Origin: Brachyhypopomus gauderio
Taxonomy: Eukaryota; Chordata; Actinopteri; Gymnotiformes; Hypopomidae
Direction: 5' to 3'
NCBI RefSeq assembly: GCF_052324685.1
Contig: NW_027506876.1
Span: forward strand, 372,001-436,000
Length of the DNA: 64,000 nt
Part shown: positions 1-64,000 of the stretch, piece by piece
How the letters are laid out: every line of letters begins with the position of its first letter
How positions within the stretch are numbered: the first letter of the stretch is position 1
Made by a program: the position numbers and the translations under genes
The notes under the pieces: generated by a model
What the model was told of the DNA's origin: nothing
The model's input: the letters and a program-made list of their open reading frames with translations, nothing else
Databases searched by the model: none

Positions 1-69
1 ATGATGACTTCCATGCTCTGATTGTATGAGGAAACGCCCACGAGAGATGGGCCCATTCGGACAAGCAAG

Positions 70-142
70 GGTTCTGTAGTGTAGTGGTCATCACGTTCGC
101 CTAACGTGCGAAAGGTCCCTGGTTCGATACCAGGCAGAAACA
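70..142 (+). tRNA. tRNA-Val(AAC), variant T2G
   Basis: A 73-nt cloverleaf with anticodon AAC at 103-105 in a 7-nt loop, a 5-bp anticodon stem and a 5-bp T-stem. A34 would normally become inosine and read GUU, GUC and GUA valine codons. T2G mispairs with A71, and the loop carries G37 and T38 where the majority has A37 and C38. No intron and no encoded CCA. Confidence 0.85.
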
Positions 143-314
143 AGCTTCTTGATAGAATTACAAACACACCACTGCTGTTTAGTGGTTTGTTGCCAGTGTA
201 AAGGCTATCAGGGAGCTCTTCCCTTTAGATCCTCAAAGTGAGCTGTCAGTCTCATGTGATCGATACAGGAATGTTTTAAATCGCCACGTACCTTGATAGC
301 AGTACTAATGCAGC
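143..314 (+). other. 3' spacer of the head (reference copy)
   Basis: This 172-bp stretch follows every tRNA. It contains two short hairpins (163-191 and 210-224 in unit coordinates). In X-type units it also has a TTTT at 274-277; in most other units that reads TTCT. I see no ORF, poly-A tract or second RNA gene in it. Confidence 0.7.
274..277 (+). terminator. Distal T4 in X-type and zone A spacers
   Basis: TTTT in atgttttaaa, 132 nt past the tRNA end. It is the first T4 after the tRNA in units of this type. In the majority of other units it is TTCT and the next T4 lies in the tail at unit position 478. A weak ttctt at 146-150, 4 nt past the tRNA, might act as a non-canonical stop. Confidence 0.4.
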
Positions 315-512
315 CGGTTCAATCAAAATGAAACTCAGTGGAAACGTACGTAGTGCTTTGTCATGTTGTCTCCCAACGTAGAAAACTCATGCTACTCGGT
401 TGATTTGTAGACGTTTGTGTTATAAAGGGATCGAATGATGTCAACATTTGGTGTTTGGATGTGAATGTTTTGTCTTAAAGCAGAGTAGACCTACTGCTTA
501 GGCATTGTTGAC
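315..512 (+). repeat. 198-bp tail module (reference copy)
   Basis: The tail begins at cggttcaatc and ends at gttgac before the next head. It contains a TATAAAG at 421-427 and a TTTT at 478-481. A tail followed by another tail ends in agtgttgat, while the last tail of a unit ends in attgttgac, so the end sequence marks what comes next. No gene is recognised in it. Confidence 0.85.
421..427 (+). promoter_or_regulatory. TATAAAG motif in the tail
   Basis: Sits 161 bp upstream of the next tRNA, at a fixed distance because it lies in the last tail of each unit. That is too far for a normal Pol III TATA element. Some tails read tataaacg. May be chance. Confidence 0.25.
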
Positions 513-588
513 ATGATGACTTCCATGCTCTGATTGTATGAGGAAACGCCCACGAGAGATGGGCCCATTCAGACAAGCAAGGTTTCTG

Positions 589-599
589 TAGTGTAGTGG
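589..599 (+). promoter_or_regulatory. A box of a majority tRNA copy
   Basis: Internal Pol III control region, tRNA positions 8-19, reading tagtgtagtgg. It fits the TRGYNNARNNG consensus at every position. It is altered by A9G in three copies and by loss of G19 in the six Z copies. TFIIIC binding is known for this element and is inferred here. Confidence 0.8.
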
Positions 600-632
600 T
601 CATCACGTTCGCCTAACACGCGAAAGGTCCCT

Positions 633-643
633 GGTTCGATACC
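633..643 (+). promoter_or_regulatory. B box of a majority tRNA copy
   Basis: tRNA positions 52-62, reading ggttcgatacc. It differs from GGTTCGANTCC only at position 60. Copies with G52T, G53C, C56T or G57A have a weakened box, so transcription probably differs between copies. Confidence 0.8.
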
Positions 644-674
644 AGGCAGAAACATGCTTCTTGATAGAATTACA

Positions 675-703
675 AACACACCACTGCTGTTTAGTGGTTT
701 GTT
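675..703 (+). other. 3' hairpin 1 (unit positions 163-191)
   Basis: An 11-bp stem with one C-T mismatch and a 7-nt loop gctgttt, 21 nt past the tRNA. It is present after every tRNA. In three Z units an A becomes G, which keeps pairing as G-T. In three other units a G becomes T, which breaks one pair but makes a T4 run. Confidence 0.6.
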
Positions 704-721
704 GCCAGTGTAAAGGCTATC

Positions 722-736
722 GGGGAGCTCTTCCCT
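722..736 (+). other. 3' hairpin 2 (unit positions 210-224)
   Basis: A short stem, aggga or gggga against tccct, around the 5-nt loop gctct. The common A/G difference at its first base keeps A-T or G-T pairing. Small enough to be chance. Confidence 0.4.
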
Positions 737-1093
737 TTAGATCCTCAAAGTGAGCTCTCAGTCTCATGTGATCGATACAGGAATGTTCTAAATCGCCATG
801 TACCTTCATAGCAGTACTAATGCAATCAGTTCAAACAAAATGAAACTCAGTGGAAACGTACGTAGTGCTTTGTCATGTTGTCTCCCAACGTAGAAAACTC
901 ATGCTACTCGGTTGATTTGTAGACGTTTGGTTTATAAAGGGATCGAATGATGTCAACATTTGGTGTTTGGATGTGAATGTTTTGTCTTAAAGCAGAGTAG
1001 ACCTACTGCTTAGCCATTGTTGACATGATGACTTCCATGCTCTGATTGTATGAGGAAACGCCCACGAGAGATGTGCCTATTCAGACAAGCAAG

Positions 1094-1166
1094 GTTTCTG
1101 TAGTGTAGTGGTCATCACGTTCGCCTAACACGCGAAAGGTCCCTGGTTCGATACCAGGCAGGAACA
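1094..1166 (+). tRNA. tRNA-Val(AAC), variant A69G
   Basis: A69G turns the 4:69 acceptor pair into T-G, which is tolerated. The unit is also marked by gcctattcag in the leader and agaagaacaaac after the tRNA. Confidence 0.9.
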
Positions 1167-1605
1167 AGCTTCTTGATAGAAGAACAAACACACCACTGCT
1201 GTTTAGTGGTTTGTTGCCAGTGTAAAGGCTATCAGGGAGCTCTTCCCTTTAGATCCTCAAAGTGAGCTGTCAGTCTCATGTGATCGATACAGGAATGTTT
1301 TAAATCGCCACGTACCTTGATAGCAGTACTAATGCAGCCGGTTCAATCAAAATGAAACTCAGTGGAAACGTACGTAGTGCTTTGTCATGTTGTCTCCCAA
1401 CGTAGAAAACTCATGCTACTCGGTTGATTTGTAGACGTTTGTGTTATAAAGGGATCGAATGATGTCAACATTTGGTGTTTGGATGTGAATGTTTTGTCTT
1501 AAAGCAGAGTAGACCTACTGCTTAGGCATTGTTGACATGATGACTTCCATGCTCTGATTGTATGAGGAAACGCCCACGAGAGATGTGCCCATTCAGACAA
1601 GCAAG

Positions 1606-1678
1606 GTTTCTGTAGTGTAGTGGTCATCACGTTCGCCTAACACGCGAAAGGTCCCTGGTTCGATACCAGGCAGAAACA
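1606..1678 (+). tRNA. tRNA-Val(AAC), majority sequence
   Basis: No change from the majority form. Counterpart of the copy at 3654 in the 2048-bp duplication. Confidence 0.92.
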
Positions 1679-2117
1679 TGCTTCTTGATAGAATTACAAA
1701 CACACCACTGCTGTTTAGTGGTTTGTTGCCAGTGTAAAGGCTATCGGGGAGCTCTTCCCTTTAGATCCTCAAATTGAGCTCTCAGTCTCATGTGATCGAT
1801 ACAGGAATGTTCTAAATCGCCATGTACCTTCATAGCAGTACTAATGCAATCAGTTCAAACAAAATGAAACTCAGTGGAAACGTACGTAGTGCTTTGTCAT
1901 GTTGTCTCCCAACGTAGAAAACTCATGCTACTCGGTTGATTTGTAGACGTTTGGTTTATAAAGGGATCGAATGATGTCAACATTTGGTGTTTGGATGTGA
2001 ATGTTTTGTCTTAAAGCAGAGTAGACCTACTGCTTAGCCATTGTTGACATGATGACTTCCAAGCTCTGATTGTATGAGGAAACACCCACGAGAGATGTGC
2101 CCATTCAGACAAGCAAG

Positions 2118-2190
2118 GTTTCTGTAGTGTAGTGGTCATCACGTTTGCCTAACTTGCGAAAGGTCCCTGGTTCGATACCAGGCAGAAACA
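2118..2190 (+). tRNA. tRNA-Val(AAC), variant C29T/A37T/C38T
   Basis: C29T leaves a T-G wobble in the anticodon stem. T37 is unusual because position 37 is almost always a purine and stabilises codon pairing, so this copy may decode poorly. Confidence 0.86.
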
Positions 2191-2629
2191 TGCTTCTTGA
2201 TAGAATTACAAACACACCACTGCTGTTTAGTGGTTTGTTGCCAGTGTAAAGGCTATCGGGGAGCTCTTCCCTTTAGATCCTCAAAGTGAGCTCTCAGTCT
2301 CATGTGATCGATACAGGAATGTTCTAAATCGCCATGTACCTTCATAGCAGTACTAATGCAATCAGTTCAAACAAAATGAAACTCAGTGGAAACGTACGTA
2401 GTGCTTTGTCATGTTGTCTCCCAACGTAGAAAACTCATGCTACTCGGTTGATTTGTAGACGTTTGTGTTATAAAGGGATCGAATGATGTCAACATTTGGT
2501 GTTTGGATGTGAATGTTTTGTCTTAAAGCAGAGTAGACCTACTGCTTAGGCATTGTTGACATGATGACTTCCATGCTCTGATTGTATGAGGAAACGCCCA
2601 CGAGAGATGGGCCCATTCAGACAAGCAAG

Positions 2630-2702
2630 GTTTCTGTAGTGTAGTGGTCATCACGTTCGCCTAACACGCGAAAGGTCCCTGGTTCGATACCAGGCAGAAA
2701 CA
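2630..2702 (+). tRNA. tRNA-Val(AAC), majority sequence
   Basis: Unchanged. Shares the gggccc leader with the copy at 582, its duplicate partner. Confidence 0.92.
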
Positions 2703-3141
2703 TGCTTCTTGATAGAATTACAAACACACCACTGCTGTTTAGTGGTTTGTTGCCAGTGTAAAGGCTATCGGGGAGCTCTTCCCTTTAGATCCTCAAAGTG
2801 AGCTCTCAGTCTCATGTGATCGATACAGGAATGTTCTAAATCGCCATGTACCTTCATAGCAGTACTAATGCAATCAGTTCAAACAAAATGAAACTCAGTG
2901 GAAACGTACGTAGTGCTTTGTCATGTTGTCTCCCAACGTAGAAAACTCATGCTACTCGGTTGATTTGTAGACGTTTAGTTTATAAAGGGATCGAATGATG
3001 TCAACATTTGGTGTTTGGATGTGAATGTTTTGTCTTAAAGCAGAGTAGACCTACTGCTTAGCCATTGTTGACATGATGACTTCCATGCTCTGATTGTATG
3101 AGGAAACGCCCACGAGAGATGTGCCTATTCAGACAAGCAAG

Positions 3142-3214
3142 GTTTCTGTAGTGTAGTGGTCATCACGTTCGCCTAACACGCGAAAGGTCCCTGGTTCGAT
3201 ACCAGGCAGGAACA
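3142..3214 (+). tRNA. tRNA-Val(AAC), variant A69G
   Basis: Duplicate of the A69G copy at 1094, exactly 2048 bp away, with the same spacer marks. Confidence 0.9.
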
Positions 3215-3653
3215 AGCTTCTTGATAGAAGAACAAACACACCACTGCTGTTTAGTGGTTTGTTGCCAGTGTAAAGGCTATCAGGGAGCTCTTCCCTTTAG
3301 ATCCTCAAAGTGAGCTGTCAGTCTCATGTGATCGATACAGGAATGTTTTAAATCGCCACGTACCTTGATAGCAGTACTAATGCAGCCGGTTCAATCAAAA
3401 TGAAACTCAGTGGAAACGTACGTAGTGCTTTGTCATGTTGTCTCCCAACGTAGAAAACTCATGCTACTCGGTTGATTTGTAGACGTTTGTGTTATAAAGG
3501 GATCGAATGATGTCAACATTTGGTGTTTGGATGTGAATGTTTTGTCTTAAAGCAGAGTAGACCTACTGCTTAGCCATTGTTGACATGATGACTTCCATGC
3601 TCTGATTGTATGAGGAAACGCCCACGAGAGATGTGCCCATTCAGACAATCAAG

Positions 3654-3726
3654 GTTTCTGTAGTGTAGTGGTCATCACGTTCGCCTAACACGAGAAAGGT
3701 CCCTGGTTCGATACCAGGCAGAAACA
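3654..3726 (+). tRNA. tRNA-Val(AAC), variant C40A
   Basis: C40A opens the 30:40 pair in the anticodon stem. The leader also has aatcaagg for aagcaagg. Both are new since the 2048-bp duplication, as the partner at 1606 is unchanged. Confidence 0.85.
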
Positions 3727-4165
3727 TGCTTCTTGATAGAATTACAAACACACCACTGCTGTTTAGTGGTTTGTTGCCAGTGTAAAGGCTATCGGGGAGC
3801 TCTTCCCTTTAGATCCTCAAAGTGAGCTCTCAGTCTCATGTGATCGATACAGGAATGTTCTAAATCGCCATGTACCTTCATAGCAGTACTAATGCAATCA
3901 GTTCAAACAAAATGAAACTCAGTGGAAACGTACATAGTGCTTTGTCATGTTGTCTCCCAACGTAGAAAACTCATGCTACTCGGTTGATTTGTAGACGTTT
4001 GTGTTATAAAGGGATCGAATGATGTCAACATTTGGTGTTTGGATGTGAATGTTTTGTCTTAAAGCAGAGTAGACCTACTGCTTAGCCATTGTTGACATGA
4101 TGACTTCCATGCTCTGATTGTATGAGGAAACACCCACGAGAGATGTGCCCATTCAGACAAGCAAG

Positions 4166-4238
4166 GTTTCTGTAGTGTAGTGGTCATCACGTTTGCCTAA
4201 CTTGCGAAAGGTCCCTGGTTCGATACCAGGCAGAAACA
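4166..4238 (+). tRNA. tRNA-Val(AAC), variant C29T/A37T/C38T
   Basis: Same haplotype as the copy at 2118, with a pyrimidine at position 37. Confidence 0.86.
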
Positions 4239-4677
4239 TGCTTCTTGATAGAATTACAAACACACCACTGCTGTTTAGTGGTTTGTTGCCAGTGTAAAGG
4301 CTATCGGGGAGCTCTTCCCTTTAGATCCTCAAAGTGAGCTCTCAGTCTCATGTGATCGATACAGGAATGTTCTAAATCGCCATGTACCTTCATAGCAGTA
4401 CTAATGCAATCAGTTCAAACAAAATGAAACTCAGTGGAAACGTACGTAGTGCTTTGTCATGTTGTCTCCCAACGTAGAAAACTCATGCTACTCGGTTGAT
4501 TTGTAGACGTTTGTGTTATAAAGGGATCGAATGATGTCAACATTTGGTGTTTGGATGTGAATGTTTTATCTTAAAGCAGAGTAGACCTACTGCTTAGCCA
4601 TTGTTGACATGATGACTTCCATGCTCTGATTGTATGAGGAAACACCCACGAGAGATGTGCCCATTCAGACAAGCAAG

Positions 4678-4750
4678 GTTTCTGTAGTGTAGTGGTCATC
4701 ACGTTTGCCTAACTTGCGAAAGGTCCCTGGTTCGATACCAGGCAGAAACA
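4678..4750 (+). tRNA. tRNA-Val(AAC), variant C29T/A37T/C38T
   Basis: Third copy of this haplotype, next to the one at 4166. Its unit is the first in the window with two tails. Confidence 0.86.
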
Positions 4751-5120
4751 TGCTTCTTGATAGAATTACAAACACACCACTGCTGTTTAGTGGTTTGTTG
4801 CCAGTGTAAAGGCTATCGGGGAGCTCTTCCCTTTAGATCCTCAAAGTGAGCTCTCAGTCTCATGTGATCGATACAGGAATGTTCTAAATCGCCATGTACC
4901 TTGATAGCAGTACTAATGCAATCAGTTCAAACAAAATGAAACTCAGTGGAAACGTACGTAGTGCTTTGTCATGTTGTCTCCCAACGTAGAAAACTCATGC
5001 TACTCGGTTGATTTGTAGACGTTTGTGTTATAAAGGGATCGAATGATGTCAACATTTGGTGTTTGGATGTGAATGTTTTGTTTTAAAGCAGAGTAGACCT
5101 ACTGCTTAGCAAGTGTTGAT

Positions 5121-5318
5121 CGGTTCAATCAAAATGAAACTCAGTGGAAATGTACCTAGTGCTTTGTCATGTTGTCTCCCAACGTAGAAAACTCATGCTA
5201 CTCGGTTGATTTGTAGACGTTTGTGTTATAAAGGTATCGAATGAAGTCAACATTTGGTGTTTGGATGTGAATGTTTTGTCTTAAAGCAGAGTAGACCTAC
5301 CGCTTAGCCATTGTTGAC
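5121..5318 (+). repeat. First extra 198-bp tail in the window
   Basis: This is the second tail of the unit at 4609 and lies exactly 198 bp after the first tail start at 4923. In every two-tail unit the extra tail starts 512 bp after the unit start (513 bp when the T-loop has an extra base). There are 72 extra tails in the window. Confidence 0.9.
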
Positions 5319-5387
5319 ATGATGACTTCCATGCTCTGATTGTATGAGGAAACGCCCACGAGAGATGTGCCCATTCAGACAAGCAAG

Positions 5388-5460
5388 GTTTCTGTAGTGT
5401 AGTGGTCATCACGTTCGCCTAACACGCGAAAGGTCCCTGGTTCGATACCAGGCAGAAACA
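5388..5460 (+). tRNA. tRNA-Val(AAC), majority sequence
   Basis: Unchanged tRNA in a one-tail unit at the start of zone B. Confidence 0.92.
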
Positions 5461-5899
5461 TGCTTCTTGATAGAATTACAAACACACCACTGCTGTTTAG
5501 TGGTTTGTTGCCAGTGTAAAGGCTATCGGGGAGCTCTTCCCTTTAGATCCTCAAAGTGAGCTCTCAGTCTCATGTGATCGATACAAGAATGTTCTAAATC
5601 GCCATGTACCTTGATAGCAGTACTAATGCAATCGGTTCAATCAAAATGAAACTCAGTGGAAACGTACCTAGTGCTTTGTCATGTTGTCTCCCAACGTAGA
5701 AAACTCATGCTACTCGGTTGATTTGTAGACGTTTGTGTTATAAAGGTATCGAATGAAGTCAACATTTGGTGTTTGGATGTGAATGTTTTGTCTTAAAGCA
5801 GAGTAGACCTACCGCTTAGCCATTGTTGACATGATGACTTCCATGCTCTGATTGTATGAGGAAACGCCCACGAGAGTTGGGCCCATTTGGACAAGCAAG

Positions 5900-5972
5900 G
5901 GTTCTGTAGTGTAGTGGTCATCACGTTCGCCTAACGTGCGAAAGGTCCCTGGTTCGATACTAGGCAGAAACA
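5900..5972 (+). tRNA. tRNA-Val(AAC), variant T2G/A37G/C38T/C62T
   Basis: Same haplotype as the first copy of the window, with C62T added, which leaves a G-T pair in the T-stem. The unit leader reads gagttgggcccatttgg. Confidence 0.84.
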
Positions 5973-6411
5973 AGCTTCTTGATAGAATTACAAACACACC
6001 ACTGCTGTTTAGTGGTTTGTTGCCAGTGTAAAGGCTATCAGGGAGCTCTTCCCTTTAGATCCTCAAAGTGAGCTGTCAGTGTCATGTGATCGATACAGGA
6101 ATGTTTTAAATCGCCATGTACCTTGATAGCAGTACTAATGCAGCCGGTTCAATCAAAATGAAACTCAGTGGAAACGTACGTAGTGCTTTGTCATGTTGTC
6201 TCCCAACGTAGAAAACTCATGCTACTCGGTTGATTTGTAGACGTTTGTGTTATAAAGGGATCGAATGATGTCAACATTTGGTGTTTGGATGTGAATGTTT
6301 TGTCTTAAAGCAGAGTAGACCTACTGCTTAGGCATTGTTGACATGATGACTTCCATGCTCTGATTGTATGAGGAAACGCCCACGAGAGATGTGCCCATTC
6401 AGACCAGCAAG

Positions 6412-6484
6412 GTTTCTGTAGTGTAGTGGTCATCACGTTCGCCTAACACGCGAAAGGTCCCTGGTTCGATACCAGGCAGAAACA
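6412..6484 (+). tRNA. tRNA-Val(AAC), majority sequence
   Basis: Unchanged; the leader reads accagc just before the gene. Two-tail unit. Confidence 0.92.
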
Positions 6485-7121
6485 TGCTTCTTGATAGAAT
6501 TACAAACACACCACTGCTGTTTAGTGGTTTGTTGCCAGTGTAAAGGCTATCGGGGAGCTCTTCCCTTTAGATCCTCAAAGTGAGCTGTCAGTCTCATGTG
6601 ATCGATACAGGAATGTTCTAAATCGCCATGTACCTTGATAGCAGTACTAATGCAATCGGTTCAATCAAAATGAAACTCAGTGGAAACGTACCCAGTGCTT
6701 TGTCATGTTGGCTCCCAACGTAGAAAACTCATGCTACTTGGTTGATTTGTAGACGTTTGTGTTATAAAGGGATCGAATGATGTCAACATTTGGTGTTTGG
6801 ATGTGAATGTTTTGTCTTAAAGCAGAGTAGACCTACTGCTTAGCCAGTGTTGATCGGTTCAATCAAAATGAAACTCAGTGGAAACGTACCTAGTGCTTTG
6901 TCATGTTGTCTCCCAACGTAGAAAACTCATGCTACTCGGTTGATTTGTAGACGTTTGTGTTATAAAGGTATCGAATGAAGTCAACATTTGGTGTTTGGAT
7001 GTGAATGTTTTGTCTTAAAGCAGAGTAGACCTACCGCTTAGCCATTGTTGACATGATGACTTCCATGCTCTGATTGTATGAGGAAACGCCCACGAGAGAT
7101 GTGCCCATTCAGACAAGCAAG

Positions 7122-7194
7122 GTTTCTGTAGTGTAGTGGTCATCACGTTCGCCTAACACGCGAAAGGTCCCTGGTTCGATACCAGGCAGAAACA
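7122..7194 (+). tRNA. tRNA-Val(AAC), majority sequence
   Basis: Unchanged. First gene of the 1222-bp block repeated at 11429. Confidence 0.92.
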
Positions 7195-7831
7195 TGCTTC
7201 TTGATAGAATTACAAACACACCACTGCTGTTTAGTGGTTTGTTGCCAGTGTAAAGGCTATCAGGGAGCTCTTCCCTTTAGATCCTCAAAGTGAGCTGTCA
7301 GTCTCATGTGATCGATACAGGAATGTTCTAAATCGCCATGTACCTTGATAGCAGTACTAATGCAGCCGGTTCAATCAAAATGAAACTCAGTGGAAACTTA
7401 CCTGGTGCTTTGTCATGTTGTCTCCCAACGTAGAAAACTCATGCTACTCGGTTGATTTGTAGACGTTTGTGTTATAAAGGGATCGAATGATGTCAACATT
7501 TGGTGTTTGGATGTGAATGTTTTGTTTTAAAGCAGAGTAGACCTACTGCTTAGCCAGTGTTGATCGGTTCAATCAAAATGAAACTCAGTGGAAACGTACC
7601 TAGTGCTTTGTCATGTTGTCTCCCAACGTAGAAAACTCATGCTACTTGGTTGATTTGTAGACGTTTGTGTTATAAACGTATCGAATGAAGTCAACATTTG
7701 GTGTTTGGATGTGAATGTTTTGTCTTAAAGCATAGTAGACCTACCGCTTAGCCATTGTTGACATGATGACTTCCATGCTCTGATTGTATGAGGAAACGCC
7801 CATGAGAGATGTGCCCATTCAGACAAGCAAG

Positions 7832-7904
7832 GTTTCTGTAGTGTAGTGGTCATCACGTTCGCCTAACACGCGAAAGGTCCCTGCTTCGATACCAGGCAGA
7901 AACA
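7832..7904 (+). tRNA. tRNA-Val(AAC), variant G53C
   Basis: G53C breaks the 53:61 pair that closes the T-loop and changes the B box from GGTTC to GCTTC. Both folding and Pol III transcription should suffer. Confidence 0.82.
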
Positions 7905-8343
7905 TGCTTCTTAATAGAATTACAAACACACCACTGCTGTTTAGTGGTTTGTTGCCAGTGTAAAGGCTATCGGGGAGCTCTTCCCTTTAGATCCTCAAAG
8001 TGAGCTCTCAGTCTCATGTGATCGATACAGGAATGTTCTAAATCGCCATGTACCTTGATAGCAGTACTAATGCAATCGGTTCAATCAAAATGAAACTCAG
8101 TGGAAACGTACCTAGTGCTTTGTCATGTTGTCTCCCAACGTAGAAAACTCATGCTACTTGGTTGATTTGTAGACGTTTGTGTTATAAAGGGATCGAATGA
8201 TGTCAACATTTGGTGTTTGGATGTGAATGTTTTGTCTTAAAGCAGAGTAGACCTACCGCTTAGCCATTGTTGACATGATGACTTCCATGCTCTGATTGTA
8301 TGAGGAAACGCCCACGAGAGATGTGCCCATTCAGACAAGCAAG

Positions 8344-8416
8344 GTTTCTGTGGTGTAGTGGTCATCATGTTCGCCTAACACGTGAAAGGTCCCTGGTTCG
8401 ATACCAGGCAGAAACA
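8344..8416 (+). tRNA. tRNA-Val(AAC), variant A9G/C25T/C40T
   Basis: A9G lies in the A box; C25T and C40T leave G-T wobbles in the D and anticodon stems. A reading frame across this copy is a by-product of these changes, not a gene. Confidence 0.86.
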
Positions 8417-9053
8417 TGCTTCTTGATAGAATTACAAACACACCACTGCTGTTTAGTGGTTTGTTGCCAGTGTAAAGGCTATCGGGGAGCTCTTCCCTTT
8501 AGATCCTCAAAGTGAGCTCTCAGTCTCATGTGATGGATACAGGAATGTTCTAAATCGCCATGTACCTTGATAGCAGTACTAATGCAATCGGTTAAATCAA
8601 AATGAAACTCAGTGGAAATGTACCTAGTGCTTTGTCATGTTGTCTCCCAACGTAGAAAACTCATGCTACTTGGTTGATTTGTAGACGTTTGTGTTATAAA
8701 GGGATCGAATGATGGCAACATTTGCTGTTTGGGTGTGAATGTTTTGTCTTAAAGCAGAGTAGACCTACTGCTTAGCAAGTGTTGATCGGTTCAATCAAAA
8801 TGAAACTCAGTGGAAATGTACCTAGTGCTTTGTCATGTTGTCTCCCAACGTAGAAAACTCATGCTACTCGGTTGATTTGTAGACGTTTGTGTTATAAAGG
8901 GATCGAATGATGGCAACATTTGGTGTTTGGATGTGAATGTTTTGTCTTAAAGCAGAGTAGACCTACTGCTTAGCCATTGTTGACATGATGACTTCCATGC
9001 TCTGATTGTATGAGGAAACGCCCACGAGAGATGTGCCCATTCAGACAAGCAAG

Positions 9054-9126
9054 GTTTCTGTAGTGTAGTGGTCATCACGTTTGCCTAACATGCGAAAGGT
9101 TCCTGGTTCGATACCAGGCAGAAACA
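9054..9126 (+). tRNA. tRNA-Val(AAC), variant C29T/C38T/C48T
   Basis: C48T alters the G15-C48 Levitt pair. The unit has a T4 run 43 nt past the gene, so this haplotype has the best-placed terminator in the array. Confidence 0.86.
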
Positions 9127-9168
9127 TGCTTCTTGATAGAATTACAAACACACCACTGCTGTTTAGTG

Positions 9169-9172
9169 TTTT
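9169..9172 (+). terminator. Proximal T4 after tRNA at 9054
   Basis: A G-to-T change in hairpin 1 creates TTTT 43 nt past the tRNA. Only this haplotype has a T4 so close to the gene. Confidence 0.5.
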
Positions 9173-9763
9173 GTTGCCAGTGTAAAGGCTATCGGGGAGC
9201 TCTTCCCTTTAGATCCTCAAAGTGAGCTCTCAGTCTCATGTGATCGATACAGGAATGTTCTAAATCGCCATGTACCTTGATAGCAGTACTAATGCAATCG
9301 GTTCAATCAAAATGAAACTCAGTGGAAACGTACCTAGTGCTTTGTCATGTTGTCTCCCAACGTAGAAAGCTCATGCTACTTGGTTGATTTGTAGACGTTT
9401 GTGTTATAAAGGGATCGAATGATGTCAACATTTGGTGTTTGGATGTGAATGTTTTGTCTTAAAGCAGAGTAGACCTACTGCTTAGCCAGTGTTGATCGGT
9501 TCAATCAAAATGAAACTCAGTGGAAACATACCTAGTGCTTTGTCATGTTGTCTCCCAACGTAGAAAACTCATGCTACTCGGTTGATTTGTAGACGTTTGT
9601 GTTATAAAGGTATCGAATGAAGTCAACATTTGGTGTTTGGATGTGAATGTTTTGTCTTAAAGCAGAGTAGACCTACCGCTTAGCCATTGTTGACATGATG
9701 ACTTCCATGCTCTGATTGTATGAGGAAACGCCCACGAGAGATGTGCCCATTCAGACAAGCAAT

Positions 9764-9836
9764 GTTTCTGTAGTGTAGTGGTCATCACGTTCGCCTAACA
9801 CGCGAAAGGTCCCTGGTTCGATACCAGGCAGAAACA
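9764..9836 (+). tRNA. tRNA-Val(AAC), majority sequence
   Basis: Unchanged; the base just before the gene is T instead of G. Confidence 0.92.
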
Positions 9837-10275
9837 TGCTTCTTGATAGAATTACAAACACACCACTGCTGTTTAGTGGTTTGTTGCCAGTGTAAAGGCT
9901 ATCAGGGAGCTCTTCCCTTTAGATCCTCAAAGTGAGCTCTCAGTCTCATGTGATCGATACAGGAATGTTCTAAATCACCATGTACCTTGATAGCAGTACT
10001 AATGCAATCAGTTCAAACAAAATGAAACTCAGTGGAAACGTACCTAGTGCTATGTCATGTTGTCTCCCAACGTAGAAAACTCATGCTACTCGGTTGATTT
10101 GTAGACGTTTGTGTTATAAAGGGATCGAATGAAGTCAACATTTGGTGTTTGGATGTGAATGTTTTGTCTTAAAGCAGAGTAGACCTACCGCTTAGCCATT
10201 GTTGACATGATGACTTCCATGCTCTGATTGTATGAGGAAACGCCCACGAGAGATGTGCCCATTCAGACAAGCAAG

Positions 10276-10348
10276 GTTTCTGTGGTGTAGTGGTCATCAT
10301 GTTCGCCTAACACGTGAAAGGTCCCTGGTTCGATACCAGGCAGAAACA
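10276..10348 (+). tRNA. tRNA-Val(AAC), variant A9G/C25T/C40T
   Basis: Same haplotype as 8344 but in a one-tail unit, so a tail was lost or gained after copying. Confidence 0.86.
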
Positions 10349-10787
10349 TGCTTCTTGATAGAATTACAAACACACCACTGCTGTTTAGTGGTTTGTTGCC
10401 AGTGTAAAGGCTATCGGGGAGCTCTTCCCTTTAGATCCTCAAAGTGAGCTCTCAGTCTCATGTGATGGATACAGGAATGTTCTAAATCGCGATGTACCTT
10501 GATAGCAGTACTAATGCAATCGGTTCAATCAAAATGAAACTCAGTGGAAATGTACCTAGTGCTTTGTCATGTTGTCTCCCAACGTAGAAAACTCATGCTA
10601 CTTGGTTGATTTGTAGACGTTTGTGTTATAAAGGGATCGAATGATGGCAACATTTGGTGTTTGGATGTGAATGTTTTGTCTTAAAGCAGAGTAGACCTAC
10701 TGCTTAGCCATTGTTGACATGATGACTTCCATGCTCTGATTGTATGAGGAAACGCCCACGAGAGATGTGCCCATTCAGACAAGCAAG

Positions 10788-10860
10788 GTTTCTGTAGTGT
10801 AGTGGTCATCACGTTTGCCTAACATGCGAAAGGTTCCTGGTTCGATACCAGGCAGAAACA
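10788..10860 (+). tRNA. tRNA-Val(AAC), variant C29T/C38T/C48T
   Basis: Same haplotype as 9054, including the proximal T4 and cgtagaaagctc in the tail. Confidence 0.86.
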
Positions 10861-10902
10861 TGCTTCTTGATAGAATTACAAACACACCACTGCTGTTTAG
10901 TG

Positions 10903-10906
10903 TTTT
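10903..10906 (+). terminator. Proximal T4 after tRNA at 10788
   Basis: Same haplotype and same T4 position as the copy at 9169. Confidence 0.5.
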
Positions 10907-11497
10907 GTTGCCAGTGTAAAGGCTATCGGGGAGCTCTTCCCTTTAGATCCTCAAAGTGAGCTCTCAGTCTCATGTGATCGATACAGGAATGTTCTAAATC
11001 GCCATGTACCTTGATAGCAGTACTAATGCAATCGGTTCAATCAAAATGAAACTCAGTGGAAACGTACCTAGTGCTTTGTCATGTTGTCTCCCAACGTAGA
11101 AAGCTCATGCTACTTGGTTGATTTGTAGACGTTTGTGTTATAAAGGGATCGAATGATGTCAACATTTGGTGTTTGGATGTGAATGTTTTGTCTTAAAGCA
11201 GAGTAGACCTACTGCTTAGCCAGTGTTGATCGGTTCAATCAAAATGAAACTCAGTGGAAACATACCTAGTGCTTTGTCATGTTGTCTCCCAACGTAGAAA
11301 ACTCATGCTACTCGGTTGATTTGTAGACGTTTGTGTTATAAAGGTATCGAATGAAGTCAACATTTGGTGTTTGGATGTGAATGTTTTGTCTTAAAGCAGA
11401 GTAGACCTACCGCTTAGCCATTGTTGACATGATGACTTCCATGCTCTGATTGTATGAGGAAACGCCCACGAGAGATGTGCACATTCAGACAAGCAAG

Positions 11498-11570
11498 GTT
11501 TCTGTAGTGTAGTGGTCATCACGTTCGCCTAACACGCGAAAGGTCCCTGGTTCGATACCAGGCAGAAACA
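11498..11570 (+). tRNA. tRNA-Val(AAC), majority sequence
   Basis: Unchanged; the leader reads gtgcacattc. Partner of 7122. Confidence 0.92.
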
Positions 11571-12207
11571 TGCTTCTTGATAGAATTACAAACACACCAC
11601 TGCTGTTTAGTGGTTTGTTGCCAGTGTAAAGGCTATCAGGGAGCTCTTCCCTTTAGATCCTCAAAGTGAGCTGTCAGTCTCATGTGATCGATACAGGAAT
11701 GTTCTAAATCGCCATGTACCTTGATAGCAGTACTAATGCAGCCGGTTCAATCAAAATGAAACTCAGTGGAAACTTACCTGGTGCTTTGTCATGTTGTCTC
11801 CCAACGTAGAAAACTCATGCTACTCGGTTGATTTGTAGACGTTTGTGTTATAAAGGGATCGAATGATGTCAACATTTGGTGTTTGGATGTGAATGTTTTG
11901 TTTTAAAGCAGAGTAGACCTACTGCTTAGCCAGTGTTGATCGGTTCAATCAAAATGAAACTCAGTGGAAACGTACCTAGTGCTTTGTCATGTTGTCTCCC
12001 AACGTAGAAAACTCATGCTACTTGGTTGATTTGTAGACGTTTGTGTTATAAACGTATCGAATGAAGTCAACATTTGGTGTTTGGATGTGAATGTTTTGTC
12101 TTAAAGCATAGTAGACCTACCGCTTAGCCATTGTTGACATGATGACTTCCATGCTCTGATTGTATGAGGAAACGCCCATGAGAGATGTGCCCATTCAGAC
12201 AAGCAAG

Positions 12208-12280
12208 GTTTCTGTAGTGTAGTGGTCATCACGTTCGCCTAACACGCGAAAGGTCCCTGCTTCGATACCAGGCAGAAACA
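12208..12280 (+). tRNA. tRNA-Val(AAC), variant G53C
   Basis: Partner of 7832 with the same T-stem and B-box change. Confidence 0.82.
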
Positions 12281-12719
12281 TGCTTCTTAATAGAATTACA
12301 AACACACCACTGCTGTTTAGTGGTTTGTTGCCAGTGTAAAGGCTATCGGGGAGCTCTTCCCTTTAGATCCTCAAAGTGAGCTCTCAGTCTCATGTGATCG
12401 ATACAGGAATGTTCTAAATCGCCATGTACCTTGATAGCAGTACTAATGCAATCGGTTCAATCAAAATGAAACTCAGTGGAAACGTACCTAGTGCTTTGTC
12501 ATGTTGTCTCCCAACGTAGAAAACTCATGCTACTTGGTTGATTTGTAGACGTTTGTGTTATAAAGGGATCGAATGATGTCAACATTTGGTGTTTGGATGT
12601 GAATGTTTTGTCTTAAAGCAGAGTAGACCTACTGCTTAGCCATTGTTGACATCATGACTTCCATGCTCTGATTGTATGAGGAAACGCCCACGAGAGATGT
12701 GCCCATTCAGTCTAGCAAG

Positions 12720-12792
12720 GTTTCTGTAGTGTAGTGGTCATCACGTTCGCCTCACACGCGAAAGGTCCCTGGTTCGATACCAGGCAGAAACA
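12720..12792 (+). tRNA. tRNA-Val with CAC anticodon (A34C)
   Basis: The only copy with anticodon CAC, from A34C; every other base matches the majority. It still keeps A35, C36 and A73 for valyl-tRNA synthetase and would read GUG instead of GUU/GUC/GUA. All stems are intact. The unit start reads atcatgac. Confidence 0.9.
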
Positions 12793-13429
12793 TGCTTCTT
12801 GATAGAATTACAAACACACCACTGCTGTTTAGTGGTTTGTTGCCAGTGTAAAGGCTATCGGGGAGCTCTTCCCTTTAGATCCTCAAAGTGAGCTTTCAGT
12901 CTCATGTGATGGATACAGGAATGTTCTAAATCGCCATGTACCTTGATAGCAGTACTAATGCAATCGGTTCAATCAAAATGAAACTCAGTGGAAATGTACC
13001 TAGTGCTTTGTCATGTTGTCTCCCAACGTAGAAAACTCATGCTACTTGGTTGATTTGTAGACGTTTGTGTTATAAAGGGATCGAATGATGGCAACATTTG
13101 GTGTTTGGGTGTGAATGTTTTGTCTTAAAGCAGAGTAGACCTACTGCTTAGCAAGTGTTGATCGGTTCAATCAAAATGAAACTCAGTGGAAATGTACCTA
13201 GTGCTTTGTCATGTTGTCTCCCAACGTAGAAAACTCATGCTACTTGGTTGATTTGTAGACGTTTGTGTTATAAAGGGATCGAATGAAGTCAACATTTGGT
13301 GTTTGGATGTGAATGTTTTGTCTTAAAGCAGAGTAGACCTACCGCTTAGCCATTGTTGACATGATGACTTCCATGCTCTGATTGTATGAGGAAACGCCCA
13401 CGAGAGATGTGCCCATTCAGACAAGCAAG

Positions 13430-13502
13430 GTTTCTGTGGTGTAGTGGTCATCATGTTCGCCTAACACGTGAAAGGTCCCTGGTTTGATACCAGGCAGAAA
13501 CA
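13430..13502 (+). tRNA. tRNA-Val(AAC), variant A9G/C25T/C40T/C56T
   Basis: Adds C56T to the 8344 haplotype. C56 pairs with G19 at the elbow and is an invariant B-box base, so this copy is probably inactive. Confidence 0.8.
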
Positions 13503-14139
13503 TGCTTCTTGATAGAATTACAAACACACCACTGCTGTTTAGTGGTTTGTTGCCAGTGTAAAGGCTATCGGGGAGCTCTTCCCTTTAGATCCTCAAAGTG
13601 AGCTCTCAGTCTCATGTGATGGATACAGGAATGTTCTAAATCGCCATGTACCTTGATAGCAGTACTAATGCAATCGGTTCAATCAAAATGAAACTCAGTG
13701 GAAATGTACCTAGTGCTTTGTCATGTTGTCTCCCAACGTAGAAAACTCATGCTACTTGGTTGATTTGTAGACGTTTGTGTTATAAAGGGATCGAATGATG
13801 GCAACATTTGGTGTTTGGGTGTGAATGTTTTGTCTTAAAGCAGAGTAGACCTACTGCTTAGCAAGTGTTGATCGGTTCAATCAAAATGAAACTCAGTGGA
13901 AATGTACCTAGTGCTTTGTCATGTTGTCTCCCAACGTAGAAAACTCATGCTACTCGGTTGATTTGTAGACGTTTGTGTTATAAAGGGATCGAATGATGGC
14001 AACATTTGGTGTTTGGATGTGAATGTTTTGTCTTAAAGCAGAGTAGACCTACTGCTTAGCCATTGTTGACATGATGACTTCCATGCTCTGATTGTATGAG
14101 GAAACGCCCACGAGAGATGTGCCCATTCAGACTTGCAAG

Positions 14140-14212
14140 GTTTCTGTAGTGTAGTGGTCATCACGTTCGCCTAACACGCGAAAGGTCCCTGGTTCGATAC
14201 CAGGCAGAAACA
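14140..14212 (+). tRNA. tRNA-Val(AAC), majority sequence
   Basis: Unchanged; the leader reads acttgc before the gene. Confidence 0.92.
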
Positions 14213-14849
14213 TGCTTCTTGATAGAATTACAAACACACCACTGCTGTTTAGTGGTTTGTTGCCAGTGTAAAGGCTATCGGGGAGCTCTTCCCTTTAGAT
14301 CCTCAAAGTGAGCTCTCAGTCTCATGTGATCGATACAGGAATGTTCTAAATCGCCATGTACCTTGATAGCAGTACTAATGCAATCGGTTCAATCAAAATG
14401 AAACTCAGTGGAAATGTACCTAGTGCTTTGTCATGTTGTCTCCCAACGTAGAAAACTCATGCTACTTGGTTGATTTGTAGACGTTTGTGTTATAAAGGGA
14501 TCGAATGATGGCAACATTTGGTGTTTGGGTGTGAATGTTTTGTCTTAAAGCAGAGTAGACCTACTGCTTAGCAAGTGTTGATCGGTTCAATCAAAATGAA
14601 ACTCAGTGGAAATGTACCTAGTGCTTTGTCATGTTGTCTCCCAACGTAGAAAACTCATGCTACTCGGTTGATTTGTAGACGTTTGTGTTATAAAGGGATC
14701 GAATGATGGCAACATTTGGTGTTTGGATGTGAATGTTTTGTCTTAAAGCAGAGTAGACCTACTGCTTAGCCATTGTTGACATGATGACTTCCATGCTCTG
14801 ATTGTATGAGGAAACGCCCACGAGAGATGTGCCCATTCTGACAAGCAAG

Positions 14850-14922
14850 GTTTCTGTAGTGTAGTGGTCATCACGTTCGCCTAACACGCGAAAGGTCCCT
14901 GGTTCGATACCAGGCAGAAACA
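14850..14922 (+). tRNA. tRNA-Val(AAC), majority sequence
   Basis: Unchanged; the leader reads cattctgac, and an antisense frame stays open here only because of that base. Confidence 0.92.
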
Positions 14923-15361
14923 TGCTTCTTGATAGAATTACAAACACACCACTGCTGTTTAGTGGTTTGTTGCCAGTGTAAAGGTTATCGGGGAGCTCTT
15001 CCCTTTAGATCCTCAAAGTGAGCTCTCAGTCTCATGTGATCGATACAGGAATGTTCTAAATCACCATGTACCTTGATAGCAGTACTAATGCAATCAGTTC
15101 AAACAAAATGAAACTCAGTGGAAACGTACCTAGTGCTTTGTCATGTTGTCTCCCAACGTAGAAAACTCATGCTACTCGGTTGATTTGTAGACGTTTGTGT
15201 TATAAAGGGATCGAATGATGTCAACATTTGGTGTTTGGATGTGAATGTTTTGTCTTAAAGCAGAGGAGACCTACTGCTTAGCCATTGTTGACATGATGAC
15301 TTCCATGCTCTGATTGTATGAGGAAACGCCCACGAGAGATGTGCCCATTCAGACAAGCAAG

Positions 15362-15434
15362 GTTTCTGTAGTGTAGTGGTCATCACGTTTGCCTAACATG
15401 CGAAAGGTTCCTGGTTCGATACCAGGCAGAAACA
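15362..15434 (+). tRNA. tRNA-Val(AAC), variant C29T/C38T/C48T
   Basis: Third copy of this haplotype, now in a triple-tail unit, with the proximal T4 kept. Confidence 0.86.
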
Positions 15435-15476
15435 TGCTTCTTGATAGAATTACAAACACACCACTGCTGTTTAGTG

Positions 15477-15480
15477 TTTT
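15477..15480 (+). terminator. Proximal T4 after tRNA at 15362
   Basis: Third member of the haplotype with a T4 run in hairpin 1. Confidence 0.5.
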
Positions 15481-16269
15481 GTTGCCAGTGTAAAGGCTAT
15501 CGGGGAGCTCTTCCCTTTAGATCCTCAAAGTGAGCTCTCAGTCTCATGTGATCGATACAGGAATGTTTTAAATCGCCATGTACCTTGATAGCAGTACTAA
15601 TGCAATCGGTTCAATCAAAATGAAACTCAGTGGAAACTTACCTGGTGCTTTGTCATGTTGTCTCCCAACGTAGAAAACTCATGCTACTCGGTTGATTTGT
15701 AGACGTTTGTGTTATAAAGGGATCGAATGATGTCAACATTTGGTGTTTGGATGTGAATGTTTTGTCTTAAAGCAGAGTAGACCTACTGCTTAGCAAGTGT
15801 TGATCGGTTCAATCAAAATGAAACTCAGTGGAAATGTACCTAGTGCTTTGTCATGTTGTCTCCCAACGTGGAAAACTCATGCTACTTGGTTGATTTGTAG
15901 ATGTTTGTGTTATAAAGGGATCGAATGATGTCAACATTTGGTGTTTGGATGTGAATGTTTTGTCTTAAAGCAGAGTAGACCTACTGCTTAGCAAGTGTTG
16001 ATCGGTTCAATCAAAATGAAACTCAGTGGAAATGTACCTAGTGCTTTGTCATGTTGTCTCCCAACGTAGAAAACTCATGCTACTCGGTTGATTTGTAGAC
16101 GTTTGTGTTATAAAGGTATCGAATGAAGTCAACATTTGGTGTTTAGATGTGAATGTTTTGTCTTAAAGCAGAGTAGACCTACCGCTTAGCCATTGTTGAC
16201 ATGATGACTTCCATGCTCTGATTGTATGAGGAAACGCCCACGAGAGATGTGCCCATTCAGACAAACAAG

Positions 16270-16342
16270 GTTTCTGTAGTGTAGTGGTCATCACGTTCGC
16301 CTAACACGCGAAAGGTCCCTGGTTCGATGCCACGCAGAAACA
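16270..16342 (+). tRNA. tRNA-Val(AAC), variant A60G/G64C
   Basis: G64C breaks the 50:64 T-stem pair; A60G is in the T-loop. First unit after a triple-tail unit. Confidence 0.83.
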
Positions 16343-16979
16343 TGCTTCTTGATAGAATTACAAACACACCACTGCTGTTTAGTGGTTTGTTGCCAGTGTA
16401 AAGGCTATCAGGGAGCTCTTCCCTTTAGATCCTCAAAGTGAGCTGTCAGTCTCATGTGATCGATACAGGAATGTTTTAAATCGCCATGTACCTTGATAGC
16501 AGTACTAATGCAGCCGGTTCAATCAAAATGAAACTCAGTGGAAACTTACCTGGTGCTTTGTCATGTTGTCTCCCAACGTAGAAAACTCATGCTACTCGGT
16601 TGATTTGTAGACGTTTGTGTTATAAAGGGATCGAATGATGTCAACATTTGGTGTTTGGATGTGAATGTTTTGTCTTAAAGCAGAGTAGACCTACTGCTTA
16701 GCAAGTGTTGATCGGTTCAATCAAAATGAAACTCAGTGGAAATGTACCTAGTGCTTTGTCATGTTGTCTCCCAACGTAGAAAACTCATGCTACTCGGTTG
16801 ATTTGTAGACGTTTGTGTTATAAAGGTATCGAATGAAGTCAACATTTGGTGTTTGGATGTGAATGTTTTGTCTTAAAGCAGAGTAGACCTACCGCTTAGC
16901 CATTGTTGACATGATGACTTCCATGCTCTGATTGTATGAGGAAACGCCCACGAGAGATGTGCCCATTCAGACAAGCAAG

Positions 16980-17052
16980 GTTTCTGTAGTGTAGTGGTCA
17001 TCACGTTCGCCTAACACGCGAAAGGTCCCTGGTTCGATACCACGCAGAAACA
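16980..17052 (+). tRNA. tRNA-Val(AAC), variant G64C
   Basis: One C-C mismatch in the T-stem at 50:64. Confidence 0.85.
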
Positions 17053-17689
17053 TGCTTCTTGATAGAATTACAAACACACCACTGCTGTTTAGTGGTTTGT
17101 TGCCAGTGTAAAGGCTATCAGGGAGCTCTTCCCTTTAGATCCTCAAAGTGAGCTGTCAGTCTCATGTGATCGATACAGGAATGTTTTAAATCGCCATGTA
17201 CCTTGATAGCAGTACTAATGCAGCCAGTTCAAACAAAATGAAACTCAGTGGAAACTTACCTGGTGCTTTGTCATGTTGTCTCCCAACGTAGAAAACTCAT
17301 GCTACTTGGTTGATTTGTAGACGTTTGTGTTATAAAGAGATCGAATGATGTCAACATTTGGTGTTTGGATGTGAATGTTTTGTCTTAAAGCAGAGTAGAC
17401 CTACTGCTTAGCAAGTGTTGATCGGTTCAATCAAAATGAAACTCAGTGGAAATGTACCTAGTGCTTTGTCATGTTGTCTCCCAACGTAGAAAACTCATGC
17501 TACTCGGTTGATTTGTAGACGTTTGTGTTATAAAGGTATCGAATGAAGTCAACATTTGGTGTTTGGATGTGAATGTTTTGTCTTAAAGCAGAGTAGACCT
17601 ACCGCTTAGCCATTGTTGACATGATGACTTCCATGCTCTGATTGTTTGAGGAAACGCCCACGAGAGATGTGCCCATTCAGACAAGCAAG

Positions 17690-17762
17690 GTTTCTGTAGT
17701 GTAGTGGTCATCACGTTCGCCTAACACGCGCAAGGTCCCTGGTTCAATACCAGGCAGAAACA
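17690..17762 (+). tRNA. tRNA-Val(AAC), Y type (A42C/G57A)
   Basis: First Y copy. A42C mispairs with T28 in the anticodon stem. G57A is a purine-to-purine change that real tRNAs allow at this site, but it departs from the B-box consensus. Twenty-one copies of the window share both changes. Confidence 0.86.
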
Positions 17763-18399
17763 TGCTTCTTAATAGAATTACAAACACACCACTGCTGTTT
17801 AGTGGTTTGTTGCCAGTGTAAAGGCTATCGGGGAGCTCTTCCCTTTAGATCCTCAAAGTGAGCTCTCAGTCTCATGTGATCGATACAGGAATCTTCTAAA
17901 TCGCCATGTACCTTGATAGAAGTACTAATGCAATCAGTTCAAACAAAATGAAACTCAGTGGAAACGTACCTAGTGCTTTGTCATGTTGTCTCCCAACGTA
18001 GAAAACTCATGCTACTCGGTTGATTTGTAGACGTTTGTGTTATAAAGGGATCGAATGATGTCAACATTTGGTGTTTGGATGTGAATGTTTTGTCTTAAAG
18101 CAGAGTAGACCTACTGCTTAGCAAGTGTTGATCGGTTCAATCAAAATGAAACTCAGTGGAAATGTACCTAGTGCTTTGTCATGTTGTCTCCCAACGTAGA
18201 AAACTCATGCTACTCGGTTGATTTGTAGACGTTTGTGTTATAAAGGTATCGAATGAAGTCAACATTTGGTGTTTGGATGTGAATGTTTTGTCTTAAAGCA
18301 GAGTAGACCTACCGCTTAGCCATTGTTGACATGATGACTTCCATGCTCTGATTGTTTGAGGAAACGCCCACGAGAGATGTGCCCATTCAGACAAGCAAG

Positions 18400-18472
18400 G
18401 TTTCTGTAGTGTAGTGGTCATCACGTTCGCCTAACACGCGCAAGGTCCCTGGTTCAATACCAGGCAGAAACA
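18400..18472 (+). tRNA. tRNA-Val(AAC), Y type
   Basis: Identical to the Y copy just upstream at 17690; the tail carries gcagtgtagac. Confidence 0.86.
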
Positions 18473-19109
18473 TGCTTCTTAATAGAATTACAAACACACC
18501 ACTGCTGTTTAGTGGTTTGTTGCCAGTGTAAAGGCTATCGGGGAGCTCTTCCCTTTAGATCCTCAAAGTGAGCTCTCAGTCTCATGTGATCGATACAGGA
18601 ATCTTCTAAATCGCCATGTACCTTGATAGAAGTACTAATGCAATCAGTTCAAACAAAATGAAACTCAGTGGAAACGTACCTAGTGCTTTGTCATGTTGTC
18701 TCCCAACGTAGAAAACTCATGCTACTCGGTTGATTTGTAGACGTTTGTGTTATAAAGGGATCAAATGATGTCAACATTTGGTGTTTGGATGTGAATGTTT
18801 TGTCTTAAAGCAGTGTAGACCTACTGCTTAGCAAGTGTTGATCGGTTCAATCAAAATGAAACTCAGTGGAAATGTACCTAGTGCTTTGTCATGTTGTCTC
18901 CCAACGTAGAAAACTCATGCTACTCGGTTGATTTGTAGACGTTTGTGTTATAAAGGTATCGAATGAAGTCAACATTTGGTGTTTAGATGTGAATGTTTTG
19001 TCTTAAAGCAGAGTAGACCTACCGCTTAGCCATTGTTGACATGATGACTTCCATGCTCTGATTGTATGAGGAAACGCCCACGAGAGATGTGCCCATTCAG
19101 ACAAGCAAG

Positions 19110-19182
19110 GTTTCTGTAGTGTAGTGGTCATCACGTTCGCCTAACACGCGAAAGGTCCCTGGTTCGATACCAGGCAGAAACA
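19110..19182 (+). tRNA. tRNA-Val(AAC), majority sequence
   Basis: Unchanged, X-type head. The tail reads cccaacatag. Confidence 0.92.
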
Positions 19183-19819
19183 TGCTTCTTGATAGAATTA
19201 CAAACACACCACTGCTGTTTAGTGGTTTGTTGCCAGTGTAAAGGCTATCAGGGAGCTCTTCCCTTTAGATCCTCAAAGTGAGCTGTCAGTCTCATGTGAT
19301 CGATACAGGAATGTTTTAAATCGCCATGTACCTTGATAGCAGTACTAATGCAGCCGGTTCAATCAAAATGAAACTCAGTGGAAACTTACCTGGTGCTTTG
19401 TCATGTTGTCTCCCAACATAGAAAACTCATGCTACTTGGTTGATTTGTAGACGTTTGTGTTATAAAGGGATCGAATGATGTCAACATTTGGTGTTTGGAT
19501 GTGAATGTTTTGTCTTAAAGCAGAGTAGACCTACTGCTTAGCAAGTGTTGATCGGTTCAATCAAAATGAAACTCAGTGGAAATGTACCTAGTGCTTTGTC
19601 ATGTTGTCTCCCAACGTAGAAAACTCATGCTACTCGGTTGATTTGTAGACGTTTGTGTTATAAAGGTATCGAATGAAGTCAACATTTGGTGTTTGGATGT
19701 GAATGTTTTGTCTTAAAGCAGAGTAGACCTACCGCTTAGCCATTGTTGACATGATGACTTCCATGCTCTGATTGTTTGAGGAAACGCCCACGAGAGATGT
19801 GCCCATTCAGACAAGCAAG

Positions 19820-19892
19820 GTTTCTGTAGTGTAGTGGTCATCACGTTCGCCTAACACGCGCAAGGTCCCTGGTTCAATACCAGGCAGAAACA
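19820..19892 (+). tRNA. tRNA-Val(AAC), Y type
   Basis: A42C/G57A only; two-tail unit. Confidence 0.86.
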
Positions 19893-20529
19893 TGCTTCTT
19901 AATAGAATTACAAACACACCACTGCTGTTTAGTGGTTTGTTGCCAGTGTAAAGGCTATCGGGGAGCTCTTCCCTTTAGATCCTCAAAGTGAGCTCTCAGT
20001 CTCATGTGATCGATACAGGAATCTTCTAAATCGCCATGTACCTTGATAGAAGTACTAATGCAATCAGTTCAAACAAAATGAAACTCAGTGGAAACGTACC
20101 TAGTGCTTTGTCATGTTGTCTCCCAACGTAGAAAACTCATGCTACTCGGTTGATTTGTAGACGTTTGTGTTATAAAGGGATCGAATGATGTCAACATTTG
20201 GTGTTTGGATGTGAATGTTTTGTCTTAAAGCAGAGTAGACCTACTGCTTAGCAAGTGTTGATCGGTTCAATCAAAATGAAACTCAGTGGAAATGTACCTA
20301 GTGCTTTGTCATGTTGTCTCCCAACGTAGAAAACTCATGCTACTCGGTTGATTTGTAGACGTTTGTGTTATAAAGGTATCGAATGAAGTCAACATTTGGT
20401 GTTTGGATGTGAATGTTTTGTCTTAAAGCAGAGTAGACCTACCGCTTAGCCATTGTTGACATGGTGACTTCCATGCTCTGATTGTTTGAGGAAACGCCCA
20501 CGAGAGATGTGCCCATTCAGACAAGCAAG

Positions 20530-20602
20530 GTTTCTGTAGTGTAGTGGTCATCACGTTCGCCTAACACGCGCAAGGTCCCTGGTTCAATACCAGGCAGAAA
20601 CA
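20530..20602 (+). tRNA. tRNA-Val(AAC), Y type
   Basis: A42C/G57A; the unit start reads atggtgac. Confidence 0.86.
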
Positions 20603-21239
20603 TGCTTCTTAATAGAATTACAAACACACCACTGCTGTTTAGTGGTTTGTTGCCAGTGTAAAGGCTATCGGGGAGCTCTTCCCTTTAGATCCTCAAAGTG
20701 AGCTCTCAGTCTCATGTGATCGATACAGGAATCTTCTAAATCGCCATGTACCTTGATAGAAGTACTAATGCAATCAGTTCAAACAAAATGAAACTCAGTG
20801 GAAACGTACCTAGTGCTTTGTCATGTTGTCTCCCAACGTAGAAAACTCATGCTACTCGGTTGATTTGTAGACGTTTGTGTTATAAAGGGATCAAATGATG
20901 TCAACATTTGGTGTTTGGATGTGAATGTTTTGTCTTAAAGCAGTGTAGACCTACTGCTTAGCAAGTGTTGATCGGTTCAATCAAAATGAAACTCAGTGGA
21001 AATGTACCTAGTGCTTTGTCATGTTGTCTCCCAACGTAGAAAACTCATGCTACTCGGTTGATTTGTAGACGTTTGTGTTATAAAGGTATCGAATGAAGTC
21101 AACATTTGGTGTTTAGATGTGAATGTTTTGTCTTAAAGCAGAGTAGACCTACCGCTTAGCCATTGTTGACATGATGACTTCCATGCTCTGATTGTATGAG
21201 GAAATGCCCACGAGAGATGTGCCCATTCAGACAAGCAAG

Positions 21240-21312
21240 GTTTCTGTAGTGTAGTGGTCATCACGTTCGCCTAACACGCGAAAGGTCCCTGGTTCGATAC
21301 CAGGCAGAAACA
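21240..21312 (+). tRNA. tRNA-Val(AAC), majority sequence
   Basis: Unchanged, in an X head with aaatgccc in the leader. Confidence 0.92.
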
Positions 21313-21949
21313 TGCTTCTTGATAGAATTACAAACACACCACTGCTGTTTAGTGGTTTGTTGCCAGTGTAAAGGCTATCAGGGAGCTCTTCCCTTTAGAT
21401 CCTCAAAGTGAGCTGTCAGTCTCATGTGATCGATACAGGAATGTTTTAAATCGCCATGTACCTTGATAGCAGTACTAATGCAGCCGGTTCAATCAAAATG
21501 AAACTCAGTGGAAACTTACCTGGTGCTTTGTCATGTTGTCTCCCAACGTAGAAAACTCATGCTACTTGGTTGATTTGTAGACGTTTGTGTTATAAAGGGA
21601 TCGAATGATGTCAACATTTGGTGTTTGGATGTGAATGTTTTGTCTTAAAGCAGAGTAGACCTACTGCTTAGCAAGTGTTGATCGGTTCAATCAAAATGAA
21701 ACTCAGTGGAAATGTACCTAGTGCTTTGTCATGTTGTCTCCCAACGTAGAAAACTCATGCTACTCGGTTGATTTGTAGACGTTTGTGTTATAAAGGTATC
21801 GAATGAAGTCAACATTTGGTGTTTGGATGTGAATGTTTTGTCTTAAAGCAGAGTAGACCTACCGCTTAGCCATTGTTGACATGATGACTTCCATGCTCTG
21901 ATTGTTTGAGGAAACGCCCACGAGAGATGTGCCCATTCAGACAAGCAAG

Positions 21950-22022
21950 GTTTCTGTAGTGTAGTGGTCATCACGTTCGCCTAACACGCGCAAGGTCCCT
22001 GGTTCAATACCAGGCAGAAACA
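21950..22022 (+). tRNA. tRNA-Val(AAC), Y type
   Basis: A42C/G57A; lies between two X units with majority tRNAs. Confidence 0.86.
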
Positions 22023-22659
22023 TGCTTCTTAATAGAATTACAAACACACCACTGCTGTTTAGTGGTTTGTTGCCAGTGTAAAGGCTATCGGGGAGCTCTT
22101 CCCTTTAGATCCTCAAAGTGAGCTCTCAGTCTCATGTGATCGATACAGGAATCTTCTAAATCGCCATGTACCTTGATAGAAGTACTAATGCAATCAGTTC
22201 AAACAAAATGAAACTCAGTGGAAACGTACCTAGTGCTTTGTCATGTTGTCTCCCAACGTAGAAAACTCATGCTACTCGGTTGATTTGTAGACGTTTGTGT
22301 TATAAAGGGATCAAATGATGTCAACATTTGGTGTTTGGATGTGAATGTTTTGTCTTAAAGCAGTGTAGACCTACTGCTTAGCAAGTGTTGATCGGTTCAA
22401 TCAAAATGAAACTCAGTGGAAATGTACCTAGTGCTTTGTCATGTTGTCTCCCAACGTAGAAAACTCATGCTACTCGGTTGATTTGTAGACGTTTGTGTTA
22501 TAAAGGTATCGAATGAAGTCAACATTTGGTGTTTGGATGTGAATGTTTTGTCTTAAAGCAGAGTAGACCTACCGCTTAGCCATTGTTGACATGATGACTT
22601 CCATGCTCTGATTGTATGAGGAAACGCCCACGAGAGATGTGCCCATTCAGACCAGCAAG

Positions 22660-22732
22660 GTTTCTGTAGTGTAGTGGTCATCACGTTCGCCTAACACGCG
22701 AAAGGTCCCTGGTTCGATACCAGGCAGAAACA
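22660..22732 (+). tRNA. tRNA-Val(AAC), majority sequence
   Basis: Unchanged; the leader reads accagc, as at 6412. Confidence 0.92.
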
Positions 22733-23369
22733 TGCTTCTTGATAGAATTACAAACACACCACTGCTGTTTAGTGGTTTGTTGCCAGTGTAAAGGCTATCA
22801 GGGAGCTCTTCCCTTTAGATCCTCAAAGTGAGCTGTCAGTCTCATGTGATCGATACAGGAATGTTTTAAATCGCCATGTACCTTGATAGCAGTACTAATG
22901 CAGCCGGTTCAATCAAAATGAAACTCAGTGGAAACTTACCTGGTGCTTTGTCATGTTGTCTCCCAACGTAGAAAACTCATGCTACTTGGTTGATTTGTAG
23001 ACGTTTGTGTTATAAAGGGATCGAATGATGTCAACATTTGGTGTTTGGATGTGAATGTTTTGTCTTAAAGCAGAGTAGACCTACTGCTTAGCAAGTGTTG
23101 ATCGGTTCAATCAAAATGAAACTCAGTGGAAATGTACCTAGTGCTTTGTCATGTTGTCTCCCAACGTAGAAAACTCATGCTACTCGGTTGGTTTGTAGAC
23201 GTTTGTGTTATAAAGGTATCAAATGAAGTCAACATTTGGTGTTTAGATGTGAATGTTTTGTCTTAAAGCAGAGTAGACCTACCGCTTAGCCATTGTTGAC
23301 ATGATGACTTCCATGCTCTGATTGTATGAGGAAATGCCCACGAGAGATGTGCCCATTCAGACAAGCAAG

Positions 23370-23442
23370 GTTTCTGTAGTGTAGTGGTCATCACGTTCGC
23401 CTAACACGCGAAAGGTCCTTGGTTCGATACCAGGCAGAAACA
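23370..23442 (+). tRNA. tRNA-Val(AAC), variant C50T
   Basis: C50T leaves a T-G wobble at 50:64, so the T-stem is kept. Confidence 0.9.
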
Positions 23443-24079
23443 TGCTTCTTGATAGAATTACAAACACACCACTGCTGTTTAGTGGTTTGTTGCCAGTGTA
23501 AAGGCTATCAGGGAGCTCTTCCCTTTAGATCCTCAAAGTGAGCTGTCAGTCTCATGTGATCGATACAGGAATGTTTTAAATCGCCATGTACCTTGATAGC
23601 AGTACTAATGCAGCCGGTTCAATCAAAATGAAACTCAGTGGAAACTTACCTGGTGCTTTGTCATGTTGTCTCCCAACGTAGAAAACTCATGCTACTTGGT
23701 TGATTTGTAGACGTTTGTGTTATAAAGGGATCGAATGATGTCAACATTTGGTGTTTGGATGTGAATGTTTTGTCTTAAAGCAGAGTAGACCTACTGCTTA
23801 GCAAGTGTTGATCGGTTCAATCAAAATGAAACTCAGTGGAAATGTACCTAGTGCTTTGTCATGTTGTCTCCCAACGTAGAAAACTCATGCTACTCGGTTG
23901 ATTTGTAGACGTTTGTGTTATAAAGGTATCGAATGAAGTCAACATTTGGTGTTTGGATGTGAATGTTTTGTCTTAAAGCAGAGTAGACCTACCGCTTAGC
24001 CATTGTTGACATGATGACTTCCATGCTCTGATTGTTTGAGGAAACGCCCACGAGAGATGTGCCCATTCAGACAAGCAAG

Positions 24080-24152
24080 GTTTCTGTAGTGTAGTGGTCA
24101 TCACGTTCGCCTAACACGCGCAAGGTCCCTGGTTCAATACCAGGCAGAAACA
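24080..24152 (+). tRNA. tRNA-Val(AAC), Y type
   Basis: A42C/G57A in a two-tail unit ahead of the first G30A copy. Confidence 0.86.
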
Positions 24153-24789
24153 TGCTTCTTAATAGAATTACAAACACACCACTGCTGTTTAGTGGTTTGT
24201 TGCCAGTGTAAAGGCTATCGGGGAGCTCTTCCCTTTAGATCCTCAAAGTGAGCTCTCAGTCTCATGTGATCGATACAGGAATCTTCTAAATCGCCATGTA
24301 CCTTGATAGAAGTACTAATGCAATCAGTTCAAACAAAATGAAACTCAGTGGAAACGTACCTAGTGCTTTGTCATGTTGTCTCCCAACGTAGAAAACTCAT
24401 GCTACTCGGTTGATTTGTAGACGTTTGTGTTATAAAGGGATCAAATGATGTCAACATTTGGTGTTTGGATGTGAATGTTTTGTCTTAAAGCAGTGTAGAC
24501 CTACTGCTTAGCAAGTGTTGATCGGTTCAATCAAAATGAAACTCAGTGGAAATGTACCTAGTGCTTTGTCATGTTGTCTCCCAACGTAGAAAACTCATGC
24601 TACTCGGTTGATTTGTAGACGTTTGTGTTATAAAGGTATCGAATGAAGTCAACATTTGGTGTTTAGATGTGAATGTTTTGTCTTAAAGCAGAGTAGACCT
24701 ACCGCTTAGCCATTGTTGACATGATGACTTCCATGCTCTGATTGTATGAGGAAACGCCCACGAGAGATGTGCCCATTCAGACAAGCAAG

Positions 24790-24862
24790 GTTTCTGTAGT
24801 GTAGTGGTCATCACGTTCACCTAACACGCGAAAGGTCCCTGGTTCGATACCAGGCAGAAACA
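24790..24862 (+). tRNA. tRNA-Val(AAC), variant G30A
   Basis: First of eleven G30A copies. A30 faces C40, opening the middle-to-lower anticodon stem next to C31-G39. The tail reads gccagttcaatc. Confidence 0.85.
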
Positions 24863-25499
24863 TGCTTCTTGATAGAATTACAAACACACCACTGCTGTTT
24901 AGTGGTTTGTTGCCAGTGTAAAGGCTATCAGGGAGCTCTTCCCTTTAGATCCTCAAAGTGAGCTGTCAGTCTCATGTGATCGATACAGGAATGTTTTAAA
25001 TCGCCATGTACCTTGATAGCAGTACTAATGCAGCCAGTTCAATCAAAATGAAACTCAGTGGAAACTTACCTGGTGCTTTGTCATGTTGTCTCCCAACGTA
25101 GAAAACTCATGCTACTTGGTTGATTTGTAGACGTTTGTGTTATAAAGGGATCGAATGATGTCAACATTTGGTGTTTGGATGTGAATGTTTTGTCTTAAAG
25201 CAGAGTAGACCTACTGCTTAGCAAGTGTTGATCGGTTCAATCAAAATGAAACTCAGTGGAAATGTACCTAGTGCTTTGTCATGTTGTCTCCCAACGTAGA
25301 AAACTCATGCTACTCGGTTGATTTGTAGACGTTTGTGTTATAAAGGTATCGAATGAAGTCAACATTTGGTGTTTGGATGTGAATGTTTTGTCTTAAAGCA
25401 GAGTAGACCTACCGCTTAGCCATTGTTGACATGATGACTTCCATGCTCTGATTGTTTGAGGAAACGCCCACGAGAGATGTGCCCATTCAGACAAGCAAG

Positions 25500-25572
25500 G
25501 TTTCTGTAGTGTAGGGGTCATCACGTTCGCCTAACACGCGCAAGGTCCCTGGTTCAATACCAGGCAGAAACA
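25500..25572 (+). tRNA. tRNA-Val(AAC), Y type plus T16G
   Basis: T16G adds a G to the D-loop run (gtaggggtc). One-tail unit opening the 2642-bp block. Confidence 0.84.
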
Positions 25573-26011
25573 TGCTTCTTAATAGAATTACAAACACACC
25601 ACTGCTGTTTAGTGGTTTGTTGCCAGTGTAAAGGCTATCGGGGAGCTCTTCCCTTTAGATCCTCAAGGTGAGCTCTCAGTCTCATGTGATCGATACAGGA
25701 ATGTTCTAAATCGCCATATACCTTGATAGCAGTACTAATGCAATCGGTTCAATCAAAATGAAACTCAGTGGAAACGTACCTAGTGCTTTGTCATGTTGTC
25801 TCCCAACGTAGAAAACTCATGCTACTCGGTTGATTTGTAGACGTTTGTGTTATAAACGTATCGAATGAAGTCAACATTTGGTGTTTGGATGTGAATGTTT
25901 TGTCTTAAAGCAGAGTAGACCTACCGCTTAACCATTGTTGACATGATGACTTCCATGCTCTGATTGTTTGAGGAAACGCCCACGAGAGATGTGCCCATTC
26001 AGACAAGCAAG

Positions 26012-26084
26012 GTTTCTGTAGTGTAGTGGTCATCACGTTCGCCTAACACGCGCAAGGTCCCTGGTTCAATACCAGGCAGAAACA
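26012..26084 (+). tRNA. tRNA-Val(AAC), Y type
   Basis: Second gene of the 2642-bp block; the preceding tail ends cttaaccattg. Confidence 0.86.
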
Positions 26085-26721
26085 TGCTTCTTAATAGAAT
26101 TACAAACACACCACTGCTGTTTAGTGGTTTGTTGCCAGTGTAAAGGCTATCGGGGAGCTCTTCCCTTTAGATCCTCAAAGTGAGCTCTCAGTCTCATGTG
26201 ATCGATACAGGAATCTTCTAAATCGCCATGTACCTTGATAGAAGTACTAATGCAATCAGTTCAAACAAAATGAAACTCAGTGGAAACGTACCTAGTGCTT
26301 TGTCATGTTGTCTCCCAACGTAGAAAACTCATGCTACTCGGTTGATTTGTAGACGTTTGTGTTATAAAGGGATCAAATGATGTCAACATTTGGTGTTTGG
26401 ATGTGAATGTTTTGTCTTAAAGCAGTGTAGACCTACTGCTTAGCAAGTGTTGATCGGTTCAATCAAAATGAAACTCAGTGGAAATGTACCTAGTGCTTTG
26501 TCATGTTGTCTCCCAACGTAGAAAACTCATGCTACTCGGTTGATTTGTAGACGTTTGTGTTATAAAGGTATCGAATGAAGTCAACATTTGGTGTTTAGAT
26601 GTGAATGTTTTGTCTTAAAGCAGAGTAGACCTACCGCTTAGCCATTGTTGACATGATGACTTCCATGCTCTGATTGTATGAGGAAACGCCCACGAGAGAT
26701 GTGCCCATTCAGACAAGCAAG

Positions 26722-26794
26722 GTTTCTGTAGTGTAGTGGTCATCACGTTCACCTAACACGCGAAAGGTCCCTGGTTCGATACCAGGCAGAAACA
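26722..26794 (+). tRNA. tRNA-Val(AAC), variant G30A
   Basis: Third gene of the block. Its tail has tttcgatgtg and a cggatcaatc junction. Confidence 0.85.
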
Positions 26795-27431
26795 TGCTTC
26801 TTGATAGAATTACAAACACACCACTGCTGTTTAGTGGTTTGTTGCCAGTGTAAAGGCTATCAGGGAGCTCTTCCCTTTAGATCCTCAAAGTGAGCTGTCA
26901 GTCTCATGTGATCGATACAGGAATGTTTTAAATCGCCATGTACCTTGATAGCAGTACTAATGCAGCCGGTTCAATCAAAATGAAACTCAGTGGAAACTTA
27001 CCTGGTGCTTTGTCATGTTGTCTCCCAACGTAGAAAACTCATGCTACTCGGTTGATTTGTAGACGTTTGTGTTATAAAGGGATCGAATGATGTCAACATT
27101 TGGTGTTTCGATGTGAATGTTTTGTTTTAAAGCAGAGTAGACCTACTGCTTAGCCAGTGTTGATCGGATCAATCAAAATGAAACTCAGTGGAAACGTACC
27201 TAGTGCTTTGTCATGTTGTCTCCCAACGTAGAAAACTCATGCTACTTGGTTGATTTGTAGACGTTTGTGTTATAAACGTATCGAATGAAGTCAACATTTG
27301 GTGTTTGGATGTGAATGTTTTGTCTTAAAGCAGAGTAGACCTACCGCTTAGCCATTGTTGACATGATGACTTCCATGCTCTGATTGTATGAGGAAATGCC
27401 CACGAGAGATGTGCCCATTCAGACAAGCAAG

Positions 27432-27504
27432 GTTTCTGTAGTGTAGTGGTCATCACGTTCGCCTAAAACGCGAAAGGTCCCTGGTTCGATACCAGGCAGA
27501 AACA
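27432..27504 (+). tRNA. tRNA-Val body with AAA anticodon (C36A)
   Basis: C36A changes the anticodon from AAC to AAA, which would pair with UUU (Phe). Everything else is the majority valine sequence with full stems. Loss of C36 removes a main valyl-tRNA synthetase determinant, while A35, A36 and A73 are part of the known Phe set. It may be uncharged, mischarged or silent. Confidence 0.88.
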
Positions 27505-28141
27505 TGCTTCTTGATAGAATTACAAACACACCACTGCTGTTTAGTGGTTTGTTGCCAGTGTAAAGGCTATCAGGGAGCTCTTCCCTTTAGATCCTCAAAG
27601 TGAGCTGTCAGTCTCATGTGATCGATACAGGAATGTTTTAAATCGCCATGTACCTTGATAGCAGTACTAATGCAGCCGGTTCAATCAAAATGAAACTCAG
27701 TGGAAACTTACCTGGTGCTTTGTCATGTTGTCTCCCAACGTAGAAAACTCATGCTACTTGGTTGATTTGTAGACGTTTGTGTTATAAAGGGATCGAATGA
27801 TGTCAACATTTGGTGTTTGGATGTGAATGTTTTGTCTTAAAGCAGAGTAGACCTACTGCTTAGCAAGTGTTGATCGGTTCAATCAAAATGAAACTCAGTG
27901 GAAATGTACCTAGTGCTTTGTCATGTTGTCTCCCAACGTAGAAAACTCATGCTACTCGGTTGATTTGTAGACGTTTGTGTTATAAAGGTATCGAATGAAG
28001 TCAACATTTGGTGTTTGGATGTGAATGTTTTGTCTTAAAGCAGAGTAGACCTACCGCTTAGCCATTGTTGACATGATGACTTCCATGCTCTGATTGTTTG
28101 AGGAAACGCCCACGAGAGATGTGCCCATTCAGACAAGCAAG

Positions 28142-28214
28142 GTTTCTGTAGTGTAGTGGTCATCACGTTCGCCTAACACGCGCAAGGTCCCTGGTTCAAT
28201 ACCAGGCAGAAACA
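28142..28214 (+). tRNA. tRNA-Val(AAC), Y type
   Basis: A42C/G57A between the two copies of the 2642-bp block. Confidence 0.86.
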
Positions 28215-28851
28215 TGCTTCTTAATAGAATTACAAACACACCACTGCTGTTTAGTGGTTTGTTGCCAGTGTAAAGGCTATCGGGGAGCTCTTCCCTTTAG
28301 ATCCTCAAAGTGAGCTCTCAGTCTCATGTGATCGATACAGGAATCTTCTAAATCGCCATGTACCTTGATAGAAGTACTAATGCAATCAGTTCAAACAAAA
28401 TGAAACTCAGTGGAAACGTACCTAGTGCTTTGTCATGTTGTCTCCCAACGTAGAAAACTCATGCTACTCGGTTGATTTGTAGACGTTTGTGTTATAAAGG
28501 GATCAAATGATGTCAACATTTGGTGTTTGGATGTGAATGTTTTGTCTTAAAGCAGTGTAGACCTACTGCTTAGCAAGTGTTGATCGGTTCAATCAAAATG
28601 AAACTCAGTGGAAATGTACCTAGTGCTTTGTCATGTTGTCTCCCAACGTAGAAAACTCATGCTACTCGGTTGATTTGTAGACGTTTGTGTTATAAAGGTA
28701 TCGATTGAAGTCAACATTTGGTGTTTAGATGTGAATGTTTTGTCTTAAAGCAGAGTAGACCTACCGCTTAGCCATTGTTGACATGATGACTTCCATGCTC
28801 TGATTGTTTGAGGAAACGCCCACGAGAGATGTGCCCATTCAGACAAGCAAG

Positions 28852-28924
28852 GTTTCTGTAGTGTAGTGGTCATCACGTTCGCCTAACACGCGCAAGGTCC
28901 CTGGTTCAATACCAGGCAGAAACA
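28852..28924 (+). tRNA. tRNA-Val(AAC), Y type
   Basis: First gene of the second 2642-bp block; one-tail unit. Confidence 0.86.
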
Positions 28925-29363
28925 TGCTTCTTAATAGAATTACAAACACACCACTGCTGTTTAGTGGTTTGTTGCCAGTGTAAAGGCTATCGGGGAGCTC
29001 TTCCCTTTAGATCCTCAAAGTGAGCTCTCAGTCTCATGTGATCGATACAGGAATGTTCTAAATCGCCATATACCTTGATAGCAGTACTAATGCAATCGGT
29101 TCAATCAAAATGAAACTCAGTGGAAACGTACCTAGTGCTTTGTCATGTTGTCTCCCAACGTAGAAAACTCATGCTACTCGGTTGATTTGTAGACGTTTGT
29201 GTTATAAACGTATCGAATGAAGTCAACATTTGGTGTTTGGATGTGAATGTTTTGTCTTAAAGCAGAGTAGACCTACCGCTTAACCATTGTTGACATGATG
29301 ACTTCCATGCTCTGATTGTTTGAGGAAACGCCCACGAGAGATGTGCCTATTCAGACAAGCAAG

Positions 29364-29436
29364 GTTTCTGTAGTGTAGTGGTCATCACGTTCGCCTAACA
29401 CGCGCAAGGTCCCTGGTTCAATACCAGGCAGAAACA
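29364..29436 (+). tRNA. tRNA-Val(AAC), Y type
   Basis: A42C/G57A; the leader reads gcctattcag. Confidence 0.86.
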
Positions 29437-30073
29437 TGCTTCTTAATAGAATTACAAACACACCACTGCTGTTTAGTGGTTTGTTGCCAGTGTAAAGGCT
29501 ATCGGGGAGCTCTTCCCTTTAGATCCTCAAAGTGAGCTCTCAGTCTCATGTGATCGATACAGGAATCTTCTAAATCGCCATGTACCTTGATAGAAGTACT
29601 AATGCAATCAGTTCAAACAAAATGAAACTCAGTGGAAACGTACCTAGTGCTTTGTCATGTTGTCTCCCAACGTAGAAAACTCATGCTACTCGGTTGATTT
29701 GTAGACGTTTGTGTTATAAAGGGATCAAATGATGTCAACATTTGGTGTTTGGATGTGAATGTTTTGTCTTAAAGCAGTGTAGACCTACTGCTTAGCAAGT
29801 GTTGATCGGTTCAATCAAAATGAAACTCAGTGGAAATGTACCTAGTGCTTTGTCATGTTGTCTCCCAACGTAGAAAACTCATGCTACTCGGTTGATTTGT
29901 AGACGTTTGTGTTATAAAGGTATCGAATGAAGTCAACATTTGGTGTTTAGATGTGAATGTTTTGTCTTAAAGCAGAGTAGACCTACCGCTTAGCCATTGT
30001 TGACATGATGACTTCCATGCTCTGATTGTATGAGGAAACGCCCACGAGAGATGTGCCCATTCAGACAAGCAAG

Positions 30074-30146
30074 GTTTCTGTAGTGTAGTGGTCATCACGT
30101 TCACCTAACACGCGAAAGGTCCCTGGTTCGATACCAGGCAGAAACA
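30074..30146 (+). tRNA. tRNA-Val(AAC), variant G30A
   Basis: Partner of 26722, with the same cggatcaatc tail junction. Confidence 0.85.
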
Positions 30147-30783
30147 TGCTTCTTGATAGAATTACAAACACACCACTGCTGTTTAGTGGTTTGTTGCCAG
30201 TGTAAAGGCTATCAGGGAGCTCTTCCCTTTAGATCCTCAAAGTGAGCTGTCAGTCTCATGTGATCGATACAGGAATGTTTTAAATCGCCATGTACCTTGA
30301 TAGCAGTACTAATGCAGCCGGTTCAATCAAAATGAAACTCAGTGGAAACTTACCTGGTGCTTTGTCATGTTGTCTCCCAACGTAGAAAACTCATGCTACT
30401 CGGTTGATTTGTAGACGTTTGTGTTATAAAGGGATCGAATGATGTCAACATTTGGTGTTTCGATGTGAATGTTTTGTTTTAAAGCAGAGTAGACCTACTG
30501 CTTAGCCAGTGTTGATCGGATCAATCAAAATGAAACTCAGTGGAAACGTACCTAGTGCTTTGTCATGTTGTCTCCCAACGTAGAAAACTCATGCTACTTG
30601 GTTGATTTGTAGACGTTTGTGTTATAAACGTATCGAATGAAGTCAACATTTGGTGTTTGGATGTGAATGTTTTGTCTTAAAGCAGAGTAGACCTACCGCT
30701 TAGCCATTGTTGACATGATGACTTCCATGCTCTGATTGTATGAGGAAATGCCCACGAGAGATGTGCCCATTCAGACAAGCAAG

Positions 30784-30856
30784 GTTTCTGTAGTGTAGTG
30801 GTCATCACGTTCGCCTAAAACGCGAAAGGTCCCTGGTTCGATACCAGGCAGAAACA
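30784..30856 (+). tRNA. tRNA-Val body with AAA anticodon (C36A)
   Basis: Second AAA copy, 3352 bp after the first, spread by the block duplication. Identical tRNA sequence to 27432. Confidence 0.88.
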
Positions 30857-31493
30857 TGCTTCTTGATAGAATTACAAACACACCACTGCTGTTTAGTGGT
30901 TTGTTGCCAGTGTAAAGGCTATCAGGGAGCTCTTCCCTTTAGATCCTCAAAGTGAGCTGTCAGTCTCATGTGATCGATACAGGAATGTTTTAAATCGCCA
31001 TGTACCTTGATAGCAGTACTAATGCAGCCGGTTCAATCAAAATGAAACTCAGTGGAAACTTACCTGGTGCTTTGTCATGTTGTCTCCCAACGTAGAAAAC
31101 TCATGCTACTCGGTTGATTTGTAGACGTTTGTGTTATAAAGGGATCGAATGATGTCAACATTTGGTGTTTGGATGTGAATGTTTTGTCTTAAAGCAGAGT
31201 AGACCTACTGCTTAGCAAGTGTTGATCGGTTCAATCAAAATGAAACTCAGTGGAAATGTACCTAGTGCTTTGTCATGTTGTCTCCCAACGTAGAAAACTC
31301 ATGCTACTCGGTTGATTTGTAGACGTTTGTGTTATAAAGGTATCGAATGAAGTCAACATTTGGTGTTTGGATGTGAATGTTTTGTCTTAAAGCAGAGTAG
31401 ACCTACCGCTTAGCCATTGTTGACATGATGACTTCCATGCTCTGATTGTATGAGGAAACGCCCACGAGAGATGTGCCCATTCAGACAAGCAAG

Positions 31494-31566
31494 GTTTCTG
31501 TAGTGTAGTGGTCATCACGTTCGCCTAACACGCGAAAGGTCCCTGGTTCGATACCACGCAGAAACA
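31494..31566 (+). tRNA. tRNA-Val(AAC), variant G64C
   Basis: C50-C64 mismatch in the T-stem; precedes a triple-tail unit. Confidence 0.85.
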
Positions 31567-32134
31567 TGCTTCTTGATAGAATTACAAACACACCACTGCT
31601 GTTTAGTGGTTTGTTGCCAGTGTAAAGGCTATCAGGGAGCTCTTCCCTTTAGATCCTCAAAGTGAGCTGTCAGTCTCATGTGATCGATACAGGAATGTTT
31701 TAAATCGCCATGTACCTTGATAGCAGTACTAATGCAGCCGGTTCAATCAAAATGAAACTCAGTGGAAACTTACCTGGTGCTTTGTCATGTTGTCTCCCAA
31801 CATAGAAAACTCATGCTACTTGGTTGATTTGTAGACGTTTGTGTTATAAAGGGATCGAATGATGTCAACATTTGGTGTTTGGATGTGAATGTTTTGTCTT
31901 AAAGCAGAGTAGACCTACTGCTTAGCAAGTGTTGATCGGTTCAATCAAAATGAAACTCAGTGGAAATGTACCTAGTGCTTTGTCATGTTGTCTCCCAACG
32001 TAGAAAACTCATGCTACTCGGTTGATTTGTAGACGTTTGTGTTATAAAGGTATCGAATGAAGTCAACATTTGGTGTTTAGATGTGAATGTTTTGTCTTAA
32101 AGCAGAGTAGACCTACCGCTTAGCCATTGTTGAC

Positions 32135-33042
32135 ATGATGACTTCCATGCTCTGATTGTATGAGGAAACGCCCACGAGAGATGTGCCCATTCTGACAAGC
32201 AAGGTTTCTGTAGTGTAGTGGTCATCACGTTCGCCTAACACGCGAAAGGTCCCTGGTTCGATACCATGCAGAAACATGCTTCTTGATAGAATTACAAACA
32301 CACCACTGCTGTTTAGTGGTTTGTTGCCAGTGTAAAGGCTATCAGGGAGCTCTTCCCTTTAGATCCTCAAAGTGAGCTGTCAGTCTCATGTGATCAATAC
32401 AGGAATGTTTTAAATCGCCATGTACCTTGATAGCAGTACTAATGCAGCCGGTTCAATCAAAATGAAACTCAGTGGAAACTTACCTGGTGCTTTGTCATGT
32501 TGTCTCCCAACGTAGAAAACTCATGCTACTCGGTTGATTTGTAGACGTTTGTGTTATAAAGGGATCGAATGATGTCAACATTTGGTGTTTGGATGTGAAT
32601 GTTTTGTCTTAAAGCAGAGTAGACCTACTGCTTAGCAAGTGTTGATCGGTTCAATCAAAATGAAACTCAGTGGAAATGTACCTAGTGCTTTGTCATGTTG
32701 TCTCCCAACGTGGAAAACTCATGCTACTTGGTTGATTTGTAGATGTTTGTGTTATAAAGGGATCGAATGATGTCAACATTTGGTGTTTGGATGTGAATGT
32801 TTTGTCTTAAAGCAGAGTAGACCTACTGCTTAGCAAGTGTTGATCGGTTCAATCAAAATGAAACTCAGTGGAAATGTACCTAGTGCTTTGTCATGTTGTC
32901 TCCCAACGTAGAAAACTCATGCTACTCGGTTGATTTGTAGACGTTTGTGTTATAAAGGTATCGAATGAAGTCAACATTTGGTGTTTGGATGTGAATGTTT
33001 TGTCTTAAAGCAGAGTAGACCTACCGCTTAGCCATTGTTGAC
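32135..33042 (+). repeat. Triple-tail unit, 908 bp
   Basis: The middle tail carries the same acgtggaaaac and tagatgtttg marks as the unit at 15293. The tRNA in this unit is the only one with G64T. Confidence 0.9.
32204..32276 (+). tRNA. tRNA-Val(AAC), variant G64T
   Basis: The same site as the G64C copies but changed to T, so it may be a second hit on that haplotype. Leader cattctgac. Confidence 0.84.
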
Positions 33043-33111
33043 ATGATGACTTCCATGCTCTGATTGTATGAGGAAACGCCCACGAGAGATGTGCCCATTC
33101 AGACAAGCAAG

Positions 33112-33184
33112 GTTTCTGTAGTGTAGTGGTCATCACGTTCGCCTAACACGCGAAAGGTCCCTGGTTCGATACCACGCAGAAACA
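33112..33184 (+). tRNA. tRNA-Val(AAC), variant G64C
   Basis: T-stem mismatch at 50:64; follows a triple-tail unit. Confidence 0.85.
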
Positions 33185-33821
33185 TGCTTCTTGATAGAAT
33201 TACAAACACACCACTGCTGTTTAGTGGTTTGTTGCCAGTGTAAAGGCTATCAGGGAGCTCTTCCCTTTAGATCCTCAAAGTGAGCTGTCAGTCTCATGTG
33301 ATCGATACAGGAATGTTTTAAATCGCCATGTACCTTGATAGCAGTACTAATGCAGCCGGTTCAATCAAAATGAAACTCAGTGGAAACTTACCTGGTGCTT
33401 TGTCATGTTGTCTCCCAACGTAGAAAACTCATGCTACTTGGTTGATTTGTAGACGTTTGTGTTATAAAGGGATCGAATGATGTCAACATTTGGTGTTTGG
33501 ATGTGAATGTTTTGTCTTAAAGCAGAGTAGACCTACTGCTTAGCAAGTGTTGATCGGTTCAATCAAAATGAAACTCTGTGGAAATGTACCTAGTGCTTTG
33601 TCATGTTGTCTCCCAACGTAGAAAACTCATGCTACTCGGTTGATTTGTAGACGTTTGTGTTATAAAGGTATCGAATGAAGTCAACATTTGGTGTTTGGAT
33701 GTGAATGTTTTGTCTTAAAGCAGAGTAGACCTACCGCTTAGCCATTGTTGACATGATGACTTCCATGCTCTGATTGTTTGAGGAAACGCCCACGAGAGAT
33801 GTGCCCATTCAGACAAGCAAG

Positions 33822-33894
33822 GTTTCTGTAGTGTAGTGGTCATCACGTTCGCCTAACACGCGCAAGGTCCTTGGTTCAATACCAGGCAGAAACA
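33822..33894 (+). tRNA. tRNA-Val(AAC), Y type plus C50T
   Basis: C50T is a wobble-preserving change on the Y background. Confidence 0.85.
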
Positions 33895-34531
33895 TGCTTC
33901 TTAATAGAATTACAAACACACCACTGCTGTTTAGTGGTTTGTTGCCAGTGTAAAGGCTATCGGGGAGCTCTTCCCTTTAGATCCTCAAAGTGAGCTCTCA
34001 GTCTCATGTGATCGATACAGGAATCTTCTAAATCGCCATGTACCTTGATAGAAGTACTAATGCAATCAGTTCAAACAAAATGAAACTCAGTGGAAACGTA
34101 CCTAGTGCTTTGTCATGTTGTCTCCCAACGTAGAAAACTCATGCTACTCGGTTGATTTGTAGACGTTTGTGTTATAAAGGGATCAAATGATGTCAACATT
34201 TGGTGTTTGGATGTGAATGTTTTGTCTTAAAGCAGTGTAGACCTACTGCTTAGCAAGTGTTGATCGGTTCAATCAAAATGAAACTCAGTGGAAATGTACC
34301 TAGTGCTTTGTCATGTTGTCTCCCAACGTAGAAAACTCATGCTACTCGGTTGATTTGTAGACGTTTGTGTTATAAAGGTATCGAATGAAGTCAACATTTG
34401 GTGTTTAGATGTGAATGTTTTGTCTTAAAGCAGAGTAGACCTACCGCTTAGCCATTGTTGACATGATGACTTCCATGCTCTGATTGTATGAGGAAACGCC
34501 CACGAGAGATGTGCCCATTCAGACAAGCAAG

Positions 34532-34604
34532 GTTTCTGTAGTGTAGTGGTCATCACGTTCACCTAACACGCGAAAGGTCCCTGGTTCGATACCAGGCAGA
34601 AACA
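34532..34604 (+). tRNA. tRNA-Val(AAC), variant G30A
   Basis: A30-C40 mismatch; the extra tail reads actctgtgg, as in the unit at 33043. Confidence 0.85.
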
Positions 34605-35241
34605 TGCTTCTTGATAGAATTACAAACACACCACTGCTGTTTAGTGGTTTGTTGCCAGTGTAAAGGCTATCAGGGAGCTCTTCCCTTTAGATCCTCAAAG
34701 TGAGCTGTCAGTCTCATGTGATCGATACAGGAATGTTTTAAATCGCCATGTACCTTGATAGCAGTACTAATGCAGCCGGTTCAATCAAAATGAAACTCAG
34801 TGGAAACTTACCTGGTGCTTTGTCATGTTGTCTCCCAACGTAGAAAACTCATGCTACTTGGTTGATTTGTAGACGTTTGTGTTATAAAGGGATCGAATGA
34901 TGTCAACATTTGGTGTTTGGATGTGAATGTTTTGTCTTAAAGCAGAGTAGACCTACTGCTTAGCAAGTGTTGATCGGTTCAATCAAAATGAAACTCTGTG
35001 GAAATGTACCTAGTGCTTTGTCATGTTGTCTCCCAACGTAGAAAACTCATGCTACTCGGTTGATTTGTAGACGTTTGTGTTATAAAGGTATCGAATGAAG
35101 TCAACATTTGGTGTTTGGATGTGAATGTTTTGTCTTAAAGCAGAGTAGACCTACCGCTTAGCCATTGTTGACATGATGACTTCCATGCTCTGATTGTTTG
35201 AGGAAACGCCCACGAGAGATGTGCCCATTCAGACAAGCAAG

Positions 35242-35314
35242 GTTTCTGTAGTGTAGTGGTCATCACGTTCGCCTAACACGCGCAAGGTCCCTGGTTCAAT
35301 ACCAGGCAGAAACA
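35242..35314 (+). tRNA. tRNA-Val(AAC), Y type
   Basis: A42C/G57A; partner of 33822 without C50T. Confidence 0.86.
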
Positions 35315-35882
35315 TGCTTCTTAATAGAATTACAAACACACCACTGCTGTTTAGTGGTTTGTTGCCAGTGTAAAGGCTATCGGGGAGCTCTTCCCTTTAG
35401 ATCCTCAAAGTGAGCTCTCAGTCTCATGTGATCGATACAGGAATCTTCTAAATCGCCATGTACCTTGATAGAAGTACTAATGCAATCAGTTCAAACAAAA
35501 TGAAACTCAGTGGAAACGTACCTAGTGCTTTGTCATGTTGTCTCCCAACGTAGAAAACTCATGCTACTCGGTTGATTTGTAGACGTTTGTGTTATAAAGG
35601 GATCAAATGATGTCAACATTTGGTGTTTGGATGTGAATGTTTTGTCTTAAAGCAGTGTAGACCTACTGCTTAGCAAGTGTTGATCGGTTCAATCAAAATG
35701 AAACTCAGTGGAAATGTACCTAGTGCTTTGTCATGTTGTCTCCCAACGTAGAAAACTCATGCTACTCGGTTGATTTGTAGACGTTTGTGTTATAAAGGTA
35801 TCGAATGAAGTCAACATTTGGTGTTTAGATGTGAATGTTTTGTCTTAAAGCAGAGTAGACCTACCGCTTAGCCATTGTTGAC

Positions 35883-36790
35883 ATGATGACTTCCATGCTC
35901 TGATTGTATGAGGAAATGCCCACGAGAGATGTGCCCATTCAGACAAGCAAGGTTTCTGTAGTGTAGTGGTCATCACGTTCGCCTAACACGCGAAAAGTCC
36001 CTTGTTCGATACCAGGCAGAAACATGCTTCTTGATAGAATTACAAACACACCACTGCTGTTTAGTGGTTTGTTGCCAGTGTAAAGGCTATCAGGGAGCTC
36101 TTCCCTTTAGATCCTCAAAGTGAGCTGTCAGTCTCATGTGATCGATACAGGAATGTTTTAAATCGCCATGTACCTTGATAGCAGTACTAATGCAGCCGGT
36201 TCAATCAAAATGAAACTCAGTGGAAACTTACCTGGTGCTTTGTCATGTTGTCTCCCAACGTAGAAAACTCATGCTACTTGGTTGATTTGTAGACGTTTGT
36301 GTTATAAAGGGATCGAATGATGTCAACATTTGGTGTTTGGATGTGAATGTTTTGTCTTAAAGCAGAGTAGACCTACTGCTTAGCAAGTGTTGATCGGTTC
36401 AATCAAAATGAAACTCAGTGGAAATGTACCTAGTGCTTTGTCATGTTGTCTCCCAACGTGGAAAACTCATGCTACTTGGTTGATTTGTAGATGTTTGTGT
36501 TATAAAGGGATCGAATGATGTCAACATTTGGTGTTTGGATGTGAATGTTTTGTCTTAAAGCAGAGTAGACCTACTGCTTAGCAAGTGTTGATCGGTTCAA
36601 TCAAAATGAAACTCAGTGGAAATGTACCTAGTGCTTTGTCATGTTGTCTCCCAACGTAGAAAACTCATGCTACTCGGTTGATTTGTAGACGTTTGTGTTA
36701 TAAAGGTATCGAATGAAGTCAACATTTGGTGTTTGGATGTGAATGTTTTGTCTTAAAGCAGAGTAGACCTACCGCTTAGCCATTGTTGAC
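35883..36790 (+). repeat. Triple-tail unit, 908 bp
   Basis: The middle tail has acgtggaaaac and tagatgtttg, as at 15293 and 32135. The next unit (36791) carries G64C, as do the units after the other two triples of this kind at 16201 and 33043. Confidence 0.9.
35952..36024 (+). tRNA. tRNA-Val(AAC), variant G45A/G52T
   Basis: G52T breaks the 52:62 pair and the first B-box base. Triple-tail unit. Probably weak or silent. Confidence 0.82.
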
Positions 36791-36859
36791 ATGATGACTT
36801 CCATGCTCTGATTGTATGAGGAAACGCCCACGAGAGATGTGCCCATTCAGACAAGCAAG

Positions 36860-36932
36860 GTTTCTGTAGTGTAGTGGTCATCACGTTCGCCTAACACGCG
36901 AAAGGTCCCTGGTTCGATACCACGCAGAAACA
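36860..36932 (+). tRNA. tRNA-Val(AAC), variant G64C
   Basis: Last G64C copy of the window, again just after a triple-tail unit. Confidence 0.85.
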
Positions 36933-37569
36933 TGCTTCTTGATAGAATTACAAACACACCACTGCTGTTTAGTGGTTTGTTGCCAGTGTAAAGGCTATCA
37001 GGGAGCTCTTCCCTTTAGATCCTCAAAGTGAGCTGTCAGTCTCATGTGATCGATACAGGAATGTTTTAAATCGCCATGTACCTTGATAGCAGTACTAATG
37101 CAGCCGGTTCAATCAAAATGAAACTCAGTGGAAACTTACCTGGTGCTTTGTCATGTTGTCTCCCAACGTAGAAAACTCATGCTACTTGGTTGATTTGTAG
37201 ACGTTTGTGTTATAAAGGGATCGAATGATGTCAACATTTGGTGTTTGGATGTGAATGTTTTGTCTTAAAGCAGAGTAGACCTACTGCTTAGCAAGTGTTG
37301 ATCGGTTCAATCAAAATGAAACTCAGTGGAAATGTACCTAGTGCTTTGTCATGTTGTCTCCCAACGTAGAAAACTCATGCTACTCGGTTGATTTGTAGAC
37401 GTTTGTGTTATAAAGGTATCGAATGAAGTCAACATTTGGTGTTTGGATGTGAATGTTTTGTCTTAAAGCAGAGTAGACCTACCGCTTAGCCATTGTTGAC
37501 ATGATGACTTCCATGCTCTGATTGTTTGAGGAAACGCCCACGAGAGATGTGCCCATTCAGACAAGCAAG

Positions 37570-37642
37570 GTTTCTGTAGTGTAGTGGTCATCACGTTCGC
37601 CTAACACGCGCAAGGTCCCTGGTTCAATACCAGGCAGAAACA
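37570..37642 (+). tRNA. tRNA-Val(AAC), Y type
   Basis: A42C/G57A; the first tail reads tagatgtttg. Confidence 0.86.
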
Positions 37643-38279
37643 TGCTTCTTAATAGAATTACAAACACACCACTGCTGTTTAGTGGTTTGTTGCCAGTGTA
37701 AAGGCTATCGGGGAGCTCTTCCCTTTAGATCCTCAAAGTGAGCTCTCAGTCTCATGTGATCGATACAGGAATCTTCTAAATCGCCATGTACCTTGATAGA
37801 AGTACTAATGCAATCAGTTCAAACAAAATGAAACTCAGTGGAAACGTACCTAGTGCTTTGTCATGTTGTCTCCCAACGTAGAAAACTCATGCTACTCGGT
37901 TGATTTGTAGATGTTTGTGTTATAAAGGGATCAAATGATGTCAACATTTGGTGTTTGGATGTGAATGTTTTGTCTTAAAGCAGTGTAGACCTACTGCTTA
38001 GCAAGTGTTGATCGGTTCAATCAAAATGAAACTCAGTGGAAATGTACCTAGTGCTTTGTCATGTTGTCTCCCAACGTAGAAAACTCATGCTACTCGGTTG
38101 ATTTGTAGACGTTTGTGTTATAAAGGTATCGAATGAAGTCAACATTTGGTGTTTAGATGTGAATGTTTTGTCTTAAAGCAGAGTAGACCTACCGCTTAGC
38201 CATTGTTGACATGATGACTTCCATGCTCTGATTGTATGAGGAAACGCCCACGAGAGATGTGCCCATTCAGACAAGCAAG

Positions 38280-38352
38280 GTTTCTGTAGTGTAGTGGTCA
38301 TCACGTTCACCTAACACGCGAAAGGTCCCTGGTTCGATACCAGGCAGAAACA
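38280..38352 (+). tRNA. tRNA-Val(AAC), variant G30A
   Basis: Opens the five-unit higher-order repeat, copy 1. Confidence 0.85.
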
Positions 38353-38989
38353 TGCTTCTTGATAGAATTACAAACACACCACTGCTGTTTAGTGGTTTGT
38401 TGCCAGTGTAAAGGCTATCAGGGAGCTCTTCCCTTTAGATCCTCAAAGTGAGCTGTCAGTCTCATGTGATCGATACAGGAATGTTTTAAATCGCCATGTA
38501 CCTTGATAGCAGTACTAATGCAGCCGGTTCAATCAAAATGAAACTCAGTGGAAACTTACCTGGTGCTTTGTCATGTTGTCTCCCAACGTAGAAAACTCAT
38601 GCTACTTGGTTGATTTGTAGACGTTTGTGTTATAAAGGGATCGAATGATGTCAACATTTGGTGTTTGGATGTGAATGTTTTGTCTTAAAGCAGAGTAGAC
38701 CTACTGCTTAGCAAGTGTTGATCGGTTCAATCAAAATGAAACTCAGTGGAAATGTACCTAGTGCTTTGTCATGTTGTCTCCCAACGTAGAAAACTCATGC
38801 TACTCGGTTGATTTGTAGACGTTTGTGTTATAAAGGTATCGAATGAAGTCAACATTTGGTGTTTGGATGTGAATGTTTTGTCTTAAAGCAGAGTAGACCT
38901 ACCGCTTAACCATTGTTGACATGATGACTTCCATGCTCTGATTGTTTGAGGAAACGCCCACGAGAGATGTGCCCATTCAGACAAGCAAG

Positions 38990-39062
38990 GTTTCTGTAGT
39001 GTAGTGGTCATCACGTTCGCCTAACACGCGCAAGGTCCCTGGTTCAATACCAGGCAGAAACA
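38990..39062 (+). tRNA. tRNA-Val(AAC), Y type
   Basis: A42C/G57A; the preceding tail ends cttaacc. Confidence 0.86.
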
Positions 39063-39699
39063 TGCTTCTTAATAGAATTACAAACACACCACTGCTGTTT
39101 AGTGGTTTGTTGCCAGTGTAAAGGCTATCGGGGAGCTCTTCCCTTTAGATCCTCAAAGTGAGCTCTCAGTCTCATGTGATCGATACAGGAATCTTCTAAA
39201 TCGCCATGTACCTTGATAGAAGTACTAATGCAATCAGTTCAAACAAAATGAAACTCAGTGGAAACGTACCTAGTGCTTTGTCATGTTGTCTCCCAACGTA
39301 GAAAACTCATGCTACTCGGTTGATTTGTAGACGTTTGTGTTATAAAGGGATCAAATGATGTCAACATTTGGTGTTTGGATGTGAATGTTTTGTCTTAAAG
39401 CAGTGTAGACCTACTGCTTAGCAAGTGTTGATCGGTTCAATCAAAATGAAACTCAGTGGAAATGTACCTAGTGCTTTGTCATGTTGTCTCCCAACGTAGA
39501 AAACTCATGCTACTCGGTTGATTTGTAGACGTTTGTGTTATAAAGGTATCGAATGAAGTCAACATTTGGTGTTTAGATGTGAATGTTTTGTCTTAAAGCA
39601 GAGTAGACCTACCGCTTAGCCATTGTTGACATGATGACTTCCATGCTCTGATTGTATGAGGAAACGCCCACGAGAGATGTGCCCATTCAGACAAGCAAG

Positions 39700-39772
39700 G
39701 TTTCTGTAGTGTAGTGGTCATCACGTTCACCTAACACGCGAAAGGTCCCTGGTTCGATACCAGGCAGAAACA
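39700..39772 (+). tRNA. tRNA-Val(AAC), variant G30A
   Basis: Repeats 38280 after 1420 bp. Confidence 0.85.
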
Positions 39773-40409
39773 TGCTTCTTGATAGAATTACAAACACACC
39801 ACTGCTGTTTAGTGGTTTGTTGCCAGTGTAAAGGCTATCAGGGAGCTCTTCCCTTTAGATCCTCAAAGTGAGCTGTCAGTCTCATGTGATCGATACAGGA
39901 ATGTTTTAAATCGCCATGTACCTTGATAGCAGTACTAATGCAGCCGGTTCAATCAAAATGAAACTCAGTGGAAACTTACCTGGTGCTTTGTCATGTTGTC
40001 TCCCAACGTAGAAAACTCATGCTACTTGGTTGATTTGTAGACGTTTGTGTTATAAAGGGATCGAATGATGTCAACATTTGGTGTTTGGATGTGAATGTTT
40101 TGTCTTAAAGCAGAGTAGACCTACTGCTTAGCAAGTGTTGATCGGTTCAATCAAAATGAAACTCAGTGGAAATGTACCTAGTGCTTTGTCATGTTGTCTC
40201 CCAACGTAGAAAACTCATGCTACTCGGTTGATTTGTAGACGTTTGTGTTATAAAGGTATCGAATGAAGTCAACATTTGGTGTTTGGATGTGAATGTTTTG
40301 TCTTAAAGCAGAGTAGACCTACCGCTTAACCATTGTTGACATGATGACTTCCATGCTCTGATTGTTTGAGGAAACGCCCACGAGAGATGTGCCCATTCAG
40401 ACAAGCAAG

Positions 40410-40482
40410 GTTTCTGTAGTGTAGTGGTCATCACGTTCGCCTAACACGCGCAAGGTCCCTGGTTCAATACCAGGCAGAAACA
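40410..40482 (+). tRNA. tRNA-Val(AAC), Y type
   Basis: Y tRNA whose tail switches to the tttcgatgtg/cggatcaatc form, a recombinant unit. Confidence 0.86.
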
Positions 40483-41050
40483 TGCTTCTTAATAGAATTA
40501 CAAACACACCACTGCTGTTTAGTGGTTTGTTGCCAGTGTAAAGGCTATCGGGGAGCTCTTCCCTTTAGATCCTCAAAGTGAGCTCTCAGTCTCATGTGAT
40601 CGATACAGGAATCTTCTAAATCGCCATGTACCTTGATAGAAGTACTAATGCAATCAGTTCAAACAAAATGAAACTCAGTGGAAACGTACCTAGTGCTTTG
40701 TCATGTTGTCTCCCAACGTAGAAAACTCATGCTACTCGGTTGATTTGTAGACGTTTGTGTTATAAAGGGATCGAATGATGTCAACATTTGGTGTTTCGAT
40801 GTGAATGTTTTGTTTTAAAGCAGAGTAGACCTACTGCTTAGCCAGTGTTGATCGGATCAATCAAAATGAAACTCAGTGGAAACGTACCTAGTGCTTTGTC
40901 ATGTTGTCTCCCAACGTAGAAAACTCATGCTACTTGGTTGATTTGTAGACGTTTGTGTTATAAACGTATCGAATGAAGTCAACATTTGGTGTTTGGATGT
41001 GAATGTTTTGTCTTAAAGCAGAGTAGACCTACCGCTTAGCCATTGTTGAC

Positions 41051-41958
41051 ATGATGACTTCCATGCTCTGATTGTATGAGGAAATGCCCACGAGAGATGT
41101 GCCCATTCAGACAAGCAAGGTTTCTGTAGTGTAGTGGTCATCACGTTCACCTAACACGCGAAAGGTCCCTGGTTCGATACCAGGCAGAAACATGCTTCTT
41201 GATAGAATTACAAACACACCACTGCTGTTTAGTGGTTTGTTGCCAGTGTAAAGGCTATCAGGGAGCTCTTCCCTTTAGATCCTCAAAGTGAGCTGTCAGT
41301 CTCATGTGATCGATACAGGAATGTTTTAAATCGCCATGTACCTTGATAGCAGTACTAATGCAGCCGGTTCAATCAAAATGAAACTCAGTGGAAACTTACC
41401 TGGTGCTTTGTCATGTTGTCTCCCAACGTAGAAAACTCATGCTACTTGGTTGATTTGTAGACGTTTGTGTTATAAAGGGATCGAATGATGTCAACATTTG
41501 GTGTTTGGATGTGAATGTTTTGTCTTAAAGCAGAGTAGACCTACTGCTTAGCAAGTGTTGATCGGTTCAATCAAAATGAAACTCAGTGGAAATGTACCTA
41601 GTGCTTTGTCATGTTGTCTCCCAACGTAGAAAACTCATGCTACTCGGTTGATTTGTAGATGTTTGTGTTATAAAGGGATCAAATGATGTCAACATTTGGT
41701 GTTTGGATGTGAATGTTTTGTCTTAAAGCAGTGTAGACCTACTGCTTAGCAAGTGTTGATCGGTTCAATCAAAATGAAACTCAGTGGAAATGTACCTAGT
41801 GCTTTGTCATGTTGTCTCCCAACGTAGAAAACTCATGCTACTCGGTTGATTTGTAGACGTTTGTGTTATAAAGGTATCGAATGAAGTCAACATTTGGTGT
41901 TTAGATGTGAATGTTTTGTCTTAAAGCAGAGTAGACCTACCGCTTAGCCATTGTTGAC
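41051..41958 (+). repeat. Triple-tail unit, 908 bp, of separate origin
   Basis: Here the middle tail is Y-like (tagatgtttg, gggatcaaatg, gcagtgtagac) and lacks the acgtggaaaac mark. It therefore looks like an independent gain of a tail from a Y unit similar to the one at 37501. Confidence 0.88.
41120..41192 (+). tRNA. tRNA-Val(AAC), variant G30A
   Basis: G30A with aaatgccc in the leader; triple-tail unit closing copy 1 of the five-unit repeat. Confidence 0.85.
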
Positions 41959-42027
41959 ATGATGACTTCCATGCTCTGATTGTATGAGGAAACGCCCACG
42001 AGAGATGTGCCCATTCAGACAAGCAAG

Positions 42028-42100
42028 GTTTCTGTAGTGTAGTGGTCATCACGTTCACCTAACACGCGAAAGGTCCCTGGTTCGATACCAGGCAGAAACA
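42028..42100 (+). tRNA. tRNA-Val(AAC), variant G30A
   Basis: Opens copy 2 of the five-unit repeat. Confidence 0.85.
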
Positions 42101-42737
42101 TGCTTCTTGATAGAATTACAAACACACCACTGCTGTTTAGTGGTTTGTTGCCAGTGTAAAGGCTATCAGGGAGCTCTTCCCTTTAGATCCTCAAAGTGAG
42201 CTGTCAGTCTCATGTGATCGATACAGGAATGTTTTAAATCGCCATGTACCTTGATAGCAGTACTAATGCAGCCGGTTCAATCAAAATGAAACTCAGTGGA
42301 AACTTACCTGGTGCTTTGTCATGTTGTCTCCCAACGTAGAAAACTCATGCTACTTGGTTGATTTGTAGACGTTTGTGTTATAAAGGGATCGAATGATGTC
42401 AACATTTGGTGTTTGGATGTGAATGTTTTGTCTTAAAGCAGAGTAGACCTACTGCTTAGCAAGTGTTGATCGGTTCAATCAAAATGAAACTCAGTGGAAA
42501 TGTACCTAGTGCTTTGTCATGTTGTCTCCCAACGTAGAAAACTCATGCTACTCGGTTGATTTGTAGACGTTTGTGTTATAAAGGTATCGAATGAAGTCAA
42601 CATTTGGTGTTTGGATGTGAATGTTTTGTCTTAAAGCAGAGTAGACCTACCGCTTAACCATTGTTGACATGATGACTTCCATGCTCTGATTGTTTGAGGA
42701 AACGCCCACGAGAGATGTGCCCATTCAGACAAGCAAG

Positions 42738-42810
42738 GTTTCTGTAGTGTAGTGGTCATCACGTTCGCCTAACACGCGCAAGGTCCCTGGTTCAATACCA
42801 GGCAGAAACA
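42738..42810 (+). tRNA. tRNA-Val(AAC), Y type
   Basis: Partner of 38990. Confidence 0.86.
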
Positions 42811-43447
42811 TGCTTCTTAATAGAATTACAAACACACCACTGCTGTTTAGTGGTTTGTTGCCAGTGTAAAGGCTATCGGGGAGCTCTTCCCTTTAGATCC
42901 TCAAAGTGAGCTCTCAGTCTCATGTGATCGATACAGGAATCTTCTAAATCGCCATGTACCTTGATAGAAGTACTAATGCAATCAGTTCAAACAAAATGAA
43001 ACTCAGTGGAAACGTACCTAGTGCTTTGTCATGTTGTCTCCCAACGTAGAAAACTCATGCTACTCGGTTGATTTGTAGACGTTTGTGTTATAAAGGGATC
43101 AAATGATGTCAACATTTGGTGTTTGGATGTGAATGTTTTGTCTTAAAGCAGTGTAGACCTACTGCTTAGCAAGTGTTGATCGGTTCAATCAAAATGAAAC
43201 TCAGTGGAAATGTACCTAGTGCTTTGTCATGTTGTCTCCCAACGTAGAAAACTCATGCTACTCGGTTGATTTGTAGACGTTTGTGTTATAAAGGTATCGA
43301 ATGAAGTCAACATTTGGTGTTTAGATGTGAATGTTTTGTCTTAAAGCAGAGTAGACCTACCGCTTAGCCATTGTTGACATGATGACTTCCATGCTCTGAT
43401 TGTATGAGGAAACGCCCACGAGAGATGTGCCCATTCAGACAAGCAAG

Positions 43448-43520
43448 GTTTCTGTAGTGTAGTGGTCATCACGTTCACCTAACACGCGAAAGGTCCCTGG
43501 TTCGATACCAGGCAGAAACA
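43448..43520 (+). tRNA. tRNA-Val(AAC), variant G30A
   Basis: Partner of 39700. Confidence 0.85.
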
Positions 43521-44157
43521 TGCTTCTTGATAGAATTACAAACACACCACTGCTGTTTAGTGGTTTGTTGCCAGTGTAAAGGCTATCAGGGAGCTCTTCC
43601 CTTTAGATCCTCAAAGTGAGCTGTCAGTCTCATGTGATCGATACAGGAATGTTTTAAATCGCCATGTACCTTGATAGCAGTACTAATGCAGCCGGTTCAA
43701 TCAAAATGAAACTCAGTGGAAACTTACCTGGTGCTTTGTCATGTTGTCTCCCAACGTAGAAAACTCATGCTACTTGGTTGATTTGTAGACGTTTGTGTTA
43801 TAAAGGGATCGAATGATGTCAACATTTGGTGTTTGGATGTGAATGTTTTGTCTTAAAGCAGAGTAGACCTACTGCTTAGCAAGTGTTGATCGGTTCAATC
43901 AAAATGAAACTCAGTGGAAATGTACCTAGTGCTTTGTCATGTTGTCTCCCAACGTAGAAAACTCATGCTACTCGGTTGATTTGTAGACGTTTGTGTTATA
44001 AAGGTATCGAATGAAGTCAACATTTGGTGTTTGGATGTGAATGTTTTGTCTTAAAGCAGAGTAGACCTACCGCTTAACCATTGTTGACATGATGACTTCC
44101 ATGCTCTGATTGTTTGAGGAAACGCCCACGAGAGATGTGCCCATTCAGACAAGCAAG

Positions 44158-44230
44158 GTTTCTGTAGTGTAGTGGTCATCACGTTCGCCTAACACGCGCA
44201 AGGTCCCTGGTTCAATACCAGGCAGAAACA
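44158..44230 (+). tRNA. tRNA-Val(AAC), Y type
   Basis: Partner of 40410, with the same recombinant tail. Confidence 0.86.
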
Positions 44231-44867
44231 TGCTTCTTAATAGAATTACAAACACACCACTGCTGTTTAGTGGTTTGTTGCCAGTGTAAAGGCTATCGGG
44301 GAGCTCTTCCCTTTAGATCCTCAAAGTGAGCTCTCAGTCTCATGTGATCGATACAGGAATCTTCTAAATCGCCATGTACCTTGATAGAAGTACTAATGCA
44401 ATCAGTTCAAACAAAATGAAACTCAGTGGAAACGTACCTAGTGCTTTGTCATGTTGTCTCCCAACGTAGAAAACTCATGCTACTCGGTTGATTTGTAGAC
44501 GTTTGTGTTATAAAGGGATCGAATGATGTCAACATTTGGTGTTTCGATGTGAATGTTTTGTTTTAAAGCAGAGTAGACCTACTGCTTAGCCAGTGTTGAT
44601 CGGATCAATCAAAATGAAACTCAGTGGAAACGTACCTAGTGCTTTGTCATGTTGTCTCCCAACGTAGAAAACTCATGCTACTTGGTTGATTTGTAGACGT
44701 TTGTGTTATAAACGTATCGAATGAAGTCAACATTTGGTGTTTGGATGTGAATGTTTTGTCTTAAAGCAGAGTAGACCTACCGCTTAGCCATTGTTGACAT
44801 GATGACTTCCATGCTCTGATTGTATGAGGAAATGCCCACGAGAGATGTGCCCATTCAGACAAGCAAG

Positions 44868-44940
44868 GTTTCTGTAGTGTAGTGGTCATCACGTTCACCT
44901 AACACGCGAAAGGTCCCTGGTTCGATACCAGGCAGAAACA
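44868..44940 (+). tRNA. tRNA-Val(AAC), variant G30A
   Basis: Partner of 41120, with two tails instead of three. Confidence 0.85.
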
Positions 44941-45577
44941 TGCTTCTTGATAGAATTACAAACACACCACTGCTGTTTAGTGGTTTGTTGCCAGTGTAAA
45001 GGCTATCAGGGAGCTCTTCCCTTTAGATCCTCAAAGTGAGCTGTCAGTCTCATGTGATCGATACAGGAATGTTTTAAATCGCCATGTACCTTGATAGCAG
45101 TACTAATGCAGCCGGTTCAATCAAAATGAAACTCAGTGGAAACTTACCTGGTGCTTTGTCATGTTGTCTCCCAACGTAGAAAACTCATGCTACTTGGTTG
45201 ATTTGTAGACGTTTGTGTTATAAAGGGATCGAATGATGTCAACATTTGGTGTTTGGATGTGAATGTTTTGTCTTAAAGCAGAGTAGACCTACTGCTTAGC
45301 AAGTGTTGATCGGTTCAATCAAAATGAAACTCAGTGGAAATGTACCTAGTGCTTTGTCATGTTGTCTCCCAACGTAGAAAACTCATGCTACTCGGTTGAT
45401 TTGTAGACGTTTGTGTTATAAAGGTATCGAATGAAGTCAACATTTGGTGTTTGGATGTGAATGTTTTGTCTTAAAGCAGAGTAGACCTACCGCTTAGCCA
45501 TTGTTGACATGATGACTTCCATGCTCTGATTGTTTGAGGAAACGCCCACGAGAGATGTGCCCATTCAGACAAGCAAG

Positions 45578-45650
45578 GTTTCTGTAGTGTAGTGGTCATC
45601 ACGTTCGCCTAACACGCGCAAGGTCCCTGGTTCAATACCAGGCAGAAACA
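45578..45650 (+). tRNA. tRNA-Val(AAC), Y type
   Basis: First gene of the third, shortened four-unit block; one tail. Confidence 0.86.
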
Positions 45651-46089
45651 TGCTTCTTAATAGAATTACAAACACACCACTGCTGTTTAGTGGTTTGTTG
45701 CCAGTGTAAAGGCTATCGGGGAGCTCTTCCCTTTAGATCCTCAAAGTGAGCTCTCAGTCTCATGTGATCGATACAGGAATGTTCTAAATCGCCATATACC
45801 TTGATAGCAGTACTAATGCAATCGGTTCAATCAAAATGAAACTCAGTGGAAACGTACCTAGTGCTTTGTCATGTTGTCTCCCAACGTAGAAAACTCATGC
45901 TACTCGGTTGATTTGTAGACGTTTGTGTTATAAACGTATCGAATGAAGTCAACATTTGGTGTTTGGATGTGAATGTTTTGTCTTAAAGCAGAGTAGACCT
46001 ACCGCTTAACCATTGTTGACATGATGACTTCCATGCTCTGATTGTTTGAGGAAACGCCCACGAGAGATGTGCCCATTCAGACAAGCAAG

Positions 46090-46162
46090 GTTTCTGTAGT
46101 GTAGTGGTCATCACGTTCGCCTAACACGCGCAAGGTCCCTGGTTCAATACCAGGCAGAAACA
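46090..46162 (+). tRNA. tRNA-Val(AAC), Y type
   Basis: Second gene of that block. Confidence 0.86.
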
Positions 46163-46799
46163 TGCTTCTTAATAGAATTACAAACACACCACTGCTGTTT
46201 AGTGGTTTGTTGCCAGTGTAAAGGCTATCGGGGAGCTCTTCCCTTTAGATCCTCAAAGTGAGCTCTCAGTCTCATGTGATCGATACAGGAATCTTCTAAA
46301 TCGCCATGTACCTTGATAGAAGTACTAATGCAATCAGTTCAAACAAAATGAAACTCAGTGGAAACGTACCTAGTGCTTTGTCATGTTGTCTCCCAACGTA
46401 GAAAACTCATGCTACTCGGTTGATTTGTAGACGTTTGTGTTATAAAGGGATCAAATGATGTCAACATTTGGTGTTTGGATGTGAATGTTTTGTCTTAAAG
46501 CAGTGTAGACCTACTGCTTAGCAAGTGTTGATCGGTTCAATCAAAATGAAACTCAGTGGAAATGTACCTAGTGCTTTGTCATGTTGTCTCCCAACGTAGA
46601 AAACTCATGCTACTCGGTTGATTTGTAGACGTTTGTGTTATAAAGGTATCGAATGAAGTCAACATTTGGTGTTTAGATGTGAATGTTTTGTCTTAAAGCA
46701 GAGTAGACCTACCGCTTAGCCATTGTTGACATGATGACTTCCATGCTCTGATTGTATGAGGAAACGCCCACGAGAGATGTGCCCATTCAGACAAGCAAG

Positions 46800-46872
46800 G
46801 TTTCTGTAGTGTAGTGGTCATCACATTCACCTAACACGCGAAAGGTCCCTGGTTCGATACCAGGCAGAAACA
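46800..46872 (+). tRNA. tRNA-Val(AAC), variant G26A/G30A
   Basis: Adds G26A at the hinge between the D and anticodon stems. The first tail reads gattggtag. Confidence 0.84.
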
Positions 46873-47509
46873 TGCTTCTTGATAGAATTACAAACACACC
46901 ACTGCTGTTTAGTGGTTTGTTGCCAGTGTAAAGGCTATCAGGGAGCTCTTCCCTTTAGATCCTCAAAGTGAGCTGTCAGTCTCATGTGATCGATACAGGA
47001 ATGTTTTAAATCGCCATGTACCTTGATAGCAGTACTAATGCAGCCGGTTCAATCAAAATGAAACTCAGTGGAAACTTACCTGGTGCTTTGTCATGTTGTC
47101 TCCCAACGTAGAAAACTCATGCTACTCGGTTGATTGGTAGACGTTTGTGTTATAAAGGGATCGAATGATGTCAACATTTGGTGTTTCGATGTGAATGTTT
47201 TGTTTTAAAGCAGAGTAGACCTACTGCTTAGCCAGTGTTGATCGGATCAATCAAAATGAAACTCAGTGGAAACGTACCTAGTGCTTTGTCATGTTGTCTC
47301 CCAACGTAGAAAACTCATGCTACTTGGTTGATTTGTAGACGTTTGTGTTATAAACGTATCGAATGAAGTCAACATTTGGTGTTTGGATGTGAATGTTTTG
47401 TCTTAAAGCAGAGTAGACCTACCGCTTAGCCATTGTTGACATGATGACTTCCATGCTCTGATTGTATGAGGAAATGCCCACGAGAGATGTGCCCATTCAG
47501 ACAAGCAAG

Positions 47510-47582
47510 GTTTCTGTAGTGTAGTGGTCATCACGTTCGCCTAAAACGCGAAAGGTCCCTGGTTCGATACCAGGCAGAAACA
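47510..47582 (+). tRNA. tRNA-Val body with AAA anticodon (C36A)
   Basis: Third AAA copy, with the same tRNA sequence as 27432 and 30784 but followed by a Y-type spacer, so the exchange occurred just downstream of the gene. Confidence 0.88.
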
Positions 47583-48021
47583 TGCTTCTTGATAGAATTA
47601 CAAACACACCACTGCTGTTTAGTGGTTTGTTGCCAGTGTAAAGGCTATCGGGGAGCTCTTCCCTTTAGATCCTCAAAGTGAGCTCTCAGTCTCATGTGAT
47701 CGATACAGGAATCTTCTAAATCGCCATGTACCTTGATAGAAGTACTAATGCAATCAGTTCAAACAAAATGAAACTCAGTGGAAACGTACCTAGTGCTTTG
47801 TCATGTTGTCTCCCAACGTAGAAAACTCATGCTACTCGGTTGATTTGTAGACGTTTGTGTTATAAAGGGATCAAATGATGTCAACATTTGGTGTTTGGAT
47901 GTGAATGTTTTGTCTTAAAGCAGAGTAGACCTACCGCTTAGCCATTGTTGACATGATGACTTCCATGCTCTGATTGTATGAGGAAATGCCCACGAGAGAT
48001 GTGCCCATTCAGACAAGCAAG

Positions 48022-48094
48022 GTTTCTGTAGTGTAGTGGTCATCACGTTCGCCTAACACGCGAAAGGTCCCTGGTTCGATACCAGGCAGAAACA
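48022..48094 (+). tRNA. tRNA-Val(AAC), majority sequence
   Basis: Unchanged; X head with aaatgccc. Confidence 0.92.
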
Positions 48095-48731
48095 TGCTTC
48101 TTGATAGAATTACAAACACACCACTGCTGTTTAGTGGTTTGTTGCCAGTGTAAAGGCTATCAGGGAGCTCTTCCCTTTAGATCCTCAAAGTGAGCTGTCA
48201 GTCTCATGTGATCGATACAGGAATGTTTTAAATCGCCATGTACCTTGATAGCAGTACTAATGCAGCCGGTTCAATCAAAATGAAACTCAGTGGAAACTTA
48301 CCTGGTGCTTTGTCATGTTGTCTCCCAACGTAGAAAACTCATGCTACTTGGTTGATTTGTAGACGTTTGTGTTATAAAGGGATCGAATGATGTCAACATT
48401 TGGTGTTTGGATGTGAATGTTTTGTCTTAAAGCAGAGTAGACCTACTGCTTAGCAAGTGTTGATCGGTTCAATCAAAATGAAACTCAGTGGAAATGTACC
48501 TAGTGCTTTGTCATGTTGTCTCCCAACGTAGAAAACTCATGCTACTCGGTTGATTTGTAGACGTTTGTGTTATAAAGGTATCGAATGAAGTCAACATTTG
48601 GTGTTTGGATGTGAATGTTTTGTCTTAAAGCAGAGTAGACCTACCGCTTAGCCATTGTTGACATGATGACTTCCATGCTCTGATTGTATGAGGAAACGCC
48701 CACGAGAGATGTGCCCATTCAGACAAGCAAG

Positions 48732-48804
48732 TTTTCTGTAGTGTAGTGGTCATCACGTTCGCCTAACACGCGAAAGGTCCCTGGTTCGATACCAGGCAGA
48801 AACA
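48732..48804 (+). tRNA. tRNA-Val(AAC), variant G1T
   Basis: G1T mispairs with C72 at the end of the acceptor stem, the site of RNase P cleavage and aminoacylation. It also makes a TTTT at the 5' end of the gene. Confidence 0.84.
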
Positions 48805-49243
48805 TGCTTCTTGATAGAATTACAAACACACCACTGCTGTTTAGTGGTTTGTTGCCAGTGTAAAGGCTATCAGGGAGCTCTTCCCTTTAGATCCTCAAAG
48901 TGAGCTGTCAGTCTCATGTGATCGATACAGGAATGTTTTAAATCGCCATGTACCTTGATAGCAGTACTAATGCAGCCGGTTCAATCAAAATGAAACTCAG
49001 TGGAAACTTACCTGGTGCTTTGTCATGTTGTCTCCCAACGTAGAAAACTCATGCTACTCGGTTGATTTGTAGACGTTTGTGTTATAAAGGTATCGAATGA
49101 AGTCAACATTTGGTGTTTGGATGTGAATGTTTTGTCTTAAAGCAGAGTAGACCTACCGCTTAGCCATTGTTGACATGATGACTTCCATGCTCTGATTGTT
49201 TGAGGAAACGCCCACGAGAGATGTGCCCATTCAGACAAGCAAG

Positions 49244-49316
49244 GTTTCTGTAGTGTAGTGGTCATCACGTTCGCCTAACACGCGCAAGGTCCCTGGTTCA
49301 ATACCAGGCAGAAACA
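49244..49316 (+). tRNA. tRNA-Val(AAC), Y type
   Basis: Last Y copy of the window; the first tail reads gtattataaag. Confidence 0.86.
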
Positions 49317-49953
49317 TGCTTCTTAATAGAATTACAAACACACCACTGCTGTTTAGTGGTTTGTTGCCAGTGTAAAGGCTATCGGGGAGCTCTTCCCTTT
49401 AGATCCTCAAAGTGAGCTCTCAGTCTCATGTGATCGATACAGGAATCTTCTAAATCGCCATGTACCTTGATAGAAGTACTAATGCAATCAGTTCAAACAA
49501 AATGAAACTCAGTGGAAACGTACCTAGTGCTTTGTCATGTTGTCTCCCAACGTAGAAAACTCATGCTACTCGGTTGATTTGTAGACGTTTGTATTATAAA
49601 GGGATCAAATGATGTCAACATTTGGTGTTTGGATGTGAATGTTTTGTCTTAAAGCAGTGTAGACCTACTGCTTAGCAAGTGTTGATCGGTTCAATCAAAA
49701 TGAAACTCAGTGGAAATGTACCTAGTGCTTTGTCATGTTGTCTCCCAACGTAGAAAACTCATGCTACTCGGTTGATTTGTAGACGTTTGTGTTATAAAGG
49801 TATCGAATGAAGTCAACATTTGGTGTTTAGATGTGAATGTTTTGTCTTAAAGCAGAGTAGACCTACCGCTTAGCCATTGTTGACATGATGACTTCCATGC
49901 TCTGATTGTATGAGGAAATGCCCACGAGAGATGTGCCCATTCAGACAAGCAAG

Positions 49954-50026
49954 GTTTCTGTAGTGTAGTGGTCATCACGTTCGCCTAACACGCGAAAGGT
50001 CCCTGCTTCGATACCAGGCAGAAACA
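49954..50026 (+). tRNA. tRNA-Val(AAC), variant G53C
   Basis: Same T-stem and B-box change as 7832, but in an X head whose spacer turns Y-like after unit position 250. Confidence 0.82.
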
Positions 50027-50663
50027 TGCTTCTTGATAGAATTACAAACACACCACTGCTGTTTAGTGGTTTCTTGCCAGTGTAAAGGCTATCAGGGAGC
50101 TCTTCCCTTTAGATCCTCAAAGTGAGCTGTCAGTCTCATGTGATCGATACAGGAATCTTCTAAATCGCCATGTACCTTGATAGAAGTGCTAATGCAATCA
50201 GTTCAAACAAAATGAAACTCAGTGGAAACGTACCTAGTGCTTTGTCATGTTGTCTCCCAACGTAGAAAACTCATGCTACTCGGTTGATTTGTAGACGTTT
50301 GTGTTATAAAGGGATCAAATGATGTCAACATTTGGTGTTTGGATGTGAATGTTTTGTCTTAAAGCAGTGTAGACCTACTGCTTAGCAAGTGTTGATCGGT
50401 TCAATCAAAATGAAACTCAGTGGAAATGTACCTAGTGCTTTGTCATGTTGTCTCCCAACGTAGAAAACTCATGCTACTCGGTTGATTTGTAGACGTTTGT
50501 GTTATAAAGGTATCGAATGAAGTCAACATTTGGTGTTTAGATGTGAATGTTTTGTCTTAAAGCAGAGTAGACCTACCGCTTAGCCATTGTTGACATGATG
50601 ACTTCCATGCTCTGATTGTATGAGGAAACGCCCACGAGAGATGTGCCCATTCAGACACGCAAG

Positions 50664-50737
50664 GTTTCTGTAGTGTAGTGTTCATCACGTTCGCCTAACA
50701 CGCGAAAGGTCCCTGGTTCGAAAACCAGGCAGAAACA
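50664..50737 (+). tRNA. tRNA-Val(AAC), Z type (G19T, 8-nt T-loop), probably defective
   Basis: First Z copy, 74 nt. G19T removes the partner of C56, and the T-loop reads ttcgaaaa, one base over the normal seven. Both hit the D-loop/T-loop contact that forms the elbow. The added base also displaces the last C of the B box. First unit of zone D. Confidence 0.78.
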
Positions 50738-51176
50738 TGCTTCTTGATAGAATTACAAACACACCACTGCTGTTTAGTGGTTTGTTGCCATTGTAAAGGC
50801 TATCGGGGAGCTCTTCCCTTTAGATCCTCAAAGTGAGCTCTCAGTCTCATGTGATCGATACAGGAATGTTCTAAATCGCCATGTACCTTGATAGCAGTAC
50901 TAATGCAATCGGTTCAATCAAAATGAAACTCAGTGGAAACGTACCTAGTGCTTTGTCATGTTGTCTCCCAACGTAGAAAACTCATGCTACTCGGTTGATT
51001 TGTAGACGTTTGTGTTATAAAGGGATCGAATGATGTCAACATTTGGTGTTTGGATGTGAATGTTTTGTCTTAAAGCAGAGTAGACCTACTGCTTAGCCAT
51101 TGTTGACATGATGACTTCCATGCTCTGATTGTATGAGGAAACGCCCACGAGAGATGTGCCCATTCAGACACGCAAG

Positions 51177-51249
51177 GTTTCTGTAGTGTAGTGGTCATCA
51201 CGTTTGCCTAACACGCGAAAGGTCCCTGGTTCGATACCAGGCAGAAACA
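51177..51249 (+). tRNA. tRNA-Val(AAC), variant C29T
   Basis: T29-G41 wobble only; V-type unit with an acgtggtgttttgtcaag tail. Confidence 0.9.
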
Positions 51250-51886
51250 TGCTTCTTGATAGAATTACAAACACACCACTGCTGTTTAGTGGTTTGTTGC
51301 CATTGTAAAGGCTATCGGGGAGCTCTTCCCTTTAGATCCTCAAAGTGAGCTCTCAGTCTCATGTGATCGATACAGGAATGTTCTAAATCGCCATGTACCT
51401 TGATAGCAGTACTAATGCAATCGGTTCAATAAAAATGAAACTCAGTGGAAACGTACCTAGTGCTTTGTCATGTTGTCTCCCAACGTAGAAAACTCATGCT
51501 ACTCGGTTGATTTGTAGACGTTTGTGTTATAAAGGGATCGAATGATGTCAACATTTGGTGTTTGGATGTGAATGTTTTGTCTTAAAGCAGAGTAGACCTA
51601 CTGCTTAGCCAGTGTTGATCGGTTCAATCAAAATGAAACTCAGTGGAAACTTACGTGGTGTTTTGTCAAGTTGTCTCCCAACGTAGAAAACTCATGCTAC
51701 TCGGTTGATTTGTAGACGTTTGTGTTATAAAGGGATCGAATGATGTCAACATTTGGTGTTTGGATGTGAATGTTTTGTCTTAAAGCAGAGTAGACCTACT
51801 GCTTAGCCATTGTTGACATGATGACTTCCATGCTCTGATTGTATGAGGAAACGCCCACGAGAGATGTGCCCATTCAGACACGCAAG

Positions 51887-51959
51887 GTTTCTGTAGTGTA
51901 GTGGTCATCACGTTCGCCTAACACGCGAAAGGTCCCTGGTTCGATACCAGGCAGAAACA
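51887..51959 (+). tRNA. tRNA-Val(AAC), majority sequence
   Basis: Unchanged, W unit of a 1223-bp block. Confidence 0.92.
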
Positions 51960-52596
51960 TGCTTCTTGATAGAATTACAAACACACCACTGCTGTTTAGT
52001 GGTTTGTTGCCAGTGTAAAGGCTATCGGGGAGCTCTTCCCTTTAGATCCTCAAAGTGAGCTCTCAGTCTCATGTGATCGATACAGGAATGTTCTAAATCG
52101 CCATGTACCTTGATAGCAGTACTAATGCAATCGGTTCAATCAAAATGAAACTCAGTGGAAACGTACCTAGTGCTTTGTCATGTTGTCTCCCAACGTAGAA
52201 AACTCATGCTACTTGGTTGATTTCTAGACGTTTGTGTTATAAAGGGATCGAATGATGTCAACATTTGGTGTTTGGATGTGAATGTTTTGTCTTAAAGCAG
52301 AGTAGACCTACTGCTTAGCCAGTGTTGATCGGTTCAATCAAAATGAAACTCAGTGGAAACGTACCTAGTGCTTTGTCATGTTGTCTCCCAATGTAGAAAA
52401 CTCATGCTACTCGGTTGATTTGTAGACGTTTGTGTTATAAAGGTATCGAATGAAGTCAACATTTGGTGTTTGAATGTGAATGTTTTGTCTTAAAGCAGAG
52501 TAGACCTACCGCTTAGCCATTGTTGACATGATGACTTCCATGCTCTGATTGTATGAGGAAACGCCCACGAGAGATGTGCCCATTCAGACACGCAAG

Positions 52597-52670
52597 GTTT
52601 CTGTAGTGTAGTGTTCATCACGTTCGCCTAACACGCGAAAGGTCCCTGGTTCGAAAACCAGGCAGAAACA
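52597..52670 (+). tRNA. tRNA-Val(AAC), Z type, probably defective
   Basis: G19T with the 8-nt T-loop; hairpin 1 carries the A-to-G change that keeps pairing. Confidence 0.78.
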
Positions 52671-53109
52671 TGCTTCTTGATAGAATTACAAACACGCCAC
52701 TGCTGTTTAGTGGTTTGTTGCCATTGTAAAGGCTATCGGGGAGCTCTTCCCTTTAGATCCTCAAAGTGAGCTCTCAGTCTCATGTGATCGATACAGGAAT
52801 GTTCTAAATCGCCATGTACCTTGATAGCAGTACTAATGCAATCGGTTCAATCAAAATGAAACTCAGTGGAAACGTACCTAGTGCTTTGTCATGTTGTCTC
52901 CCAACGTAGAAAACTCATGCTACTCGGTTGATTTGTAGACGTTTGTGTTATAAAGGGATCGAATGATGTCAACATTTGGTGTTTGGATGTGAATGTTTTG
53001 TCTTAAAGCAGAGTAGACCTACTGCTTAGCCATTGTTGACATGATGACTTCCATGCTCTGATTGTATGAGGAAACGCCCACGAGAGATGTGCCCATTCAG
53101 ACACGCAAG

Positions 53110-53182
53110 GTTTCTGTAGTGTAGTGGTCATCACGTTCGCCTAACACGCGAAAGGTCCCTGCTTCGATACCAGGCAGAAACA
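53110..53182 (+). tRNA. tRNA-Val(AAC), variant G53C
   Basis: Fourth G53C copy, on a zone D background, so the change moved between haplotypes or arose again. Confidence 0.82.
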
Positions 53183-53819
53183 TGCTTCTTGATAGAATTA
53201 CAAACACACCACTGCTGTTTAGTGGTTTGTTGCCATTGTAAAGGCTATCGGGGAGCTCTTCCCTTTAGATCCTCAAAGTGAGCTCTCAGTCTCATGTGAT
53301 CGATACAGGAATGTTCTAAATCGCCATGTACCTTGATAGCAGTACTAATGCAATCGGTTCAATCAAAATGAAACTCAGTGGAAACGTACCTAGTGCTTTG
53401 TCATGTTGTCTCCCAACGTAGAAAACTCATGCTACTCGGTTGATTTGTAGACGTTTGTGTTATAAAGGGATCGAATGATGTCAACATTTGGTGTTTGGAT
53501 GTGAATGTTTTGTCTTAAAGCAGAGTAGACCTACTGCTTAGCCAGTGTTGATCGGTTCAATCAAAATGAAACTCAGTGGAAACGTACCTAGTGCTTTGTC
53601 ATGTTGTCTCCCAACGTAGAAAACTCATGCTACTCGGTTGATTTGTAGACGTTTGTGTTATAAAGGGATCGAATGATGTCAACATTTGGTGTTTGGATGT
53701 GAATGTTTTGTCTTAAAGCAGAGTAGACCTACTGCTTAGCCATTGTTGACATGATGACTTCCATGCTCTGATTGTATGAGGAAACGCCCACGAGAGATGT
53801 GCCCATTCAGACACGCAAG

Positions 53820-53892
53820 GTTTCTGTAGTGTAGTGGTCATCACGTTCGCCTAACACGCGAAAGGTCCCTGGTTCGATACCAGGCAGAAACA
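53820..53892 (+). tRNA. tRNA-Val(AAC), majority sequence
   Basis: Unchanged W copy at the start of the tandem 1223-bp pair. Confidence 0.92.
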
Positions 53893-54529
53893 TGCTTCTT
53901 GATAGAATTACAAACACACCACTGCTGTTTAGTGGTTTGTTGCCAGTGTAAAGGCTATCGGGGAGCTCTTCCCTTTAGATCCTCAAAGTGAGCTCTCAGT
54001 CTCATGTGATCGATACAGGAATGTTCTAAATCGCCATGTACCTTGATAGCAGTACTAATGCAATCGGTTCAATCAAAATGAAACTCAGTGGAAACGTACC
54101 TAGTGCTTTGTCATGTTGTCTCCCAACGTAGAAAACTCATGCTACTTGGTTGATTTCTAGACGTTTGTGTTATAAAGGGATCGAATGATGTCAACATTTG
54201 GTGTTTGGATGTGAATGTTTTGTCTTAAAGCAGAGTAGACCTACTGCTTAGCCAGTGTTGATCGGTTCAATCAAAATGAAACTCAGTGGAAACGTACCTA
54301 GTGCTTTGTCATGTTGTCTCCCAATGTAGAAAACTCATGCTACTCGGTTGATTTGTAGACGTTTGTGTTATAAAGGTATCGAATGAAGTCAACATTTGGT
54401 GTTTGAATGTGAATGTTTTGTCTTAAAGCAGAGTAGACCTACCGCTTAGCCATTGTTGACATGATGACTTCCATGCTCTGATTGTATGAGGAAACGCCCA
54501 CGAGAGATGTGCCCATTCAGACACGCAAG

Positions 54530-54603
54530 GTTTCTGTAGTGTAGTGTTCATCACGTTCGCCTAACACGCGAAAGGTCCCTGGTTCGAAAACCAGGCAGAA
54601 ACA
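54530..54603 (+). tRNA. tRNA-Val(AAC), Z type, probably defective
   Basis: Z tRNA identical to 52597. Confidence 0.78.
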
Positions 54604-55042
54604 TGCTTCTTGATAGAATTACAAACACGCCACTGCTGTTTAGTGGTTTGTTGCCATTGTAAAGGCTATCGGGGAGCTCTTCCCTTTAGATCCTCAAAGT
54701 GAGCTCTCAGTCTCATGTGATCGATACAGGAATGTTCTAAATCGCCATGTACCTTGATAGCAGTACTAATGCAATCGGTTCAATCAAAATGAAACTCAGT
54801 GGAAACGTACCTAGTGCTTTGTCATGTTGTCTCCCAACGTAGAAAACTCATGCTACTCGGTTGATTTGTAGACGTTTGTGTTATAAAGGGATCGAATGAT
54901 GTCAACATTTGGTGTTTGGATGTGAATGTTTTGTCTTAAAGCAGAGTAGACCTACTGCTTAGCCATTGTTGACATGATGACTTCCATGCTCTGATTGTAT
55001 GAGGAAACGCCCACGAGAGATGTGCCCATTCAGACACGCAAG

Positions 55043-55115
55043 GTTTCTGTAGTGTAGTGGTCATCACGTTCGCCTAACACGCGAAAGGTCCCTGGTTCGA
55101 TACCAGGCAGAAACA
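55043..55115 (+). tRNA. tRNA-Val(AAC), majority sequence
   Basis: Unchanged W copy, 1223 bp after 53820. Confidence 0.92.
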
Positions 55116-55752
55116 TGCTTCTTGATAGAATTACAAACACACCACTGCTGTTTAGTGGTTTGTTGCCAGTGTAAAGGCTATCGGGGAGCTCTTCCCTTTA
55201 GATCCTCAAAGTGAGCTCTCAGTCTCATGTGATCGATACAGGAATGTTCTAAATCGCCATGTACCTTGATAGCAGTACTAATGCAATCGGTTCAATCAAA
55301 ATGAAACTCAGTGGAAACGTACCTAGTGCTTTGTCATGTTGTCTCCCAACGTAGAAAACTCATGCTACTTGGTTGATTTCTAGACGTTTGTGTTATAAAG
55401 GGATCGAATGATGTCAACATTTGGTGTTTGGATGTGAATGTTTTGTCTTAAAGCAGAGTAGACCTACTGCTTAGCCAGTGTTGATCGGTTCAATCAAAAT
55501 GAAACTCAGTGGAAACGTACCTAGTGCTTTGTCATGTTGTCTCCCAATGTAGAAAACTCATGCTACTCGGTTGATTTGTAGACGTTTGTGTTATAAAGGT
55601 ATCGAATGAAGTCAACATTTGGTGTTTGAATGTGAATGTTTTGTCTTAAAGCAGAGTAGACCTACCGCTTAGCCATTGTTGACATGATGACTTCCATGCT
55701 CTGATTGTATGAGGAAACGCCCACGAGAGATGTGCCCATTCAGACACGCAAG

Positions 55753-55826
55753 GTTTCTGTAGTGTAGTGTTCATCACGTTCGCCTAACACGCGAAAGGTC
55801 CCTGGTTCGAAAACCAGGCAGAAACA
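55753..55826 (+). tRNA. tRNA-Val(AAC), Z type, probably defective
   Basis: 1223 bp after 54530 and identical in the tRNA. Confidence 0.78.
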
Positions 55827-56265
55827 TGCTTCTTGATAGAATTACAAACACGCCACTGCTGTTTAGTGGTTTGTTGCCATTGTAAAGGCTATCGGGGAGC
55901 TCTTCCCTTTAGATCCTCAAAGTGAGCTCTCAGTCTCATGTGATCGATACAGGAATGTTCTAAATCGCCATGTACCTTGATAGCAGTACTAATGCAATCG
56001 GTTCAATCAAAATGAAACTCAGTGGAAACGTACCTAGTGCTTTGTCATGTTGTCTCCCAACGTAGAAAACTCATGCTACTCGGTTGATTTGTAGACGTTT
56101 GTGTTATAAAGGGATCGAATGATGTCAACATTTGGTGTTTGGATGTGAATGTTTTGTCTTAAAGCAGAGTAGACCTACTGCTTAGCCATTGTTGACATGA
56201 TGACTTCCATGCTCTGATTGTATGAGGAAACGCCCACGAGAGATGTGCCCATTCAGACACGCAAG

Positions 56266-56338
56266 GTTTCTGTAGTGTAGTGGTCATCACGTTCGCCTAA
56301 CACACGAAAGGTCCCTGGTTCGATACCAGGCAGAAACA
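56266..56338 (+). tRNA. tRNA-Val(AAC), variant G39A
   Basis: A39 faces C31 and opens the pair closing the anticodon loop. Confidence 0.85.
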
Positions 56339-56975
56339 TGCTTCTTGATAGAATTACAAACACACCACTGCTGTTTAGTGGTTTGTTGCCATTGTAAAGG
56401 CTATCGGGGAGCTCTTCCCTTTAGATCCTCAAAGTGAGCTCTCAGTCTCATGTGATCGATACAGGAATGTTCTAAATCGCCATGTACCTTGATAGCAGTA
56501 CTAATGCAATCGGTTCAATCAAAATGAAACTCAGTGGAAACGTACCTAGTGCTTTGTCATGTTGTCTCCCAACGTAGAAAACTCATGCTACTCGGTTGAT
56601 TTGTAGACGTTTGTGTTATAAAGGGATCGAATGATGTCAACATTTGGTGTTTGGATGTGAATGTTTTGTCTTAAAGCAGAGTAGACCTACTGCTTAGCCA
56701 GTGTTGATCGGTTCAATCAAAATGAAACTCAGTGGAAACGTACCTAGTGCTTTGTCATGTTGTCTCCCAACGTAGAAAACTCATGCTACTCGGTTGATTT
56801 GTAGACGTTTGTGTTATAAAGGGATCGAATGATGTCAACATTTGGTGTTTGGATGTGAATGTTTTGTCTTAAAGCAGAGTAGACCTACTGCTTAGCCATT
56901 GTTGACATGATGACTTCCATGCTCTGATTGTATGAGGAAACGCCCACGAGAGATGTGCCCATTCAGACACGCAAG

Positions 56976-57048
56976 GTTTCTGTAGTGTAGTGGTCATCAC
57001 GTTCGCCTAACACACGAAAGGTCCCTGGTTCGATACCAGGCAGAAACA
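56976..57048 (+). tRNA. tRNA-Val(AAC), variant G39A
   Basis: Repeats the G39A of the previous unit, so the change was copied with it; here with one tail. Confidence 0.85.
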
Positions 57049-57487
57049 TGCTTCTTGATAGAATTACAAACACACCACTGCTGTTTAGTGGTTTGTTGCC
57101 ATTGTAAAGGCTATCGGGGAGCTCTTCCCTTTAGATCCTCAAAGTGAGCTCTCAGTCTCATGTGATCGATACAGGAATGTTCTAAATCGCCATGTACCTT
57201 GATAGCAGTACTAATGCAATCGGTTCAATCAAAATGAAACTCAGTGGAAACGTACCTAGTGCTTTGTCATGTTGTCTCCCAACGTAGAAAACTCATGCTA
57301 CTCGGTTGATTTGTAGACGTTTGTGTTATAAAGGGATCGAATGATGTCAACATTTGGTGTTTGGATGTGAATGTTTTGTCTTAAAGCAGAGTAGACCTAC
57401 TGCTTAGCCATTGTTGACATGATGACTTCCATGCTCTGATTGTATGAGGAAACGCCCACGAGAGATGTGCCCATTCAGACACGCAAG

Positions 57488-57560
57488 GTTTCTGTAGTGT
57501 AGTGGTCATCACGTTCGCCTAACACGCGAAAGGTCCCTGGTTCGATACCAGGCAGAAACA
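57488..57560 (+). tRNA. tRNA-Val(AAC), majority sequence
   Basis: Unchanged; V-like spacer with caataaaaatg but a single tail. Confidence 0.92.
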
Positions 57561-57999
57561 TGCTTCTTGATAGAATTACAAACACACCACTGCTGTTTAG
57601 TGGTTTGTTGCCAGTGTAAAGGCTATCGGGGAGCTCTTCCCTTTAGATCCTCAAAGTGAGCTCTCAGTCTCATGTGATCGATACAGGAATGTTCTAAATC
57701 GCCATGTACCTTGATAGCAGTACTAATGCAATCGGTTCAATAAAAATGAAACTCAGTGGAAACGTACCTAGTGCTTTGTCATGTTGTCTCCCAACGTAGA
57801 AAACTCATGCTACTCGGTTGATTTGTAGACGTTTGTGTTATAAAGGGATCGAATGATGTCAACATTTGGTGTTTGGATGTGAATGTTTTGTCTTAAAGCA
57901 GAGTAGACCTACTGCTTAGCCATTGTTGACATGATGACTTCCATGCTCTGATTGTATGAGGAAACGCCCACGAGAGATGTGCCCATTCAGACACGCAAG

Positions 58000-58073
58000 G
58001 TTTCTGTAGTGTAGTGTTCATCACGTTCGCCTAACACGCGAAAGGTCCCTGGTTCGAAAACCAGGCAGAAACA
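58000..58073 (+). tRNA. tRNA-Val(AAC), Z type, probably defective
   Basis: The only Z copy in a two-tail unit (711 bp), outside a W+Z block. Confidence 0.78.
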
Positions 58074-58710
58074 TGCTTCTTGATAGAATTACAAACACAC
58101 CACTGCTGTTTAGTGGTTTGTTGCCATTGTAAAGGCTATCGGGGAGCTCTTCCCTTTAGATCCTCAAAGTGAGCTCTCAGTCTCATGTGATCGATACAGG
58201 AATGTTCTAAATCGCCATGTACCTTGATAGCAGTACTAATGCAATCGGTTCAATCAAAATGAAACTCAGTGGAAACGTACCTAGTGCTTTGTCATGTTGT
58301 CTCCCAACGTAGAAAACTCATGCTACTCGGTTGATTTGTAGACGTTTGTGTTATAAAGGGATCGAATGATGTCAACATTTGGTGTTTGGATGTGAATGTT
58401 TTGTCTTAAAGCAGAGTAGACCTACTGCTTAGCCAGTGTTGATCGGTTCAATCAAAATGAAACTCAGTGGAAACGTACCTAGTGCTTTGTCATGTTGTCT
58501 CCCAACGTAGAAAACTCATGCTACTCGGTTGATTTGTAGACGTTTGTGTTATAAAGGGATCGAATGATGTCAACATTTGGTGTTTGGATGTGAATGTTTT
58601 GTCTTAAAGCAGAGTAGACCTACTGCTTAGCCATTGTTGACATGATGACTTCCATGCTCTGATTGTATGAGGAAACGCCCACGAGAGATGTGCCCATTCA
58701 GACACGCAAG

Positions 58711-58783
58711 GTTTCTGTAGTGTAGTGGTCATCACGTTCGCCTAACACGCGAAAGGTCCCTGGTTCGATACCAGGCAGAAACA
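58711..58783 (+). tRNA. tRNA-Val(AAC), majority sequence
   Basis: Unchanged; W unit that has lost its second tail. Confidence 0.92.
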
Positions 58784-59222
58784 TGCTTCTTGATAGAATT
58801 ACAAACACACCACTGCTGTTTAGTGGTTTGTTGCCAGTGTAAAGGCTATCGGGGAGCTCTTCCCTTTAGATCCTCAAAGTGAGCTCTCAGTCTCATGTGA
58901 TCGATACAGGAATGTTCTAAATCGCCATGTACCTTGATAGCAGTACTAATGCAATCGGTTCAATCAAAATGAAACTCAGTGGAAACGTACCTAGTGCTTT
59001 GTCATGTTGTCTCCCAACGTAGAAAACTCATGCTACTTGGTTGATTTCTAGACGTTTGTGTTATAAAGGGATCGAATGATGTCAACATTTGGTGTTTGGA
59101 TGTGAATGTTTTGTCTTAAAGCAGAGTAGACCTACTGCTTAGCCATTGTTGACATGATGACTTCCATGCTCTGATTGTATGAGGAAACGCCCACGAGAGA
59201 TGTGCCCATTCAGACACGCAAG

Positions 59223-59295
59223 GTTTCTGTAGTGTAGTGGTCATCACGTTCGCCTAACACGCGAAAGGTCCCTGGTTCGATACCAGGCAGAAACA
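59223..59295 (+). tRNA. tRNA-Val(AAC), majority sequence
   Basis: Unchanged; V unit with ttgtcaagttg in the second tail. Confidence 0.92.
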
Positions 59296-59932
59296 TGCTT
59301 CTTGATAGAATTACAAACACACCACTGCTGTTTAGTGGTTTGTTGCCATTGTAAAGGCTATCGGGGAGCTCTTCCCTTTAGATCCTCAAAGTGAGCTCTC
59401 AGTCTCATGTGATCGATACAGGAATGTTCTAAATCGCCATGTACCTTGATAGCAGTACTAATGCAATCGGTTCAATAAAAATGAAACTCAGTGGAAACGT
59501 ACCTAGTGCTTTGTCATGTTGTCTCCCAACGTAGAAAACTCATGCTACTCGGTTGATTTGTAGACGTTTGTGTTATAAAGGGATCGAATGATGTCAACAT
59601 TTGGTGTTTGGATGTGAATGTTTTGTCTTAAAGCAGAGTAGACCTACTGCTTAGCCAGTGTTGATCGGTTCAATCAAAATGAAACTCAGTGGAAACTTAC
59701 CTGGTGTTTTGTCAAGTTGTCTCCCAACGTAGAAAACTCATGCTACTCGGTTGATTTGTAGACGTTTGTGTTATAAAGGGATCGAATGATGTCAACATTT
59801 GGTGTTTGGATGTGAATGTTTTGTCTTAAAGCAGAGTAGACCTACTGCTTAGCCATTGTTGACATGATGACTTCCATGCTCTGATTGTATGAGGAAACGC
59901 CCACGAGAGATGTGCCCATTCAGACACGCAAG

Positions 59933-60005
59933 GTTTCTGTAGTGTAGTGGTCATCACGTTCGCCTAACACGCGAAAGGTCCCTGGTTCGATACCAGGCAG
60001 AAACA
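59933..60005 (+). tRNA. tRNA-Val(AAC), majority sequence
   Basis: Unchanged; V unit, second tail ends gcagagaag. Confidence 0.92.
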
Positions 60006-60642
60006 TGCTTCTTGATAGAATTACAAACACACCACTGCTGTTTAGTGGTTTGTTGCCATTGTAAAGGCTATCGGGGAGCTCTTCCCTTTAGATCCTCAAA
60101 GTGAGCTCTCAGTCTCATGTGATCGATACAGGAATGTTCTAAATCGCCATGTACCTTGATAGCAGTACTAATGCAATCGGTTCAATAAAAATGAAACTCA
60201 GTGGAAACGTACCTAGTGCTTTGTCATGTTGTCTCCCAACGTAGAAAACTCATGCTACTCGGTTGATTTGTAGACGTTTGTGTTATAAAGGGATCGAATG
60301 ATGTCAACATTTGGTGTTTGGATGTGAATGTTTTGTCTTAAAGCAGAGTAGACCTACTGCTTAGCCAGTGTTGATCGGTTCAATCAAAATGAAACTCAGT
60401 GGAAACTTACCTGGTGTTTTGTCATGTTGTCTCCCAACGTAGAAAACTCATGCTACTCGGTTGATTTGTAGACGTTTGTGTTATAAAGGGATCGAATGAT
60501 GTCAACATTTGGTGTTTGGATGTGAATGTTTTGTCTTAAAGCAGAGAAGACCTACTGCTTAGCCATTGTTGACATGATGACTTCCATGCTCTGATTGTAT
60601 GAGGAAACGCCCACGAGAGATGTGCCCATTCAGACACGCAAG

Positions 60643-60715
60643 GTTTCTGTAGTGTAGTGGTCATCACGTTCGCCTAACACGTGAAAGGTCCCTGGTTCGA
60701 TACCAGGCAGAAACA
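60643..60715 (+). tRNA. tRNA-Val(AAC), variant C40T
   Basis: G30-T40 wobble keeps the anticodon stem. It arose apart from the A9G/C25T/C40T haplotype of zone B. Confidence 0.9.
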
Positions 60716-61352
60716 TGCTTCTTGATAGAATTACAAACACACCACTGCTGTTTAGTGGTTTGTTGCCAGTGTAAAGGCTATCGGGGAGCTCTTCCCTTTA
60801 GATCCTCAAAGTGAGCTCTCAGTCTCATGTGATCGATACAGGAATGTTCTAAATCGCCATGTACCTTGATAGCAGTACTAATGCAATCGGTTCAATAAAA
60901 ATGAAACTCAGTGGAAACGTACCTAGTGCTTTGTCATGTTGTCTCCCAACGTAGAAAACTCATGCTACTCGGTTGATTTGTAGACGTTTGTGTTATAAAG
61001 GGATCGAATGATGTCAACATTTGGTGTTTGGATGTGAATGTTTTGTCTTAAAGCAGAGTAGACCTACTGCTTAGCCAGTGTTGATCGGTTCAATCAAAAT
61101 GAAACTCAGTGGAAACTTACCTGGTGTTTTGTCATGTTGTCTCCCAACGTAGAAAACTCATGCTACTCGGTTGATTTGTAGACGTTTGTGTTATAAAGGG
61201 ATCGAATGATGTCAACATTTGGTGTTTGGATGTGAATGTTTTGTCTTAAAGCAGAGTAGACCTACTGCTTAGCCATTGTTGACATGATGACTTCCATGCT
61301 CTGATTGTATGAGGAAACGCCCACGAGAGATGTGCCCATTCAGACACGCAAG

Positions 61353-61425
61353 GTTTCTGTAGTGTAGTGGTCATCACGTTCGCCTAACACGCGAAAGGTC
61401 CCTGGTTCGATACCAGGCAGAAACA
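61353..61425 (+). tRNA. tRNA-Val(AAC), majority sequence
   Basis: Unchanged W copy of the distal 1223-bp block. Confidence 0.92.
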
Positions 61426-62062
61426 TGCTTCTTGATAGAATTACAAACACACCACTGCTGTTTAGTGGTTTGTTGCCAGTGTAAAGGCTATCGGGGAGCT
61501 CTTCCCTTTAGATCCTCAAAGTGAGCTCTCAGTCTCATGTGATCGATACAGGAATGTTCTAAATCGCCATGTACCTTGATAGCAGTACTAATGCAATCGG
61601 TTCAATCAAAATGAAACTCAGTGGAAACGTACCTAGTGCTTTGTCATGTTGTCTCCCAACGTAGAAAACTCATGCTACTTGGTTGATTTCTAGACGTTTG
61701 TGTTATAAAGGGATCGAATGATGTCAACATTTGGTGTTTGGATGTGAATGTTTTGTCTTAAAGCAGAGTAGACCTACTGCTTAGCCAGTGTTGATCGGTT
61801 CAATCAAAATGAAACTCAGTGGAAACGTACCTAGTGCTTTGTCATGTTGTCTCCCAACGTAGAAAACTCATGCTACTCGGTTGATTTGTAGACGTTTGTG
61901 TTATAAAGGTATCGAATGAAGTCAACATTTGGTGTTTGAATGTGAATGTTTTGTCTTAAAGCAGAGTAGACCTACCGCTTAGCCATTGTTGACATGATGA
62001 CTTCCATGCTCTGATTGTATGAGGAAACGCCCATGAGAGATGTGCCCATTCAGACACGCAAG

Positions 62063-62136
62063 GTTTCTGTAGTGTAGTGTTCATCACGTTCGCCTAACAC
62101 GCGAAAGGTCCCTGGTTCGAAAACCAGGCAGAAACA
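62063..62136 (+). tRNA. tRNA-Val(AAC), Z type, probably defective
   Basis: Sixth Z copy; the leader reads cccatgagag. Confidence 0.78.
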
Positions 62137-62575
62137 TGCTTCTTGATAGAATTACAAACACACCACTGCTGTTTAGTGGTTTGTTGCCATTGTAAAGGCT
62201 ATCGGGGAGCTCTTCCCTTTAGATCCTCAAAGTGAGCTCTCAGTCTCATGTGATCGATACAGGAATGTTCTAAATCGCCATGTACCTTGATAGCAGTACT
62301 AATGCAATCGGTTCAATCAAAATGAAACTCAGTGGAAACGTACCTAGTGCTTTGTCATGTTGTCTCCCAACGTAGAAAACTCATGCTACTCGGTTGATTT
62401 GTAGACGTTTGTGTTATAAAGGGATCGAATGATGTCAACATTTGGTGTTTGGATGTGAATGTTTTGTCCTAAAGCAGAGTAGACCTACTGCTTAGCCATT
62501 GTTGACATGATGACTTCCATGCTCTGATTGTATGAGGAAACGCCCACGAGAGATGTGCCCATTCAGACACGCAAG

Positions 62576-62648
62576 GTTTCTGTAGTGTAGTGGTCATCAC
62601 GTTCGCCTAACACGCGAAAGGTCCCTGGTTCGATACCAGGCAGAAACA
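62576..62648 (+). tRNA. tRNA-Val(AAC), majority sequence
   Basis: Unchanged; V unit. The preceding tail reads ttttgtcctaaag. Confidence 0.92.
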
Positions 62649-63285
62649 TGCTTCTTGATAGAATTACAAACACACCACTGCTGTTTAGTGGTTTGTTGCC
62701 ATTGTAAAGGCTATCGGGGAGCTCTTCCCTTTAGATCCTCAAAGTGAGCTCTCAGTCTCATGTGATCGATACAGGAATGTTCTAAATCGCCATGTACCTT
62801 GATAGCAGTACTAATGCAATCGGTTCAATAAAAATGAAACTCAGTGGAAACGTACCTAGTGCTTTGTCATGTTGTCTCCCAACGTAGAAAACTCATGCTA
62901 CTCGGTTGATTTGTAGACGTTTGTGTTATAAAGGGATCGAATGATGTCAACATTTGGTGTTTGGATGTGAATGTTTTGTCTTAAAGCAGAGTAGACCTAC
63001 TGCTTAGCCAGTGTTGATCGGTTCAATCAAAATGAAACTCAGTGGAAACTTACCTGGTGTTTTGTCAAGTTGTCTCCCAACGTAGAAAACTCATGCTACT
63101 CGGTTGATTTGTAGACGTTTGTGTTATAAAGGGATCGAATGATGTCAACATTTGGTGTTTGGATGTGAATGTTTTGTCTTAAAGCAGAGTAGACCTACTG
63201 CTTAGCCATTGTTGACATGATGACTTCCATGCTCTGATTGTATGAGGAAATGCCCACGAGAGATGTGCCCATTCAGACACACAAG

Positions 63286-63358
63286 GTTTCTGTAGTGTAG
63301 TGGTCATCACGTTCGCCTAACACGCGAAAGGTCCCTGGTTCGATACCAGGCAGAAACA
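63286..63358 (+). tRNA. tRNA-Val(AAC), majority sequence
   Basis: Unchanged; last complete copy. The leader reads acacacaagg. Confidence 0.92.
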
Positions 63359-63995
63359 TGCTTCTTGATAGAATTACAAACACACCACTGCTGTTTAGTG
63401 GTTTGTTGCCATTGTAAAGGCTATCGGGGAGCTCTTCCCTTTAGATCCTCAAAGTGAGCTCTCAGTCTCATGTGATCGATACAGGAATGTTCTAAATCGC
63501 CATGTACCTTGATAGCAGTACTAATGCAATCGGTTCAATAAAAATGAAACTCAGTGGAAACGTACCTAGTGCTTTGTCATGTTGTCTCCCAACGTAGAAA
63601 ACTCATGCTACTCGGTTGATTTGTAGACGTTTGTGTTATAAAGGGATCGAATGATGTCAACATTTGGTGTTTGGATGTGAATGTTTTGTCTTAAAGCAGA
63701 GTAGACCTACTGCTTAGCCAGTGTTGATCGGTTCAATCAAAATGAAACTCAGTGGAAACTTACCTGGTGTTTTGTCATGTTGTCTCCCAACGTAGAAAAC
63801 TCATGCTACTCGGTTGATTTGTAGACGTTTGTGTTATAAAGGGATCGAATGATGTCAACATTTGGTGTTTGGATGTGAATGTTTTGTCTTAAAGCAGAGT
63901 AGACCTACTGCTTAGCCATTGTTGACATGATGACTTCCATGCTCTGATTGTATGAGGAAACGCCCACGAGAGATGTGCCCATTCAGACACGCAAG

Positions 63996-64000
63996 GTTTC
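63996..64000 (+). tRNA. tRNA-Val, first 5 bases, cut by the window end
   Basis: gtttc after a normal zone D leader. Shows that the array continues. Confidence 0.8.

Follow-up and report, generated by a model that had tools for sequence, protein, structure and literature searches.

Introduction

The tDNA repeat unit of Xenopus carries several genes, unlike that of the array described here, which carries one. For the oocyte-specific tandem tRNA genes of Xenopus, the points of likeness are the tandem arrangement, cytosine modification and RNA polymerase III (Pol III), as far as the available text of a commentary goes (PMC11500080). In zebrafish, the accessible parts of two studies describe tRNA genes in large repetitive regions on the long arm of chromosome 4, scattered genes of other isodecoders, and maternal isodecoders (PMC11417395, PMC11075544). 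Repetitive tRNA regions and scattered genes of another isodecoder are present here too; the differences are that one isotype appears to fill ~0.96 Mb, with a tRNA-Ile array adjoining, Thr and Lys runs on other contigs and ordinary gene frames past the right edge. A 2010 survey reports a large share of stickleback and zebrafish tDNA in clusters, mostly parallel in zebrafish, and recognizes homogeneous clusters as a class; the organization is of the same kind, and no array of the present size is seen in the available portion of that survey (PMC2888827). The human tRNA variable-number tandem repeat at 1q23.3, according to extracts of its description, is similar as a tRNA-bearing tandem repeat that varies in copy number, but its CTCF-binding units measure 7.3 kb (PMC4041453) while those studied here span 512–908 bp. 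Entamoeba arrays likewise consist of tandem tRNA gene units, which in the text available hold up to five tRNA genes and microsatellite-like spacers (PMC2652664), in contrast to the one gene and modular 198-bp spacer found here.

Here we analyse a window of 64,000 bp, the whole stretch of DNA examined (C32:372001-436000 of the Brachyhypopomus gauderio assembly). We infer that it sits inside a single megabase-scale head-to-tail tRNA-Val array on a nuclear chromosome, and we put at about one half the probability that this array is an oocyte and early-embryo supply of tRNA-Val in which unequal exchange maintains the similarity of the copies.

Results

ARAGORN identified 97 tRNA genes in the window (1..64000), all on the + strand, in agreement with the number and single orientation given in the initial annotation. 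Of their anticodons, 93 are Val-AAC, one is Val-CAC (12720..12792, + strand) and three are AAA (27432..27504, 30784-30856 and 47510-47582, + strand). The Rfam cloverleaf model RF00005 scored 87 sites above its gathering score, so that about ten ARAGORN calls fall below it. The 96 start-to-start spacings are 710 bp (62), 512 bp (24), 513 bp (5), 908 bp (4) and 711 bp (1). Once a one-base insertion in six copies was set aside, every complete unit of the window could be written as a 73-bp tRNA, a 170-bp 3′ flank, one, two or three 198-bp blocks and a 71-bp 5′ flank. These are the modular spacers noted earlier. A representative unit with one block (1094..1605, + strand) contains the tRNA-Val(AAC) body with its internal A and B boxes (1094..1166; ARAGORN), the 3′ flank (1167..1336), which by copy alignment has no TTTT in its consensus, a TTCTT that is a candidate non-canonical Pol III terminator (1170..1174), the spacer block (1337..1534) and the 5′ flank of the next tRNA (1535..1605). 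In the 710-bp unit at 4678..5387 (+ strand) two blocks occupy 4921-5316, and the 908-bp unit at 15362..16269 (+ strand) holds three. Each unit bears one tRNA gene, not the several different genes of an Entamoeba-type unit.

Many copies are altered, as had been noticed: the consensus 73-mer occurs in 24 of 97, and 27 distinct 73-mers were counted, with six insertion copies that read out of register tallied as one type. These six carry an extra base in the T-loop together with a G to T change in the D-loop and start at 50664 (50664..50737, + strand), 52597, 54530, 55753, 58000 and 62063. The ORF list of the window contains no complete frame of at least 120 aa. Plasmid and phage collections gave no match to the window, and the exact tRNA pattern occurred 0 times in viral contigs. 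SnoRNA-like and groES-like Rfam matches were below gathering score and were dismissed as chance. A nucleosome-phasing role for the 198-bp block was dropped because neither 512 nor 710 is divisible by 198.

The array extends past the window. Samples and probes place it from base 1 to ~526.8 kb on contig C32 and from base 1 to ~429.6 kb on contig C96. The two contig ends join in register within one tRNA, from which C32 and C96 are taken to be one array of ~0.96 Mb, and the array spacer motif has 1,627 matches genome-wide. On this basis the array would comprise about 1,600 near-identical tRNA-Val genes. Long, head-to-tail and homogenized, it behaves in these respects like satellite DNA: the same 1-kb sequence is found again at distances of several units, most commonly 3,748 bp, and variation in the tRNA is not below that of the spacer (see below), which upholds the satellite-like behaviour suggested initially.

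For copy-level analyses the C32 sample included the window and eight loci that a search picked out as resembling a unit of the window; coverage of 200-372 kb comes solely from such loci. BLAST returned 377 copies, of which 373 were aligned, the rest lying at stretch ends. In these 373 copies the anticodons are AAC (215), CAC (104), TAC (45), GAC (4), AAA (4) and TGT (1), arranged in zones. The earlier description of one isoacceptor is therefore nearly right for the window and wrong for the array, where CAC and TAC copies occur in bulk. We do not claim recurrent selection on the wobble base, which in a tree built without the wobble column changes between A, C and T 8 times, against 2 to 25 changes at ten other variable sites. 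To our knowledge GAC is absent from eukaryotic Val sets; its rarity here fits this, but a founder effect could explain it.

The tRNA is no less variable than its surroundings. Non-CpG pi in the C32 array is 0.032 for the tRNA against 0.037 (5′) and 0.029 (3′), which counts against a supply function; in the window only, with CpG included, the values are 0.033 for the tRNA and 0.022 and 0.020 for the spacer. Near-invariant non-CpG sites make up 31/63 of the tRNA and 137/231 of the spacer (p = 0.15). Mutations in stems preserved pairing in 10/43 cases compared with 20/120 possible (p = 0.23), no better than random, and many array copies have broken stems. We make no claim that the 5′ half of the tRNA is specially conserved: among 289 windows of 26 sites it is 19th from the lowest, and spacer windows fall just as low. 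With three copies of more than 12 differences excluded, 149 of 370 C32 copies passed a strict test of 20 stem pairs, A- and B-box invariants and a Val anticodon, which counts for a supply function; the invariants are intact in 346 (A box) and 326 (B box) of the 370. Among sampled C96 copies 11/12 have no broken pair, but they were picked with a pattern that tolerates 3 changes close to the 5′ end, and several lie next to one another. In both tRNA and spacer, CpG sites vary 3-5 times as much as the remaining sites (from 4, 10 and 6 sites), and this decay inside the tRNA suggests that the array is methylated in the germline. One of the recurrent changes turns the B-box C into T, in 12/373 copies.

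Spacers were aligned for 363 C32 copies. A run of at least four T close downstream, the usual mark of a Pol III gene, lies within 20 nt in 13/363 array copies versus 5/5 dispersed Val genes (Fisher p = 1.6e-7), which counts against a supply function. Going downstream, a TTTT is first reached at 325 nt in 210 copies, at 323 nt in 61 copies and at 131 nt in 49 copies. TTCTT occurs within 12 nt in 336/363 copies, in most of them 3 nt past the tRNA, and is also found in the outlying relatives described below. Selection on TTCTT inside the array is unsupported, as it ranks 93/165 among 5-mers of the 3′ flank.

The genome search found five dispersed canonical Val genes, two of them 603 bp apart, with a pattern that misses Val genes with other bodies. 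Thus, as in maternal or oocyte-type arrays, dispersed genes of the same isotype (5) exist separately from a high-copy tandem context (1,627 motif matches), and the array isodecoder is distinct from the dispersed one. In particular, the array tRNA differs from the dispersed gene on contig C4 at 7 positions; 4 of these form two fully compensated stem pairs and 3, including the wobble base, lie outside stems. The compensated differences indicate that the array tRNA diverged under structural selection. The bases peculiar to the array are T6-A67, C20 and T51-A63 of the 73-mer. An unlinked relative on contig C36 matches the array at 72/73 tRNA bases and at 53/64 aligned downstream bases (Fisher p = 0.0014), and a diverged right-edge copy matches at 69/73 tRNA, 44/67 downstream and 31/70 upstream positions; both count for a supply function. 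Constraint is thus seen on the tRNA of the outlying relatives and not inside the array, and by this comparison the relatives appear to reveal past constraint on the tRNA.

Discussion

In the reading we favour, the array would be a high-copy, maternal-type source of tRNA-Val for oocytes and early embryos, and the handful of dispersed canonical genes would supply cells of later stages or of the soma. The A and B boxes inside each copy would direct its transcription by Pol III. The copies would stay alike through unequal exchange of single units or groups of units, and the 198-bp blocks would be spacer won and lost through the same exchange. With ~1,600 copies, selection on each would be weak, so that many would decay, CpG sites fastest, and recurrent homogenization would restore intact versions. 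In the available text of the zebrafish work Val-CAC, TAC and AAC are handled as one cluster, a point of likeness to the present array (PMC11417395, PMC11075544). Against this reading, the AAC share of that zebrafish cluster goes up late and not at early stages (PMC11417395), while our window is nearly all AAC.

The main rival, which we regard as a serious though somewhat less probable explanation, is that satellite DNA captured a tRNA-Val gene and today has little or no expression, the cloverleaf persisting only through fast homogenization in an array young relative to mutation. Equal diversity in tRNA and spacer, structure-blind stem mutations, shared CpG decay and the lack of a nearby T4 run in most copies all fit it, as do the final copies at the right edge, which are far more diverged than interior ones, though the C96 edge is abrupt. 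It explains less well why the C36 relative kept its tRNA while the flank diverged and why the stem changes that set the array apart from the C4 gene come as compensated pairs. The setting also bears on it. A tRNA-Ile array adjoins the tRNA-Val array, and Thr and Lys tRNA runs occur on other contigs (C7, C71), which favours a cause specific to tRNA genes over a satellite arisen by chance. These runs, and the similar zebrafish and stickleback organization in the accessible text of PMC2888827, lend no support to a view of the locus as an isolated oddity.

The remaining explanations are improbable. TFIIIC bound to ~1,600 B boxes could insulate, cluster or condense the locus, with tRNA output incidental; the intact box invariants and missing near terminators agree with this, but the whole tRNA is no better kept than the spacer and the B-box C itself recurrently mutates, and we give this role little credence. 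Apart from B boxes, which every tRNA gene carries, the data offer nothing in favour of the chromatin or insulator role raised initially. About as improbable, the product could be long Pol III read-through transcripts, ending at the TTTT at +131 or ~+325, or tRNA fragments instead of mature tRNA. The distant first TTTT would accommodate this; the TTCTT shared by most copies and by the C36 and edge relatives speaks against it, and Orioli 2011, listed in PMC5356446, is said to report non-canonical termination by human Pol III. Multiplication of one or a few units by the assembler, which the initial annotation named as its refutation, is the least likely of all. The contigs do break inside the array, so that its copy number is provisional, but 79/96 whole window units are distinct, none is identical to its neighbour, and along 0.5 Mb there are zones that differ in anticodon and in unit length as well as insertions of reverse-transcriptase elements.

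A more speculative extension, which we consider doubtful, is that one homogenizing locus produces every valine isoacceptor. Wobble changes within one array body would have multiplied to form CAC, TAC and AAC zones, copy number and zone sizes would set the germline tRNA-Val pool, and units ending at TTCTT in place of a T-run would be of use chiefly in cells with permissive Pol III termination, as perhaps in the oocyte.

If the array is the egg source of tRNA-Val, very large arrays can set up the split between maternal array-borne and later scattered tRNAs one isotype at a time, and within a single array an anticodon can change identity and the new form can spread. The array-specific bases provide a tag for tRNA sequencing. 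When programs count the tRNA genes of such genomes, many decaying copies are included.

Ordinary gene frames (SRCR, UNC5-like) lie ~38 and 78 kb beyond the right edge of the array and speak neither for nor against a boundary role.

Structure and extent of the tRNA-Val array

Across the 64 kb of the window ARAGORN called 97 tRNA genes, every one on the + strand, of which 93 are Val-AAC, one is Val-CAC and three carry the anticodon AAA; the Rfam tRNA model found 87 places above its gathering score. The tRNAs start 512, 710 or 908 bp apart, with six exceptions that are off by one base, and each unit consists of a 73-bp tRNA followed by a 170-bp 3' flank, then the 198-bp block in one to three copies, and a 71-bp 5' flank. 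No complete ORF of at least 120 amino acids is listed. The description given in the initial annotation, a megasatellite of 97 tRNA-Val genes, is borne out for the window. Expansion by the assembler had been named there as what would undo the claim of a satellite array. The claim survived, as 79 of the 96 complete units are distinct and none is the same as the adjacent unit; multiplication of the array by assembly is unlikely.

To define the extent of the array we searched the genome (796.5 Mb, 840 contigs) and sampled C32, the contig that carries the window at 372001–436000, in twenty 10-kb pieces plus smaller ones. Array sequence was present in 15 of 15 samples from base 1 to 530 kb and in none of five from 560 kb onward, with the right edge at ~526.8 kb. 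Interruptions start at 194,455 (2.7 kb), 468,962 (of which the start was fetched) and 480,556 (5.1 kb), and those at 194,455 and 480,556 contain reverse-transcriptase frames. The LINE-like reverse-transcriptase frames within the array lie in opposite orientations (L019:5143-7047, - strand, and L022:1868-4834, + strand, in fetched contig pieces). About 4 kb beyond the right edge is a transposase frame (L029:723-1952, - strand; Pfam DDE_Tnp_1_7), which we take to be PiggyBac-like, and reading frames matching an SRCR domain and the netrin receptor UNC5B lie ~38 and 78 kb beyond it. These two matches mark the genome as that of an animal and, taken with the LINE-like frames and the overall character of the sequence, suggest a teleost.

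A 43-base spacer motif, allowing up to three mismatches, matched the genome 802 times forward and 825 times in reverse, while its reversed control gave no match; among the matches listed, the forward ones are on C32 and the reverse ones on C96, a second contig. C96 starts within the array on the - strand, all ten probes up to 429.5 kb are array, and the array ends there at ~429.56 kb. Reverse-complemented, C96 stops at tRNA base 33 and C32 starts at base 34, and the two joined give a TAC copy. We infer that both contigs hold a single array of ~956 kb, split by the assembly at this putative join.

Anticodons and exchange between units

All three valine anticodons are present in the array. The 373 copies examined on C32 comprise 215 AAC, 104 CAC, 45 TAC, four GAC, four AAA and one TGT, and 12 copies on C96 comprise five CAC, five TAC, one AAC and one TCC. 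C32 is zoned, with TAC and CAC in the first 50 kb, chiefly CAC at 60–130 kb and chiefly AAC from 180 kb onward (200–372 kb being sampled thinly). Unit length is zoned as well, mostly 510–512 bp at the left and dominated by 710 bp in the window. A perfect TAC anticodon arm has 42 forward occurrences genome-wide, of which 41 are on C32 and the other is on C36, and 140 reverse ones. On a tree of unit cores built without the wobble column, the wobble base changed eight times, compared with between 2 and 25 changes at each of ten further variable sites, so a few wobble events, amplified by exchange, suffice. Window units at lag 1 have on average 6.7 core differences and those at lag 50 have 8.3, and the commonest offset of repeated 1-kb stretches is 3,748 bp, which fits unequal exchange spanning several units.

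Terminators and constraint on the tRNA

A canonical 5'-half Val pattern, with one mismatch allowed, occurs at six places in the genome, namely one array copy on C96 and five dispersed genes (four AAC, one CAC), two of which lie 603 bp apart on C16. A run of four or more T within 20 nt downstream is found in 5/5 dispersed genes compared to 13/363 array copies (Fisher p = 1.6e-7). The thirteen, all CAC (3) or TAC (10), gained T4/T5 runs via changes in the word TTCTT (L009–L011, C32 0.5–49.5 kb). In the other copies (n = 363 overall) the first TTTT is chiefly at 325 nt (210), 323 nt (61) or 131 nt (49). TTCTT lies within 12 nt downstream in 336/363 copies and is common to the array and two outlying relatives, one on C36 and the copy at the right edge; within the array it is not conserved above other spacer words. 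Human Pol III is described as requiring four T, with read-through common (PMC5356446).

At non-CpG sites, diversity among array copies is 0.032 for the tRNA against 0.037 for the upstream and 0.029 for the downstream flank, and CpG sites (10, 4 and 6, respectively) show 0.12–0.14 in all three regions; in the window alone, CpG included, the tRNA (0.033) exceeds its flanks (0.022 and 0.020). Pairing is kept in 10 of 43 distinct stem mutations, near the random 20/120. Strictly intact copies, with 20 stem pairs, A/B-box invariants and a Val anticodon, number 149/370 on C32 and 39/98 in the window (the 98th straddles its right end). No stem pair is broken in 11 of 12 sampled C96 copies versus 170/370 on C32 (p = 0.002), but the C96 picks favour near-consensus 5' ends and some are adjacent.

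The outlying relatives differ from this pattern. The lone C36 relative (C36:800478-800628, L083) has an array-type body matching at 72/73 tRNA positions and a TAC anticodon, with only 53/64 downstream, and carries TTTT ~34 nt downstream where the array reads TTTA; it may show the unit before amplification. The degenerate final copy at the right edge retains 69/73 tRNA identity against 44/67 and 31/70 in its flanks, also with a T-run at the TTTA position. Compared with a dispersed gene on C4, the array body differs at seven sites, four in two compensated pairs and three outside stems. Because the relatives keep the tRNA over its flanks, the C4 pairs are compensated and the array tRNA shows no visible constraint, selection on the gene as a tRNA preceded amplification or acted outside the array, the T-run terminator appears to have been lost from array units, and the array copies are now decaying, each under little check.

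Possible role of the array

By analogy, we favour, at about even odds (~0.5), a putative supply of tRNA-Val for the oocyte or early embryo, under weak selection per copy. Zebrafish isodecoders present in eggs and early embryos are reported to be encoded in highly repetitive regions, and those of late stages by scattered genes (PMC11417395), a layout resembling the one high-copy array isodecoder and few dispersed canonical genes seen here. Most zebrafish tRNA genes are placed in chromosome 4 heterochromatin alongside maternal 5S genes by PMC11075544, which leaves open whether they are maternal, and a commentary describes tandem tRNA genes specific to the Xenopus oocyte as bearing an activating cytosine mark (PMC11500080). 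Counting against early supply, the zebrafish Val-AAC share is reported to rise late, not early (PMC11417395). That the array is satellite DNA instead is a somewhat doubtful reading that stays serious, favoured by the terminators missing from array copies and by the lack of visible constraint within the array. Within the open-access library and terms searched, we found no publication that describes a Val array of one isotype reaching megabase size.

Other tandem tRNA runs

At its C96 edge the Val array switches abruptly, within a 198-bp block, to tandem tRNA-Ile(TAT) units, detected by 12/12 probes at 430–442 kb, 0/5 at 443–449.5 kb, 4/4 at 450–525 kb (one partial) and 0/3 at 550–600 kb. The Ile copies carry introns (L072, C96:429401-433400; C96 probes L055–L066 and L045–L048). 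In 2 kb read, ARAGORN-called copies alternate with degenerate ones, and the two called copies have TTTT ~4 nt downstream. When the genome was scanned with the tRNA model, the best 63 of 74,024 first-look candidates were scored, and of these 63, 31 fall on C7 and 23 on C71; 30 of the 31 scored on C7 lie at 24.16–24.29 Mb, many spaced near 1,219 bp. The C7 copy read (n = 1, L079) is Thr(TGT) and the C71 copies read (n = 2, L078 and L082) are Lys(TTT). Together with the Ile array, these runs indicate that tandem tRNA runs in this genome extend beyond valine. The two Lys copies, like the Val array, lack TTTT in the 48 nt downstream.
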